A stretch of 64,000 nt of DNA from Phytophthora sp. 'mugwort'. Its lineage: Eukaryota > Oomycota > Peronosporomycetes > Peronosporales > Peronosporaceae. The DNA lies in assembly GCA_033558025.1 (NCBI GenBank), contig JAUCEF010000009.1, positions 2,356,001 to 2,420,000 of the forward strand, in the 5' to 3' direction. Position 1 is the stretch's first letter, and every line of letters starts with the position of its first letter. Position numbers and translations under genes: made by a program. The notes under the pieces were generated by a model. It was not told where the DNA came from, did no database searches, and was given only the letters and a program-made list of their open reading frames with translations. Of this stretch, positions 1 through 64,000 are shown in pieces.

Positions 1-777
1 GTCGGCAATGTTTACGTGAAGGCTGTCAATCTCGTCTACGAGCTCGGCGATACCTTCCATCACAGACTATAGCAACCGCAACATATTCGTTACTACAACC
101 CACCCAGAAATTCACACAGCAATTAGCCATGAGCTCACCAGCTTTAGGTCCGCAATGGGGATCGAGAGGTCCGTGTCGGTACCAGGCGTCAGGATCGTGC
201 CCAGTGAGCGCGATAAGTTGTTGTTGCGGCTCGAAGGCGGGCCCGACACGGGAGCCGCAGCGCTGCCATTAACTGCACCTGCTGACGACAGCTTGAGCGC
301 GTTCGAGTGCTCCTCGCGGATGATGTAGAGCACGCGACGCACCACGTTTCCTATAGCCAGTTCGTGCGCATGGGCCTTGGTGAGCATGTAGCCCAGCTGA
401 CGAATCTTCTCCAGAATTTCCCCGGCAGTTGACCACTCCACCGTCTCAAGCTGCATCACAGCAAGCAACACCCCGTCAGACCGTATACTATATTTGTATG
501 ATCGATATGAATACGAACCACTTTGCTCAGCACACTGGTGGTCATCTTTGCCGTTTCGTACGATCCACGCAGTTGTCTGCAGAGTGTGTACACGCACAAG
601 TGGATACAGTCATTTTCCGCGGGCTCTCCGGCGCCACGGACGCCACCGCAGCCTCTCATGTCGTGCATACACCAGTTCGAACCTGCGCTTAAGACTCATC
701 ACCAGCTCGTCCACGAGCTCGCGCACTGCGGGCCACTCGTCCAGCCACTCCTCAAGCTCCTTGGTTGGCGCCGCCAT
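1..777 (-). CDS. Translation initiation factor eIF2B subunit beta, 5' part (partial)
   Basis: eIF2B beta is a regulatory subunit of the GTP-exchange factor that recycles eIF2 in the cytosol. I see four exons: 777..683, 576..519, 450..139 and 66..1, continuing off the window. All introns are GT-AG (106, 68 and 72 nt), and two of the donors begin GTTCG. Joining them gives the family pattern: an LKRR-QLRGSYETAK segment, then W-x-A-x-E-I, then the hallmark 'GNVVRRVLYIIREE', then 'MEGIAELVDEID' in the last exon. A low-complexity Ser/Pro/Asn linker follows the RRVL motif. The start at 777 gives MAAPTKELEEWLDEW. The gene is divergent from the CCCH/YTH gene, with 147 bp between starts. The family call is strong; exon borders are inferred from reading frame. 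Confidence 0.85.
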
Positions 778-924
778 CGTCTTGTGTCGTCGAGATATTT
801 CACTTTGTGGGCCACCAGAGTGCGGAGCAACAAATAGTAGACCGCCCTCTATTCGAATCCACTTTTGCTGGTATAAAGTATACCATACTACGGTACTGTA
901 CACTCTCGAGTCAATCGCGGAGAC
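778..924. promoter_or_regulatory. Divergent promoter between eIF2B beta and CCCH-YTH gene
   Basis: Only 147 bp separate the two start codons, so both core promoters must lie here. I see no TATA box that clearly belongs to one gene. Pyrimidine-rich and CACTTT-type stretches could be oomycete initiators, but none is decisive. Confidence 0.4.
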
Positions 925-3267
925 ATGGTGCTAGGGTTGCTGCTGCGCGATGCAGAAGAGCGATGCCTGTCGTTCGACTTCGAGATGCTGCTGCCAGAGG
1001 ACGGAGACGACCGCATGGACGGCGGCGAGCACCGCAGTGGTGCCGTGGTGGGCGTAGGCGGCGCCACGTTCGGGCACCAGGCGGCAAAGAAAGATTTTAA
1101 GCGCGGTACGGTCGTGTGCCGCCACTGGCTCCGCGCGTTGTGCATGAAGGGCGACAACTGCGAGTTCCTGCACCAGTACGATATGTCCAAGATGCCCGAG
1201 TGCCGTTGGGGCATGGAGTGCCAGGTGCCCGAGTGTCCTTTCAGACACGTGCCGGACGAGGAGCGCGTCGAGTGCGCTTTTTACAAGCAGGGCTTCTGCT
1301 CGCATGGATCCAGCTGCCGTTACAGGCACATCAAGCTGGCCAGAGAGGAGTGCCCCGAGACAGCGGACTTTGCCCTGCAATCGAAAGTGGCTGATGAGGA
1401 GAACGTCAAGCGCAGAAAAGCCCAGCCAGTCAACGAGTTCTTCAAGATTGCCATTTGCAAGCACTGGGAGAAGATGGGCTCGTGTCCCTTTGGCGATGAG
1501 TGCCACTTCGCTCATGGAGATAAGGAACTTAGACCGTTTCCCAAGGGTGAGAAAGAGGAGAAGGAAGCAAGAGGAGGAAGACATGGGGGAGGACCTCATG
1601 ATCCCACAGGACCTGCTGGACTTAATGGTGGAGACCGACAACATCAAGGACCGCCGCCTGGCCCAAAGCTGCCAGACGACGGCAAGATGGCCAAATACTT
1701 CTTGGTGCAGTCGGCTAGTTATCTAAATCTGGCACACTCGGTCCACCATGGGCGCTGGGCAGTTCCTCCGGCTGTTCTGCAGCAGATTAAGATGGCATCT
1801 GAAACGTCGGACGAAGTCTTTTTGTTCTTTTCTGTGGGGCCTAGCAAACATTATCAGGGTGTCGCGCGTCTGGAGAACGGCGTGATGAACAATATTGATA
1901 CGTCGGTTGGAGAAGACCTGACGACGGGTATTGTGCCGTACGAGGCGGACGGGAAATCAGAATGGTCCGGCTCGTTTGGTATCGTGTGGCTTCGTATTTG
2001 CGAGTGTCCATGGGAGCGACTTACACAGTTTGAAAACAAGCAACTTGTCGTCCCTGAATGGTATGAAATGCTTGTATTTTATTGGGCAGTGGAAATATGT
2101 AGTGCTCATGTTGATTCTTACGTTTTGTTACTTCCTTAAAACAGTCCGAACGGCCACGAGCTGGACGCGGAAACGGGTCACGCCCTTGTACGTTTGCTGT
2201 TTAACCAACCGCAGATTCAGCTGCATTACCGATCTGTGGAGGATGAACCCAAGCTTCCAGGAGGCGCAGAAGAGCTCGCGACTCGGCGACGAGAGGCGGC
2301 GGAGAGCTTATTTAGTTGTCCAAGTGGGCCTGGATTTGGTGGACCCGCGCCAAGATGGAAAGCCACTCAGCCCGGATTCGTGTTCACGTGCACTACCCAG
2401 ACGATTGATGAGTGTTTTGGTCGTATGTTGTTTGGCCTCGCACGAGAACAGGAGGGGCTAGCACAGCAGCACGTGACTCCAGGCACTGCGCTGTTCCTAC
2501 TGAATCTGTCGGACCAGCACCTTTTGGGTATCTTCGAAGCTGTGTCACCTGCAATTGTGAATATGATGCCTGGTGCTTTTTGTCACGGACCGAATATGCC
2601 GTCGCCGTTCCCGGTTCAGGCACGTTTTGCGGTCATGCTGAATGCGCCAGCTCTGCCCATATCGGACCCGCAGATCAAGCAGGTTATTGGAGACAATGGA
2701 GTGGATGTTGGCCCGCTTTCGTTGCAAGTGACCCAGCAACTAGCAGATGTATTTGCTGAGCGCAGTGGGGCTGCGATCCCACCGAATGGACCTCCAATGG
2801 GTCCTGGAGGGCCTGATCGCTTTCGTGGCAAGGCAGGACCGGGTGGTCCTGGTAGTAGGTCCGGTCACGATGGACCGAAGGACCCTAATGAACCGGCATT
2901 CCTAGAGAAGCTCGTGGTGGGCATCGAAAACGACAACGACTTTGGAGTCACGCGCCGCATTATTGGTCCTGCGGGATCGAACATGAAACGAATTAGTGTA
3001 GAGGCCGGTGGAAATGCCAAGATTCGCGTTCGCGGCCGTGGCTCCGGGTCAAAGGAAGGCGGTCCGGAAGAGGTTGACGAACCGCTGATGATTTTGGTAT
3101 CTGCGGAGAACGAGCGCAGCTTCCGCATCGCGTGCTCACTTACGAGTGAGCTGCTTGCGGCTATTCACCGTGATTACCAAATATTCCAGCAACGCGGTCC
3201 ACCCCAGCATTTCCGCGGCGGCGGAGGTAACTACGGCCGGGGACCGCCAGGTCGTGGTCACCAGTAG
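925..3267 (+). CDS. CPSF30-like CCCH zinc-finger protein fused to YTH, DCD and KH domains
   Basis: Predicted nuclear mRNA 3'-end processing or m6A-reading protein of 752 aa from two exons (925..2060 and 2145..3267; intron GTATGA...ACAG, 84 nt). In order: four CCCH fingers at about residues 65-83, 93-108, 117-135 and 178-197 (for example C-x7-C-x5-C-x3-H in VECAFYKQGFCSHGSSCRYRH); a basic/acidic linker; a YTH domain from about 256 (KYFLVQSASYLNLAHS, aromatic-cage Trp in 'GRWAV') that is completed across the intron by 'PNGHELDAETG'; a DCD domain at about 445-560 ('FVFTCTTQTIDECFGRMLFG', 'LLGIFEAVSP'); and a KH domain at about 640-710 with 'RIIGPAGSNMKRI'. A Gly/Arg tail follows. Plant CPSF30-L also joins CCCH to YTH; adding DCD and KH in one chain is unusual. 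The intact frame across the splice supports one gene. Confidence 0.88.
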
Positions 3268-3447
3268 GGATTTAATGACGATTCGTCCCATGCATACGGC
3301 TTCTACGCGCCTGCTGGATGAATTCTTTTGTTTTGCAACAACTACGAAACAAACAGTAAACGTATACATCATCCATTTCCTGGCCCGTATTTCCATGTAC
3401 TCCAACTCTTTACGTTTGTCTTGCTATGCTATCATGATGCTTGTTGC

Positions 3448-4512
3448 TTACAAAACGCGCTTCGACGGGAGCACATTTGAGATAGACTGCGCGTACGACA
3501 TCAACCGCTTAACGGACGTAAGGTACTTGCGCTGGGACTCGTTGTTCATGACGTGTGCCTGCTTGTTCGAGTTAATCTTCTCACGGCCGGTACGTTCGTG
3601 GATACCCACCATGGTAACACCAATAGGCCAGGCTGCATTGCCAATGGCCAACTTGATGTAGGCGTCATTGGCCATCACGAACTCGCCCTGGCGGCAGAAC
3701 TTGACAATTTCCACGAGATTCGGCAGGATGTCTGACGGCACCTGTCGGTGCTTGCAGAGCTTGAACAGTGGCCGAATGTAGTCCTTGCATTGCTTCATGG
3801 TCTTAACCGCAATCTTGCCCTGCGCCGTACGCTTAACATGGTCTGGTCTGTTAGCCAAGTCCTTCTCCCACCTCTGCATCATGCCCTTAAAAAACCTGTA
3901 CACCATCTTGTCTGCATCTCTCTCGTCGTCCTCTTCGTCCGCATCCTCCTTCTTGTTTTTGCTCTTCCTGCCATCCTCCGCAGCATCCGCCGCCTCAAAC
4001 TCCTCGGCGTCTTCCGCCGCGTCGTCGGCTGTGTCCTTCTGGTCTCCCTGTACCCCTCCGTCTCCACCCACAAAGCGGTTGCGGATGTCATGGCCTGATC
4101 CGAGCTCCACTTCGTGCTTGGTAATAGCGTCGATCTCCACTCGGCGGAGCCGTGCCATGCAATCCTTCATGCCCTCGCCAAAAAGCGTGATGGGTTGACC
4201 CAGTTCTCGCAATCGTCGGCGCAGATCTGGCCATGGCAGTACGGCTTCGACCTCCTCTCCCTCATGCTCCTTGCTCTCAGAATATTCTGTGACTGCAACC
4301 TGCGTCTGCTGGCTCGTCCTAGAGCCTACCACCGTCGCCTTCTGGTCCAGCTTGCGCTTTTTGATCGGCGTCTCGTTGACCTTCTCCTCCTCTTCCAACA
4401 TTGAATCCACCTCGGCGCGGCGCAGATACTTCTCATTCTTGATGTGCTTCTTTTCCTGTACCACCGAGATCTCCCGTTTCTTGGCGGCCATCACCCGCAT
4501 CAATGCCTCCAT
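3448..4512 (-). CDS. PRP18: Pre-mRNA-splicing factor 18 (Prp18)
   Basis: Prp18 acts in the second catalytic step of splicing in the spliceosome. This is a single exon of 354 aa if read from the ATG at 4512 (MEALMRVMAAKKREI), which fits the family start better than the in-frame ATG at 4533. The N-terminal part has the PRP4-like motif (LPWPDLRRRLRELGQPITLF) at about 100-120. An acidic, low-complexity spacer follows (about 170-220). The C-terminal Prp18 helical domain starts near 'YRFFKGMMQRWEKDL' and includes 'DYIRPLFKLCKHRQVPSDIL', 'ANDAYIKLAIGNAAWPIGVT' and 'HVMNNESQRKYL'. The gene converges on the CCCH-YTH gene and diverges from Sec6. Confidence 0.93.
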   Translation of the reverse strand: MEALMRVMAAKKREISVVQEKKHIKNEKYLRRAEVDSMLEEEEKVNETPIKKRKLDQKATVVGSRTSQQTQVAVTEYSESKEHEGEEVEAVLPWPDLRRRLRELGQPITLFGEGMKDCMARLRRVEIDAITKHEVELGSGHDIRNRFVGGDGGVQGDQKDTADDAAEDAEEFEAADAAEDGRKSKNKKEDADEEDDERDADKMVYRFFKGMMQRWEKDLANRPDHVKRTAQGKIAVKTMKQCKDYIRPLFKLCKHRQVPSDILPNLVEIVKFCRQGEFVMANDAYIKLAIGNAAWPIGVTMVGIHERTGREKINSNKQAHVMNNESQRKYLTSVKRLMSYAQSISNVLPSKRVL

Positions 4513-4702
4513 GGTCGCCCTTTCACGTGTCAAAAACTATTTTCTCCGAATGCGTATATATTTACTTTTGCTTTTTATGTATACCACATACATGTGCTAC
4601 GTAACGATAACAGTTATATAAAGTCGCGGATCTTGAAGTGACCATCATTCATTTGTTTCTTACTTGTAGCGCGTTGAAGCGGCGACGAGTCCGCCACCGG
4701 AG

Positions 4703-7563
4703 ATGATGATGTCTCTACTAGAAAAGGAGGCGCGCGACCCGGTCGAGGTGTTACGCGTTAAGCTCAAGGACTCAACGTCTACGTCGCTGCTCAACTCGCA
4801 GCTGGTATGCGGCATTCATTAATTCCTCAAGTAGATTAAAAATCTTTACACAAATGAATAATAATTTAAAATAAAACCGCAATGCCATGCAGCTGCAAGA
4901 GATTAAGAGCGACTACATGGCTAAGCAGGACAGCACCAAGGGTCAGCTAGACGGCTTCGTGCAGGTCCAAGTGGACGAGATCGAGCGCGCCAGCACGTTG
5001 CTGGAGCTCGAGACACCCGTGAGGCAGATTGTTAAGAATCTGGACGACCTGGGGCACAACTGCCGCCGAATGAACGAGGAGCTCGGGGAGAAAAAAGTTT
5101 CTTCCTCCGGTGTCAGCATCGCTCGACGGAACTTGAAGGAGTTGGAGCATCAGATGGTGTTTTACGAGGAGTTACCCAAGAAGGTGCAAGAGCTGCAGGA
5201 TGCTCTTGACAGGGGGCTCCTGAGCTTCGTGGACGTCTACATCAAGTGGCAGGAGATTGATGACTGGAGGCAGAAGATGCTGTATGAGGTGGGAATTAAG
5301 GGTACGGAGCTAGAGGCGTCTCTGCATGGGCTAATATGTTATGGTGATATATTCTGTACAGTTGAGTGTTGCGGCGGTTGAAAAGAGAGACGAGCTCGGC
5401 AATAGGTATATCTTCCAGCTAGACGTACTTTTGCACTTCGTTTTAGAGCTGAAATTAAGGTTTTGTTGCTCGTTTTAGCAAAGCTCAAGCACGTATTATG
5501 GCGTCGATGGAATCCCGATTGAGCGCTATCGAGAGTGTACAGACTCGCATTTACGCTGAAGTGTGGGGGTGTTTGCATCACTGCGTGGAAATTGCGCAGT
5601 TTGGGAAACAACGACTCTTGGATGCATTTCAAGTTCTTGATCTGATGGAGACACGGCGTCAGCGCCGTACAGACTCAAAGAAGGAAGCATATCTGGACAA
5701 TCAACTGAAACATGTCACGGAGTTCAACACTTCGACTCAAGAAAGATGCAAGACCGAGATCACGACGTTCCTTACCAAGCGCATTGAAGGGATTTTCCGC
5801 GCTGCTGAAACAGAAGCCGAGGCTAGTAAGAAGGATTTGTTCACTCCGGTTCTTGAGGCAGCGACCCAGATGATGGTAGATCTGGAGATTGTTCAGTCTG
5901 AAGTGGCACCGTGTTTTCCCAGTGAGATTGACGTGGTTCAACTCTTCACGAGCACATACACCACACAACTTGAGGCCGAAATTACAAAACTCAGCGCGAG
6001 AACTGATGTCGGTATCGCGCAGCGCCTCCAGATCGTCCAGTGGATCGACTATTACAACACGGAAATCATCAAATACAAGCACTCGCGTGCATCGATCGTA
6101 ATGGCCCGAACTTCTCAGGAGCTCATGAAGGCCTACCTCGACGAGATTAAGGTTCAGATCCACACGTGGGTAACCAATATCTGGAAACGAGATGAAGAGT
6201 GTGTTGTTGGGCCACAGGGAGAGCTGCAGTCAACTCGTCCCAACGACATTGTGAATATTCTGAAATCGCAGATCTCCATCGCACAGGAATGGCTGAGCGG
6301 GCGGCTGGTGGGGTGCGTCGTAGCGACTTGCCTGCAAGTTCTCATGGAAGAGTTAAAGATTCGGTACGACAGTATCGCTGGTAAACTTGAAACAGTGGAC
6401 GCAGAAACGCTGTGCTCGTTTATTAACGACACTGAGATTCTCCAGGTACCGTCCTGTTTTCACCTTTGGGAGAGAAGACGACTCTAACCTTTTGTTTCTT
6501 TCTCGTTAAGGCTAAATGTCCAGAGTTGGTCGAGGAGATATCTTTCGCTGAAACCGATTCAGAAGAGAAAGAAGCCTTTGACACGTTCATGGGGGACAGT
6601 TTGGATACTACTTCAACTGACATCGTCGCCTTCGCAACGAACGCTTGTGACCTGATAGTGAGCAAGATTTTTCACGAGGTGGAGCAGGTACGAGAAAATA
6701 ACTAACCTTGTGGGCCACTGCATTGTTCTTTGTTGGTGTTTGATTGTATTCTCACGTATTTTCCGTGTAGGACACAACGAAATTATGGTTTTCAAAGAAA
6801 TGGGACGACGGCACTCCTGTGGTAGAGACGCTGTTGGCCACCCTCGACGATTACTACCGTGACTTGAAGAATTGGATCTACGGGTCTTTCTTCTTCTCCA
6901 AAGTCGTTCGTCAATGTCTGAATCAGTGCGTAAAGGAGTATTGTGCGAGATTGCTTCAGCGGACCCATTCCTTTTCAAACCCACCAAACACAGCAGCTAC
7001 CGTCGACAATGATTTGCAGGTATGAGAACATTGAGCGCTATGTGGTCATTCATTGGGCTCTTCCACTTCATGCTAACACTCGTTCTCTCTACCTTACATA
7101 ACAGAACTTTGTCGAGTTTTTCAGCAAGTATAGTGCTGATCTCCGACGTACCGGGATTCGCAGCGAGGAGGACATAAAAAAAGAGTTCACCTCATTGCAA
7201 GTGATCAGCTGTACATTACGAGGAGAGGCTCTCACAGATTCCAATCAACAAGAAACAGGCGATGTACTCCGTCATGTTGTCAAATTGATCAAAACCACTT
7301 CGACTCAAGATGCCTCGGGAAACAAGTTGAAAGAAAAACCGATGAAGGAGGGAAGCGTGAAGAAGAAGCGGTTTGGTGCCATCTCTAAAGGCAAAAAGAG
7401 TAAGTCGAAGTCAGAAAAGGATAAGACCAATCCCGACAAAATAGGTACCCAGGAGGCTGGAAAAGAGTCGACCTCACGCGCGAGCTCCTTTACGCAGGAA
7501 GACGAAGACGGCGATAGTTTTACCGTGCAAAAGCTCGACATGGCGGCGTTTTTGGGCAACTAA
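4703..7563 (+). CDS. SEC6: Exocyst complex component Sec6 (EXOC3)
   Basis: Core exocyst subunit that tethers secretory vesicles to the plasma membrane. Six exons fit the reading frame: 4703..4804, 4893..5301, about 5484..6445, 6511..6687, 6771..7019 and 7105..7563, with GT-AG introns of 65-183 nt. The exon 2/3 join is the least certain, with several candidate acceptors between 5479 and 5490. The N-terminus is a coiled coil with 'EIKSDYMAKQDSTKGQLDGF'. The middle shows the Sec6 signature 'QRLQIVQWIDYYNTEIIKY' and 'WVTNIWKRDEE'. The C-terminal helical bundle has 'KNWIYGSFFFSKVVRQCLNQ' followed by 'EFFSKYSADLRRTGIRSEED'. A Lys/Ser-rich tail after about residue 730 is longer than in animal or yeast Sec6. 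Confidence 0.85.
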
Positions 7564-7645
7564 GCGCTGAAAAGAGGTTCGTACATTGTATTGTTGTTAT
7601 CACTCTGTTGCTTTATCCTTTCAGCGAACCCAACTTTCTTCGGTT

Positions 7646-8872
7646 TTATAGTTTTTGCAGCCTCAGCTCCAGCTGCAAGTACAATTCCTTTTCCGTAAAG
7701 AGATGAATGCGTTTGCGCTTCGGGTCCATCGGCTTCTGGTAGAGTTCCAGGACGGCAGGTCCATCTTTGATCTCATCCATCTCGAGTAGCGCCCAGCAAC
7801 GGCAACTCTTTTTGCGCTTCTTAGCTTTGTAGTGAAAGAACTCGAAGGTGATAGCAGCCCCATCTGAAATTGCACACGAAAATGATCGTCAGCCATGTCC
7901 TCGATGGACAGTCAGGAGGGAAGGTAAACTTACGGTCTTCCATCTTCCGCAAGTTGGTGGCAAGCTGAATGCTGGCATTGAACGTCACATGGAGACATTC
8001 ATTACATGTCCCCACACCTGTCTCTCGAGTCTCTTCCATCGCTTTGCCGCTGTAGTCTAACCACACGTCAAACCTCGTGAGTTGATCACTTTTCTATTAT
8101 ATAGAGATACTTACAGAACTTACCGAAGACAGAGACAGCCACGGTCGGGTTAACGTACACGTCAGCATCCTTCAGGCCAATTTTGGTGATACGGATATCC
8201 AGGTACGTAGCTCCAGGAGACCGCATCACTTGTGCCTGTGTAGTCACGTTCACAAGTTCAGCTGCAGCACTTTCGTCGATGTCGACATCTTCATCAAGCT
8301 TTTTCGACTTGTCAATTGATCCGCGAGTCTTCGATCGCATCGCTCGACCGACGTCAAGCGGGAACACCTCCGGTTCATCAGACAGCGCTCCACGAAGAGC
8401 TACACAGAAGAGTAAAGGACCATTCAGTTGAGGAATCTCTACTTTGCAAGGTCTTCATACCGTCCAGAACATCTTCCATGTCTTCCTTTGTAGGCTTCCG
8501 TTGGCCATCGACAGAGCTCAGACACTTTGCTCGCATCTCCAGAGCCACACTGACTTTGTCAATAACTCCCTGCAGGTAAGAAAAAAAGTCTCCGTCAACC
8601 TTTCACCCAAAAGAAACTCACATACGCATCTCAACTCTTGCCTTTTGTGCCTCAGTGAGGAATTTACAAGCTGGCAGAGCTTTCGTGATCCGACCTGCGA
8701 GTCTACAAATGAGAGAGATCCAAGTAAACAGCAAACCCCTCAACAACATCTTCACCTCAACAAACCGTTCGTAGGCTTCAACGGCTTCAAGCACTTGGCC
8801 CCACGCATCAGTCTCCACTGCCTGCTGCAAACTCTTGCACCAGGCCGCGTGCAGCTTCACGACGTTCTCCAT
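7646..8872 (-). CDS. AIDA-like C2-domain protein
   Basis: Resembles axin-interactor, dorsalization-associated protein (AIDA), whose C-terminal C2-like domain binds membranes. Exons read 8872..8766, 8702..about 8643, 8569..8461, 8399..8124, 8073..7934 and 7863..7646. The N-terminal helical domain has 'DAWGQVLEAVEAYERLAGRI'. The C2 part has 'GATYLDIRITKIGLKDADVY', then 'GAAITFEFFHYKAKKRKKSC', 'LLEMDEIKDGPAVLELYQKP' and 'LFTEKELYLQLEL'. These match the family motif order to the end. The join between exons 4 and 5 does not resolve cleanly: the best donor and acceptor differ by one base in phase, so one border is wrong or there is a small lesion. Start chosen at 8872, giving MENVVKLHAAW. Confidence 0.78.
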
Positions 8873-9015
8873 TTGTTTTCCAACTGGTCGCGACGCCTTG
8901 TGCCAAAAACCGTTATGTCGGATAACTTTCTCAAAACTCCCATGAATTTCTTTACTAAGTTTTTACATTTCGTACGTAGCTTACAACGCTAGTGATGTTG
9001 ATAACAGTTTCTATC

Positions 9016-10872
9016 TCAAGGCGAGACGCGCTTGGCAAGTTGACGGTGCAAGCGCATCCACCGAGCGTGCAATAGCTGTTTGCGTAGGTCTTGTTCGGGT
9101 AAAACATGCAGCAAGAAATCCACCAGGTAGCTGGCACCTTCGAGTCCGAACGCCACTTCGAGATATTGCATAAAGAAGCGTGCGGTGGTGCGGCCTTTGC
9201 CAAATTGGCGAGCCTGTCGCTGAAAGAGATAGAACAAGTTGGGGTTGTGCTGGCAATCGTCCCAGACGGCATCCAAAATGGCTGCATTGAGTGAGTCCGC
9301 CACGTCGAAATCAAACGCTAACGCGAACGCATCAGCACCACTTGAAAGAGTTCGCTCGATCTCCGCCATGAAGCGTCGATCCATCTCATCCACGCCCTGC
9401 CACATCCGTCTCCGCTGTCGCTCGGTCAATAGTAATTCTTCTTCGCTTTCCAGGTCTGGTCTGATTCCTGGCACGATACGTTCACGCTCGGCCAGCAAGT
9501 AGAACCCGTTGACACACACAAGAGTGGGAAGAATGTAACCACATGTCATAGGAATGCGACCTCCCTTGCGGATAGCTCGCAGACCAGCAAGTGGCAAGAT
9601 CTGCTGCTCTGAGCCTTCGTGATCGTTCGTAATCAGCAGGATAGACAGATCCAGCATCGTGGCCAACAACACAAGCTCTACTGCGCCCACCCGGAGTTGT
9701 CGTCGAGACTTGAATTCGTGCAGTCTCTTCTTCATGTCCACTGCAGCCGTACGGAAATGTCGTTCCAGTGTATGCACATGAAGCAGTCCATAATTCGCCA
9801 GAGTCTGACGCAGAAGCTCCACCCCAACAGATAACTGTAAGTGGTCGTTCGCAAGAGCGTCCGAAGCTTCCCGTGCCGACGTTCCATTCTCCATTGCTGT
9901 CTCTATTGAGTTCTCATTCGTGGTGGGAAATCCAGCGAGTGCATCATACAAACGCTTGTCCAAGTCGTTGAGTTGCTGCAACTTATACAGCACGCAATAC
10001 AGCGCTGTGAGGGCTCCTTCGGGGGGTGCATACGCTTGCTTAAAGCCACGAAGACGCAACATCCGCATCATTTTGTTGTGCGTGACGCGGAAAGGTGAGA
10101 CGCGACAAGCACACTCGTACTTGGTGCACATGGCTAGATTCCTAGCCTTGTCATCTGCTAAATTGGCCTGTAGTTCGTCCAGTCTGGCGTCGTCACTGCG
10201 TCGCTCCTGCATCCTCCTGGAGCGTCTCCGTGGTCTGATCAATTGCTCGGCGCTATCTCTGTCCTCAAACTCCTGTTCAAACTCGATCCCTGCCAGTGCG
10301 CTGTATTCACTGCTGTCCACTGTCTCGTCCCCTCTTCCCTTTGCGTCTTCGTCTCTATCTCTGTAGTCCAAACATAAGACGCAGCTCTCAAACTGATTGG
10401 GCAGCTCTGTCACCTCGGCGGTGCCCAAGGCCGCATCAAAGTTGCAGAAGCACCGCAGCACCAGCGGCGCGCGTGGGTCCAGGAACCTCGTGAGTCTCAA
10501 GTGTGGACTGCTCAGGAGCCGCTCCAAGTAGTCGTTGAGCTCAGCACAGCGCTTGGCCAGGAACTTTGCGCTGCGATGTCGTTGTAGCCATGTACGTCGT
10601 CGATGAGGAGCCGGCGGTGCCAGCAGCTTCATATCTTGTGGAAACGCGTGCCGCAGCTGTGCGTCCAGTCCCTGGAACTCATGGAAACTGCGGAATATCC
10701 GCCAAGAGGCTTGCAACTGTGTGCCACCGTGTCGGACACTGCGGAAAACCACGCGTGTGGACAGTAGGAACTCCGGCTGTGTCATAAGTGAACTGTCGAA
10801 CTGAGACCCGTCGACTCGCACCCGCACCTGGAGAATTGCAGTCACGTCGCGCACTGCGAGACGCATTGACAA
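9016..10872 (-). CDS. PX-domain protein with OTU-like central region
   Basis: One uninterrupted reading frame of 618 aa. Residues about 45-145 fit a PX (phosphoinositide-binding) domain: 'SWRIFRSFHEFQGLDAQLRH', a proline loop 'KLLAPPAPHRRRTW', then 'CAELNDYLERLLSSPHL'. The middle (about 290-480) has 'GALTALYCVLYKLQQL' and 'VGAVELVLLATMLDLSILLI', an order loosely like an OTU peptidase, but I cannot see a catalytic Cys in the expected D-G-x-C-L-F motif, so a protease role is not claimed. An acidic/Arg-rich stretch links the two. The likely role is in endosomal or membrane trafficking, by inference from the PX domain only. Confidence 0.7.
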   Translation of the reverse strand: MSMRLAVRDVTAILQVRVRVDGSQFDSSLMTQPEFLLSTRVVFRSVRHGGTQLQASWRIFRSFHEFQGLDAQLRHAFPQDMKLLAPPAPHRRRTWLQRHRSAKFLAKRCAELNDYLERLLSSPHLRLTRFLDPRAPLVLRCFCNFDAALGTAEVTELPNQFESCVLCLDYRDRDEDAKGRGDETVDSSEYSALAGIEFEQEFEDRDSAEQLIRPRRRSRRMQERRSDDARLDELQANLADDKARNLAMCTKYECACRVSPFRVTHNKMMRMLRLRGFKQAYAPPEGALTALYCVLYKLQQLNDLDKRLYDALAGFPTTNENSIETAMENGTSAREASDALANDHLQLSVGVELLRQTLANYGLLHVHTLERHFRTAAVDMKKRLHEFKSRRQLRVGAVELVLLATMLDLSILLITNDHEGSEQQILPLAGLRAIRKGGRIPMTCGYILPTLVCVNGFYLLAERERIVPGIRPDLESEEELLLTERQRRRMWQGVDEMDRRFMAEIERTLSSGADAFALAFDFDVADSLNAAILDAVWDDCQHNPNLFYLFQRQARQFGKGRTTARFFMQYLEVAFGLEGASYLVDFLLHVLPEQDLRKQLLHARWMRLHRQLAKRVSP

Positions 10873-11852
10873 AGTTTATATTAACTATGATATACGCAGC
10901 TATCCGGGCCTATGCCCTACGTGGTAAATTGGCGACTGCCGGTGGAGCCAGGCGAGGCACAAGCAGATGGCTGTGTGACGGAACGAGGAGCTACCTAATC
11001 AGATGGACTACTTGTATAAGTCGATACATGTATTTTAAAAGAGTATAGTGTGATACAGGTACTGAATAGATAGTAATTACAGAAGTGTTGCCATCTTCGT
11101 TGTATTTGATGTCGAAGATGCGGCCTTTCACAATGGCTCCAAGGGTCATCTCTGCCGTTACACTTACGGCAAAACCGGCGACAGTCTCCAGCATCAGTCA
11201 GGAAGTTGAGAGGTCGGCGCCAAACGAAATCGACCTGTGAGCGTTGGTCAACGCGCGGCACGTGGTGTCAAGAAGAGCAGCCACTCGCTCCGGGTATCAA
11301 TTTGCTATTTGCACGGCTGATCCACACTGCGTATCGATGATACTCGCGCCCACGAAACGCTCTGCCATTTTTTGTCGGGGTTCTGTCTTTGGCATCCACG
11401 TCGCGGTGCCACATGGTCACGTCGCAGGTTGCCGCAGCTTGAGTGGCCGGTGGCAACCAAAAATTGCCGACGCCGTCTGCTTTGCCCAACCAGCCGACTT
11501 TTTGGAGAGCTACACACATTGTGGCACAGATGTCACTTGAATTGAGCCCGACACCAGTCATTGCAAACTGGAAATTAATTAAGAATACACGACAGAACTC
11601 ATTAATACGCTCTAGAAGCAGAATCTCTGCATTGGCCCGGCAGCGACTAAATGACCTCGGCGTCTATGAAGTGGTTACTAGTAAGAATCTTTTACCCCCC
11701 GTCTCTCTTGAAGTCATAAGGATAGAACACTAAGAGTCAAGACATCATCTACTTTGAGGCATAGAGTAAAACTACCCTTCAATTTTACCAAATGAAATTT
11801 GGGTACCTAATAATATACTCTAATTTTGGCGCGAACACTCACTTGGGCTACA
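10873..11852. other. Intergenic, no confident gene
   Basis: On the minus strand, 11194-11041 reads 'VSVTAEMTLGAIVKGRIFDI', which faintly resembles the LSm-like N-terminus of LSM12 (a beta-rich 'V.V....G..V.G.I..I'), followed by a possible GT donor. No matching downstream exon is visible before the PX gene, so it is either a fragment or chance. Nothing else is convincing. The last 30 bp hold the Psf2 promoter. Confidence 0.3.
11824..11835 (+). promoter_or_regulatory. E2F-type site upstream of Psf2
   Basis: TTTTGGCGCGAA matches the E2F/DP consensus TTTSGCGC and ends 17 bp before the Psf2 ATG at 11853. E2F control of DNA-replication genes is known in animals and plants; its use here is inferred. 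Confidence 0.5.
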
Positions 11853-13115
11853 ATGGCGAGTCTGTCGGCGAACGAGACCGAGTTCCTGGTGCGTCTAGCC
11901 GCGGGGCCTATCTGAAGAGATGGTAGTTGCTTAGCTGTGCAATCGTCTGCTGTAACAAGGCGGAACAGGAGCTCATTGCCATCATGCCGCACTTCCACCT
12001 GCGTGACAACAACGGCATGCTCAACTTCATCAGCGTGCGCGACCAGTTATCACAATTAAAATTTAAATGGGTAAATTGGCTCATTTTGAGTATATTTGAG
12101 CAGGGCAACTTTGGACCTTTCCAACCGGGTATTACCACGCACGTGCCGCTGTGGCTCGCCATCATGCTTAAGCAGCTCAACAAGTGTCGGATTCTAGCGC
12201 CCTCGTGGCTCTCAGTTGGTAACTTGTCGGCATATTGGAGCTGCTCAAAATTGGGTAATTTCCAATGGAGTGTTACCCATATTGCATTGCCAATGCTGTA
12301 GAATACCTAACGTCGCGACTGGAACGGGAGAAGACGAGTGAAGTGTTCGAGGAGCTGCCGTTCCACTACCTGGAGGTAGCGTCGTTGCTGCTGAAGAAGT
12401 AAGCTAAAAATGAGCACCCAGGAGTCAATACTGAGCTATTGCGGCTCACCTATTGGTGCTTTTGGGACTTACTTACAGTGCGCCAGAAGATCTGGAACAA
12501 GGAGAACACCTACGCTCATTATTGGAAGATCTGCAGAACGTGCGGCAGGACAAGATCCGCAACGGTCTGGCCAAGATCGCCGGTGAAGTGCAGGGCGGTG
12601 GAACAGCTCTTGCAATTCAGATGAACAATATTTCCGCGCTCGAAATCAACTCGGTGCGCGAGTTTATGCTTGGGGTACGTTCCAACCAATCGCTGACACG
12701 AATATCGGCATCGATACATTGAAATGTTTCCCAGTTGTTGACCGGTTGAACGCTTTCATGTGCTCTGCAGTCCCTGGATCAATTTTACAAGCTCTCGCAA
12801 CTCACTGCCGCAGATGGTGCGTTGTGTCGTTTGCACTCTTCTACTAGAGTGGTTCAATGGTATGCTAAACTTGCTGTGGTGGTTGATTATGCAATGTATT
12901 GTCCAAGGCGAGGGCGACTCCCAGTCTCAGTCGCAATCTCAGTCCCAGTCGCAGGAGTATTCGGTGCCTTCGTCAGGTACCCATAGTGACTTCATGTTAA
13001 GACGGCGCGATGCAACTTCACTATTAACAATATGCTTTAACGATGTAATTTTCCTTTACTTTTAACAGCGGAAAGCCCTGCCGCGCGTCGGTTTCTTCGG
13101 CGGCATCGCGGATAG
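11853..13115 (+). CDS. PSF2: GINS complex subunit Psf2
   Basis: Psf2 is part of the GINS tetramer of the CMG replicative helicase. Eight exons keep the frame: 11853..11888, 11960..12034, 12104..12218, 12302..12398, 12479..12674, 12771..12816, 12908..12976 and 13069..13115, giving 226 aa (the human protein is 185). Signatures: 'AEQELIAIMPHF', 'GNFGPFQPGITTHVPLWLAI' followed by 'LKQLNKCRILAPSWLSV', 'LPFHYLEVASLLLKN', 'RSLLEDLQNVRQDKI', 'ALEINSVREFML' and 'LDQFYKLSQLTAADG'. A (SQ)n tract from CAGTCN repeats follows, and the last exon is basic. The first exon codes for only 12 aa. Seven introns in 680 coding bases is intron-dense for this window. Confidence 0.9.
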
Positions 13116-14135
13116 TGAGACGCTCGAGTGCATATCAACGACGGTGTTTCCTTTCTTGGCCTGTGTCGGTGTATCCGCAAGGAAGCGGTAGGAAGATGTC
13201 GCTTGCGCTGGGTAATATTAACTATCTCGGTGTTTCTAACCTGCAATCGCATGTTGAAGTCCTGCATTTTTCGATCTGGCAATGCTCCATAAACCATGTT
13301 CGTGTCTCTGCGAAGCCGCGACGAAACAGATACTTTCGTGGAGCTGCATTTTGGTGTGTTATGGCTTGAAATCAACCACGAAATCGTAGTGCCGCGTATG
13401 ACTAATGGCCAGCTACCACCACGACAATCTTGAGACTCAACTGCGCAGATGCAGTGGAATTTCCCATTAAGCGTTTCGAAGGATGCACGGAAGGCCCATA
13501 ATGATGCATTAGTGATCACGCTGGCACGTCAAGGCGCTTTGACGTGGCAACGGTGCATGGATATTGCATCAATAATTAATAATCGAGAGAAAAATCGATC
13601 GCGGATGGAAACGCAAGCTCGGACTTCCAGTGGTTCGACTTCTTCGTGAAAAGCTGAACACTGTAGCACAATTGACGTGTTTTATTACGTACACTGCAAG
13701 AGGCCGGATGCGTTTTTGTTTGTACGAGTATGGAGCTCACCAGAGTTGGCTCTCAATGGCACTAACAACTGTACTACTTCTTGCTTAGCTGCCGCACCGC
13801 AGTGCGCGGTCCGGCACTGACTGCTTCTGAACTAACCGTTTTTATTGTTCGATTAAGCTGCAACTGATACGTGCGTCACACTGTGGCCAGCCGAAATTCT
13901 ACGATTTTCTCTATAATAAGTCTCGTCTCTTTTAACACTTAATGCAAAAATGGCGACGGGTGTATTTCTTCTTGGCGGCAGCTTTCCCAACGAGCTGCGC
14001 CACGCTTTGCCGTATTTTAATCGCACTTGACCTCTGCGACGGCGCTTACTACTTATTCACTATGGCGCTCGGTGCGCATGACGAGGTGTACAGGGGGATT
14101 TGCTCTGTGGACTGGGACTAACAGCGACGATTCGG
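13116..14135. other. Intergenic or unrecognised small gene
   Basis: On the plus strand, 13290-13440 reads 'MFVSLRSRDETDTFVELHFG' and then 'VLWLEINHEIVVPRMTNGQL', which looks protein-like, and a later frame at 13449-13649 ends in a Ser-rich tail. These could be exons of an unrecognised gene, but a consistent splice between them is not visible. The minus-strand frame over the same stretch is Arg-rich and looks like a shadow. From 13650 to 14135 I see nothing. Confidence 0.3.
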
Positions 14136-14489
14136 CTAGTACGACGGAGGATCACGACGATGTTTGCCTCCTGTTTTCCGCTTGTGTGTCTTGCCATCCC
14201 TGCTCTTCTTCGACTTGTTTTTCTTCTTCTTGCTCAACTCGGACGCTGGCTCCGTCATTTCCAGCATTGGTACTGCCGCGAAATCCATCTGTGCCTGCTT
14301 CTGGAGCTGCGAGTACGGGGTGGGCACCGGCACGGGATTTACCATCACAATGGCTGGAGTTTTCAACTGCAAAGCCTCCGCTGCCGCTCGTTCCCGCTCT
14401 CGTTTGTCTTCTTCCGCTGCTGCCACGCAGCATACACCGCATAGCACGGCACACACCAAACATCCGCAAACATCCTCGGCGTCACTCAT
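14136..14489 (-). CDS. Small Cys-rich membrane protein with basic tail, hypothetical
   Basis: A 117-aa frame starting at 14489 (MSDAEDVCGCLVCAVLCGVC) has a single hydrophobic, Cys-rich segment at residues 7-24, then a charged 'EEDKRERERAAAEAL' helix, a Pro/Val-rich stretch and a Lys-rich C-terminus (KKKKNKSKKSRDGKTHKRK). The layout suggests a small tail-exposed membrane protein, possibly palmitoylated at the Cys cluster. I do not recognise a family. An upstream ATG at 14579 would add a hydrophobic leader, but the 14489 start has better coding character. Confidence 0.55.
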   Translation of the reverse strand: MSDAEDVCGCLVCAVLCGVCCVAAAEEDKRERERAAAEALQLKTPAIVMVNPVPVPTPYSQLQKQAQMDFAAVPMLEMTEPASELSKKKKNKSKKSRDGKTHKRKTGGKHRRDPPSY

Positions 14490-14970
14490 CTTCACTTGTC
14501 GGTAGCGAGTTGAGTTGACAACACTTGTGGGGGGAAGAATGCACAAAAAAACTAGTGCAAATTTGCTGGGGGCAGCCAAGTCGCACGTGCTAAGAAGGTG
14601 GCAGGTTGAGTAATGACACCAGGTAGTAGCGCTGCGGCTCAGACGACGGACGTTGGTTCAGCTCGAAAAGCCGGGCACGCCCGCGAGATGGTTTTGGAGT
14701 CGGACGACCGAAACCGCGTAGTATATGGTGGCGCGGCATTCAAAAACACGGACTGCGCCGGTATTATGAATCAAGAGCAATGTGAAATGCGCATTCAACG
14801 CCGCACTCGTCCACAATGGGGCAACTTTGCAGTCGAGTGTTCGGTTCCAGCTACTGAACCTCGCGTCGTTTCAAGATCGACCCGTACCTAAGGCGCACTT
14901 ACCTATTTCGCATTTAACCAGTCTTTGCCAGTACCTATATTTTCGCTTTTCATTGGCTACGACGCCATTA

Positions 14971-14993
14971 TCACTTTTGAGTGCCAATTTGCC
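14971..14993 (+). promoter_or_regulatory. Oomycete INR/FPR-like core promoter
   Basis: TCACTTTTGAGTGCCAATTTGCC resembles the oomycete initiator (TCAYTYY) followed by the flanking promoter region (CAWTTTNYY, matched by CAATTTGCC). It sits just before the ATG of the RRM/CCCH gene at 14997. Confidence 0.4.
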
Positions 14994-14996
14994 ATC

Positions 14997-16655
14997 ATGG
15001 CTGACGGGGATCTGTGGCGTGACCGCAACAAAGTTTTCGTGGCGGGTTTGCCGGCGCATGTGGACGACAATGCGCTGTACGAGAAATTCAAGCCGTTCGG
15101 CGAGATGCATCAGTCCAAGGTGGTGTACGACCAGAAGACAGGTAAGTCACGCGGCTTCGGCTTTGTCACTTTTTGCGAATACACAAATGCTCTCGATGCC
15201 GTGGACCAGCTGAACCAAACGAAATGGGAAAAGCGAACGCTCAATGTGCGCTTTTTGCAGCCGAAAAGTGGTGGAAATGGGGCAACTGATGGAAATGCGG
15301 CAGCTACCATTGCGAAACGGCCGACGAAGGTCATTGGCCCGCGCCCCGATGGCTGCACCACCATCTACGTTGGCAATCTGGCCTATGATATCACAGAGGA
15401 GGTGCTGCGGAAAGTTTTCGACAAATGTGGCAGTATCCGTGCCGTCCGCTTCGCCGAGCACATTCAAACGAAAGAATTTCGAGGTTTCGGATATGTGCAA
15501 TTTCACGAAGAGGGACCGTGCGAAGCGGCAATCAAGTTGGACGGCATGGTGGTTATGGGAAGACCCATGAACATTGACTACGGGGCGAGAGATGAAGGAT
15601 ACGCACAAGCGCGTGAAGATCTGCAGAAGAAGCTGAAAAAGGGCGTTTGCCACAAATACCAGCAGGGCCAATGTACGCGTGGAGACGCGTGTAAATTCGC
15701 ACACGTGATGCAAGACCAGGATGCTGAAGACTTGGTGCAGCCAGCCGAACGGCCGGTGAATGGAGTTGCCACTCCAGGTGCTTCGTTAGGTGCGACAGAA
15801 GCGGAATCGAGGGGACCGATGGGTGAGCAGACTCAGGCGACGTCGGATGCTCCGGTTTGCATTAATTTCCAAAAGGGAAAATGCAAACGTGGAGAGGCGT
15901 GCAAATTTCAACATTTGCAAGGCGGTAATGAGGCTACAACGGAAGAGAGTGAGAATGTGGAAATGGAATCTGCGGCAGAAACCGAGGAAGCCATTTTAGA
16001 GGAAGAGGATACCCGTGCGGACGAAGGAGCACCAGTGTGCCAGAACTACCAGAAGGGCAAGTGCAAACGTGGTACAGCATGTCGTTTCCGTCACATAGCT
16101 GCGCCGGAAGGAGGTTTTATAGAGCCTAAGGAGGAAAACTGGAAGGCTCCGGTTCGTGTGGCATTGCCGATTGCTGCAGTTGCTGAAGTGGCTGTGTGTA
16201 GGAATTTCCAGTGGGGTAAGTGCACACGCGGCGCATCATGCCGTTTTGCCCATACTGGACAAGCGCCACAAGCTGCGCCTCCCTCTGCTGTTGAAGAAGT
16301 GAGCGAGTACCAAAAACGTTTTCAGAGTGTATGCTACAACTGGCAGCGCAGCGGATCCTGCGATCGCGGCGATAACTGTCCGTTTCAGCATAGTGATGCT
16401 CCTGTTTCGTATAGCAAAGAGGCTGAACAAGTGAAGGTAAAGTCTGGCAAGAAGGACAAGAAGCACAAGGAAGATGCGGAAGAAGAGGAGAATGAGAGTT
16501 CCAAAAAGCACAAAAAGCACAAGAAACGAAACGCCGATACAGAGGAGGTCGAAGTCGACGATGAGGACACTAAGAAGAAGTACAAGAAGCACAAAAAAGA
16601 TAAAAAGGAGAAGAAGAAGCACAAGAAGAGCAAGGAGGCGGAGGAAAGCGACTAA
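14997..16655 (+). CDS. RNA-binding protein with two RRMs and five CCCH zinc fingers
   Basis: A single exon of 552 aa, starting MADGDLWRDRNKVFVAGL. An in-frame ATG at 14925 would place the promoter motif inside the gene, so 14997 is preferred. RRM1 is at about 10-90 (RNP1 'KSRGFGFVTF'). RRM2 is at about 120-200 ('TIYVGNLAYDITEEVL', RNP1 'EFRGFGYVQF'), the nucleolin-like arrangement. Five CCCH fingers of the form C-x7/8-C-x5-C-x3-H follow, the first four nearly identical ('VCINFQKGKCKRGEACKFQH' type), separated by acidic linkers; the fifth is 'VCYNWQRSGSCDRGDNCPFQH'. The tail is a KHKK-rich basic/acidic repeat. A nuclear or nucleolar RNA role is likely, but no named orthologue is assigned. Confidence 0.85.
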   Translation: MADGDLWRDRNKVFVAGLPAHVDDNALYEKFKPFGEMHQSKVVYDQKTGKSRGFGFVTFCEYTNALDAVDQLNQTKWEKRTLNVRFLQPKSGGNGATDGNAAATIAKRPTKVIGPRPDGCTTIYVGNLAYDITEEVLRKVFDKCGSIRAVRFAEHIQTKEFRGFGYVQFHEEGPCEAAIKLDGMVVMGRPMNIDYGARDEGYAQAREDLQKKLKKGVCHKYQQGQCTRGDACKFAHVMQDQDAEDLVQPAERPVNGVATPGASLGATEAESRGPMGEQTQATSDAPVCINFQKGKCKRGEACKFQHLQGGNEATTEESENVEMESAAETEEAILEEEDTRADEGAPVCQNYQKGKCKRGTACRFRHIAAPEGGFIEPKEENWKAPVRVALPIAAVAEVAVCRNFQWGKCTRGASCRFAHTGQAPQAAPPSAVEEVSEYQKRFQSVCYNWQRSGSCDRGDNCPFQHSDAPVSYSKEAEQVKVKSGKKDKKHKEDAEEEENESSKKHKKHKKRNADTEEVEVDDEDTKKKYKKHKKDKKEKKKHKKSKEAEESD

Positions 16656-17696
16656 GCCGCATAACGTGCGTGTTGGGATCCCTTAGACGGCTAGACTTGA
16701 TAGAAACAAATCTGTATGCACTGAGCTTTCATTTCTACGCTCGAAAGTGCTGATGTTTTAACTACGACGAATCCATTTCGACGTGAAATGTGAAACTTGC
16801 TCAAATTGCGCTGCTTGCTAGTACTGTACAAATGATGTCGAGAGAAACAGCTACTAATCTGTACATGTACTCGAACAAGAAATGGTGAATAAAGAAAAGA
16901 AAAATAGTGAGCCCATAAGGGCCACTCGATAAAGTTTGTATCGTACGTCTGCGCTGCAACCACCCTATTCTACTGTAGAGACCAACATCTAGGGGGTGTT
17001 TACAGTCATGTAGCGACTGGGACTTCTCCAGCAAAGGATTGGTGACAGTAAACAGTTCTCTCGTCGTTGTTTGCATCGTCAAACCCCTAGTCCGTGATGT
17101 ATAGCTACGCTCTTTGCCCTCGATGAGAGATCGTGCTTGGGAAAGAATACTCGGGTTGAATAGCGTCCCCCGCTTTGCCAATGTACAATAAATTCGGATG
17201 CGCCGTAGTTCAGCTTAATTGAAAAAACTTGGGTATTGTCTGCCGAATGTGAACCACTTTTTGCGCCTTGCAGATATATGTAACCACGACAGCTCTTACG
17301 CTTCAGATCAAAACGTTAGATATGTCAAATGTCAGCTGTAAACGTGATCCAAAGATCGGCTGCAACGAAAACAACCGTAGAAGTGGAAATGCTTTAATGC
17401 TAATCTGGTGTCAATTCTAGTGAAATGAAACAGCAATCTTGCGATAAATGCTGACCCAACACACGTAGAAGATGATACTTCAGCAACAACTAATAAATGT
17501 TTTGGATCGTAAGATAAGATTAATTAATGAATTAAATGCAGCGGTGAGCCTTCAGCTCTTCTAAAATACGCGGGGTATCGTGCGCGGGTAGTTAAAAATT
17601 CGGCTGGGGACTCTACAAAAACTATCGGGGAATATGGACACGGTGGCCTGCCCACGGGGACCATCGCTCTTGTTTGCAAAAACATTCGGGTTTCCT
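16656..17696. other. Intergenic
   Basis: Holds the 3' ends of two convergent genes. An AATAAA lies near 16887. A 126-aa minus-strand frame (17181-16801) has no recognisable motif and poor coding character, so I do not call it. Nothing else is seen. Confidence 0.4.
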
Positions 17697-18824
17697 TCAC
17701 ATGGTTGTGATCCACTCGTGCTGGAGCACTTGCGACGCGCTAATGCGCTTCTCCGGGTCCACCGTCAGCATGCGCCGGACGAGGTCCCGCGCAGTATCGG
17801 ACATGCAGGCCCAGCCCGCGGAGTCCTGGTCAAAGTCTCCCTTGAGGATACGTAGCTGCAGCTCCTCGTCCGTTGCATCGTCCGTCGGGTCGAATGGGTG
17901 AAAACCGCACAACAGTATGTACAGCACGACGCCAAGAGCCCACACATCCATGGCGCAGCCGGTTTCTCGGTGCTTAATGAACTCTGGCGATGCGTACGCC
18001 GTAGTGCACGCATCCATCTTGTGGCCGCTGCCGTCATGAAGTCGGAATGACTGGCCGAAGTCAATGAGCCTCATGCTCGTCTCCTTGTCATTGGCCAGTA
18101 GGATGTTTTCGGGTTTTAGGTCGGCGTGCACCACCTGCTTCGAATGCAAGTATTTGAGGGCTACCGCCAGCTCGCGCACTAGTCCCTGAGCTCGCTGTTC
18201 TCCAAATACGCCGTGTTCTACGAGATCATTGTACAGTTCCCCGCCCTGCACCAGCTCTGTGACGAGCACGTAGGCGTCCGAGGTCTCAAAGGCCTCACGA
18301 AGCTCTAGCACATTGTGCGTACCACCTACCTGCCTGAGGATCTCCACCTCCTGCAGGAAATTCTCCTTTGTCGTGAGCTGTTTAGATACGCGCTTGATGG
18401 CGACGCGCGCGTTCGAGGATCGGTGGCGTCCCACGTTAACGAGGCCAAAGCCACCTTCGCCGATGACGCCCTCCAGGTCATATTCCTGCTGCAGGCGGCT
18501 GCGCGCCAGGCGCCACGTGTCCAAGTGGCGTTCATTTGCGCGCTGTTGCTGCTGCTGTTTGAGCGCATTTGTCACGGCATGCGGCACTAGGAGCGCGCAG
18601 CCAGCGTCGGCCCCCATTGGGCGACGTGCGGCGTTCTGACGTGCTGGGTCTTGCGAGTAGCCGCTGCAGACCACGGCAGCTGCGCACAGCGCGGCGGCTC
18701 CGGCCATGCGGCGAGGGAGCCGTAGGAAGCGCGCGGTTGAGCGATCGCTGTAGGTCATATGTGCTTGTTGAATTTGAGTGCGTCCGAGGTGGCAAAATGC
18801 GGAATGGCAAACGACAAAGGGCAA
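17697..18824 (-). CDS. CAMK-like Ser/Thr protein kinase with N-terminal hydrophobic segment
   Basis: A 375-aa single exon (start 18824, or 18758 at MTYSDRSTARF). The kinase domain spans about 115-372: Gly loop 'GEGGFGLVNVG', the VAIK lysine ('ARVAIKRVSK'), a Glu in 'FLQEVEILRQVGG', catalytic loop 'VVHADLKPENILL', DFG ('LIDFGQSF'), 'YASPEF' in the APE position, then 'DVWALGVVLYILLCGFHPFD' typical of calcium/calmodulin-type kinases. The catalytic loop reads HAD rather than HRD, making it a non-RD kinase. Residues about 40-57 (AGAAALCAAAVVCSGYS) could be a membrane anchor or targeting signal. A short polyglutamine follows. No EF-hands are present, so it is not a CDPK. Confidence 0.88.
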   Translation of the reverse strand: MPFVVCHSAFCHLGRTQIQQAHMTYSDRSTARFLRLPRRMAGAAALCAAAVVCSGYSQDPARQNAARRPMGADAGCALLVPHAVTNALKQQQQQRANERHLDTWRLARSRLQQEYDLEGVIGEGGFGLVNVGRHRSSNARVAIKRVSKQLTTKENFLQEVEILRQVGGTHNVLELREAFETSDAYVLVTELVQGGELYNDLVEHGVFGEQRAQGLVRELAVALKYLHSKQVVHADLKPENILLANDKETSMRLIDFGQSFRLHDGSGHKMDACTTAYASPEFIKHRETGCAMDVWALGVVLYILLCGFHPFDPTDDATDEELQLRILKGDFDQDSAGWACMSDTARDLVRRMLTVDPEKRISASQVLQHEWITTM

Positions 18825-20839
18825 CTACAGCAGTGGCAATGTTGGCCTCAAATCACTTGGGAAAGGACTGTGGCCAGCCAATCGCCGAGTGGTTTCGGAC
18901 CCGAACAACCCCGAGCCCTACACCGATAATAATATCAAGAGACACGGACTAGCGTGGCATAGACTTGCGCAATAAGACGACCGGAAAAAACTGAACTTGC
19001 CTCGATGCTGGCGTGGACGACGGGAATAGCATCTGCTGCAATGTGGCTCCCGCCCTTCCCCCAGTGATCATTACCTTAGTGCTGTCTGCCAACTTGACAA
19101 TGCCAAGATAAACGTCGCGACGAGCTGCCCACCATGGCGCGCTGGTGGTAGGAATGCTTCGTCGCAGGTTTCCCCTTTCAGAAAAGGGCCGTCTTCCCTC
19201 GCTTTCCCATCTAGCGAGCACTGAGATTCGTCCGAATGATGGTAATAGCATTAGTTTAGAAGCGTATTACCCATGAAAAATTTGAATTAATACTCTGCGA
19301 GTACTACTACTACTAAAATTGCACAGCTGACAGTCAACGCTGACAGGGGACTTCGCACGCTTGCGGAAGGGCCGCAATAGGAAATGAGGCTCGCTTGAAA
19401 TATGCATTGTCTTAGCGGGTAGTACTATTTTTTACTTCAGTATCACTGAGTCAGCGCTTTGCCGTTACAAATCGATTTGACAGATCTCAGTGAAAGTCAC
19501 TGATTTGTGGAAATTCCTCCCATCTAGCCCTCGTCCTGCTGGCTGGTTGCAGTGCCATCCAATATTCGTGCTCTCATGCTTGCGGCGAGAGGCGACGGAA
19601 ATTGACTCGCTTTGGACCGGAGAAAAGTGCGGGAAGTCAGGTGAAGTCACCGCAAAAATATCCTGCACTGCTAAAGAGATCATTCATCACCGCACTGGAT
19701 GTTCGAGAGGGTGCAGGCGGTGTTGTCGCTGCCAACGGTACTCGCTGCCACAAGCAACCACCACTTGCCAACATCTTGGTTACGATGGGCGACGGGGTCT
19801 TGTAGTTTGGAATGTACGTGCCGCGACCTATTGTTCTAGTTTTTCATGTTAAATCGGCGAATTCCCGTGTAACGCAACTTTTTGTTTTGTTTTCCATGGA
19901 AACGCATGTAATAAGGAGTCGGCTGCGAAGTTGCTGTTCAGGCCGTGAATGTCTCGAGTTGTCGCGCTTTGCTTCCTGAGGAGAAATACTCACATCTCAA
20001 GGGAGCTTCATCACCTTCGCTATAATCAACATGCCAGCTCCAGCATCAGCCAACATGCCAATGAGAAATACACGCGGTGCTAGCAAAAACAGCTTGTGAG
20101 AAAAAGGCTAACGTCACGAGTTGAAGTTGCCCTCTTTTTTGCCACGATCCGCCGTCGGTGGTGGACGAAGCAGAGCAATGCCGACAACTCGAGTCGAAGA
20201 TGCAGTAAGAAATATTACGTCATCAGCAGTACAAAGTTGTTTTTAACCCAGCTCATGGGCGCCGTAGACATTCTAGTACTCAACTGCGGAGTAGCCTGGC
20301 GCAAGCCGTTTGCACTCGCACCGACGATCGGTACAGAATCCTGTTTCGTGTGCCTATCTTGGTGCAGTCAGCGTTGTAACCAACCGGATTGCCGTCGTCG
20401 ATGTGGTCACGATGTTATCCTTCACCTACTGTTTGGTCGGGAGGTTATCAGGTCGCAGACGATCGCCAGCTGAACGTACGTCGATCTTCAGGTTGGCGCT
20501 CAAGCCTGACCTTCGCATGCCGTTGCGCTCGTTGTACGCGAACGGCCACATCCGGGTCGTTGACGTACTGCAGGTGTATCGGCCCAGGTTACTCATGATA
20601 TAAAATACCAGTCCAAGTCAGGTACTAGTCGATAATAAGCGATGCGTACGGTGGTTGATCCGGTTAATACGTCCGGGTTGCGTGTATTGTTCGTCACCAC
20701 TCCAGATAGCTGTGAATCACAGTCTGTTCTTGAATCTCGGCATCAGCTGCTGTTGACCTCCACTCATGTGAATTCGTGGTAGGGACAGAAGTGTCGTACA
20801 TACTGCATTCCCTTCTCACCGTCGGTTGTGTCAACTCTA
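18825..20839. other. 2-kb stretch without a recognisable gene
   Basis: Several medium frames exist on both strands, but none shows a family motif. A plus-strand frame at 19490 begins MKVTDLWKFL, reminiscent of XPG/Rad2 N-termini, but the residues after it do not continue the family. A plus-strand run at 20310-20603 is open but unrecognised. The stretch could hold a spliced hypothetical gene or decayed sequence. Confidence 0.3.
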
Positions 20840-23800
20840 TCAGTGTTTCAGCCCCACCCGGTTTACTAGCGATAGTGCTGTAGCATGAGCCTTGTTCCCT
20901 GTCAAACTCCCGTGAATCGCATTGAAGCAACGTGTGCATGTAGCGTCGTGCCTACAGTCCATACACACGAGATCGGCCAGAGACTTCCGGCAGACAATGC
21001 AGTTTGCTGGTTGCACGGGCATCTTGGTCCATCCACTCTCCTCCTCAGCTAAAGTGTCGCGACTATTTTCGCTCTTCCTGGTAGCGTACCTAATGTTTGC
21101 ATAGCAACCGATACAGTACCGAGCGCCACTCGTTGTCTTCCTCCTAGTAACAAAAAATACCGAGCATCGTGTACAGAGAATGTAGTGATCCGGTGGTCCC
21201 ACCGACGATTCCCCAGTGTCAATCCGTTCATAGTATCCTCTACCATGAACATCTTGACGGTAGATCCACGTGGATGACTCGATAGGAATCAACGGCTCGT
21301 CGCTCCCGATCAGCGTCGGAAGCTGTCGCTGAGATTTAAGTGGCCGAGTGATGTTAAAATAGTCGACCTGACCTGTTCTGGGATCCAAGCGCTTGACAAA
21401 CGTATTCCGGATAATCTGTCGACATACGGCACGTGCTTGGCGACAGCGAACCATCATCTGGATACGAGTTGCAGCGATATTCTGCCGTCTCTGGAAAACC
21501 CATTCAGCTTCTTTGTCATTGAGTCGCGTCAGAGCGTTCTCAATTCGCTTCTCAATGATAATTTCACGTGCGATGGCTTCACATTCCTCGAGAATAACCT
21601 CATCACACCAAAATTTCTCATTTGTCGCGGTATTTAGATAAAAAGCTTTGGTTAAGTGCCTCGTCACAGTTCCATGAGGAACCTCTAGGAAAACCTGCCA
21701 TTGACAGCCTCTCGGCAGGATCCGAGCCGGGGCCTTCTCGGGATCTCGCTCCAGCTCGTTACGAATCCACTTAGCGTCCGTCTCAAAGATCCTGGTCGCT
21801 TCCAAGTGGATCTGATCCTTGGCGTCTCCAGTTTTAAGCCAAGAGAGGGTGGCAGCACGCACTTCGACCTTCATCTGCTCGGCGATAACAGTCCAAGTTT
21901 GTTTGGCTTCCAGATCTGCAGCCCGTTCGCGAGACGCCTTGTACTGCAGACGTTCCTCCTTCTCCTTTTGCATCTTGCGGGTCGCGTGGACGCGGTCGGT
22001 GGCGTCGAGGAACGAGCGTCTCCGACTCTTCTCGACAGCATCGCGCGTTTTGGTCTCTATAGCAGCGCTACGAGCGTCCTCAAGCTCCATTAGGACACGC
22101 TCAGTCTCCAGTAGCTCGAGAACCTGCAAATCTTTGTGAAGTTGTCTCCCACGGATATCCGCGGCCGCGACTTCATCTTGACGCCGTTTGTGGACCAGCC
22201 AAGTGTCCATACATGTCCGCAATACTTAATAAAGAAGACCACAACGAGTTCATTCAGGTGAGAAAATATAACTCTTTCACACATTTTTTGCGAGTTTAGA
22301 TAAACGTACTTTGCCGGTGTCGAGTAGCAATAAATGTCATTGTAACTCTCTCACAGGAAGCTTTTCGGATTTTCACTTGCTAAGTAAGTAGTAAGGAATA
22401 CGCAGAAAAAAGTGCGCACAATTATTAGTGTCAGAAAGTTTTTAAATAAAAAAATCACATACCTCGTAAAAGGTGATCCACGCGTTCCAGCAGCTTTTCT
22501 TACGCGAATGAAAATAGTGTCTCTCGCTGCGTCGCCACGCTGCGGAATGGCTGCATCGCCAATCGGTAAAATACACGGAAAACAAACAGCACACATTTAT
22601 TTCCGGGGCTAACTGGTAAATGGTAAACCACATATAACACTTACAGGAGCTGCATCGAGCGCCAGAAAAACGTCCACGGATGGAAAGTGAAGCGTAAGAG
22701 GGACGATTTCCCATATGTTCCAGCCACGTGTAGCAAAGTGCGCATTTCCAGCTGCCGCGTGCAATTTTGGCGGAACCTCGTCACCAATTTTGCGGCGGCG
22801 CACGCTCGGAAATGCCTGTCACCTCGACGTAGGAGCTTGCGGGACGCCACAAAAAGCTTCCACCGTACCAGTCGCTGACGCGGCTCGCGAGTACGCCAAA
22901 CTCCAAGAGCCTTGTCGACTCGGACTCTTGCTTGTTCTTTTGCAAAGCGTTCTTTTGCATGATGATAAACATCCCGGTAAAAATTAAGTCGAGTGTCATC
23001 GGTTAAGCATTTCCAGCATAGCATTCGAACAGTCTCAAGGAGCTTCGGGTGTGTATCTAACCTCGTCCCAAATCAAGAGAACAGGGTACAAAAATGATTA
23101 GTGAGCGTCATCCGCCTTACCCGTTTGGGTAATTTAGGTCGGTACCTGAGTAACTCCAGAAGTCTGTCTCGGCAATATAACTCCGTCCACGTCGAGTCAT
23201 CGCACCAAGTAGCTCTGCCACAAATGGCTGCATCTCTGACTCTTCTATCTCGTTATTACACGCCGTGTAAAGTAGACGTGGCAGATCTTGTCCTCGAATC
23301 GCCAGCTTCACGTCGCCAGTTTTTGTGGAATTTTCGGTTAACGGGAACGCAAACTCGTGGAACCAGCGTTTTACCATCTTCTTGTCGCCTTCGCGCCACC
23401 GATCGAGCACGAAAAACGCGCTCAAGAGCTCGCGGGAATCGATTGTCGACGCTTCCGGGTCGTGCTGGAAAGCCCGGAAAACGTTCCGCAAACTGCTCGT
23501 AATCTGTGCCGTCGACGTTACAGAAGCTAATGACAAATGAAGTGCTTCACTGATCGCACTCTCCAGCTGCGGCATCGTGACGAGATGTGATGCAAAACCC
23601 AGATGAAATGCTTGAGTCACGTCAATGAACCATTGCATCGCTGTCAGTGTGTGCAATGGGGCAGGTGTCAATGGGTCACTGGGCGTTTGAGTGTGTGACG
23701 GTCCATGCGGCGGTACAGTTCGTGGCAGCTTCGACTTGCTTGTTAACGTCTCAGTTCGAGCTGTCATGGTCTCACTGATAACCGCATACAGGGTACGGAC

Positions 23801-24061
23801 GTGGCTCCATCGCTTACGAAAGCGTTCTCGACACTGTTGTTGCTTGTTGTGACGTTCGGAATCCACGTGTTGCTCGTATTGACGAGCCATCGCTTCTTCA
23901 CGTTGATCCTTAAGTCGACGTCCATGTCGTACGCTAGACAAGGCATCGCCATTAACTGGGAGCTTTTGCAGTAAAGGTGATCGTGGAGACGTGAGTCGGC
24001 GCTTCAAGTCGCGTTGGCGAAGAGATCCATCGATGTCACTGGACAACCCGACGGATGGCAT
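20840..24061 (-). CDS. Large IQ-motif / B-box-type zinc protein with Sfi1-like W repeats
   Basis: Multi-exon minus-strand gene. Exon 1 (24061..23121) has an EF-hand-like region ('FRAFQHDPEASTIDSRELLS'). Exon 2 (23061..about 22645) and a third exon (about 22608..22463) contain W-rich units such as 'ALGVWRTREPRQRLVRWKLF' and 'SCWNAWITFYE', spaced like Sfi1/centrin-binding repeats. The last exon (about 22225..20840) is a long helical region with an IQ motif ('AATRIQMMVRCRQARAVC') and a C-terminal Cys/His region ('CIVCRKSLADLVCMDCRHDA') of B-box type. The exon 1/2 join keeps frame; the exon 2/3 join is one base out in my reading. A centrosomal or basal-body, calcium-linked role is inferred only. 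No named orthologue. Confidence 0.65.
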
Positions 24062-24144
24062 GAAGTCGGCTTCTCGGATGGATATAGCGACGGCGGTTCA
24101 ACAGCAGCAAAAAATACCGTCAGATACACGACTACGAGCAAAAG

Positions 24145-24835
24145 ATGCCTGAGAACGAGTTAAATCGCGACGAGAAGGTGACCGCGTCTTCAACGATTCT
24201 TGCTGCCTTATCAGCTGCCACGCTAGAGCCCAATGTCCAACCAAACGCCCAAGAAACGAGCTCAGAGTCTCTGACTGTACCGTACGAGCGTGTACTTCCT
24301 GAGGACGATTGCCACTGCGTCGAGAGAACTATCAGAAAGCTGCAATCTCTGGACAATATCGTCCACGTTTGGGTGCGAGATGCGCGCTCCTTTCGTCATG
24401 GGGTGGAGAGTACAGTGTAAGTACTGTATTCCCGTCTTAGCACTAGCGAATTAAACTCTGTCGTCGCTTTACGTTCTGCACTTGTAGCCCCTACTTCTCG
24501 CTGCGTGTAGCTGTATCCATCCCCGTCAGTGAGTTGCGAGTACGTCAACGAGTCTGTACTATTGTGTATCCACGAGTGGCCTGACTGTCCTCAACTGTTG
24601 TGTTGTTCTCGGTAGAGTCTTGTACAGCAAGAGTTTGCGCGTCTTTCGTCTTACCGAAGAGAAGTTGATGGCGAGCTTTCGCTCTGCTTTGACGACCAAA
24701 TGCTGGACGATGAGGAAAACTTCTCCGCGTATCTGCCTACCACAAGCCAGGCGCCAGCTCACAGCAGCTCCACTGCCCATCGACAATTATCGTGGCCCAA
24801 ACCTTTTGCAGGTGGAGTATCCGTTTTGTGTCTAA
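24145..24835 (+). CDS. Two-exon hypothetical protein
   Basis: Exons 24145..24416 and 24616..24835 join in frame through a GTAAGT donor and a TAG acceptor to give about 163 aa. The N-terminal exon is acidic, with 'LDNIVHVWVRDARSFRHGVE'; the second reads 'LYSKSLRVFRLTEEKLMASF'. I do not recognise a family. The start is divergent from the IQ/B-box gene, with 83 bp between ATGs. Splice signals support it; the second exon's tail is less gene-like. Confidence 0.45.
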
Positions 24836-25109
24836 AACGTCGATTTTGGCACATTTGCTAATATTTTTGGGATCTATTTCGCTTGCCGGAAAACAGGAAT
24901 CCTGTGGGTGCTGCCATGGCGGCCATCTCGGAAGCGGCCACTGCAATGGGTAACAGTCGAAACTAATCACCAGTAACAGTAACATCAACAATTGACACCA
25001 AAGAGCACACACCAGCAATAAAACCAACCAAACAAATTAATTAAAAGCCGAGCACCTATTTTCGTCCATTCCAGCACTCATAAAAAACAATAGCAGCACT
25101 AGGAGAAAG

Positions 25110-25919
25110 TCACCTCAACAACCCATGGGTCTCATCGTCACTGCCCGTCTCCTCCTCACTACTCATCTCATCTTCCTCTCTTCTCTTCTTCTTCTTCTCC
25201 TTTTCTTTCCTATTCTTGCTCTTCCTCCTAAAACAACTCAAAGCGTCACCCCAGCTCGTCTGACTCTCCTTCTTGTACGTCGGTCCTCCTCCCATTAGTC
25301 GGAAAATACAGGGTACCAGGAACTCACAGCGACAGAGGCATCTGTACATCCAGCTCTCGTCTCCTTCTCGAGTCCTGAGACCCTGCAGGCCCTTCTCTTT
25401 AACCTCCAGCTCGTCGTTCAGCTCCATCACTAAGGACCGCGCCCTCAGTTTAGGGACGTGCAGCATCTCGCGCACGTCGTCCACCATGACGGGAACCGCA
25501 TAGATGTCCAGCGTCCACCTGACGATGGGCTTAGCGTTGTCTGTCCCGTAGAGCTCCGTGTAGAGTGCGTAAACGTGCGGATTCACGCCCCGATAGTCCT
25601 TTGTCTGCTGCAGTTGGTCCCGTACGCGGAACTCCTCGCGGTCGAAGAGAGTATCATTAGTCAGAGATCCTGGTCGTTGCGGGGCATTTACGTCATCATC
25701 GTCGCCTAGCACATAGCTCATCCAGGCGTCGAGCCACGACGTCTCGACGAGGAACCAGGCCTCGTGGCGGCGGAGCGCACGAGAATCGAAGGCCAGCACC
25801 AGGTCACGCTCCGCCTGGCGACGACTGAGAATAGGCGGCGTAGAGGCGAGGCCGCACTCCAAGTCCACGGACTCATCGTCGCTTGGAGACGCAGGTGGAG
25901 AAGACAGCGACGGCGCCAT
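25110..25919 (-). CDS. DUSP-domain protein
   Basis: A 269-aa single exon. Residues about 50-150 match the DUSP fold found in ubiquitin-specific proteases: 'AWFLVETSWLDAWMSYVLGD', 'PGSLTNDTLFD', then 'DYRGVNPHVYALYTELYG' and 'PIVRWTLDIY'. No USP catalytic domain follows; instead there is a short beta-rich part, then a Lys/Glu-rich tail (KNRKEKEKKKKRREEDEMSS) with acidic end. Probably a stand-alone DUSP adaptor. It is the last host gene before the repeat-rich region. Confidence 0.75.
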   Translation of the reverse strand: MAPSLSSPPASPSDDESVDLECGLASTPPILSRRQAERDLVLAFDSRALRRHEAWFLVETSWLDAWMSYVLGDDDDVNAPQRPGSLTNDTLFDREEFRVRDQLQQTKDYRGVNPHVYALYTELYGTDNAKPIVRWTLDIYAVPVMVDDVREMLHVPKLRARSLVMELNDELEVKEKGLQGLRTREGDESWMYRCLCRCEFLVPCIFRLMGGGPTYKKESQTSWGDALSCFRRKSKNRKEKEKKKKRREEDEMSSEEETGSDDETHGLLR

Positions 25920-26459
25920 GTTGAAAATGTCTAGCGAAAAATGAAGAACATTAGCTCGGGTACATTTATGAGAGTGGTGTGGTGCACCGTATGTGGTGTG
26001 TCAACATATCCAAATGTACGTAGGCCACCGTATTTCGGACCGTCGATATTAGCCAATAATATCACGGCAACATTGAGACCCATGCACACCATTAAAAAAA
26101 ACGAACATGCCAAGAAGAAGAACAGGAGACAGAAGCTACTTCAAGCTGTGAGAAGCTGAGAAGCTCTTAAAGCGCAGCGCTGACGAGGTCGCTGATCGAC
26201 GACGATTCGACTGACGATGAGGAAGCAATGGAGACGGCGATACTTTGCGCTTGGCAGTAAGCGCTACGTGAGTCCACGAGCGCGGAAGGAGAGGCCAGAA
26301 TTCGGTGTTGCATACTATTTGGGTGCGATGCCCGAAGTGGAGTTTAATTGTTTAAACTCCACTTCAGAGTAGCGACGGTTTGGAGCAATATCCGAAATTG
26401 ATCGCAATCTATTGTTAGAATTATTAGCAAGTTACGAGGAGTGAGACACATCCTCATAA
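25920..26459. other. Transition from gene block to repeats
   Basis: No gene is recognised. A plus-strand stretch near 26200-26360 reads 'SPRARKERPEFGVAYYLGAM' after an acidic 'DDDSTDDEEAMET' run in another frame, which looks like the decayed N-terminus of a transposon protein. Confidence 0.35.
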
Positions 26460-26640
26460 TATTTTTTTAGAATGGCCCGCAAAAATGGGTTACAGGCTTC
26501 GACCATATTTGACCTATTGTCCGTTAAGACGCTAGCCACAACAGCCCCCGTGAACTGCTGGATCTCGTCGATGACGCGGCCGAGCTCTTTTGCCACGTAG
26601 TCAGCTCTATGTTGTGACGTACCAGACGCCAGCGACGATC
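26460..26640 (-). mobile_element. hAT-type transposase fragment (DUF659-like)
   Basis: The minus strand reads 'KELGRVIDEIQQFTGAVVAS' followed by 'VLTDNRSNMVEACNPFLRAI'. The T-D-N after a hydrophobic strand, then N-M-x-x-A, is the DUF659/hAT pattern containing the first catalytic Asp. No start, end or inverted repeats are visible, so it is a fragment. 26641-27321 downstream shows no other coding signal. Confidence 0.6.
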
Positions 26641-27321
26641 AAAACATTAATCGCATCCCCGGCACAACTATCATAAAGTTTGTGATGCTTGCTGGTCGCC
26701 GAGGAGACCGTGATACGCTGGCGATCTTCGCGGAGTTGATGACATCTTAGGCGCGCGTTCAGCGCGGAATTGGACTTCAACTGTGTACTTTGAAAGGGTC
26801 CCAATCCAGGGGGTACCATTCATTCAGCAACCGGTATTTGGAAGAACTTCCGAGGAGTTGTGAGGCGATTTAGCATACTAAAACTTTTTAATGTTAATAA
26901 CGCTACTAACTCAGACCCCCACTACTTCAGAGTGAGTCGTGAATAGTTACATTCGATCTGTGGTCTTATATCTGGTCATGCCGAGTTCCAGAACACCAAG
27001 GCAATATAACATGTTGAGCTTTATCTGTTCGTTTTATTGGATCGGCTAATACCCCAGCCAAGCTCGCCGATTTCTTTCCTATTGGACGGGAACAGTTTTG
27101 TTGCTGGCAAGACGAGCTACCAGTACGCTCCAGGGCCAGATCGCAGAGACAATCCGGTGGCCAGATCCTACAGAGCGGAGGAAATTTCAGAAAGAATTGA
27201 AGCAGTTTCAGAATTCTCGCATTGCGACGGGTTTGTCGTCAGTACGCTTTTCTCTCTTGCGATTTGACCCCTTCTTAAGAAAGGCGACGTAATCCATCTA
27301 TGGTTTGATCTCTGCGATTAT

Positions 27322-27843
27322 CTATACCGAATTCGAGACCGGAACGTCGGCTGGCCAGGATCCAGCCACGACAACCATGTTTGGCGTAATTCCCAAATCG
27401 CGTTGAACACGGACGCATTTTTCAACAACAACAAATACATTTTGGGAAACTCCGTGCATAAGCCATCCAGCGTTCTCATTCCGTCGTTCAAGATGGCTTT
27501 GTTTCTTGTCTTTGTGCTCCGTGCACGCACCTTGTTCACTCATAGTCAAAGGCCGTTTTACCGCCTTCTGTTTGAATGCAGGTGATGTCATCTCATCGAT
27601 CACGTCCGGCGTGAGGGCAGATCGTGCGTAAGGTCTGTTATCCATAGTCTCATTGATTTTATAGTAGTAGGCGAATCGTTTTAGGATAGCAGATCGGAGA
27701 GACGTCTCATTCGTGACACCAGCGCCGCTGTTGTTGAGCCAGTCGCTGGCGTCACAAAATTGCTTCTCGTGATGTGCGATCTTCTTGCGGATGTCTTGGC
27801 TACGGCAGTGAGTTATGCCAACGCCGACCATGAGCTGCAGCAA
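27322..27843 (-). pseudogene. Oomycete repeat-associated hypothetical protein
   Basis: A 173-aa open frame with 'ITHCRSQDIRKKIAHHEKQF' then 'ASDWLNNSGAGVT', a long helix and 'RFAYYYKINETMDNRPYARS'. I recall this domain order from an expanded oomycete family found among transposon relics, possibly a Myb/trihelix-like DNA-binding partner protein, but the assignment is from memory only. A C-terminal region reads KRPLTMSEQG. Upstream coding sequence is not visible, so it is probably 5'-truncated. Confidence 0.4.
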
Positions 27844-28052
27844 TTTCTTGCAGAGCGCCTCCTTCGTTACTCCGCTGTGTTTGTCGTCTCCACGCCATTT
27901 TACAACTTTTTCTCATAGTTGCCTTCTGTTGTGGGCCAGCCGCTCACAACCTAGCCTTCCCAATATCAGTCGTCCTACTCCCAGAAGACGATCTTCTTCA
28001 CCGTTAGGCTTTTTTTCACCACACTCCCCCCTTGTTTCCACACACATTTCAG

Positions 28053-28088
28053 ACCATGGTCAGGATACCTTGCTGTCCTGACCATGGT
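28053..28088. repeat. 13-bp perfect inverted repeat (hairpin)
   Basis: ACCATGGTCAGGA at 28053-28065 pairs with TCCTGACCATGGT at 28076-28088 around a 10-nt loop. It lies 85 bp outside the piggyBac-like element, so it is not that element's end. It could be the tip of a small foldback element. Confidence 0.6.
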
Positions 28089-28176
28089 TTGTAAGGTCCG
28101 CTAATTTTCAGTCAATTTCAGCCTGTAAACCGGTCTGTACCGTATCTCCCCTGTCGTAAGCGAAATTTTCTCTTAA

Positions 28177-30568
28177 TCTTTATTACCCACCTCTAAATCC
28201 CACCGGTGGGCTCGGTGGTAAGCCCATGCGTGGGATCCAAATCAATAAGCAATGTAGCAAGAAATGTATGTAAGCATTTGTGTTTCTTGTGGCCTAAGCT
28301 ACTCTAAGCCAAAGTAAAGCGTAACGAGTGACACTCACGGCCCATCTTCAGGCCACACACCCCGAAAAACACATTTTGCTTCAGATTGTAGCAACCGGAG
28401 CAGTTGAACGATGCTTTACGCCCACAGACGCCACGCTTTCTTTGTGCTCGCAGAATAGTACCGCTGATGCGCTTATATTGCGGTAACGTGCTGAAAGCAT
28501 TCAAAGTGTGTTGTGGAATCGGGCTTCGTCACCGAAGTCACCTCTACAGCCGACCCTAGTCAAACGTTCCATCGTGAACTCATTAAATTTGAGTTGATAA
28601 GCGAGTTTCGAAATGAATAAGTTGAAGTCAACGATCGAAGAATCCAAACACCCCGTGTCTGCTGCTTCGTACTTGTATGCCAGGTATGCATCTACTACTG
28701 CCATACCAAACAAGGTGGAAAAGAGACGGTCATGCCATCTCTTTGTGTGCCACACTTGTTCCATTTCCAAACTACCTTGCCTAAGGTGGTCGTGGACATC
28801 AATGATGGAGATTTTCGAATAAAACAACTCGATCATTTGTGGGCGCTGTACCCGGTGTTCGTACAGCAACGTCTTTATCTGGTCGCCAGCAACGATCAAT
28901 TTGTGGCGCCGGCGAACACTATCACTGCCAGGAATCGAGGTCCCACGATTGGAAATGATATACTTTGCCTTCCGATCAGCCCAGCAAAGTGCATACATGG
29001 TAGCTCCCGTTAGGGTTGTGCTCTGAAGCAATTCAAATTCACCTCGAGCCGGATTCGTGTCAAACCACTTCGTAAAATACTTTTTTGGATACTCGCGCGA
29101 TGCTGTTTTGACTATCCTCATGAAAAAAGACTGCTGAGTTGCTCAAGTTGCACAAGTGTTTTAACTGACGAAAACGCACTATCAGCGACGACCGTACGAC
29201 CACTGCCCTTATATATCTCAGTAAGACGGAGGATGATAGCAATTCCCTCTCCAAACAGCGCGTGATATGGCTTCAGCTTTAGTCGTTGAGTTCCTTCCAT
29301 AAGATCCAAGCCCAACAGCACACCTGAATTCCATCTCCGACGGATTCTAGCTCGGCTCCAATGCCATCAGGTTTTCGGGGGATCTTGGTTTTGTGGCATA
29401 CCGTCGTGACAGTACTTCCCTTCCTTCCCGTGTCATGAGCTCATGCACTCATCCACGCACAGTAAATCTCCTGGGGACACACATCTCGGCGTCGGCAGTT
29501 GGATCCGTCAACATGGGTCTAATAGGCTTCCAGTGGTCATCTGACACGACATCGTCTGTAAATGAAAGAGCACTAAAGATGTTTTCGAATGTGTGGCGAG
29601 ACATTGCAAAGCGTTTGCCGAAATTTGGAGCGGTACCAATGTACCCATCCTGAATGTCTCCCAGTAAACGCGAATAGGTCACCGCCTTGGTTCAACTGCC
29701 ATTGCCGGACGAATACCAAGCCAGTGAAAGAAGCCATCTTCTGCAATTCTACGTTGCCGCCGAGTCGTAAGCTTATTATTTGTGTGCTGGATTGTATTTT
29801 GTAGTGTTGACCAGAGATACATCAAATAAATTATGATCGATCGCCAAGTTGAAGTACCGATGGCCAACGGAAGAAGGTTTTTCGGTTTCGCTGCATTGCA
29901 GCTGAGTCCATAAGTATATCGACGCAAAACTCCTATGTACGCCCATGCGCTACAATCTCGCCTTCGTCAGATATGGTATTACCGATGTCTAAGTCCGTGT
30001 ATTCCCATTATCCTCTGAGTCCGACGATTCTGAAGCCGATGACTCATCACATACGACGCCAGGGCTCAGTAGCACTGCTGTTAGCCATTCAGCATTAAGT
30101 GGTTCTTGGCTTGGGCTTAATGTTGACATATCTATGTCTATAACGGGGCCCACCGACGGGGCAGACACCCTCTCTATTGCTCCTCCGTTCCACTGGACAT
30201 CATATCACGGCTGACGCGTACTGGAATCGATCGCCACGATTGCACCGCGCTTATGCCATAGACTTAGTTTCCCTTGCACTCGATCTCCAACTGTTCGTGA
30301 CACCATGATGTTGCTTCTAAATTTGATCCAAAGAAGTGCTGAGCTTCATCACGCCTCTAGTTTTTTTTAAATACTCCAACCGCCCGTTTCATCATGAGAA
30401 CATCTTCGATTCTGATCGGGAAGAAAGCGTTGGGCATAATCGCGTCTCTAGTTTATTAATATACATTCAAACGCGTTCTACCAATTCCAGTTACATGTGA
30501 TCAACTATATAAAGTGAGCCCACCGGTGGGCTCAGAATCCCACGCGTGGGCTCGATGGGTGATAAAGA
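28177..30568 (-). mobile_element. piggyBac-like element with TTAA target duplication
   Basis: TTAA at 28173-28176 and at 30569-30572 flank a 2392-bp unit whose ends are inverted: TCTTTATTACCCACC on the left, and TCTTTATCACCCATC as the reverse complement of the right. TTAA duplication is the hallmark of piggyBac. Inside each end are 12-bp palindromes: CCCACCGGTGGG (28199-28210 and 30519-30530), CCCATGCGTGGG (28223-28234) and CCCACGCGTGGG (30539-30550). The minus-strand transposase between them is broken. Confidence 0.85.
28304..30129 (-). pseudogene. piggyBac-type transposase (DDE_Tnp_1_7), degenerate
   Basis: Starts at 30129 with an acidic Ser-rich N-terminus (SSASESSDSEDNGN). 'FGKRFAMSRHTFENIFSALS' at about 29640-29560 is the conserved N-terminal helical region. 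'GEGIAIILRLTEIYKGSGRT' followed by 'VVADSAFSSVKTLVQL' is the RNase H core with its Asp. 'SISIPGSDSVRR'-like and 'IIDVHDHLRQGSLEMEQVWH' / 'RWHDRLFSTLFGMAVVDAYL' form the C-terminal part. The Cys-rich tail 'RGVCGRKASFNCSGC' lies at 28450-28380. At least four frame changes or stops separate these blocks, so the element is non-autonomous now. Confidence 0.8.
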
Positions 30569-30719
30569 TTAAGCGAAGCTTTTTATTGCCAATCAAAAGG
30601 TTTAATTATAGCAGATGTCTACAATTGCGATGCAGGTAAAACGCCGTGTAAGCCAGAAAGAACGACTACTGCAGCGCAATCGCGCGTAGAAGCTCAGCCC
30701 AACGAATATTTGTTTTCCG

Positions 30720-31212
30720 GATGGGACTAAAATCCCGATATGCCGCCCATCACCGAGGCGTGGGCTCCAATCGGAAAACCTGTAACGGCAAGTGTACGGT
30801 TGACACAAGCGCGTTCATTTCTACTCTTTTAAGATATCTACGCTGTTTGTTGTTCGTCGTCATACAGGTACCAGCTAACTGTATCTTGTTATTGTCCGCA
30901 GGCCTGACTACCCCAGATGGCTTTTGCATCCACCTTTATGGTCATACGAGAGAGACGCCATGATACGACTCTGTTTGCCGGAGAGGTATTTTGCTGTACT
31001 GCGACACGCATACTATCTTTGAAGGAAAATCTATATACGGCGACCCAGCCTATGCAGTAGGCAAGTATGTTGTGACTCGCTTCAAAGGCGTTGTGCGAAC
31101 GACACATAAGCGTCTCTTCAACAAAGAAATGAGTACTGTTCGGACTGCAGTAGAGTGGAACTTTGGAATTATGAAGATAATGTGGGCATTTATTGATTTA
31201 AGAAAAACTTGA
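30720..31212 (+). pseudogene. PIF/Harbinger-type transposase (DDE_Tnp_4), degenerate
   Basis: 'LTTPDGFCIHLYG' (30900-30950) then, in another frame, 'IYGDPAYAVGKYVVTRFKGV' and 'MSTVRTAVEWNFGIMKIMWA' match the DDE_4 core: the 'GDpAY' Asp block and the 'vRxxVEwxFG' Glu block. The frame changes near 30960 and 31212, and the N-terminal half is largely lost. It faces a Myb/SANT-like relic on the opposite strand. Confidence 0.7.
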
Positions 31213-31369
31213 AGCTTTTCGTCTCAGCCCTGTCCGCAAGTTTGTGCGTGTGACTATGCTGTTGACGGATTGTCAATGCTGCTATTATGTAGGCAACCCG
31301 ATTAGTTCCTACTTCAATTTGCCTCCGCCTACACGACGTGAATATTTAGAGATATGTTAACAGTCCTTG

Positions 31370-32168
31370 ACGGTAACCAAAGCACAATTTCATTTTTCGT
31401 TGAGCTTCTCGCTCATGTGAAACTAACCTGGCTTAGCGAGCTTCTCCAATCGTTGCATGATGCGCGTCTCCGTAGCCTGTCGGTCGAAACGCTCCTGCTC
31501 CTATTGCATTTGGGGGCTGTCATTTCCTTCTCCTTCTGCTCGCGAAGCAAGTTCACCAACTTGGCAACGTATTGCCTTTTGATGGACTCTTATAGACCTC
31601 GCTCGGGTCGTCATCCCGCTGGCTTAAGGCGTCCGACTGCCAAACGTCGAATCGTCTCGCCAGCGCTTTCTTGAGTTATCGTCTCTTCGGCATTGGCTCT
31701 CTTCTTGTTCGCCTTCTCGATCTTGCTGTCTTCGATTATAGACAAGAGCTCGTCAAGAAGCGTGTCCTTATCGGTGTAAGACTCTGTTACGCCTGAACGA
31801 CGAGCAGACTCCGAATTTTATTTTCTGCGCAGTAGCTACACTATTTGAGTAAGTAAGTCATAGTTCGTACCAAACAATTGAAAGAAGACACATAAGCAGC
31901 TTACCGAGCAAGGCGTTGACCCGATTTTGAGCAGTCTTGTCACTTAAATTATTCTTTAAGAAGTCAGAACAAGCAGTTAGCGTTGCAGCCAGGCTATTCC
32001 ACGTCTCCACCACCTAGCCGTGCTCGTGGAGAAAGGATTCGTCCGAGAGGGTCTGCTTGAAAAGTATAACGTCCTCCTCCTCAGAAAAGAATCTGCGCTT
32101 CGTTGGTTCCCCCGTAGCAACTTAGCGATGGCCAATCGAAGCCAAGAACTGAGCATCAGATGACTCAA
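31370..32168 (-). pseudogene. Myb/SANT-like DNA-binding protein relic
   Basis: The minus strand reads 'KRRFFSEEEDVILFKQTLSD', an HEHG segment and 'WNSLAATLTACSDFLKNNLS' then 'DKTAQNRVNALLGKLL', a Myb/SANT-like helix-turn-helix. A later block reads 'TDKDTLLDELLSIIEDSKIE' and 'KANKKRANAEETIT'. Stops interrupt the frame (one in the HEHG region). Harbinger elements typically encode such a Myb-like partner, so this and the neighbouring DDE relic probably belong to one element. Confidence 0.6.
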
Positions 32169-32260
32169 AAAGGATGGCTGAGGGTAGTGCTGTAAACTCT
32201 ATACAAAATGCCGTTTCCACCATAATCGGATGATGCGAGGTTGCCACAAATGTAAAGTTA

Positions 32261-33350
32261 ATGGTAGTGCAAACGCGTTTCGAAGCCTCTGCATTGCAAT
32301 GGATACTTACAAAACCTTCGTCACAGCGGTCATACCACGGTTTTTCTAGCGAAGCTGAAGAAGCAATTGTGTTTGTGGATCAGTGCAAGCGAAAGGAGGG
32401 ATGTCCGGTTTACTCGCACATGCTACATTACAAGGCAATTGAATGGAGGCAGAGGGCCTGCCTAGAGACATCTTCAAGGCCTCTCACTCGTGGAGACGAA
32501 GATCCAGACGTCGTCACAAAAAATTTCATTTCGTGCGCATACCCGGCAAACACCAGACGATAAGGTAAAACTCCAAGGTGAGGTCAGACCACCTTAATAT
32601 TGAACATGGAATTGTTAATGTTTAAGAAACGCCGACGAAACAGGTATACCATTTCATGTGTCCTTGTCTTCGGTTCCCATCAAAGTGTTGTTAATTTACG
32701 CTGCAGTGTTTTTTATTATCTTCGCAAGACGATTGCCACTTGCGGTGACAAAACAGTATGGGTGAAATGCAGCGGCAAAGCCGAAGGGCGCGCCACTGCT
32801 ATGCTGCGTGAAAATTGGGGCGAGAATAAGTACGGTATTTAATAGTAGTGCATCACCAAAAGAGCAAGTTCAGGAGATCAATGACAAGGCTCGTCATGGT
32901 TTTGGTGGTCGTCTGTGGAAGGAGATATCAGTACTACATAGATGCCGCTTGTATGGCAATCCGACGGCATGATAGAACTCACGTATCGCTTTGCAATTTC
33001 TTGAGTATTATTTCGCTTCTCGTGATAACCGGGAAGAAACACTGTTACTAATATACTGGACCCAGGAAGTAACTGACTACGCAGCGTCGATCAATGTAGT
33101 CCTCCTGATAGTTCCTCCGCGCAACGCCTACCTGTTGATGTTGCATGGAACCAACCATTTAAGAGCCGATGACGGAGCCGCTGGGTAGACGACCTACGTA
33201 CCCAGATAGCAGATTAAACGAAACCGAACTAAGGAGTGACGCAAGATTGCAGAGCGGGTTGCTGTTATTACTCGAAAGGAATAATCAAGAGGTAGCAAGA
33301 AAAGATCCGAGAACTTAATGCCGAAATACCTCTGTATGGGTTTGAAGTAG
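32261..33350 (+). pseudogene. pogo/CENP-B-type (DDE_1) transposase relic
   Basis: N-terminal 'RSYHGFSSEAEEAIVFVDQC' followed by 'GCPVYSHMLHYKAIEW' fits a CENP-B-type helix-turn-helix. After frame changes, 'KTVWVKCSGKAEGRATAML' (32745-32805), 'ARHGFGGRLWKEISVLH', 'YYFASRDNREETLLLIYW' and 'TDYAASINVVLLIVPPRNAY' follow the order of the DDE_1 core. The DD-type Asp positions are partly lost. Start, end and inverted repeats are not seen. Confidence 0.6.
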
Positions 33351-34443
33351 TCTCACCTATCATAGGCGGGGCGAAATCACGTCGTGAATTGCAGAAATTG
33401 TTTGTCCACGATCGTGTTGGGGGTTAATGGTAAATCAGTGGATGCAGACGATGAATACGTCAGTAGTGACGCAGAGGACGGACATTAATCCGAGACGACA
33501 TCATCGGTCCAAGGAAGCGGTCTAGCGTGAGTTCGGCGCTACCCAAATACGTGCACATGGTCTGCAGCGTCACACGGCGAAGGCCACGTCCGCTTGCATA
33601 GTGTCCCGAAAGAACCTCGTCACGCCTCGCCCTTGAGAGTCTGCCTTGCATGAATAGAACGAGTAATCAATATTGCATATTACAATAACAATAATATAAC
33701 GCACCGTACCGAAAACGAAGCAGGGGCTACGTACGCGCGTGCACACGTAGTTGTTGATCAGTCATTGTAGTAGAATACGTGCGTGAAGTTGTCCATGTAC
33801 ACGCGAGCAAGCACGAAGCACGCGTTGCACCCCACCAGGCATTTGCTCTGCCGTTGACAGGTCCACTGACTTCAGCCACACCAACTATGACGCAGCATCA
33901 AGCAGGCCCGCCCACACCAGCAGTGGTACTATCGCCGCGCACTCTGCCATGATCCGCGTCAATAACACGGACATCAGTGCTCCACCTTTGGCAGCCTCGA
34001 TCAAGCCGGCTCCAGCTCCAACGCCAGCATAATCACCCACATTGGCCAGCGTTGTCTCACACACCAGTTACAGCTCCAACGCCAGCTGAGCTGACTGGTT
34101 GCTCTTAACAGGCACTGTTGCGCCCGCAGGGGTCCGATAGGCCCGACTTGGAGCACGCGGTGTAGTTATGCGGGCCCCATTGGTCGTGCGGGATGTGGTC
34201 CGCCAGGTTAAATCTTACAATTTGGCGTGCAATTTTATCTCCAATTGAGACAGACAGAATAACCCTACTTTTAACAGCGAGCATTGCTATTCGCATATGA
34301 CAGGGGCAACAATATGAAACTTTGACACCCACGACTTTCAAATCCGATTTGATGATACTTGCACAAAGGATTGATGGCCGTGGGAGCTGGTGCTGGCAGC
34401 GAGATCGCAACTGCAACACCGGCGATCTTAGAGCAGCTATTAA
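33351..34443. other. Decayed repeat DNA, no gene
   Basis: A plus-strand frame at 33300-33480 reads 'RELNAEIPLYGFEVVSPIIG' and an acidic 'DADDEYVSSDAED', perhaps the tail of a transposon protein. 33660-33710 is AT-rich. 33990-34090 carries a short Pro/Ala-coding repeat (CAGCTCCAACGCCAGC occurs twice). Nothing else is recognisable. Confidence 0.35.
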
Positions 34444-36495
34444 CCCTTTCAGTACCGCGGGCTGTATTCTACAGGATACAAAGCATGGTACACATCTCTC
34501 TAATGAAATATACAAACTTAAGTGAGCAACTCGGCATAAAGTTTTACAGTGATGTAGCTAACCTCGGGCCAATAATTCCCACCGTGGTATCTCAGTGGCG
34601 GGACTCATTTGTCGAGCAAATCTGGCCGCAGTTTCGCGCGCAAATTGCGCGCCTCCACCCCTCTCATTTAGAAACGCGCCGGCCCAAGCACACGTTCAAG
34701 TGACCATGACTGAGGAGCTGTCGTTCTCCGCTCTGTGGCGGAACCTTCGCGCCCGAGGCTGGCGTCACCAACCACCGCGTGGCCTCTCAACGTTGACAAA
34801 GTACTACACGCCAAAGGGCTGGGCTGATAAGCGCGGGGGGCGGAGCGATGCATGGACGTGTTCTGGGGCGAAGACGAGCTGCTAAGGTTCGTTCCTGAAG
34901 AATGTAAGTTCGCGGGTGGGCATGGTGCATCATAGCAGATCATGGGTGCCTGAAGCTATGTGTATGTGTGTGTGTGGTAGACGCTCTGAATCCCCCGTCA
35001 AAACGACCACAAACCAACGGCGACACGGCCGATCATGTTCTGCGGCAGGCAACCATACACCAACCCAATGCGAGTCGACCGCAAAGGCATGTGTCACCTC
35101 ATTCGCCGCACCTTCAGGATGATCTGTCAGCATCGATCTATTCTAGTTCTCCGCAAGTGCAGAGCGATGGTATCTCCACTGAGTCGCGCCCATCTCCCAC
35201 GGGTACACCAGTGCCAAGTACACCGCCAGTCCGCCGCGTATTAGCCATGACAACGCCTGGGCCAATCACACCAGCACCTCGTGGCGCCACTGCAGCGTCT
35301 ACGGTGGGAAAGGAATAAGCGGCCGCGATGCTTCGGACGAGGATGAGTTCATGGAATCTGGTGATGAGGAGGACTTCTGCGTGAACGATGAGCCTAGTAA
35401 TGACGACGGCGATGCGTTCATTCCCGAAGCCAGCGAAGCAGAAAGTGATGACGAGACGGAAGAGACCCCAGCAGCACCTGCTCCGAAAACGATGATGAGG
35501 CAGACCTGCTGCATCTGCTCTATGTGTCTGCGAGTTCCGAAGACATGTCGAAGGACGACTTACGTCAGCATACCAGCAAAGGCTGGGAGGTTCACATGGA
35601 GAACTCAAGTACGTTCGTCCGTGACAAATACAGGATAAGCTTTAGTCACCTGACTAACTTAACATGCCCATTATAGGCCGCGACGTTCGACTTCCTGCAG
35701 CGCAGCTTGAACAACGCGTGCGACTCCCAGCAAGATTGCAGAAGCGATTGGGCTAAATCTTGAGGGGCTCTTCTTCTTGATGCTCCCCAAAGAGATGTGG
35801 GTTCATATCGCGGATGAGACGAACACATACCAGCGCTGGCAGCGAAACCTTTCGCCAGGCCAGCTCGCGGAGTGTAATCAGCGCCGGCGCGCCCGCAATC
35901 CTTCATATCGCCCAAAGCGTCGTGCACAACGCGCGAGGGATATGGCGAAGTTCAAGGAGATCCAGCCCTACGAGTTAGTGAACTTCATTGGTCTGTTGTG
36001 CGCTAGAGCTTTGTGCCCTCATCGTGGAAAACTATCTCGTCACTGGGCTACAAACGCACAAGGTGCCGCACCTAGAGGCACTTTCGGGAGGTTCATGGCC
36101 CGGCACCGCTTCGAAGAGATTATTCGCTATCTCCACTTCAGTAGCAACGACGCTCCGGATGCTCGACGTGTGAAGACGTGAAAAATCAGCCAGTGTCAGA
36201 CACTATCAATGCAACATTCGCTGCTGGAATGACTGTGGGTCCTCGCATTGCATTGATAAAGGGATGATTCCAATGAGAAGCAGATTCAACCCGGTGCGGC
36301 AATAGCTCAGAGCAAAGCCCCACCCGTGGGGTACGATGTGCTACCGTACGTGCGACTCGGGCACCGGATATTGCTACAGAGCAGAGATATCAAGGCCGCG
36401 AGGAGGGAGACCGGAGGGATTTGCTGCTATCCGAGAATGCTGTTCTGCGTAATATGGACAACGTGCTGCAAGGCGAAAGAAATCGTCTTATAATA
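34444..36495 (+). mobile_element. Second piggyBac-like element, 3'-truncated
   Basis: A TTAA at 34440-34443 is followed by CCCTTTCAGTACCGCGGG, a plausible piggyBac-type left end. The transposase begins at 34706 and its homology stops at about 36.49 kb, where Polinton sequence begins. No right end is found in the window. Confidence 0.55.
34706..36490 (+). pseudogene. piggyBac-type transposase, truncated and broken
   Basis: N-terminal 'ELSFSALWRNLRARGWRHQP' (34709-34770), then a Pro/Ser-rich linker, an acidic block (34351-34370 aa-type 'MESGDEEDFCVNDEPSNDDG' at 35351), 'KEMWVHIADETNTYQRWQ' at 35788, and 'GRFMARHRFEEIIRYLHFSS' at 36090-36150. 'GMIPMRSRFNPVR' at 36262-36301 is the conserved block before the first catalytic region. 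'ENAVLRNMDNVLQGERNRL' at 36430-36490 is the last block seen. Stops occur at 35317, 36181 and 36304. It is a different lineage from the element at 28.2 kb, judging by the linker. Confidence 0.65.
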
Positions 36496-36496
36496 A

Positions 36497-37101
36497 AGCT
36501 ACGAAGTCTGTATATAATTCTAAAGCTACGCGATATTCTGATGCTCGGCCTAAATAAGAGGGTCGTGGTCTAAGAGGCGCTGGTGTAGTTCCATTGGATG
36601 GAGTAGTCAGACGCGGCAGAACCTCCAACTTGAATGAAATTCAGGGGTTAGCAACACCTAGTGCGCATGTGTATCGCCAGCTTGGTAGCACGTGCATTCG
36701 TTTTTCAGATCTGGATGCCAAAACACTCGTTAGTTGTTCAGCCTAACCGTCCGAAATGCGGTCCTAAACGCCAGATTACTGATAGTCTTCAAATCATGAT
36801 CAGAACTCTTGTATATAAACAAAACATTGACCAAGCTGCTTACGATAAGCTCAACATCGAGGACAAAAAAAATGTTTAAGGAGATCCTTGCCATCACCCA
36901 TCTCCAGTATAATTTCCACGAAAAGCTCGAGGACCCCCTTCAGACTCTACGAGCCGAGTATGATAGCTAAAAGAAGAGCTTGAATTAGGCAATGATGTTC
37001 CAAGCATCATAAAGCAGCTAAAGTCTCTCACTGTAGATATGTACAGCAATCAACTTATCAATGATAACAAATTTAGAGATATTATCACTCGCCTAGTATA
37101 G
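36497..37101 (+). pseudogene. Large Polinton hypothetical protein, C-terminal relic (arm A)
   Basis: Matches the arm-B protein at 54324-56900: 'GLRGAGVVPLDGVVRRGRTS', 'NEIQGLATPSAHVYRQLGS', 'VQPNRPKCGPKRQITDSLQ', 'ITHLQYNFHEKLEDPLQTL'. Frameshifts occur near 36565, 36730 and 36870 and a stop near 36968, and about 30 residues before GRGLRG are deleted relative to arm B. Function unknown. Confidence 0.75.
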
Positions 37102-37110
37102 TCAGAGATA

Positions 37111-37356
37111 ATGTTTTTCTTCAATCCGCGCATTATTTCAAGATCTGGCGGCAGCTATGGTGATAACGCTGACCTCAATGTTGCTGAACTTAAAGCGATC
37201 ATGAAGAACCTAATCATCAACAATCGACCTCAGAAGATACAGGCAGCTTTGTGGGCAACTGATTTAAACAAAACTAACAAGAAGGTGGATGCATCGACCC
37301 AGACTCAAGTTGGCGGAGTATGGGCTTACCAACCAAAGAAAGAAAAAAAACTGTAA
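37111..37356 (+). CDS. 81-aa Polinton protein (arm A, intact)
   Basis: Open frame starting MFFFNPRIISRSGGSYGDN. It has a short helix 'ELKAIMKNLIINNRPQ' and ends 'VWAYQPKKEKKL'. The arm-B copy (54320-54073) is frameshifted. It lies directly after the large hypothetical gene in both arms. No family recognised; conservation in both arms supports a real gene. Confidence 0.65.
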   Translation: MFFFNPRIISRSGGSYGDNADLNVAELKAIMKNLIINNRPQKIQAALWATDLNKTNKKVDASTQTQVGGVWAYQPKKEKKL

Positions 37357-37374
37357 AAACGTTTGCCATCTAAC

Positions 37375-37606
37375 TTATTCCATTTCTCGTGAGTTTATTT
37401 CGACATCCACGATATACGTTAATTTCTTATCACTAATACTAATCTCAAGTATTGCAGATTCATCATCAGGACTCTGTGTAGGGAGAAACACGCTATCACT
37501 TAAAAGTATGATTTGATCCGTTTTTCAATAAAGTCGAGCCAATGATTTGACTTGGTTCGTCGGTAGTCAAATTTGTTCTGAGGTCTTTACTCGGTCTGCA
37601 ACCCAT
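37375..37606 (-). pseudogene. MGCxxS (putatively myristoylated) protein, arm A, frameshifted
   Basis: Starts MGCRPSKDLRTNLTTDEP, aligned with the intact arm-B protein (53820-54059). A single-base frame change near 37530 separates this from 'DQIILLSDSVFLP' and 'AILEISISDKKLTYIV'. The downstream DUF5754-like gene of arm B is missing here; only about 85 bp separate this gene from the fibre stop. Confidence 0.7.
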
Positions 37607-37692
37607 GATTATATTAGTTCCAAAGAAATTGCTCAGCTGTACATTTGCTAGTATGGATCGCTTCGGTTCTTACCATTGTCAAAGAGCCTAAG

Positions 37693-39401
37693 CTTATCGT
37701 ATTATCGCTCGCTGATCCTCAATATCTTTAATTACGTACTGAATCATCTTCATATTGTATGCAGCTATACGACTATAATCAACGTTGAGTTGCTGTTTCG
37801 CTGGCTCAAGAGATGGGTCGGGTCCCGCTTCGATATCATCTCTATAGAAACGGACACCAAATCAGTCACATGTGCCGAGACGAGATCTTGGGTTAAGACT
37901 CCTACCTCCTGACCCGGACGATTCTCCGATTCAATCCAATCGTATAGGCAAACATCAATGCGATCATACCGTCGTTTGATACGATCAAGAGGTGCAATCT
38001 GAATATTCTTCTTAACGCGTCTGTCTGATGTCATAGCCATTAAAATGCAAGCTACGTAGCCTCCGAACACAGCACTAACGCTATAGCCTATAGGACCTAG
38101 AGCGCTCTCGGTCACTCCTGAGTCAGTCCTCAGTCTGTAGGCCGTACTACCACCCGTCCCGAACGTGAAAGAGACCACGCCAGGAATATCTAATGGACAG
38201 GAAGGAGAGGTCGTACCGATCACGACTCGGCCCCCGGCGGTCAAAATCATTTGAGTAGTATTACCTGTGCCGAATCGGAGATCAGTTGCCGAAATATTAC
38301 CGATCCATGATGCGTTTGTAGAAGTTCCAGCAGATCCATTAGATACCTCTATTTGGAGCTCGCATGGCGTTATGTTTGATCCGACGAATCGACACATCCT
38401 GGTATATGAGCCATCGAGGTAATCAAGCCCGCTACCTTTGATTTGAAAATACTCAGTCGTTAGAGTACTGTTTACACCAAGCTCTGTCAGACTACCTACC
38501 GTCGTTATGTAAGGTTGGTTGCCGTACCCTAAGAATCCATTGAGCAACCCACTCGAAATGATGTTGCCAGATACGCATAGAGAAGCTAGCGTACCAACAC
38601 TCGTAATATTAGGCTGAACGGCAGTCTGGAGAGTACCTGTAAGCGATGTGGCTGATATCGTACCAATATTTGAAATATTACGACTTGATGATATCACTGT
38701 AGCAGAACCGATTTGAAGCGATCCGAAGTCGCCAATCGTTCCAGTAGTCTTCGTAGTACCATTCATGGTAGCAGCTGATAATGAATTAACACCTGAGAAG
38801 TCTTTCATTGAATTGAGAACCATTGCCTTAGAACCAGTAGCACCGCCCTCTGTTATGCCGAGTTAGTACGTCTGATTAAATGTAGTGTAAGCCGATACGC
38901 CATCCCAAAACTTCAACGATGGTATCTGTATGCCTGTCCAGCTGTAGCCAGCGTCAGCGAAGAGAGAGTACCAACAGATGTAATTGATGGCTGAGCTGCT
39001 GCCCCCGTAAATGTTGGTAGCAGTGGGCGAGCTGATAGTAGCAATAGCGCCTGAGCCGTCAAGTACCAATACCTTTTCATTAGCGGCTGTACCTGGAGTG
39101 ATGCCCATTACATAATCAGGAGCAGATGACACATTGGAGCCGTTCACAGTTAGACAGCGACAAGATAGTGCCCAATGCCACCAATATCTCTGTTTGTACC
39201 CGGGACAAGGGCTATACCTTGTTTTTGGGTTCCTGGAGTAATACCGGGAATATAGGTTAGTCGGTAATCATTCTTGCGAATGTATAAAGTCTGCGCATAT
39301 TCGTATGTAAGATAACCATTAGCGTCTTACGACAGATAGAATTCAGGATTGTAGATCGGTGATATGAATATTGGCTGAGAATACGAGAAACCAGAACTCA
39401 T
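37693..39401 (-). pseudogene. Polinton fibre protein with S74 chaperone domain (arm A)
   Basis: Starts MSSGFSYSQPIF at 39401. A TAA interrupts at about residue 25 (arm B has a Leu codon there), and further frame changes occur near 39150 and 38850. The long middle has repeats of the type 'SLTGTLQTAVQPNITSVGT', common in viral and phage fibres. The C-terminus has the S74 motif 'MTSDRRVKKNIQIAPLDRIK' with 'DVCLYDWIESENRPGQEVGV', then breaks frame again near 37800. S74 domains help fold trimeric fibres and then cut themselves off. This copy is about 200 bp longer than arm B's, with more repeats. Confidence 0.8.
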
Positions 39402-39417
39402 GCTTGATTTTATCTCA

Positions 39418-39428
39418 ATCTATATAGA
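39418..39428. promoter_or_regulatory. CTATATAG-type box between divergent fibre and ATPase (arm A)
   Basis: CTATATAGAT lies in the 50-bp gap between the divergent fibre (39401) and ATPase (39452) starts. The same palindromic box sits at the same place in arm B (52038-52045), so it probably drives both genes. Confidence 0.5.
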
Positions 39429-39451
39429 TCCAGGGATAAAAAGACGCGACC

Positions 39452-40133
39452 ATGAGCGCTATTCCAGATTTGGTGCTTCGTTGCCGAAAACGTTCAAGTC
39501 TGCCGGCATGGGCGATATTCCTCCGCTTGACAATAAAAAGCTATTTAGAATGGTTATCCTTGGACCCTCATTCAGTGGGATGAACAACTTATGTATGTTC
39601 ATTCTCAAGCATTCTCCCTACGTATTTGCCTATTTAACGATTATTGCTCGTAACCCACATCAAGAACTGTATGAGTACCTTCGCGAGAAGCTTGAAGATT
39701 TCATTACTTCTGCTGGCCTAGATACACCCCAAAAGTTGATCAAGTACGTCATACACCCATGAGCTCCAATAAATCTGAGCTTGTTATCATAGACGACTAC
39801 AGCAACGACAAGCTACTCCAGAAGAATATATTTTCCCATTACTTTTCGCGCGGACGTCATTTCAAGTTGAGCACCATATTTCTAAGCCACAGATACTTCG
39901 CAACTGACAAGATTATTCGCTTGAATTCTGAATACGTAGCAATCTTAAAAGCCAATTCAAAGCGAGATTTACAGATGGTTGTCAAAGATATCAAGGGCGT
40001 AGATGATCGGTCAATTGTCTATTATTATAACAAGGCTACTGCACGAAAAGGTCAGATGCTTCTCATCGACTCTGTGAAGCGTCAAATCAGGTACAACTTT
40101 GATCAACCAGTCATGACTCAAGAACATGAATAA
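39452..40133 (+). pseudogene. Polinton FtsK/HerA-type packaging ATPase (arm A), broken
   Basis: The A32-like ATPase pumps DNA into the capsid. Three lesions: one base is missing just after the start (MSAIPD then frame change); the Walker A lysine is replaced by Met ('GPSFSGMNN', codon at 39580); and one C is missing from a C run at about 39730, which ends the frame at 39762 just before the Walker B half. Walker B ('ELVIIDDYSND') is intact, followed by 'KLSTIFLSHRYFATDKIIRL' and an Arg-finger-like region. The neighbour is the minor capsid gene, 36 bp downstream. Confidence 0.85.
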
Positions 40134-40169
40134 ATATCATCTAAATTAATGATAATGATATACTGCATC

Positions 40170-41033
40170 ATGGCGAGCTTCTTAAAAATCGATAGTACCA
40201 ATCTCGTAGCAGACGCATACAACTCGTCGTGGAAATATCAGTTTCCGGGATCGGCAGCTGACTTTCGCGATGTTGTATGCGCGATTCAATCAATCAGTCT
40301 CTCTAACAGTGAATACAATATCGATCCTATTCAATTCCAAAACTCGACATTCCAAGTCGAGGTTCCGACGTCTGCAATCACTTTTACCTCAGTATTACAC
40401 TACCAAATGGATATTATAGTTACGATGATATCAACCTAAGTACTCAGACAGCTCTCGTTAATGCCGGGGCCTATCTTATTGACGGATCTGGAAACAACGT
40501 ATTTTATATCAAACTAACTGAGAACAGTGTCTATTACGCAACTCAGATAGATCTCTCCTACTCTTTCGAGCCCTCCAGCTGGATACACGAGACCTGCTAC
40601 TGGACTGTACTCGGCTGGTGGTACTGGATTACCTACTACCACTCGCGTTCCGCGTTGAATCATCAATAGTGCTGCATTTGGTTCGGTACTTGGTCTTACT
40701 GTAGCTACTTATCCTTCTAACTCGGCGACAGTTGCAAGCGCTCAACTATCCAATATCATCCCACATATCCACCCAACTACTTGATATATTGTACGCTGTG
40801 ATCTGTTTAAAAACGAGTATGTTGCTTCTGGCGATATCTTAAGTGCCTTTGATAGAGGTGATGCCAGTATTGGTCAGCTGATCAACTATAAACCATCACA
40901 GTATGCGTGGATGAATTATTATAATGGTTCTCGATCAACGATTACTATCAGTATCTATAACCAAAATGACCAGAAGGTAAAATTCCGCGATACTTCAGTT
41001 TCGATCATGCTTTTGCTGAAACCAAAAAAATAA
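40170..41033 (+). pseudogene. Polinton minor capsid (penton-like) protein (arm A)
   Basis: Starts 'MASFLKIDSTNLVADAYNSS'. The frame breaks near 40400 and again near 40560 and 40785 (a TGA). Conserved blocks: 'KYQFPGSAADFRDVVCAIQS', 'ALVNAGAYLIDG', 'NVFYIKLTENSVYY', 'CDLFKNEYVASGDILSAFDR' and the C-terminal 'QNDQKVKFRDTSVSIMLLLK'. The position next to the ATPase and the size (about 285 aa) fit the single-jelly-roll penton of Polintons. The role is inferred from synteny; sequence alone is not decisive. Confidence 0.65.
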
Positions 41034-41061
41034 ACTTCTTTATTTAGTTTTCTCTACTAAA

Positions 41062-41819
41062 TCACATTCCAAAACTCCCCCCGGACTTCTTCATGGCCCG
41101 TATCTTCGCCATGTGATCCTTAGCTTCATGAGAACCCTTTGCAAACCTCTTACTATTTGGATTGGCAACGCCTACTCCATAGCGACGACGGACTTCACCA
41201 CGAAGCGTCTTAATCAAAGCACCGTGTTCAAGTTTGGTAGTTTTGCTCAGGAGAGTTTTTTCTCCAGCATCGACAGCGTCTGTAAGAATCCCCTTATGCT
41301 TCGTGTAAGCGAGAGCACGTTTGGCTCCTTTCTTAACATCAGCCATCGTTAGACGTCCTCCAAGATCATTAGTATCACTGTCGCTATCATAAACACCGAT
41401 ACCAGCCATAGAGCGGATGGCAGCTCTCGCTGGAATTGCACCGTGTGGAGCTCCGATGCGGTTGCAAAAGCGGGAACAGCTGCATCAGCAACACAAAACA
41501 AAATCCCAGAATCCTTTGCGAATTTGAAAGCGGATTTTACTCCTCCCCATATTTTTGACCAAATGCTCGCTCCGGGCATGCCTCCTCCTTGCATGTGCTT
41601 AAACGGATAGCCGATCGCTTTGTGTGTGGTAGCTAAACGCGTTCCTTTACCAGATTTGTTAGCTCGAAGAGCTTTAGCGTATGATTCAGGATGAAGATGA
41701 AGCGTAGCACCAGAACCATTCAACTCATCTTTATTTAAGGATAGAGTTCCGGTCTTGAACGCTTGCTTGAGCTTTGTCTCTGGAACCGACGCTGAAACTG
41801 CTAGTTTTTTTAATTTCAT
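41062..41819 (-). pseudogene. pX-like basic virion core protein (arm A)
   Basis: Two overlapping frames (41819-41349 and 41409-41062) together match the intact 244-aa arm-B protein: 'TKLKQAFKTGTLSLNKDELN', 'ASIWSKIWGGVKSAFKFAKD', 'GVYDSDSDTNDLGGRLTMAD', 'LIKTLRGEVRRRYGVGV'. The frame change is near 41400. The small, Lys/Arg-rich protein with a hydrophobic middle resembles the adenovirus pX/pVI-type core proteins in layout. Confidence 0.65.
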
Positions 41820-41929
41820 GATTATATCTCATGACTGATTTATTATTTAAGGAATGGTTAAATTCAAGTCTTTGAATCGGCTCAATAGTCCAATCTTATT
41901 GTTTTTTTGCAATACAACCAGAGCATGCA

Positions 41930-42226
41930 TCATACACCGCAATAGTCTCCATAAGTACCTTGATACTGTTTGGGATTGTACTTTCCGGTTCCATACTTGG
42001 TAAGAGCTGCTTCGCCCATACTATCGAAGTATTCTCCTTTATGAACAGCTGTCCAATGACCTACATCAAGGTTAGGAGGCCTTAATAAGACCAAATATGT
42101 ACCTTTCTTTAGAAGCAGTTTCGACTTTTCATTCGATTCAAATATTCCATCCATTTGTACTCCAATTCGATCTGCAACCTCAATAAGATCGTGGTCGCTG
42201 GTGATCGGTTTAATGAGATCGCTCAT
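41930..42226 (-). pseudogene. Adenain-like maturation protease (arm A), truncated
   Basis: Cysteine protease that matures the capsid. 'NLDVGHWTAV' holds the catalytic His, 'YFDSMGEAAL' the acidic residue, and 'YGDYCGV' the catalytic Cys. The frame stops one codon after the Cys-Gly-x, whereas arm B continues 'CGPFCILWL'; the sequence beyond the stop still reads like the missing tail. The gene is divergent from the major capsid gene, 50 bp apart. Confidence 0.75.
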
Positions 42227-42276
42227 AATATTTAATTTTTCAATGAAAGTATATTAGAAACCATATAGATTCAGCA

Positions 42277-43995
42277 ATGAGCGAAACTCAACTATCCGAC
42301 AGTATTTGTACCAGAGCTCGCTGCAAAAGCGATTCAGAGATCAAGGTATCTTCTGGCAAACGCGTACCTTTTGTGATCGATCTGAATCAAGGTTCGTATC
42401 AGAATGGTTTTATCACTATCCCTAACGATGCTACGGCTCAGCTAAACGGCTCTGAAGGATTTTGCGTGTTTTCCCGATGCATACATTATGCTCCCATACA
42501 AGGTCTCGATGAAAAATGGTGCTACTGCTCAGATCGCTGCTGCAATCGCTTGTGTGCTACTTTGAAGTGTGGCAACTGGAATGTCATCGATAGTATGTCT
42601 CTGGAACTCAATGGCAAGACCATTGTCTCGATGGCTGATTACAAGCTGTTTTGAAACAATGTCTGCGCTCAGACAAGCTACAGCCCTCAGTACGTTGAGA
42701 AGCACGGAGCTGAATAATTCCTTATCCGGATGCCACTCAGTCAGCTTTGTACAGCTCAGCTACAAGCTCGACTACTGGCGATGGATACACAAACACTACT
42801 GCCTTCTCATCTTCGTTCGCTACAACTGGTCCCTCTGGTGGAGCCTCCATCGCTAACGATGGCCTTGTAAAGCATCTGTTGTCGAACCATCAAACGCTAG
42901 ATCTGATTCTCCACGTCGTGGCCTTCACTTGGTGTGCTGCAGCTTCTACCACAATCTCAAATCAACTGGCACGTAGTGACTTCGTAACTGGCGTCGCCAT
43001 GGCTAATGGAATTATGGGTACGTGGAACTACATGCTAAAGGTAAAGCTAACTAATCTTCACCCTATCTTTAAGGAGTTAGATCTCATGGCGAACCACCAA
43101 ATCCGCCTCCGCTTCCGAGTCAATCAGGGTACCTCTAATATTGCCGTGGATGCTTGGAAAGGTATGTCTCTAACCAGCACTACTCTTGCCTCTGATAATA
43201 CCTGTCTAATTATGGTTTTTGCTTCTTCTACTGGGAGTCCGATGGCTGGAGTCCTTGCTTCTTCTGCGGGGTTCAGTATTCTTGGATGCTGTTGTCAATG
43301 CGCTCGAGCCTACTGTTGATGATACTTACATGTCTTTTACCACTTCGCGTCTTTACGTTCCGTTTGTGCATCTTGAGAACCCTCAAGCGATCATCTCAAA
43401 GCCAGTCAAGAAAATTCGGTTTAATGATAGCTATGATCAGTGGTTCTACCAGCGCGCTAGCACTGGTAAGCAATCGACTCAACTTAATGCTGCATTTGAT
43501 CTCCAGCTATCGGCTTCTATTAAGAATGCAAAGTATGTAATCTTGATGCTTTTTGCCGAGCAAACTGGTAGTTATGCTTCAGCAGCAGTTCAGGAGTTCC
43601 AAAGTCCTTTCGATTTAGCTCCTTGGACTCTCCACCCCGGATCCAGTATTAGAAGCTTTAATGTTCGTATCGGTTCCCAGCAGACCTTCGATATCAGCCA
43701 TGACTACGATTTCCACCACTTCACTAATGAGGTAGCTAAAATCGCATCGATCAATGGTGATCTCACCCCTGAGTTGGCTAATGGTCTTCTTGGCTATCAG
43801 ACATGGTCTCCAACTAACCGTGTTCTCATTGCTGACGTTAGTCGTCTAACAGAGCGTGATGTCCCCCAAGCGATTCAGATCCAAGGTGTGAATGCTGGAT
43901 GCAGGGGCACCAATATATTAGTATTGGTTGTGTCCGAACAAGAACTAACCTTCGATAGACTAATTGGGGAGGTATTAGACTATATCACAGCTTAA
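42277..43995 (+). pseudogene. Polinton major capsid protein, double jelly-roll (arm A)
   Basis: Starts MSETQLSDSICT. Three open pieces (42277-42654, 42747-43319 in part, 43219-43995) cover the same 570-aa span as arm B. Conserved blocks: 'IKVSSGKRVPFVIDLNQGSY', 'MSLELNGKTIVSMADYKLF', 'SRLYVPFVHLENPQAIISKP', 'ADVSRLTERDVPQAIQI' and the C-terminal 'ELTFDRLIGEVLDYITA'. Frame changes lie near 42470, 42655, 42960 and 43290. The C-terminal 258 aa are open. MCP assignment rests on size, synteny and motif order. Confidence 0.75.
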
Positions 43996-44003
43996 GAAAA
44001 AAA

Positions 44004-44266
44004 CTAATATCTTGGTTCAATTCTGCTAAAAGCTTGGGGCATTTGTCAATTACTGATCTGCTTGAGAGACTTACCTCGATATTTTCCCCACGTCATCATA
44101 TACGAATTATCATCAGCTAGGAATTTGGAGTGTAAGAATATTTTGATATCCTCCCAATTTTTAAACTGGGTTGATTGGATACCCATCGAAAGTAACCAGG
44201 ATCAGAAGAATATACTTCTTCGATCTGGGTGCCCTTGTATTTTCCAAAAGTTAATTCGTTCGACAT
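44004..44266 (-). pseudogene. ExoX-C-like small protein (arm A), broken
   Basis: Starts MSNELTFGKYKGTQIEEVYS, then changes frame near 44140 and lacks about 45 bp ('RIDSNYIDWF' region) relative to the intact arm-B copy (46400-46708). It directly follows the capsid gene tail to tail; the GIY-YIG gene between them in arm B is absent. Confidence 0.7.
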
Positions 44267-44345
44267 GTTATCAGTTGGGTGTATCTATTCTATATACATA
44301 GCCCCTTATTTTTTGAGAAAATTTAGCTAATTAGGGAGGTGCATG

Positions 44346-45153
44346 GTACTGTTGCTGAAGGAGCTTTAACCTATCTCAGACATGGTTAATATGAGTTAAA
44401 TGACTCCTTACACTCTGAGGTTATGGATTGGTTGTCTGGTTAGAAACACCAGCTGGGTATTAGAAACGATTAAACCTATTCTCCTTTTAAAAATATGCTA
44501 AGAAAAAAAACTGCCGGCGTAATGTGCTAAGTATTACTACTATGATGGACCTCTAAGCAGCTTGTCTACCGTCCTCGTAGCTTGGTCGTCGAGTCTTTAC
44601 ATCCCGCCTGGAAGAGTGCGATGCTCCACCGCTACGAAAAGAGAGCATGCTGAACTGAGGGCTGTCGTAGCCACACGCCGCCGCCACTTCCATAGTGCCT
44701 TGTCCGGAAAATTGGCCGGCAGAACCCCGCTGCGCAGCGAGAACAGCGGCGTGCTTGGTAGAAGGTTTGCATTATTCAGTAGCAGAGACCTCGCTGAACA
44801 CAACCGTATGACGACGGATCTTGCCAGCGTTTATGCGACGTCTCATCGAGTAGATTGGCCTTGCTGTGATTGTAACTAGCGTTGGTTGATGCATGCACCC
44901 AAACTGGGGCGGATGCATCATATGTGCATCAATTAATAAGATGCATGAATCTTATTCAACCAAGCCGTTGTGAAGTGCAAAATTACGTTAATGAACTTTG
45001 CTTAAGCCAAAACGTTCGGCTGCTAGTCGAAACGCTGCGTTATGAAGAGCTACCGGGTGAAGCCAACCCGTTCCATGCAGTTACTTCAAATGATTAGCAG
45101 AAGGAGAACTCATTAAAGAGAGGGTCTGGATGCTCACGTCACAATCGAAGCAG
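44346..45153. other. Non-Polinton spacer, unrecognised part
   Basis: Between the two arms. A 105-aa plus frame at 44562 is Arg/Ser-rich without a motif. Nothing recognisable. Base composition is less AT-rich than the Polinton arms on either side. Confidence 0.35.
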
Positions 45154-46308
45154 TCAATCAGAAACCGTACTCGGTTTACTTCGAGTTGACGTCTTCCGGA
45201 AAGTGCTCCTCGTCACCCCAGTGAGCACCATCAAGTTCCACTCACCAACATGGTCCTGGTCCGAGTTGTCCATGGTAATCTCGAGCTGGCGAATCTGAAC
45301 CAGAAGGTCAGCATCAATGGGGTTCTCTGACGCGCGAAGCAGCAATTCACTTGTCGAATTGGCGGTGTCTTCAGCGATTAGATCTGCCACAGTATCGAAG
45401 ACGATAGGTTCAAGTGCATCCTTCGGGCATTGGTTAGAACAAATAAATGCCAACTTTATCATGGTGCTGTTGCACAAGCGATTCTGCGTGCCAAGTGGAT
45501 AAACTTGAAAATACTCCGTGCGCGCTCCGACGCAGCCGACGAGGTCGGAATTGTGGAAATGATGAGCTATCGGCGCCAGCAGTGGATACTTGTCCACTCT
45601 ATCCCATGTTCACCAGTGCAGTGGAAGCGATTATAATAAATCGTTCGGTGCTCGTCGCACCAAATAAGCTTTTCGGTGAGAAATGCGGTTAACTCCACAT
45701 CATGTCGCTTTGCTCATCATACCCGAGCCGACCAGCAAGTTTCGTGATCTTCATCATCGTGCGTATTTTATCGGTACCAGCGAATGTGCTGGTAGGTTTC
45801 GCGTGATCCAGCAAGTAGGAGATGGTCATAGCAGAACTGCAGCTAAATTTCCATCTGTACTTAACTCGCTTTTCGATAAAAGCTTGTAGACTTTTTCCCA
45901 CTCCAGGTGCTGTGCTAGCCCCATAAATTGCTGGTAAATCACTGAGACACACAGCGTGTCGCGCTCGAAATGTGCCAATACTTGTGAATAGGCTCCATAA
46001 GCTGCAGTACCACTGCGCCTTTTGCCCAAAACACCTCACAGACCACACGGTTCGTCAAGCGCGAAACCATATCGCCATCATATTGCGAGCAGATCCATGT
46101 CGGCAAATTTTTCACGCATCACCTTATCATTAGTAGTAATACTTAGAACATTACGCCGGCAGTTTTTTTTTACTTTCCGTAAGTTACCAGCGAGAACAAT
46201 TCTGGAACCTTCTTTCGGACCAGGTGCTATTTGACGACGCGACCTCTCGACCACCTGAGAGCGAAAGCAACGTCTTTTAGATCTTAGGGTGATTTCAGAT
46301 CCGCTCAA
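45154..46308 (-). mobile_element. Possible hAT-type transposase relic in the spacer
   Basis: Minus-strand pieces read 'EVFWAKGAVVLQLMEPIHKY', 'CVSVIYQQFMGLAQHLEWEK' and 'CNSTMIKLAFICSNQCPKDA' plus 'MDKYPLLAPIAHHFHNSDLV'. The 'FW...L..P...' then 'VY/IYxxF' order is typical of the hAT region after the DDE core. The frame breaks several times. Ends and target duplications are not seen, and the family call is tentative. Confidence 0.4.
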
Positions 46309-46375
46309 CCACTGGGAACAGACAGCCAGTAATTTCCGAATTAATTTATTTTTTTCTCAAAAAAATTAAGTAGGC

Positions 46376-46390
46376 TATGTATATAGATAC
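46376..46390. promoter_or_regulatory. CTATGTATATAGA box before ExoX-C-like gene
   Basis: CTATGTATATAGATAC lies about 15 bp before the ATG at 46400. Arm A has CTATGTATATAGAATAGATAC at the matching place (44280-44300, minus), so the box is conserved although the gene there is broken. Confidence 0.5.
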
Positions 46391-46399
46391 ACTGATAAC

Positions 46400-46708
46400 A
46401 TGTCGAACGAACTAACTTTTGGAAAATACAAGAACACGCCGATCGAAGAAGTATTCACTTCCGATCCTGGTTATTGTCGCTGGATGCACAACCAACCAAG
46501 TCTCAATATAAGTGAGGAAATCAAGATATTCCTCCACTCCAAGTTGGCAAGCAATGATAACTCGTATATGATGATTCGGGGAAAGTATAAGGGTAAGACG
46601 CTTAAGCAAATTAGTCGCATCGACTCTAATTATATCGATTGGTTCCGTAAGAATCCATTCGTAATTGAGAAATGCCCTAAGCTTGTCGAAGCTTTACAGG
46701 TTAAGTAA
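46400..46708 (+). CDS. ExoX-C-like small protein (arm B, intact)
   Basis: 102 aa with two copies of a short motif: 'LTFGKYKNTPIEEVFTSDPG' with 'YCRWMHNQ', and 'GKYKGKTLKQISRIDSNYID' with 'WFRKNP'. The 'GKYKGxxLxxI...D..Yx.W' unit is the ExoX C-terminal / DUF3820-type domain seen as an appendage in exonucleases and as stand-alone viral proteins. It probably binds nucleic acid; that is inference. Arm A carries a broken copy. Confidence 0.7.
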   Translation: MSNELTFGKYKNTPIEEVFTSDPGYCRWMHNQPSLNISEEIKIFLHSKLASNDNSYMMIRGKYKGKTLKQISRIDSNYIDWFRKNPFVIEKCPKLVEALQVK

Positions 46709-46776
46709 AAGAATATTTTTTTTACTAATGATAGAAATATCGGGGATCCTGATATATAAAGTCCTATGATATAATA

Positions 46777-47417
46777 ATGAAAGGATATAACTATAAGATC
46801 ACCAACGCGGACGAATCGATTGTGTATGTGGGTAGCACAACTTCTACTCTACAAACCGATTCGATAGTCATAAGCGAAACTATAAGAGATGGGTTGAAGG
46901 TAAAAGTAAGATGTGCAGCGATGATCTATTATCATTTTCGCCAACATGGTGTTGAAAACTTTGACATTCACTTAGTTAGCGAGCATCAAATTATTGATCG
47001 TAAGAACCTGCTTCAGTTTGAACAGTTGGTAATCGATTCAACAACCTGTGTCAATAAAAATGCAGCATGGATATCTGAAGTAGAGAGAAACAAGCAGAAA
47101 CGAACATATCGTGAAGATCACCGAGATGATCATCGTTCATATGCATCTGAAATTGTTGAATGTAATGTGGTGAAACATACACGCGCGGACATAAAGCTCG
47201 TCATATTTAAACTGAACGTCATCGCTATGGTATTGCTTCCGAAGAAGAAAGAAAAAATATTGATGAAGCTCGAGAAGAAGCTGATTACGAACGCAAAGAA
47301 GCTCTAAAAGCTCGTAGAAATGCTCGTGTTGAATGTGAATGCGGAACTTCGTACCCCAAAAACTGGCAAGTCGTATCACGTGAGAAAATCAGAAGCAGGT
47401 TAGCTGATCACCACTAA
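46777..47417 (+). pseudogene. GIY-YIG endonuclease, frameshifted
   Basis: Starts 'MKGYNYKITNADESIVYVGS' (GIY and YIG positions occupied by NYK and YVG), with 'IYYHFRQHGVENFDIHLVSE' and 'LLQFEQLVID' where Glu is the metal ligand. Near 47200 the frame changes; the next frame reads 'EALKARRNARVECECGTSYP' and ends at 47417 with 'RSRLADHH', a C-x-C-G zinc-type tail. Present only in arm B, between the ExoX-C-like and capsid genes, so it may have arrived as a mobile endonuclease. Confidence 0.75.
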
Positions 47418-47466
47418 ACCAATCATATATATTTTGTTCAATCAAATGATAACTAAAGGTTTTCTA

Positions 47467-49184
47467 CTAAGCTGTGGTATAATCAATCACTTCCCCAGTT
47501 AGTCTATCAAACGTTAGTTCTTGCTCACTCACAACCAAAACAAGCATGTTTGTACCCTGGCAACCAGCGTTCGTACCAGAGATCTGAATGGCCTGAGGAA
47601 CATCACGTTCGGTTAGATGACTGACATCAGCAATTAGAGCACGGTTAGTTAGCGACCAAGTCAGATAGTCAAGAAGACCATTCACCAGCTCGGGAGTTAG
47701 ATCACCATTAGTCGAAGCAATCTTAGCGATTTCGTTAGTGAAGTGGTGGAAGTCGTAGTCATGGCTAATATCGAAGGTCTATTGCAAATCAATGCGCACG
47801 TTGAAGTTTCGAATCGAACTGCCGGGGTGGAGCGCCCAGGGCGCCGAGTCGAAAGGACTCTGAACTTGCTGTACAGCTGCAGAAGCAAAACTACCAGTCT
47901 GCTCAGCGAATGGAAGGAGAATGACATACTTAGCGTTCTTGACAGAGGCTGATAGCTGTAGATCAAATGCAGCATTAAGCTGAGTCGATTGCTTACCAAT
48001 ACCAGCGCGCTGGTAGAACCATTGGGCATAGAAATCGTTGTAGCGAACCTTCTTAACAGGCTTAGAGATGATAGCCTGAGGGTTCTCCAAATGAACGAAA
48101 GGGACATACAGACGAGACGTAGTGAAAGGCGTGTAGGTACCATCAATTGTAGGCTCAAGCGAATTGACAACAGCACCCCAAGAAACGGCCAAGGAACCAA
48201 CACCAGAAAATGCACTGTACATTCAATTTGGGCTGGTCGCAGAAGCAACCATCACTGGACAGATATTACCGCTCGATAGTGTAGTACTCGTTAGCGTCAT
48301 TCTACTGGAGCTATCAATATCAATAGCTGAAGTACCCTGATTAAAGCGGAAACGATGACGGATTTGTGGGTTAGCCATCAAGTCAAGCTCCTTAAATACT
48401 GGATGGAGGTCAGTTAATTTGACTTTTAGCATGTAGTTCCACGTCCCCATAATAGACCAGCTGTACCAGTGCCAGCTACGAACGCACCACGACCAAGTTG
48501 ATTAGCAATGGTAGTGCTTGCAGATGCGGCACCCGTTAACGGTCACGTCGTAGATGAGTCAGCTCCAGTATTTGGAGGGTTTGAAAGAAGGCGCTTCGCA
48601 AAACCATCATTTTCAACCGACGCTGTAGCAGAAACAGTATCGGCGACAAAGGTGGTCGAGATTGAAGTGTTATTCGAATACCCGTCTCCAGTAGTAGCGG
48701 CAGAACCACTGTACTTGGTTGATTGAGCAGCATCCGGGTATAGAAACGATTCAGTACCATGCTTCTTAACATACTGAGGGCTGTATCCGGTCTGAGCGCG
48801 GATATTGTTCCAGAACAGCTTATAGTCTGCCATCGAGACAATAGTCTTACCATTGAGTTCAAGCGACATCGAATCGATGACGTTAAAGTTGCCACACTTT
48901 AGACTGACCCAGAATCGGTTGGCTGGAGCCTGTGCATTTGTAGCGTGCGTGTTCTTCATCGAAACCTTGTATGGTAGCATAATGTAAGCATCGCGGAGGC
49001 AGGCAAATCCTTCACTACCATTAAGCTGGGACGTAGCATCGATAGTGATAACTCCGTTTTGGTATGAACCTTGGTTAAGGTCGATAACAAAAGGCACGCG
49101 CTTGCCAGAGGAGACCTTAATCTCCGGATCACTCCTTAGCGAGCTCTGGTAAAGGTATTGTTCGAAAAGTTGTGTTTCAGACAT
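47467..49184 (-). pseudogene. Polinton major capsid protein, double jelly-roll (arm B)
   Basis: Open pieces 49184-48543, 48450-48223, 48222-47779 and 47685-47467 cover the same span as arm A. Starts MSETQLFEQYLYQSS; 'GFACLRDAYIMLPYKV' and 'FWVSLKCGNFNVIDSMSLEL' are complete here but broken in arm A. Frame changes are near 48540, 48222 and 47770, at places different from arm A. The last piece ends 'RLTGEVIDYTTA'. Confidence 0.78.
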
Positions 49185-49231
49185 CGTTGAATCTATATCT
49201 CGAACAATATAGTTTTGTTAAATTAATTATT

Positions 49232-49609
49232 ATGGAGCTCGTCAAGCCTATCACATCCGATCATGATCTCATTGAACTTGCCAAGCGTATTGGGGTTCAC
49301 CTCGATGATATCTTTGAGTCAAGTAGATCACAAATCCGCTTCCGAAGAAAGGTTCATATCTGATTTTGCTACGACAACCCGATATGAATGTAGGACACTG
49401 GGTTCGTGTTTGTGATAATACTTACTTTAATAGTATGGGTGAAGCAGCTCCTACGAAGTTTGGAATAGGCGATACAATCCAAAACAGTTCCAAGGTACTT
49501 AGGAGACTATTGCGGACCATTTTGCATTCTGTGGCTTTACTCAAAGCAACACAAGCAACCTAATTTATTCAAAAATATGAAAGATCTAAATTTGACAATT
49601 CTTACATAA
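49232..49609 (+). pseudogene. Adenain-like maturation protease (arm B), frameshifted
   Basis: Starts MELVKPITSDHDLIELAKRI. Three single-base changes (near 49330, 49455 and 49500) break the frame. Catalytic blocks remain readable: 'NVGHWVRV', 'YFNSMGEAAP' and, in a third frame, 'YCGPFCILWL'. Divergent from the capsid gene, with TATAT/ATATAG boxes in the 47-bp gap. Confidence 0.75.
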
Positions 49610-49632
49610 AATGTTTCAGGCTATATAGCAAA

Positions 49633-50367
49633 ATGTATCGCGAATTAACGATTTCGAGCGATGTTCCAGCTCCCAAGCTGGCCAAAGCTCTCAAGACAGG
49701 TAAGCTAAGTCTGACAGCTGATCAACTCAAGGGCAGTGGCTCTGTTATCCATCTTCATCCAACCTCTTACGAGAAGGCGATCAAAGCTCGCAAGGCAGGT
49801 CGCGGCGTGCGTCTTGACATTACCACACATGAAATTAAGAAGGGTTATAAGCGAGCCCAAGGAGGATCCATTTGGAGTAAAATCAAATCGGGTTTATCAA
49901 GTGCCTTCAAATTCGTTAAAGATAGCGGTTTGCTCAGCAGGGGGCTGGATGCGGCAGTGCCAGCTCTTGCGACAGCGTTTGGAGCCCCTCAAGCAGCAAT
50001 CACCGCAAGAGCAGCTATTAAGTCATTGACAGGAGTTGGTCTATACGACTCTGACAGCGATGTAGAGAAAGAAGGTGGACGTATTTCGGTGGCTGATGTT
50101 AAGAAAGGGGCTAAGCGTGCTCTATCCTACGCTAAACGAAAGAGTGTTCTAACCGATGCGGTCGATGCGGGGGAGAAGTATCTACTATCAAAAGCAACCA
50201 AGCCAGAGCATGAGAGCCTGATCAAATCGATTCGAGGTGAGGTAAAGAGACGTTATGGTGTAGGAGTACCTAAGAAGAAACCAGCAAAAGGCAGTCCAGA
50301 AATGAAAGCTAAGATGGCCGCTTTGGGTGCTAAGCGCAAGAAAGCAATGGTTGCTGGGTCCTTTTGA
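49633..50367 (+). CDS. pX-like basic virion core protein (arm B, intact)
   Basis: 244 aa. N-terminal 'APKLAKALKTGKLSLTADQL' then 'VIHLHPTSYEKAIKARKAGR'. A hydrophobic/amphipathic middle: 'GSIWSKIKSGLSSAFKFVKD', 'GLLSRGLDAAVPALATAFGA'. Then 'GVGLYDSDSD' and a Lys/Arg-rich C-terminal third ending MVAGSF. The layout resembles adenovirus-type core or membrane-lytic minor proteins and is common next to the protease in Polintons. This is the longest intact virion gene in the two arms. The box GGCTATATAGC lies 12 bp before the ATG. Confidence 0.7.
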   Translation: MYRELTISSDVPAPKLAKALKTGKLSLTADQLKGSGSVIHLHPTSYEKAIKARKAGRGVRLDITTHEIKKGYKRAQGGSIWSKIKSGLSSAFKFVKDSGLLSRGLDAAVPALATAFGAPQAAITARAAIKSLTGVGLYDSDSDVEKEGGRISVADVKKGAKRALSYAKRKSVLTDAVDAGEKYLLSKATKPEHESLIKSIRGEVKRRYGVGVPKKKPAKGSPEMKAKMAALGAKRKKAMVAGSF

Positions 50368-50425
50368 TTAAATTAATTCTTCCTACGCGAACGAACGAAC
50401 CAAAAAAAAACGTTTTATTTTTTTC

Positions 50426-51300
50426 TTATTTTTTTGGACGAAGCAGAAGCATGATCGAGACAGAAGTGTCGCGGAACTTAACCTTCTGATCGTTTTGATT
50501 ATAGATACTGATCGTGATTGAGGTGCGCGCTCCATTATGACAGTTCATCCAAGCATACTGACTCGGCTTATAGCTGTTAATTGACCAACTTGAGCATCGC
50601 CGCGATCAAATGCACTAAGAATATCACCGGACGCGACATATTCGTTTTTGATCAGGTCGCATCGAACAATGTAAGAAGATGTAGGATGAATCTGAGGAAT
50701 GATATTTGAGAGCTGAGCACTTGAAACCGTTGCAGACGCTGAAGGATACGTACCAGCAGTCAGTCCTACTACCTTCCCAAAAGAGGCGTTGTCGATGATT
50801 AGGCGTGGGACACGAGTCGTCGTAGGGAGACCAGTACCGCCTGAGGAATAAAGATCACTTGCCGGTCGTGCCCAAGTGCCACCAGCCGTAGGAAGTGTCG
50901 TTGGAGTAGCGCTAAAATCGAACTGAGCCGCGTAATGAACGCTGTTTTCCGTTAGTTGAATATAGAAAACGTTCTCACTAGATGGGTTAATTAAATAAGC
51001 TCCGGCGTTTACGAGAGCTGTCTGAATGCTTCGATTGATATCAGTATAACTGTAAAGTCCATCAGGCAAGCTAACAGATACAATGGATGTGGTTCCAGCG
51101 GTTGGAATCTCAATTTTGAAGGTATTGTTCCAGAATTGAGCTGCGTCAATGTTGTACTCAGCATTATACATCGAGATCGATTGAACTGCGCACGCTACGT
51201 CCTTAAAATCGGCAGCACTACCAGGAAAGCCGTATTTCCATGTGCTGTTGTAAACGTCTTGAACGAGGTTAGTGGAATCGAGTTTAACAAAACTTGCCAT
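50426..51300 (-). pseudogene. Polinton minor capsid (penton-like) protein (arm B)
   Basis: Starts MASFVKLDSTNLVQDVYNST at 51300 and is open for about 250 aa. One base is lost near 50580 relative to arm A, ending the frame at 50545; the last 40 residues ('NDQKVKFRDTSVSIMLLLRP') continue in another frame to 50426. Features: 'KYGFPGSAADFKDVACAVQS', 'PDGLYSYTDINRSIQTALVN', 'PRLIIDNASFGKVVGLTAGT', 'CDLIKNEYVASGDILSAFDR'. Beta-rich and the right size for a single jelly-roll penton. Confidence 0.68.
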
Positions 51301-51339
51301 TGTATTGGTGTATATTGATTCACCCAAAATATTTCCAAA

Positions 51340-52023
51340 TTATTGCTCAATATCGATCGGCTTATCGAAATTGTACCGAAGCTGACCTTTGACTGAATCC
51401 ACGAACAACATCTGTCCTTTACGTTCAGTCGCCTTATTGTAGTAATATACAATTGATCGCTCATCAACACCCCTAATATTGAAATCCATGACAACCATGA
51501 CCAAATCACGTTTCGAGTTAGCTTTTAGGATAGAAACGTACTCAGCATTCAAACGAATCATCTTATCAGTGGCAAAGTAGCTGTGAGATAGGAATATAGT
51601 ACTCAGTTTGAAAGGGCGTCCGCGAGTAAGATAATGTGAGAAGAGATTCTTCTGAAGTAGCTTATCATTGCTGTAATCGTTTATGATCACAAGCTCAGGT
51701 TTGTTAGAACTCATCGGTGTCCGACGGGCTTAATCAACGCTTGGGGGTGAATCAGGGTCAGCGAAGGTAATGAAGTCTTCCAACTTATCGCGCAAATATT
51801 CGTACAATTCCTGATGAGGATTACGTGCAATGATCGTTAGATGCGCAAAGACGTGTGGAGAATGCTTGAGAATGAACATACAGAGGTTGTTCTTCCCTGA
51901 AAACGAAGGTCCCCACACAATCATTCTGAATAGTGATTTGATATCCAAATCAGGGATATCTTTCATCGATGCCGACTTGAACCTTTTTGGCAAGGATGCA
52001 CCGAAATCTGGAATACCGCTCAT
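51340..52023 (-). pseudogene. Polinton FtsK/HerA-type packaging ATPase (arm B), one nonsense codon
   Basis: Starts MSGIPDFGASLPKRFKSASM. Walker A 'GPSFSGKNN' keeps its Lys (codon 51894-51892). A TAA at 51732-51730 interrupts the otherwise continuous frame (arm A has CAA at this place). Walker B reads 'ELVIINDYSND', with the first Asp of arm A's D-D replaced by Asn. 'TIFLSHSYFATDKMIRLNAE' follows. It is divergent from the fibre gene. Confidence 0.87.
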
Positions 52024-52056
52024 GATTATCGTTTGATCTATATAGGATTAAACAAA

Positions 52057-53555
52057 ATGAGTTCTGGTTTTTCATATCCACAGCCAAGTTTTCAATCATC
52101 CATCTATAGCCCCGCGTTCTATCTCTCATTAGATTCAAGTGGCTATCTAACTTATGACTATGCACAGACACTATATTTGAGTAAGGATGACTACAGGATG
52201 AGCTACCTTAGTGGAGTAGTGCCCGGAACGGCATCGATAGGATCTGTTCTCGGTGCTTCGGGTAATATCTCCGGCATTTCATTGCTAAGTGCCACTAACC
52301 TTACTGGTACGCTACAAACAGCTTCCCAACCGAATATCACTTCGGTTGGAAATTTATCGTTCAGTGGATCATCGCGCTCGATATCGATAACAGGCGCATC
52401 TAGCTACATCGATTGTCGAGAATATCGCCAGAACGGGACTATGTAAGATTTAAGCCTTCTTGAATACATAAGTGGAGTTAGTTTTGGTAGCGCGACGGCA
52501 AATAAATTTTTACTATGCGACTCGAGTTTAAATATCGCAAATACTAATATGTATCGGCAAGTACAATTAGTTGCACGAACTTACGACAGGGTTCGACGTA
52601 TTATGATCTCTCCAGCTTTTTGACGAGCGTCCCGAGCTCGCTGTCATTATCAAGCCTATATACGACCGGAAACATCGATTGTGGCGGGTTCATCAATGGG
52701 TTCTTAGCATATGGCAACCAAGCAAACATAATAACAGTAGGATCACTGACAGAGCTCGGTATCCACTCCACACCAACGAATGAGTATTTCTCGATAAAGG
52801 GCTCGGGCTTTGACTATCTGGATGGCAGTTATACGCGAATGCTTACGTTTTCGGGATCAAACATAACTCCCGTCCGGTTCCAAATTGAAGTCCATAATGG
52901 AACTAATTCCACAAGTAGCAACGCGTCATGGATCGGGAACATCACAAACAACGACCTCAGATTTGGGGTCAATAACTCGACGTCGATAATCCCAACTACG
53001 ACAGGGCGTCTTGGGCTTGGTACTACAAGTCCTTCAGCTCCACTGCACGTCCCTGGCAGCAACAATTTTGTATTTGGAGCAGGCGGAACGACAGTGTATC
53101 GTCTCAGAACAGATAGTGGAGCTACAGAATCCGCTCTTGGTCCGATCACATATTCTATGGCGGCTATATTCGGAGGATACATCGCCTGTACAGCCATGGC
53201 GATGACGAGCGACCGCCGATTGAAGAAGAACATCCAGATTGCACCACTCGAACGCATCAAGAGTCTCTACGATAACTGTGATGTAGTTTTGTATGACTGG
53301 ATCGAATCGGAAAATAGACCTGGTCAAGAGGTAGACCTCATAGCTCAAGACCTTGTCTCAGCCCACCTAACCGAATTAATCAGTGTCTTCTATCGCGATG
53401 ATATTCAGGAAGGCGAAGACCCATCGCTTGAACCTGCCAATACGCAACTTAACGTTGATTACAGTCGGATTGCTGCATACAACATGAAAATGATTCAACA
53501 TATTTTGGGTGAGATAGATAGGTTAATAGATCGTTTGGCTAATATAGAATCATGA
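52057..53555 (+). pseudogene. Polinton fibre protein with S74 chaperone domain (arm B)
   Basis: Starts MSSGFSYPQPSFQSSIYSPA. Open to 52446, then broken over about 170 bp, then open 52620-53555. Repeats 'NLTGTLQTASQPNITSVGNL' and 'LGYGNQ/LAYGNQ' units build the shaft. The C-terminal S74 domain is complete: 'MTSDRRLKKNIQIAPLERIK' with the Ser and Lys of the self-cleavage site, 'DVVLYDWIESENRPGQEVDL', and a coiled-coil end 'YNMKMIQHILGEIDRLIDRL'. Its stop overlaps the next ATG (ATGA). Confidence 0.82.
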
Positions 53556-53809
53556 GGATTGAGCGCTGGGAGTTGAGTCCATTGAGTTCCAAGAAGTATC
53601 GAGTATGGATACGCCTTGATACTGGAAAGCTACGAAAGATTGATTTTGGAGCGAATGGCTATGCTCATTATCGGGATCAAACCCCTTTGAAATCATACTC
53701 ACACCTTGATCACAACGACCCAGAGCGCCGTAGGAGATATTATCTACGACATAAAGTTGATTATCCTCCGTATAGTGCCGATTTTATGACGAAAAAATAT
53801 CTCTGGTGA
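53552..53809 (+). CDS. DUF5754-like small protein (intact)
   Basis: 85 aa with 'SSKKYRVWIRLDTGKLRKID', 'FGANGYAHYRDQTPL', then 'DPERRRRYYLRHKVDYPPYS'. The 'hxFGAxGYxxYxxH.d..R+..Y..RH' pattern is that of a small protein family (DUF5754, named from memory) shared by giant viruses and their relatives. Translationally coupled to the fibre by an ATGA overlap. It is absent from arm A. Function unknown. Confidence 0.65.
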   Translation: MRIERWELSPLSSKKYRVWIRLDTGKLRKIDFGANGYAHYRDQTPLKSYSHLDHNDPERRRRYYLRHKVDYPPYSADFMTKKYLW

Positions 53810-53819
53810 ACGATATACA

Positions 53820-54059
53820 ATGGGTTGCGTACCAAGTAAAAAACTCAAAACGAATTTAACTACTGATGAACCAGGTCAATTCGTTGGATCAACGATCATG
53901 CACGCTGATCAGATCGTAGCTCTCGGAGATAGTGCATTCGTCCCTATCAGAGACGCGAAGACGGGTGAAGATGCGATAATGGAAATACATGTCGGAGAGA
54001 AAAAAATCAGTATATACCGCGGAATGGCAAATAGAGCCGTTAGATCTGGTATTGCTTAG
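53820..54059 (+). CDS. MGCxxS protein, putatively myristoylated and palmitoylated (intact)
   Basis: 79 aa starting MGCVPSKKLKTNLTTDEP. Gly2 with Ser at position 6 and Cys3 fits the N-myristoylation/palmitoylation consensus, followed by basic residues. The rest is a small alpha/beta unit ('IVALGDSAFVPIRD', 'IMEIHVGEKKISIY'). 10 bp after the DUF5754-like gene. Arm A has a frameshifted copy with the same MGC start. A membrane-associated virion or assembly role is inferred. Confidence 0.6.
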   Translation: MGCVPSKKLKTNLTTDEPGQFVGSTIMHADQIVALGDSAFVPIRDAKTGEDAIMEIHVGEKKISIYRGMANRAVRSGIA

Positions 54060-54072
54060 ATAGCACAAGTCT

Positions 54073-54320
54073 TCACAGTTTTAGTCTTTTTTTCGGTTGG
54101 TAAGCCCATACGCGACCACCCTCTGTCTGAGTCGATGCATTAACCTTCCTGATAGACTTATCAAGGTCAGTAGCCCAAACAGCTGCCTGAGTCTTCTGTG
54201 GGCGGTCATTGATGATGAGATTCTTCATGATAGCTTTTTGAGCTCAGCGACGTTAAGATCGGAGTTGTCTCCATAGCTACCGCCTAAGCTGGAAATGATT
54301 CGGGGATTGAAGAAGAACAT
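54073..54320 (-). pseudogene. 81-aa Polinton protein (arm B), frameshifted
   Basis: Starts 'MFFFNPRIISSLGGSYGDNS'; two extra A in an A run near 54238 shift the frame relative to the intact arm-A copy. The rest ('NLIINDRPQKTQAAVWATD', 'VWAYQP') is readable in the next frame. Confidence 0.7.
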
Positions 54321-54323
54321 GAT

Positions 54324-56900
54324 TTATAATAGACGCGTGATAATTGCCTTGAACTCTTTATCATCAATCATTCGATTGCTGTACATATCCACACTAAGCG
54401 ATTTTAGTTGCTTGATGATTGAAGGATTATCATTACCGAGTTCGAGCTCACCTTTTAGCTTATCATATTCAGCTTTTAGAGATTCTAACGGATCCTCAAC
54501 CCGATCATGAAAATTGTACTGAAGATGAGTAATCGCGAGAATCTCCTTGAAAAGCTTTTTGTCATCAATACTGAGCTTGTCATACTCTGCCTGATCGATA
54601 TGTTGTTTAAATGCAAAAGTTCGAATCATTGACTGTAGCGGATCACTGATTACGCGCTTTGGACCACATTTACGACGATTGGGTTGAACAATCACAAGGG
54701 TTTTGGCATCAAGATCAGGAATTCTGATATACTTACTACCCAGCTGACGATAGATGTATGCCGATGGGGTGGCTAAGCCTTGAATCTCATTGAGATTGTA
54801 GGTTCTTCCGCGGCGAACTACACCTTCCAATGGAGCAACACCCGCCCCTCTAAGACCTCTTCCTTTAAGCTTCCTCTTAACTCCCATGCCCGTTGTGCTT
54901 AAATGATCAACCATGTTATTCACAGTTTGCCGAACCGAGCGTTCGTCTTGTCTATCACTGAATTGATCAACCTCGGTGTAGTTTTCAGCACCGGAGTAGC
55001 TTTTAGCCTTGATTTGATAGACAGCCTTGGTAGCTTTCATGGCAGCGGTTGCCGCCTTCAACGCTGATCTTGCGGATTTTGAGTTATTACCCTTTATTGC
55101 TTCGCCTCATCGTATTTCCTCTGAGCTTCGCCATACTTCAGGAATGCGGCTTCTGACTCATCGTGGAGTTTTTTCAAAGTGTCATCGCGATATTGGGGAC
55201 CCTCAGAGGATTTATTTCGAGCTGATGTATCTGTCGATTTTGTATTGTGGAGGATGGCTCGATTCAATAGCTGAAGATTAGCTTCGAGATTTTATTTCAA
55301 TGCTGGATCATCATTCTCATAAATGTATCGCTCTAAGTCTTCAAACCCGGTCATTAAGCTATTGAAAGTGTCCATCCATCTAATGGTTTTCATAAGATCG
55401 TTGAAAACCTTGCCAGAAACTGCTTTGTTCTCGTGGTTTCTAATGTAAAATGGTTTTGCTGCGGTAGGCTCACTAAAGTAGTAATTTTGATTAGCTTTCA
55501 CACCACTTTTGGTATCTACTATTGGTTTCAGTCTAAAAGGAATTCGAACTCCTTCAGATACTGTTTTTGCTGTAGTAGTCCATAAGAATCCTCTTCGCAT
55601 CGTTATCAGCATTAGTTAGTGAACTATTCATATCTTCATCAATTCCAATCAATTCCATGGCGAGCCTCACCATTGCGTGGTTCAAAGGCCTTTGCAAGTT
55701 TGGTGGTGTCTTCGTTAGTAAATAGATCGACATCGTCGCGATCTTTCACTAAATCGATAAATTCTTGGAATGTTGATCTCCAATCAACTTTTTTAGTAAT
55801 CGCGGGCTTGACTCTCCCACTATCAATACCAAATACACTAATTGATGAACCATCAATCCACACGTATCCAGTTTTATCCATCTGAGACGTTTTACCCGTG
55901 CTCTTGAGGATAGGAATGATTTTCTTTTTCAAACCAGTCGACTCAAGCACTGCCTTATTCTTGAAAATAGACCAAAGCAATCGATTCTTACTATCAATTT
56001 GATCTAGTGAGGTTGAAGTCGATGTATCAAACTCGAAGCTGTCTTCAAGACGTTGCTTTGTACGGCTGCCTAATCACCTTCACTTGGATCGGCAATTTTT
56101 CGTTTTCGCGTCAGTGAAGCGTGATAAAGAGGGTCTTCAAGTCTCATATAACTGCTCTCATCGATTGATTTACTTTCGCCATCATACCAGATGTCCCTAA
56201 TCTTCTCCTCTGTAGCCACCCAGTCAATCGATTGATAAGTCTTACTCTTTCTATCCGTGTTGGCTGCAATTAATGAGCCCTATTCACCAAGAAAGTATCT
56301 ATTGTCATCCTTACCAGTTTGCGCTTAATTGGCTTAATTCGAAGCGCTACCCAATTAAAATTGGCGTTAAACAAATTCTTAACCCATGATCGCGCCTCCA
56401 CTTGATCTTCGGTATCTACTAATCTAATTTTCGTGTTAGTTTCAGCTTCCGCCGTTTGTGGAGTACCATCAGTTCCAATATCAGATGTTTGAGGCGATAC
56501 ATTTACTCCAGAATCAGATGTTTGAGGACGAGCTTGAACGTTTCTATCTGAGGTATCAGGGCGCACATGAACCCAACCGTCAGTCATTCTTGGTTCAGCA
56601 TCAACTTCAGCATCGATCATCACAGGTCGAATATTTGGAGTTGAGACCTCAGGGTTTGTTTGGGAGTATCCATCAATCAGTGTTTTTTTAAGGACTCAGC
56701 AGACTCGGATGAGTTTGTCTGAGTTAATTCGGTTGATTTCTTAGGGACTGTAGTAATCCCATTCGTGATATCACTTGCCCACGAAGCACCTTCGTACATC
56801 CCTCGCTTGGCTTTAGCTTGTCGAACGCGGCGTGAGCTCTTTCAAGAAGCTCCTGCCGTTTTTGCTCTCTCTGAGCGAGCGATGTAAAATTTGGAAACAT
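54324..56900 (-). pseudogene. Large Polinton hypothetical protein (arm B)
   Basis: Begins MFPNFTSLAQREQKRQELLE at 56900, just after a CTATAT box. Readable blocks continue through several frames: 'EGASWASDITNGITTV', Thr/Gln-rich 'DTSDRNVQARPQTSDSGVN', 'SWVKNLFNANFNWVALRIKP', 'GYVWIDGSSISVFGIDSGRV', 'RIPFRLKPIVDTKSGVKANQ', 'DDTLKKLHDESEAAFLKYGE', and the open C-terminal 245 aa (55061-54324) with 'GLRGAGVAPLEGVVRRGRTY' and 'YIYRQLGSKYIRIPDLDAKT'. If one gene, it was about 850 aa. No family recognised. Breaks near 56750, 56270, 55990, 55630, 55290 and 55080. Arm A retains only the C-terminal part. Confidence 0.6.
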
Positions 56901-56949
56901 TGTGTCTATATCAAACGAATCATAAAAAATGAAATGAGTAGCCTTAAAT

Positions 56950-57290
56950 ACTCTTACCAGTAGCTCGGCATAACTGAGTCATGACGAAAAGGTAGATACG
57001 AATGACAGATACGATTTCGCTCATTTAGAAGATTTAGATAACGATCCTTAATGCAATGGAACGGAACTCCAAAAATTGCTTCCAACTCATGGCGATACTT
57101 ATGATTTACTACTGTTTTGCGGAAATCGCGGCTGCATCAAAATTCAGCAACTCATTCTTGATTCGACTCACCTCCTGAATAATCCAAAGCTTACGTCGAA
57201 TCTTAACAAGCTCACGTTCTTTCTCTACACAACTTGGGCACACTACTATCTTATTGCTATATATCAAGTCAGATAGTTTCAAACCTTTCG
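56950..57290 (-). pseudogene. Small Polinton ORF relic
   Basis: Reads 'LSDLIYSNKIVVCPSCVEKE', 'IQEVSRIKNELLNF' and, after a frame change, 'YRHELEAIFGVPFHCIKDRY' and 'HSYLPFRHDSVMPSYW'. The C-P-S-C pair may be half of a zinc knuckle. No clear start codon. Function unknown. Confidence 0.45.
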
Positions 57291-57403
57291 CAACAATTGA
57301 TCGAACAATATACTTGAGTCAAAAGCTTACAGCGGATGTCTCTATCAAATTTATTTACAAGCTAATTATGACTCTTTTTTTTTTGGCGCGGGGTGAAACA
57401 ACG

Positions 57404-58430
57404 TCAGCTCTTTCTTGAACCCCAATACTCCTTTTCAAGCGTTGATATCCTGTTTTTGTTAACCAGCCGCAGATTATCTTGTGGCTCCCAGGAGGCAGGT
57501 TCATCGCCAACCCATCTCACCAGATATTTGTACTTTCCAGAGCGTATCGTTTTGTGATCCAAGATCTTCTCCGCCTCACGAATATCGCCTCGATTAATAG
57601 TAGAATCTGTAGTCTCTGTTTTAACCATTTTAAGATCGTTTGGTGCCTTGTAGAGGGTATGACCATTCTTTGAACGGATTTGGACTCGGTATCCATCAAT
57701 CCCAACGATTGTATAGACGGCTTTGCTCCATCGAGCAGCTTCTTTATCAAATGTCTGCTTCTTAAGTCGATATAGCACATTTGTTCCGACTTCGAACTCA
57801 TTCTCAACTCTCTCTGCTTCACCTTGATTATGTTCAAGCTCTGACCCAATGACTTTACCTTTGGCCTCGTTCGGGGTCATTTTAATCGAGCGATGAAACG
57901 TGCTATCATAGTTTTCGATAACATCGGTGATAAGCTTTTGTGTAATCTGTTGAATCGTTCGATTTTACCCATGGTTCCGTGATCACCGGGCTCGTTGTTG
58001 TAGTGCTCAATTTTCTTATTTTGGAAGAATTTTTGAGCCTGTGAGTTCATGAACTCGCTTCCATTATCGCTTGTCAGGATATCAACTGTGTGAAGGTGGG
58101 CAAATGCTTTAAGCGCTGCTTACACAGTTGCTGCCGTCTTGTTTGATAAGAGCTTTGCGTACTCCAGCCTTGAGTTGATGTTGATAGCAGTCAAAATTGG
58201 CCTTTACTCCATTTGCCACGAATTGGAGTTGTGTGAAGCTATTTCGAAGCCATCAAACCGCTTTTTTTGATCCTGAAATCGCTGAATATCGGTCTGATTA
58301 GCATACCACTCCTTTACGATTTTGATAGTAATCTTAGGGTCTAACTCCTTTGCCTTCTGATACAGAGCTTGAGTGCCCATAAAACCGGTTTTTGGATCAT
58401 AGTAGAGTTTTTTAGTAGATCTTGAAAATA
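57404..58430 (-). pseudogene. Polinton retroviral-type integrase with chromodomain
   Basis: The integrase inserts the element. The upstream half reads 'KKLYYDPKTGFMGTQALYQK' and 'ILTAININSRLEYAKLLSNK', then 'LTSDNGSEFMNSQAQKFFQN' and 'GKIERFNRLHKSL', the D...E part of the rve core. TAA codons at about 58205 and 58120 and a frame change near 57940 break it. The open C-terminal 158 aa contain an SH3-like segment ('VGTNVLYRLKKQTFDKEAAR') and a chromodomain ('YKYLVRWVGDEPASWEPQDN'). The chromodomain is typical of Polinton and chromovirus integrases and steers integration toward marked chromatin. Confidence 0.85.
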
Positions 58431-58481
58431 CATGATCCTATATTTAGAGGGGAAAAATAAGCATCAGCTCGATATATCCCC

Positions 58482-61400
58482 TTAGACGTTAAGTGGAATC
58501 GTTGAAATACCGTCCGACATTACCTGGCGCTTATCATAGTAGTAATTGAGCGCTGTTTTGGTTTGAGTATAGGTAATGATCGATTTGGTTTCTTTCGGTA
58601 GTCTGAAACCCTTGTTTGAACCTCGAAGTGTGATGCGGTTCCGTACAACGGTGTCGAAGCCATCTGGGTTAAGTACATCAAAATTGCGACCACACCCCTG
58701 CTGTATACCCTTAGCACTGACTTTGACCTTGTGCTCCTCGTCCGGTAGGTAGCAGATGTAGCTCTTAGAGGATAATGAGACCATCGCATCACCTCGCCAC
58801 TCTTCCTTGAATAGTCCAGGCGTACGGCGATCGAACTTGGCTACCTCAGCGTTGTAGTCTCGCGGGAACCACTCGTACTTATGCTCATCGAAGTGATCAC
58901 GTAGTTCAGGCTTGATACAATCTTTGAATGGATTCTCGCAGCTGAACGCGATATAGCCACTGTCCGTGTCCATCTCCTGATATTGAAAGTCTGAACGATC
59001 GAAGTAAAAGTCGATGCAGTCATAGTAAAACTGAAGCATGCGTAGCTTAGCGAGCTGATAGATAGCAATCGATAAATGGATCGGGTTCTTGTTGTTGAGA
59101 CGACGCTTTTTCATCGTAATCTCACAGGAATCATTAAGCTCCTCCAACCCGTGGAACGTAAAGTGTTCGATCTTGCTCTTAATAGCTTTGTCGTTCGACT
59201 TATACTTGACCTCTTTGTGCTTGCTCATATCCATTCCAGATCGACCGAAAGCACTGTTGCCTACAAGTTTCATCATCTCAGCAATCATCGCCTTAGACTT
59301 ATCAGCATCACCCTGTCGTCGAGCGTTTGATACAGCCTCCATAAAAGGATCAAAAGCCTTGCGAGAGCTGGCCTTGATAAAGCAGTAAGTCTTGGAGATC
59401 TTCAAACCGTGGGAAATATACCACTTAAGCAAAGGTGCGTATATGAGAATCTTTTCACCAAAGTAGCTACCTATCAGCTTACGAGCTGGTTTTGCTCGGC
59501 TTTGCTTACGTGCCTCGTTGTACTTGTACATATGATGACCAATGACACTCTAATCAGCACAATCGATTAGCGTGTTTTTGAAAATTGGGGTCATCTCACT
59601 GAAGTAGTCTTTAAGATGGTCTGGAGTTAGAATATCGCATTCAAGGAATCCGAAAATCTTATCAGCAACAATGTCCTCAACAATACCGTCATAAGCCTCA
59701 ATCGTAGTCAATCGTCCGCATGGCATCTCATTACCAAGCGCCCATAGGTATAGAGCGTTAGCATCGTATCCGATAATTTTCTTACAGACCTTACCACCGC
59801 GAATCTTCGTCTCATTGCGCTTAGCGTAGCGATTGAAGATAATAGATGGGCCTCCAGCAATGTCGGTCTTCATCTTAGCGTAGATATCTTTTTCCTCCTT
59901 ATTAATGCTATACACCAGCCTGTCCGAGTTGAACTCAAGCAACTTCTTATAGCGAAATCCCTTGATCGACATGTCCTTACGGGCGGTGTTGTACTTGGCA
60001 CAGCTGACCAATATGTTGCCATCGATGTGTCCAGCTTGTTGTTGATACGATCTGCTGAAGCGGTATCGTCGGTCAGCTGGCAGTAGCACAAACCAAACAG
60101 ATACTTTTGATTTTGCAACAATGTATCCAAGTGATTAAGTGTCATACCAAATTCCCGCTTTGCCTTAGCATCCTGGCTCTTGTAGCCACCCAAGCGTTTA
60201 GTTGGAAATTGGAATGCGTTAGCAGGTTTCTTATCCGGATATTGGAGATTGTTGAAGCAGGTCTGATACATAACCTTCTCCGAAAGTCCAGGTAGCGACA
60301 CTCCATCCGTGAACATATCCAGATCGAAACGCATGAATAGCTTGCGCTGGGCTTTAATAGCCTTGATAAATGGAACTACATCGAGATTGTTGTACCAGAC
60401 CAGTAGGTCCTTGATGGATTGCATCCCATAGTACCCCCACACGAACTTCACTCGTTCGTAGTCATCAGAGGTGATGCTTGTTCCTCGGAGCTTGCTGTCA
60501 AAAGCTGATTTAGGTGGGATAGTAGTCTGACTTAGCACAACAAATGATGAGATGTACTCGTACGGGAAAAGACCCTTACCAAGACCACAACACATCTAGT
60601 TTTGTCGTCGCATTTGCATCCACCCAGATATGTCGTAAGATACTTATCATAGCTGGTACCAGCTGGTACATAGTTGCTAATATCGAGCATTTTCATGTTC
60701 GATGTAGCAATGCACATGTAGCTGGGGTTCTTGATGACAGATTTGATGTTGTCAGTACCAATGATGGCAAATAAGTCGCTCTTAATCAAGTTGATATCGT
60801 ATCGACCAAAATTGAAGCCGAATACTGGTACCTGATCAATCTGCTGTTTAAGTCTTCCGTAGTCGGACCTTTGCTTACCAAACCCAAGACTGCTATGAAA
60901 GTGGAAGAAGCTGCCATACTTTCCTTCTTTAATCCAACCCTCCACAACAGATATCTTGTACTTCTTACCAAGATTGACGCCTGGAATTTCCATACCTGTC
61001 AGACCGTGGGCATTGATGATTTTCTGCAGAAGCGACTTGTACTTATCGACATTGTACTGTTGGATTTTCACCGATACATCACCAATGTATTTGAACATAT
61101 CCGTAAGCAACATCTTTGGATCGTCATTTACAAAACAGCGCACCTCCTCGGTTAAGCTATCAGCTACGGATACAGACATCGGAATGTGTTCGTTCGTGAA
61201 GACAGTATTCTCCCCGTGTTGAGTCACGGTAGGCTTAAGGATTGCCTCAAAGTCATAAACGATGAAGTGATCGATGCACTGGTTAGCATCCTTAATGGAA
61301 TACTTTGTAAGCAGTGATCGAATGGCGTTAGGAGCTGGCTTGTAGATAGTTGGCTCAGCGGGGAAGCTCTCAATATTCACAAGCTCGCACTGATTTTTCT

Positions 61401-62465
61401 TGTGATTTTTAAGTCTTTCACCGCTCACAAAAAACATTTCACACTTAGGACACTGATACTTAAACTGAAGCATATCGATGCTCTTGATGTAAAGAGCGTG
61501 ATTCTCGTGTGATAGAATATCCATAGCTTCATACCCCTTTCCGATCTACGAATGCATTCTACATTTCCGGAAGCCACATCCATGCTATATACGTTAATAC
61601 CAAGTTGGAAGCAGTCCTCAACCTCATCGAGCTGTAGTAGGTCAACAGGCTTGAAGCTTCTAAACAGACTCAACGTATATTTAATTCCCTTGAAAGAGCA
61701 GTAGCGCTTGAATGCCTCCTTCACCTGAGCCTGAATTCTGCGAGGATCCTTCTTAGCGCTCTGAAATGTGTGCCAGGCGATGCAGTGGAAGACGGACTTG
61801 TTGTTGGTCTTAGGGAAGTTGATTACATGCTTGTTTTCGCGGATAACCTTAGGAATAACAGCTTCGCTATCCCCAAGAGCATGCTCGCGATGGTAGATGA
61901 AAATCTTGAATGCAGTGATCGCTTTGAGCTTATATCCCGAGCTGGCGTAGTTCAGTTTGTCAGCCAACTCCATAGACCGGATTTCCGAAATTACCTTCTT
62001 TCGAATATCCGCCTTGCTGTTGATTGCGACAGGCTTATTGAATACATAAGTGTTTGCGAGATTTGGGTAGAAGTAGCGTGTGTCATCAGGATCAGTCTTG
62101 CTCACAAGTTCGTACCCGAGAGCAACATTTACCTTGAACGCACTTGCCTGAGTCGAAAGAACGTTATCGAGCTTATCGTAGAAATCAGTAGCCTCAACAC
62201 CCTCATATAGGTGTGATTCCATGTGATTACCATTGCAAAAACGGTACTTAGGATCAGCCTTGTAGTCAGGCGACAAGTGTTTCTCAAGGGTTTCAGTCGA
62301 AACATTGTACTGCTTAGCTACCAATCTCTGGTTGATTGGGCGCGAAACGTTGCTTTCATAAACCATCTTACCCGTTCTACCTCGCACCTTCACACGGTAG
62401 CTACTACCCCATTTGATAGCTTGGATATTTAGTCTCTTTAATCCTTCGAGCTCGTATGCAAACAT
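58482..62465 (-). pseudogene. Polinton protein-primed family B DNA polymerase, broken
   Basis: Spans about 1328 codons. The N-terminal domain ('FHCIAWHTFQSAKKDPRRIQ', 'FRSFKPVDLLQLDEVEDCF') is the usual Polinton extension, with a C2H2 finger 'CPKCEMFFVSGERLKNHKKN'. Exonuclease motifs: 'FIVYDFEAIL' (Exo I) and 'VFGFNFGRYDINLIK' (Exo II). Polymerase motif A 'GYDANALYLWALGNEMPCGR', motif B 'KLVGNSAFGRSGMDM', motif C 'QEMDTDSGYIAFS' with both Asp. Lesions: frame changes near 61480, 60580 and 60050 and an in-frame TAG at 59552-59550. All catalytic motifs are still readable. Starts at 62465, after a CTATATAT box. Confidence 0.9.
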
Positions 62466-62686
62466 ATTGCCTATATATGCTTGGCTATATTCTTCTTCGT
62501 AGAAATGACTTTATAATATTTGGATCTTGTATCAGGATCGACTTTACTATCTTAGTCATCTAGAAAATATTCTGAAATTAATTAATTCAAATATTTGGTT
62601 TTTGCTTTGTTGGAGGTTTTAAGCCAGTCATTTGAAGCGCGTCAGTCATTGGCTATATTGGGTTTGACTTTATCAGAGAAAAAAAC

Positions 62687-62810
62687 TTAATGGTGAAACC
62701 GAACTTAATAATTAATTAACTATTAAGTTCGGTTTCACCATTAATTAATTAATTATTAAGTTCGGTTTCACCATTAAGTTCGCTTTCTGTGTCGTAAGTT
62801 CGGTTCTCAG
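62687..62810. repeat. 24-bp hairpin with iterons at the Polinton end
   Basis: TTAATGGTGAAACCGAACTTAATA (62687-62710) is the exact reverse complement of 62721-62744, with a 10-nt AT loop. A second direct copy of the right arm is at 62754-62777. Shorter copies of the core TAAGTTCGGTT follow at 62774-62785 (one change) and 62794-62805. TTAATTAA runs separate the copies. It lies upstream of the polymerase gene. Confidence 0.8.
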
Positions 62811-62831
62811 CTTACACTTGCGTGCTCGAAT

Positions 62832-62963
62832 CTAATCTCTATTCTTATCGTCGTAGCTCTTTTGATACGACAAGCGAGCGTCGCGCGTGCCCTGATAGTA
62901 GCGCTTCTGTGCTGCTTTAATGCGCTCTTTGTTAGCTTGGTATTGTTCAGTTGAGTACGCCAT
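62832..62963 (-). CDS. 43-aa basic protein
   Basis: MAYSTEQYQANKERIKAAQK then RYYQGTRDARLSYQKS. The 'Y..NKE+I+..QK+YY' pattern is that of the repeats in the tails of GIY-YIG and HNH endonucleases, so this may be the remnant of such a gene or a small DNA-binding protein. TATATTAC precedes it. It is the outermost Polinton-like ORF. Confidence 0.4.
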   Translation of the reverse strand: MAYSTEQYQANKERIKAAQKRYYQGTRDARLSYQKSYDDKNRD

Positions 62964-63035
62964 CTTAGTATATTACTAACTTTTTATTTATCAGGATAGA
63001 AAAAAAATCATTAATGAAGCATGCCAACGCAGTTA

Positions 63036-64000
63036 TTAGCTGAAATAACTCAACGTGGGAATAGATCGAGTGACCTGTCTAGCCACCTCACGCGCCATCT
63101 CGACATCGGGACCTAATATACTGGCGATGTCATAGTATCGTTCAAGGCACTCAGCAAACCCGCCACTGCCACTAGCCTCTGCGATAGAAGGCAAGACACA
63201 CGAGATAGCTTCTGTCGCTTCACGGGTCCTTGGAAGCACGGAAGGCTGATCTCTGCAGCAGCACTCGGAGGCTGATCCAATAGTGTCCTAATCACCGCGA
63301 ACGCCTCGCTTGGATCACGAAAAGTCACTGATAGGATAGTACCGTGGTTGTTGACCGTATCGGAGACCCAAAAAAACTGCCAATGATTAGTCAAGTCGGT
63401 CAAAAGTGCCATCACGGGTTGATCGACGAGAACATCCAGGGCTATCAGTTCTGACAAAGCCTGAAAGATAAAGCGTTCTTCCACCTTTCTCTTAACTTCG
63501 ATGAGCAATCTCACGCCAGGAAGCGTCCCCAAGTCGAGCGGTCTCGCCAAGACGAAATCACTCAGTATGATCATGTCCGTGCGTCCAACAAGTTCAATGT
63601 TGCGACCAGGGATTTCAGCCTTGAGGATGTCTTTCCCTCTTTCCACACCGCGCACGCAAAGCCTATTCCTCGTGAGCGCATCACCGATGTTGACTTCCAC
63701 GTACGCGCGATATCGCTCACGTTGCCGTTCCTCGGTGAGCGCGATATCCTGGCCACGTTCATCGATAGTGCTTCCCCACGAGAACGGTTCAACACGCGTC
63801 ATGTCCCCAGTAGGGTATTGAACCGTGTCGATAGATTGCAACCGAACATTCAATTCGGTCAGAAGTGTCGAAATCGCGCTTGAGTGGCGATATACCTTGC
63901 GTTTGCCCAGCACAGTTAGCTCGTACATCTTGTCAACCTTTTCGACGAGTTGATCCATCTTGGAAGTCTCGCTCGCTGAACCCCCAGCCCTTTCCGGAAC
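63036..64000 (-). CDS. Crinkler (CRN)-type effector, C-terminal part (5' end outside window)
   Basis: CRN proteins are oomycete effectors that act in the host-plant nucleus. The frame is open from the window edge to 63113. It has the CRN C-terminal pattern: '[20 protein letters not shown]', '[11 protein letters not shown]' (a nuclease-fold-like E-x-K), '[20 protein letters not shown]', '[15 protein letters not shown]', and '[13 protein letters not shown]' near the end. Near 63200-63235 a one-base frame change is suggested, because a second frame continues with '[20 protein letters not shown]' to 63036, a tail that fits the family better than the in-frame ending. The N-terminal secretion and LFLAK-type parts are not in the window. 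It is left as found; whether it is active is unknown. Confidence 0.8.

What the first reader, a model, noticed from the sequence alone, without database searches (positions are those of the whole stretch)
36495..55100. Two diverged Polinton virion modules in inverted, head-to-head order
Ten genes of arm A recur in arm B in exactly reversed order and orientation, around a 2-kb non-Polinton spacer. Protein blocks are clearly homologous but differ at many positions, and gaps differ, so this is not a recent inversion-duplication or an assembly palindrome. Either two Polintons inserted end to end, or one element carried a dimeric, inverted form that aged in place. Both arms share the ExoX-C-like end next to the spacer, which argues that this is a terminal region of each copy.
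Basis: partly seen in the sequence, partly recalled or inferred. Interest (0 to 1): 0.8.

Follow-up and report, generated by a model that had tools for sequence, protein, structure and literature searches.

The report
Two neighbouring Polintons inserted facing ways
Two different virus-like jumping elements landed about 1.6 kb apart in opposite directions in the genome of a Phytophthora-like oomycete, so the striking mirror image is most likely an ordinary neighbourhood of two insertions rather than one doubled element.

Summary
The mirror-image gene order is real. Arm A (about 36.5-44.54 kb) and arm B (46.13-54.9 kb) are homologous in reverse, 66-78% identical in DNA in the six long blocks. 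Best explanation: two separate Polinton insertions.

B is one end of a complete element, about 46132-64731, running 731 bp past the window, with an inverted repeat at each end and a 6-bp target duplication. Its joined flanks align through the junction to a related locus that lacks B (70% of 674 columns, E 5e-95). A is the capsid half of a second element with an intact right end; its left half is missing.

A and B carry different terminal repeats, alike only over the outermost 37-65 columns; each of the 40 end loci fetched (45 of 60 ends) is of one type or the other. In a 24-row capsid-gene tree A lies in a 7-copy clade without B (100/100). Differences between the arms are mostly synonymous (dN/dS about 0.08, 836 codons): they arose before insertion, not by ageing in place.

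The genome's listed capsid matches merge to 133 copies; one close facing pair is about what chance gives.

The parts
36495..44541 (+). Element A: capsid half of a Polinton, left part missing; right end intact
   Evidence: Homology to B from 36558/36567; by eye, similar translation back to about 36460; A-type terminal repeat at 44511-44541
44511..44541 (+). A right terminal inverted repeat core (A-type)
   Evidence: 0 mismatches to the pattern, which was taken from the window; 60 sites genome-wide at up to 3 mismatches, 0 in the reversed control
44542..46131 (.). Spacer of non-Polinton DNA between the two facing ends; parts recur at C8, C12, C14, C17
46126..46131 (+). B left target-site duplication ATCATT (right copy in L017:732-737, i.e. 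64732-64737)
   Evidence: empty-site alignment
46132..64000 (+). Element B: complete Polinton, 46132 to about 64731 (last 731 bp lie in L017, C9:2420001 onward)
   Evidence: both terminal repeats and TSD
46132..46162 (+). B left terminal inverted repeat core (B-type)
46400..46708 (+). ExoX-like C-terminal domain ORF of B; counterpart 44052-44276 (-) in A
   Evidence: PF20600 E 2.2e-19; homology
46777..47307 (+). GIY-YIG/homing-endonuclease-like ORF, B only
   Evidence: phrog_314 E 4.4e-7; Pfam GIY-YIG E 0.044, below cut-off; no convincing counterpart in A
47470..49211 (-). Major capsid protein gene of B (interrupted)
   Evidence: homology; capsid identity from relatives
42250..43992 (+). Major capsid protein gene of A (spread over three ORFs in two frames)
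51343..52005 (-). Packaging ATPase (A32-like) of B; counterpart 39469-40130 (+) in A
   Evidence: Pox_A32 E 0.0051 in B, below cut-off; E 1.8e-5 in A, above cut-off
52620..53555 (+). S74/tail-fibre-like protein of B; counterpart 37765-38823 (-) in A
   Evidence: PF13884 E 1.2e-5 in B and 6.7e-6 in A
54076..55061 (-). Gene at the inner edge of the shared block in B; counterpart 36558-37353 (+) in A, cut off at A's left edge
57407..58437 (-). Integrase region of B with chromodomain
   Evidence: PF00385 E 8.4e-7; rve/rve_3 in the homologous stretch of neighbouring element C
58485..62465 (-). DNA polymerase B region of B, broken into overlapping frames
   Evidence: PF03175 E 4.5e-5, 23 bits, below cut-off; 90-94% identical over the long pieces to L004, whose open frame passes the PolB cut-off
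35780..36181 (+). DDE_Tnp_1_7 (piggyBac-type, from memory) transposase piece at A's truncated edge
   Evidence: PF13843 E 1.9e-9

Best explanation
Two Polintons of two related but distinct lineages inserted independently, in opposite orientation, about 1.6 kb apart in a repeat-containing stretch of an oomycete chromosome. Each insertion followed the usual Polinton route (inferred from the known family): a linear element with terminal inverted repeats is joined to the target by its retroviral-type integrase, leaving a 6-bp duplication. The capsid ends happened to face each other, so the shared capsid-side genes read as a mirror image. A lost its polymerase/integrase half. Shown here: terminal repeats of both, target duplication and empty site of B, separate lineages, divergence under selection. 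Inferred: the insertion mechanism itself, and that A also arrived by direct insertion at its present right-hand junction. The order of the two insertions is unknown.
For: Terminal repeat ends at 44541 (A) and begins at 46132 (B), facing each other; 60 such sites in the genome, 0 in the reversed control. The 40 fetched end loci (45 of 60 ends; the 15 others lie in the C12 array) split into 15 A-type (with A) and 25 B-type (with B); across types only 37-65 columns align. B has both ends and TSD ATCATT, the right copy after an extra ACT triplet; of 13 L-R pairs, 8 have exact 6-bp duplications at the printed boundary, a ninth (C13) if one terminal triplet is missing. B's flanks joined with one TSD copy align across the junction to L062, 70% of 674 columns, E 5e-95 (the two flanks already abut there, with default scoring). 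Capsid tree of 24 rows: A in a 7-row A-type clade, 100/100, B outside. A-B differences 162/124/425 by codon position, dN/dS 0.084 over 836 codons. Chance count of facing pairs this close 0.17-1.1 for 118-300 copies scattered over the whole genome; one seen.
Against: A's own target duplication cannot be tested because its left end is gone, and no empty site for A was found (the first ~335 bp of the spacer had no match elsewhere). No read data. B's right TSD is offset by 3 bp. In 4 of 13 L-R pairs no exact duplication is seen even with a triplet shift. B's capsid block does not group with the bulk of the B-type copies but on a long branch beside the A clade, although B's polymerase pieces are 90-94% identical to those of a B-type element on C5.
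Confidence: 0.94

Rival explanations
1. One element in a dimeric inverted form, or an inverted duplication, that diverged in place.
For: Reversed gene order and facing ends; terminal 39 bp nearly identical.
Against: Different terminal-repeat types, separate capsid lineages, dN/dS 0.084, TSD and empty site for B alone. The terminal tip is near-identical in the 45 ends printed, so it is family-wide conservation.
Confidence: 0.01
2. A variant of the best reading: two separate elements, but A was placed beside B by a rearrangement with a breakpoint at A's left edge, rather than by inserting directly next to this spacer. (It overlaps with the best explanation, so the odds do not sum to one.)
For: A is truncated at about 36.5 kb beside a transposase piece; no TSD or empty site for A.
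Against: A ends precisely at its terminal repeat at 44541, as a direct insertion would.
Confidence: 0.1
3. Assembly artefact (false join or palindrome).
For: No reads available to check; the genome also has near-identical Polinton segments on C12 that would be hard to assemble.
Against: Arms only 66-78% alike in the long blocks; B's two flanks match one continuous sequence elsewhere, which a false join would not produce. This does not test A's junction.
Confidence: 0.02

Closest known systems
Polintons/Mavericks with rve integrase and protein-primed PolB
   Same: Size about 18.6 kb, terminal inverted repeats, 6-bp target duplication, PolB and integrase regions, A32-like ATPase, double-jelly-roll capsid protein (in a relative)
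   Different: No protease detected with Pfam in the ORFs scanned; ORFs decayed
Oomycete-integrated Polinton-like viruses, 'Gossevirus group' (PMC7805220, passages seen) / GKS1 clades (PMC12220804, passages seen)
   Same: Oomycete host; capsid relatives in many Phytophthora species; PMC7805220 reports terminal repeats in seven integrated elements, three with target duplications, and RVE plus pPolB in four oomycete elements
   Different: Group membership not tested by tree here
Mavirus (virophage)
   Same: rve integrase and an S74-family protein are listed for Mavirus in PMC3671162 (passages seen); capsid fold match 6g45, E 2.4e-11
   Different: Distant: 10% identity in the fold alignment, and the sequence profile found no capsid entry in the PDB

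Membership tests
Polinton/Maverick | Terminal inverted repeats at both ends | tested here: met
   B: 46132 and L017:698-728, B-type, 86% over 181 columns. A: right end only
Polinton/Maverick | 6-bp target-site duplication | tested here: met
   B: ATCATT both sides with a 3-bp offset on the right, empty site. Not testable for A
Polinton/Maverick | Family B DNA polymerase (protein-primed) | tested here: met
   B: PF03175 E 4.5e-5, below cut-off; B's pieces match L004 (open frame, over cut-off) at 90-94%. Genome: 12 matches, 11 marked over the cut-off, 2 of them only with neighbours in the frame; 0 of 14 control genomes. A: region missing. Protein-priming not tested
Polinton/Maverick | Retroviral-type (rve) integrase | tested here: inconclusive
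   Chromodomain in B; rve 29.8 bits (below cut-off 32.6) and rve_3 26.6 (above 26.5) in the homologous stretch of element C; B itself not scored for rve over its broken frame
Polinton/Maverick | Double-jelly-roll major capsid protein | tested here: met
Polinton/Maverick | Packaging ATPase (A32-like) | tested here: met
   A: Pox_A32 24.8 bits, above cut-off 22.8; B: 16.8, below
Polinton/Maverick | Adenain/C5-type cysteine protease | tested here: inconclusive
   No Pfam cysteine protease in the ORFs scanned; several short ORFs not scanned and frames are broken
Oomycete Gossevirus/GKS1-group PLV | Position in a capsid-protein tree with that group | not tested
   Group sequences were not fetched; the named homologues among the 120 of 189 listed are Phytophthora and one Plasmopara

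The most novel reading that the evidence does not exclude
Polinton integrase, helped by its chromodomain, might steer new insertions towards chromatin already marked by other Polintons, so that clusters like this one (A, B, a polymerase piece and element C within about 80 kb of C9) are targeted rather than random. The one count made here gives no excess of close neighbours (5 seen, about 6 expected outside the C12 array).
Probability: 0.05. Interest if true: 0.5.

Novelty: new member of a known kind. Interest (0 to 1): 0.2.

Why it matters
Mostly as a clean worked example: mirror-image Polinton modules can arise from two insertions, and end type, capsid tree, codon positions, target duplication and empty site together tell that from an inverted duplication. 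It also adds a genome with over a hundred Polinton capsid-gene copies and pieces and two terminal-repeat lineages.

Tried and rejected
Rejected: in-place ageing of a dimer; palindrome artefact (identities). Clustering excess: outside the C12 array 5 neighbouring capsid copies lie under 40 kb apart, against roughly 6 for a uniform scatter of 118 copies (my arithmetic), so no support for self-targeting. A's missing half was sought with B's polymerase-side ORFs in window 1-36.5 kb and in C9:2346001-2356000: no match. Rfam at gathering threshold: 0 matches in the window. The capsid profile against PDB sequences gave only rows of E 0.015 and worse to unrelated proteins. What the spacer is remains unsolved: 0 Pfam families in its three ORFs scanned; ORFs of its relatives were not scanned, as one search failed and was not repeated.

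Papers: (Polinton with head-to-head) listed 4 papers; in the one opened, PMC12721341, the phrase refers to gene order inside an element (passages); the other three were not opened. One search showed 15 of 255 papers and one search showed 12, five; from these only PMC8204020, PMC12220804, PMC7805220 and PMC3671162 were opened, passages only. I make no claim that such a pair is absent from print. That Polintons leave 6-bp duplications through their integrase is recalled, with support from a passage of PMC12220804 (5-6 bp). That DDE_Tnp_1_7 is the piggyBac family is recalled.

One codon block was out of frame; the numbers used are those. One search stopped on an error after printing translations; the rest was redone. 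The empty-site alignment used lenient scoring (match 1, mismatch -1, gaps 2/2); with default scoring shows the two flanks apart (163 columns, E 1.6e-13; 515 columns, E 1.2e-51). L062 also carries stretches within the spacer part that the spacer lacks.
Full report
WHAT IS THERE. The window is C9:2356001-2420000 of an 86.26-Mb, 154-contig genome. The nearest relatives of an intact capsid ORF of this genome (L071) are an unnamed JGI record (97%) and a Phytophthora rubi protein (95%), followed by proteins of many other Phytophthora species (120 of 189 hits listed), so the host is almost certainly a Phytophthora-like oomycete; the species was not identified. Translated self-comparison and blastn show A 36567-44321 and B 54857-46352 homologous in reverse, in seven blastn pieces: six of 196-2139 columns at 66.1-77.8%, and one of 45 columns at 95.6% at the facing ends. 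The shared genes, from the facing ends inwards, include an ExoX-like C-terminal ORF, the major capsid protein, genes without Pfam names, an A32-like ATPase, an S74/tail-fibre-like protein and a further unnamed gene.

THE ENDS. The 45-column pair is the terminal inverted repeat: A ends ...ATTACTACT at 44541, B starts AGTAGTAAT... at 46132. A pattern from this repeat, with up to 3 mismatches, occurs 60 times in the genome and never in the reversed control. Forty end loci holding 45 of the 60 ends were fetched; the 15 left out all lie in the C12 array. With 220 bp from inside A's end as query, 14 loci besides A match over 168-233 columns at 80.7-93.2%; with B's end, 24 loci besides B match over 149 columns or more; no locus is in both sets, and across types 37-65 columns align. 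So A and B carry the ends of two lineages, and the near-identity of the facing tips is a family-wide feature.

B IS A COMPLETE INSERTION. A repeat of B's type, in the opposite sense, lies at 64698-64728 (L017:698-728; 4 mismatches; 86% over 181 columns with B's left end). B's left flank ends ATCATT; after the right end come ACT and then ATCATT. An extra terminal triplet fits variation in the number of AGT/ACT triplets, seen also at C13, where one triplet fewer gives a perfect AACGCT duplication (read). Of 13 L-R pairs, 8 have an exact 6-bp duplication at the printed boundary, nine with C13; the other four are C14:2771207 (5 of 6), two copies of one C12 segment, and C18. The spacer's last 160 bp and B's right flank match adjoining parts of one C14 locus, L062; joined with a single ATCATT they align to it without a break at the junction (674 columns, 70%, E 5e-95, lenient scoring). 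I read this as the pre-insertion site in a related repeat copy.

A IS A SEPARATE, TRUNCATED ELEMENT. Its left edge lies near 36.5 kb inside a gene that is longer in B. A DDE_Tnp_1_7 transposase piece lies just outside. B's polymerase-side genes have no match in window 1-36.5 kb or in the 10 kb before the window. Its right flank is ATGATG; the partner is lost.

AGE OF THE DIFFERENCES. In eight gap-free coding blocks (836 codons, one further codon pair skipped for a stop in B), differences fall 162/124/425 on codon positions 1/2/3, pS 0.705, pN 0.157, dN/dS 0.084; B has one in-frame stop in these blocks, A none. The arms therefore diverged while their genes were under selection, before insertion. 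Synonymous change is near saturation, so the ratio is approximate. In a DNA tree of a 705-column capsid block (24 rows), A and six other A-type copies form one clade (100/100); A's best identity is 94.1% (a C4 copy), to B 78.0%. B sits outside that clade on a long branch and does not group with the bulk of the B-type copies. B's polymerase pieces, by contrast, are 90-94% identical in protein over the long stretches to those of the B-type element on C5 (L004). So B may be a mosaic, with its capsid half and polymerase half of different history; this was not tested further and does not affect the two-insertion reading.

CHANCE. One search reports 154 capsid matches; 150 typed rows merge to 133 copies or pieces, 118 outside the C12 array. 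The A-B pair is the only converging pair with capsid starts within 4.2 kb. A uniform scatter gives on average 0.17 (118 copies), 0.26 (150) or 1.1 (300) such pairs over the whole genome, and 0.34, 0.57 or 2.3 if only 40 Mb is available. One pair is unremarkable.

WHAT KIND. PolB (weak in B; strong by relation to L004), chromodomain, rve in the homologous stretch of element C, A32-like ATPase and a capsid protein whose predicted fold (relative P0002, mean pLDDT 65.6) matches Sputnik, mavirus and other double-jelly-roll capsid proteins place these elements among Polintons/Polinton-like viruses. Integrated relatives in oomycetes, some with terminal repeats and target duplications, are in print (PMC7805220, passages), as are Polintons beside PiggyBac elements in a P. 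parasitica contig (PMC8204020, passages).

VERDICT. Ordinary, so scored low.

Noticed in passing
G000:C12:2332452-2547096 (L052, L072 partly): 15 Polinton ends in one orientation at regular 13.15/13.27-kb, then 13.9/15.4-kb steps (about 26.4 and 29.3 kb per capsid copy), followed by 2 in the other orientation: a tandem array of Polinton pieces over 200 kb. Whether real or assembly-made is open; more unusual than the finding itself.
   Followed up: partly
L049, L051, L052, L053, L054 (C12): Five copies of a facing Polinton pair with a spacer of about 7.03 kb, spacers 98.99-99.89% identical and in both orientations, i.e. a duplicated segment.
   Followed up: partly
46132-64000 against L004 and L046: B looks like a mosaic: polymerase pieces 90-94% identical in protein to the B-type C5 element, but capsid block only 73.5% in DNA to that element's (broken) copy and 80-82% to most other B-type copies.
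   Followed up: partly
C9:2431196-2433529 (L018) and C9:2452100 onward (L068, L070): Two further Polinton pieces downstream of B: an integrase/polymerase fragment and a third element with a B-type left end.
   Followed up: partly
46777-47307: GIY-YIG/homing-endonuclease-like ORF between the ExoX-like ORF and the capsid gene of B, with no convincing counterpart in A.
   Followed up: partly
52620-53555 and 37765-38823: S74 (endosialidase chaperone) domain with phage tail-fibre similarity in both elements; it differs more between A and B than the capsid block does.
   Followed up: no
62684-62787: Short inverted and tandem copies of TTAAGTTCGGTTTCACC beside the polymerase end of B.
   Followed up: no
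28504-29121 and 35780-36181: Two DDE_Tnp_1_7 (piggyBac-type, from memory) transposase pieces left of A.
   Followed up: no
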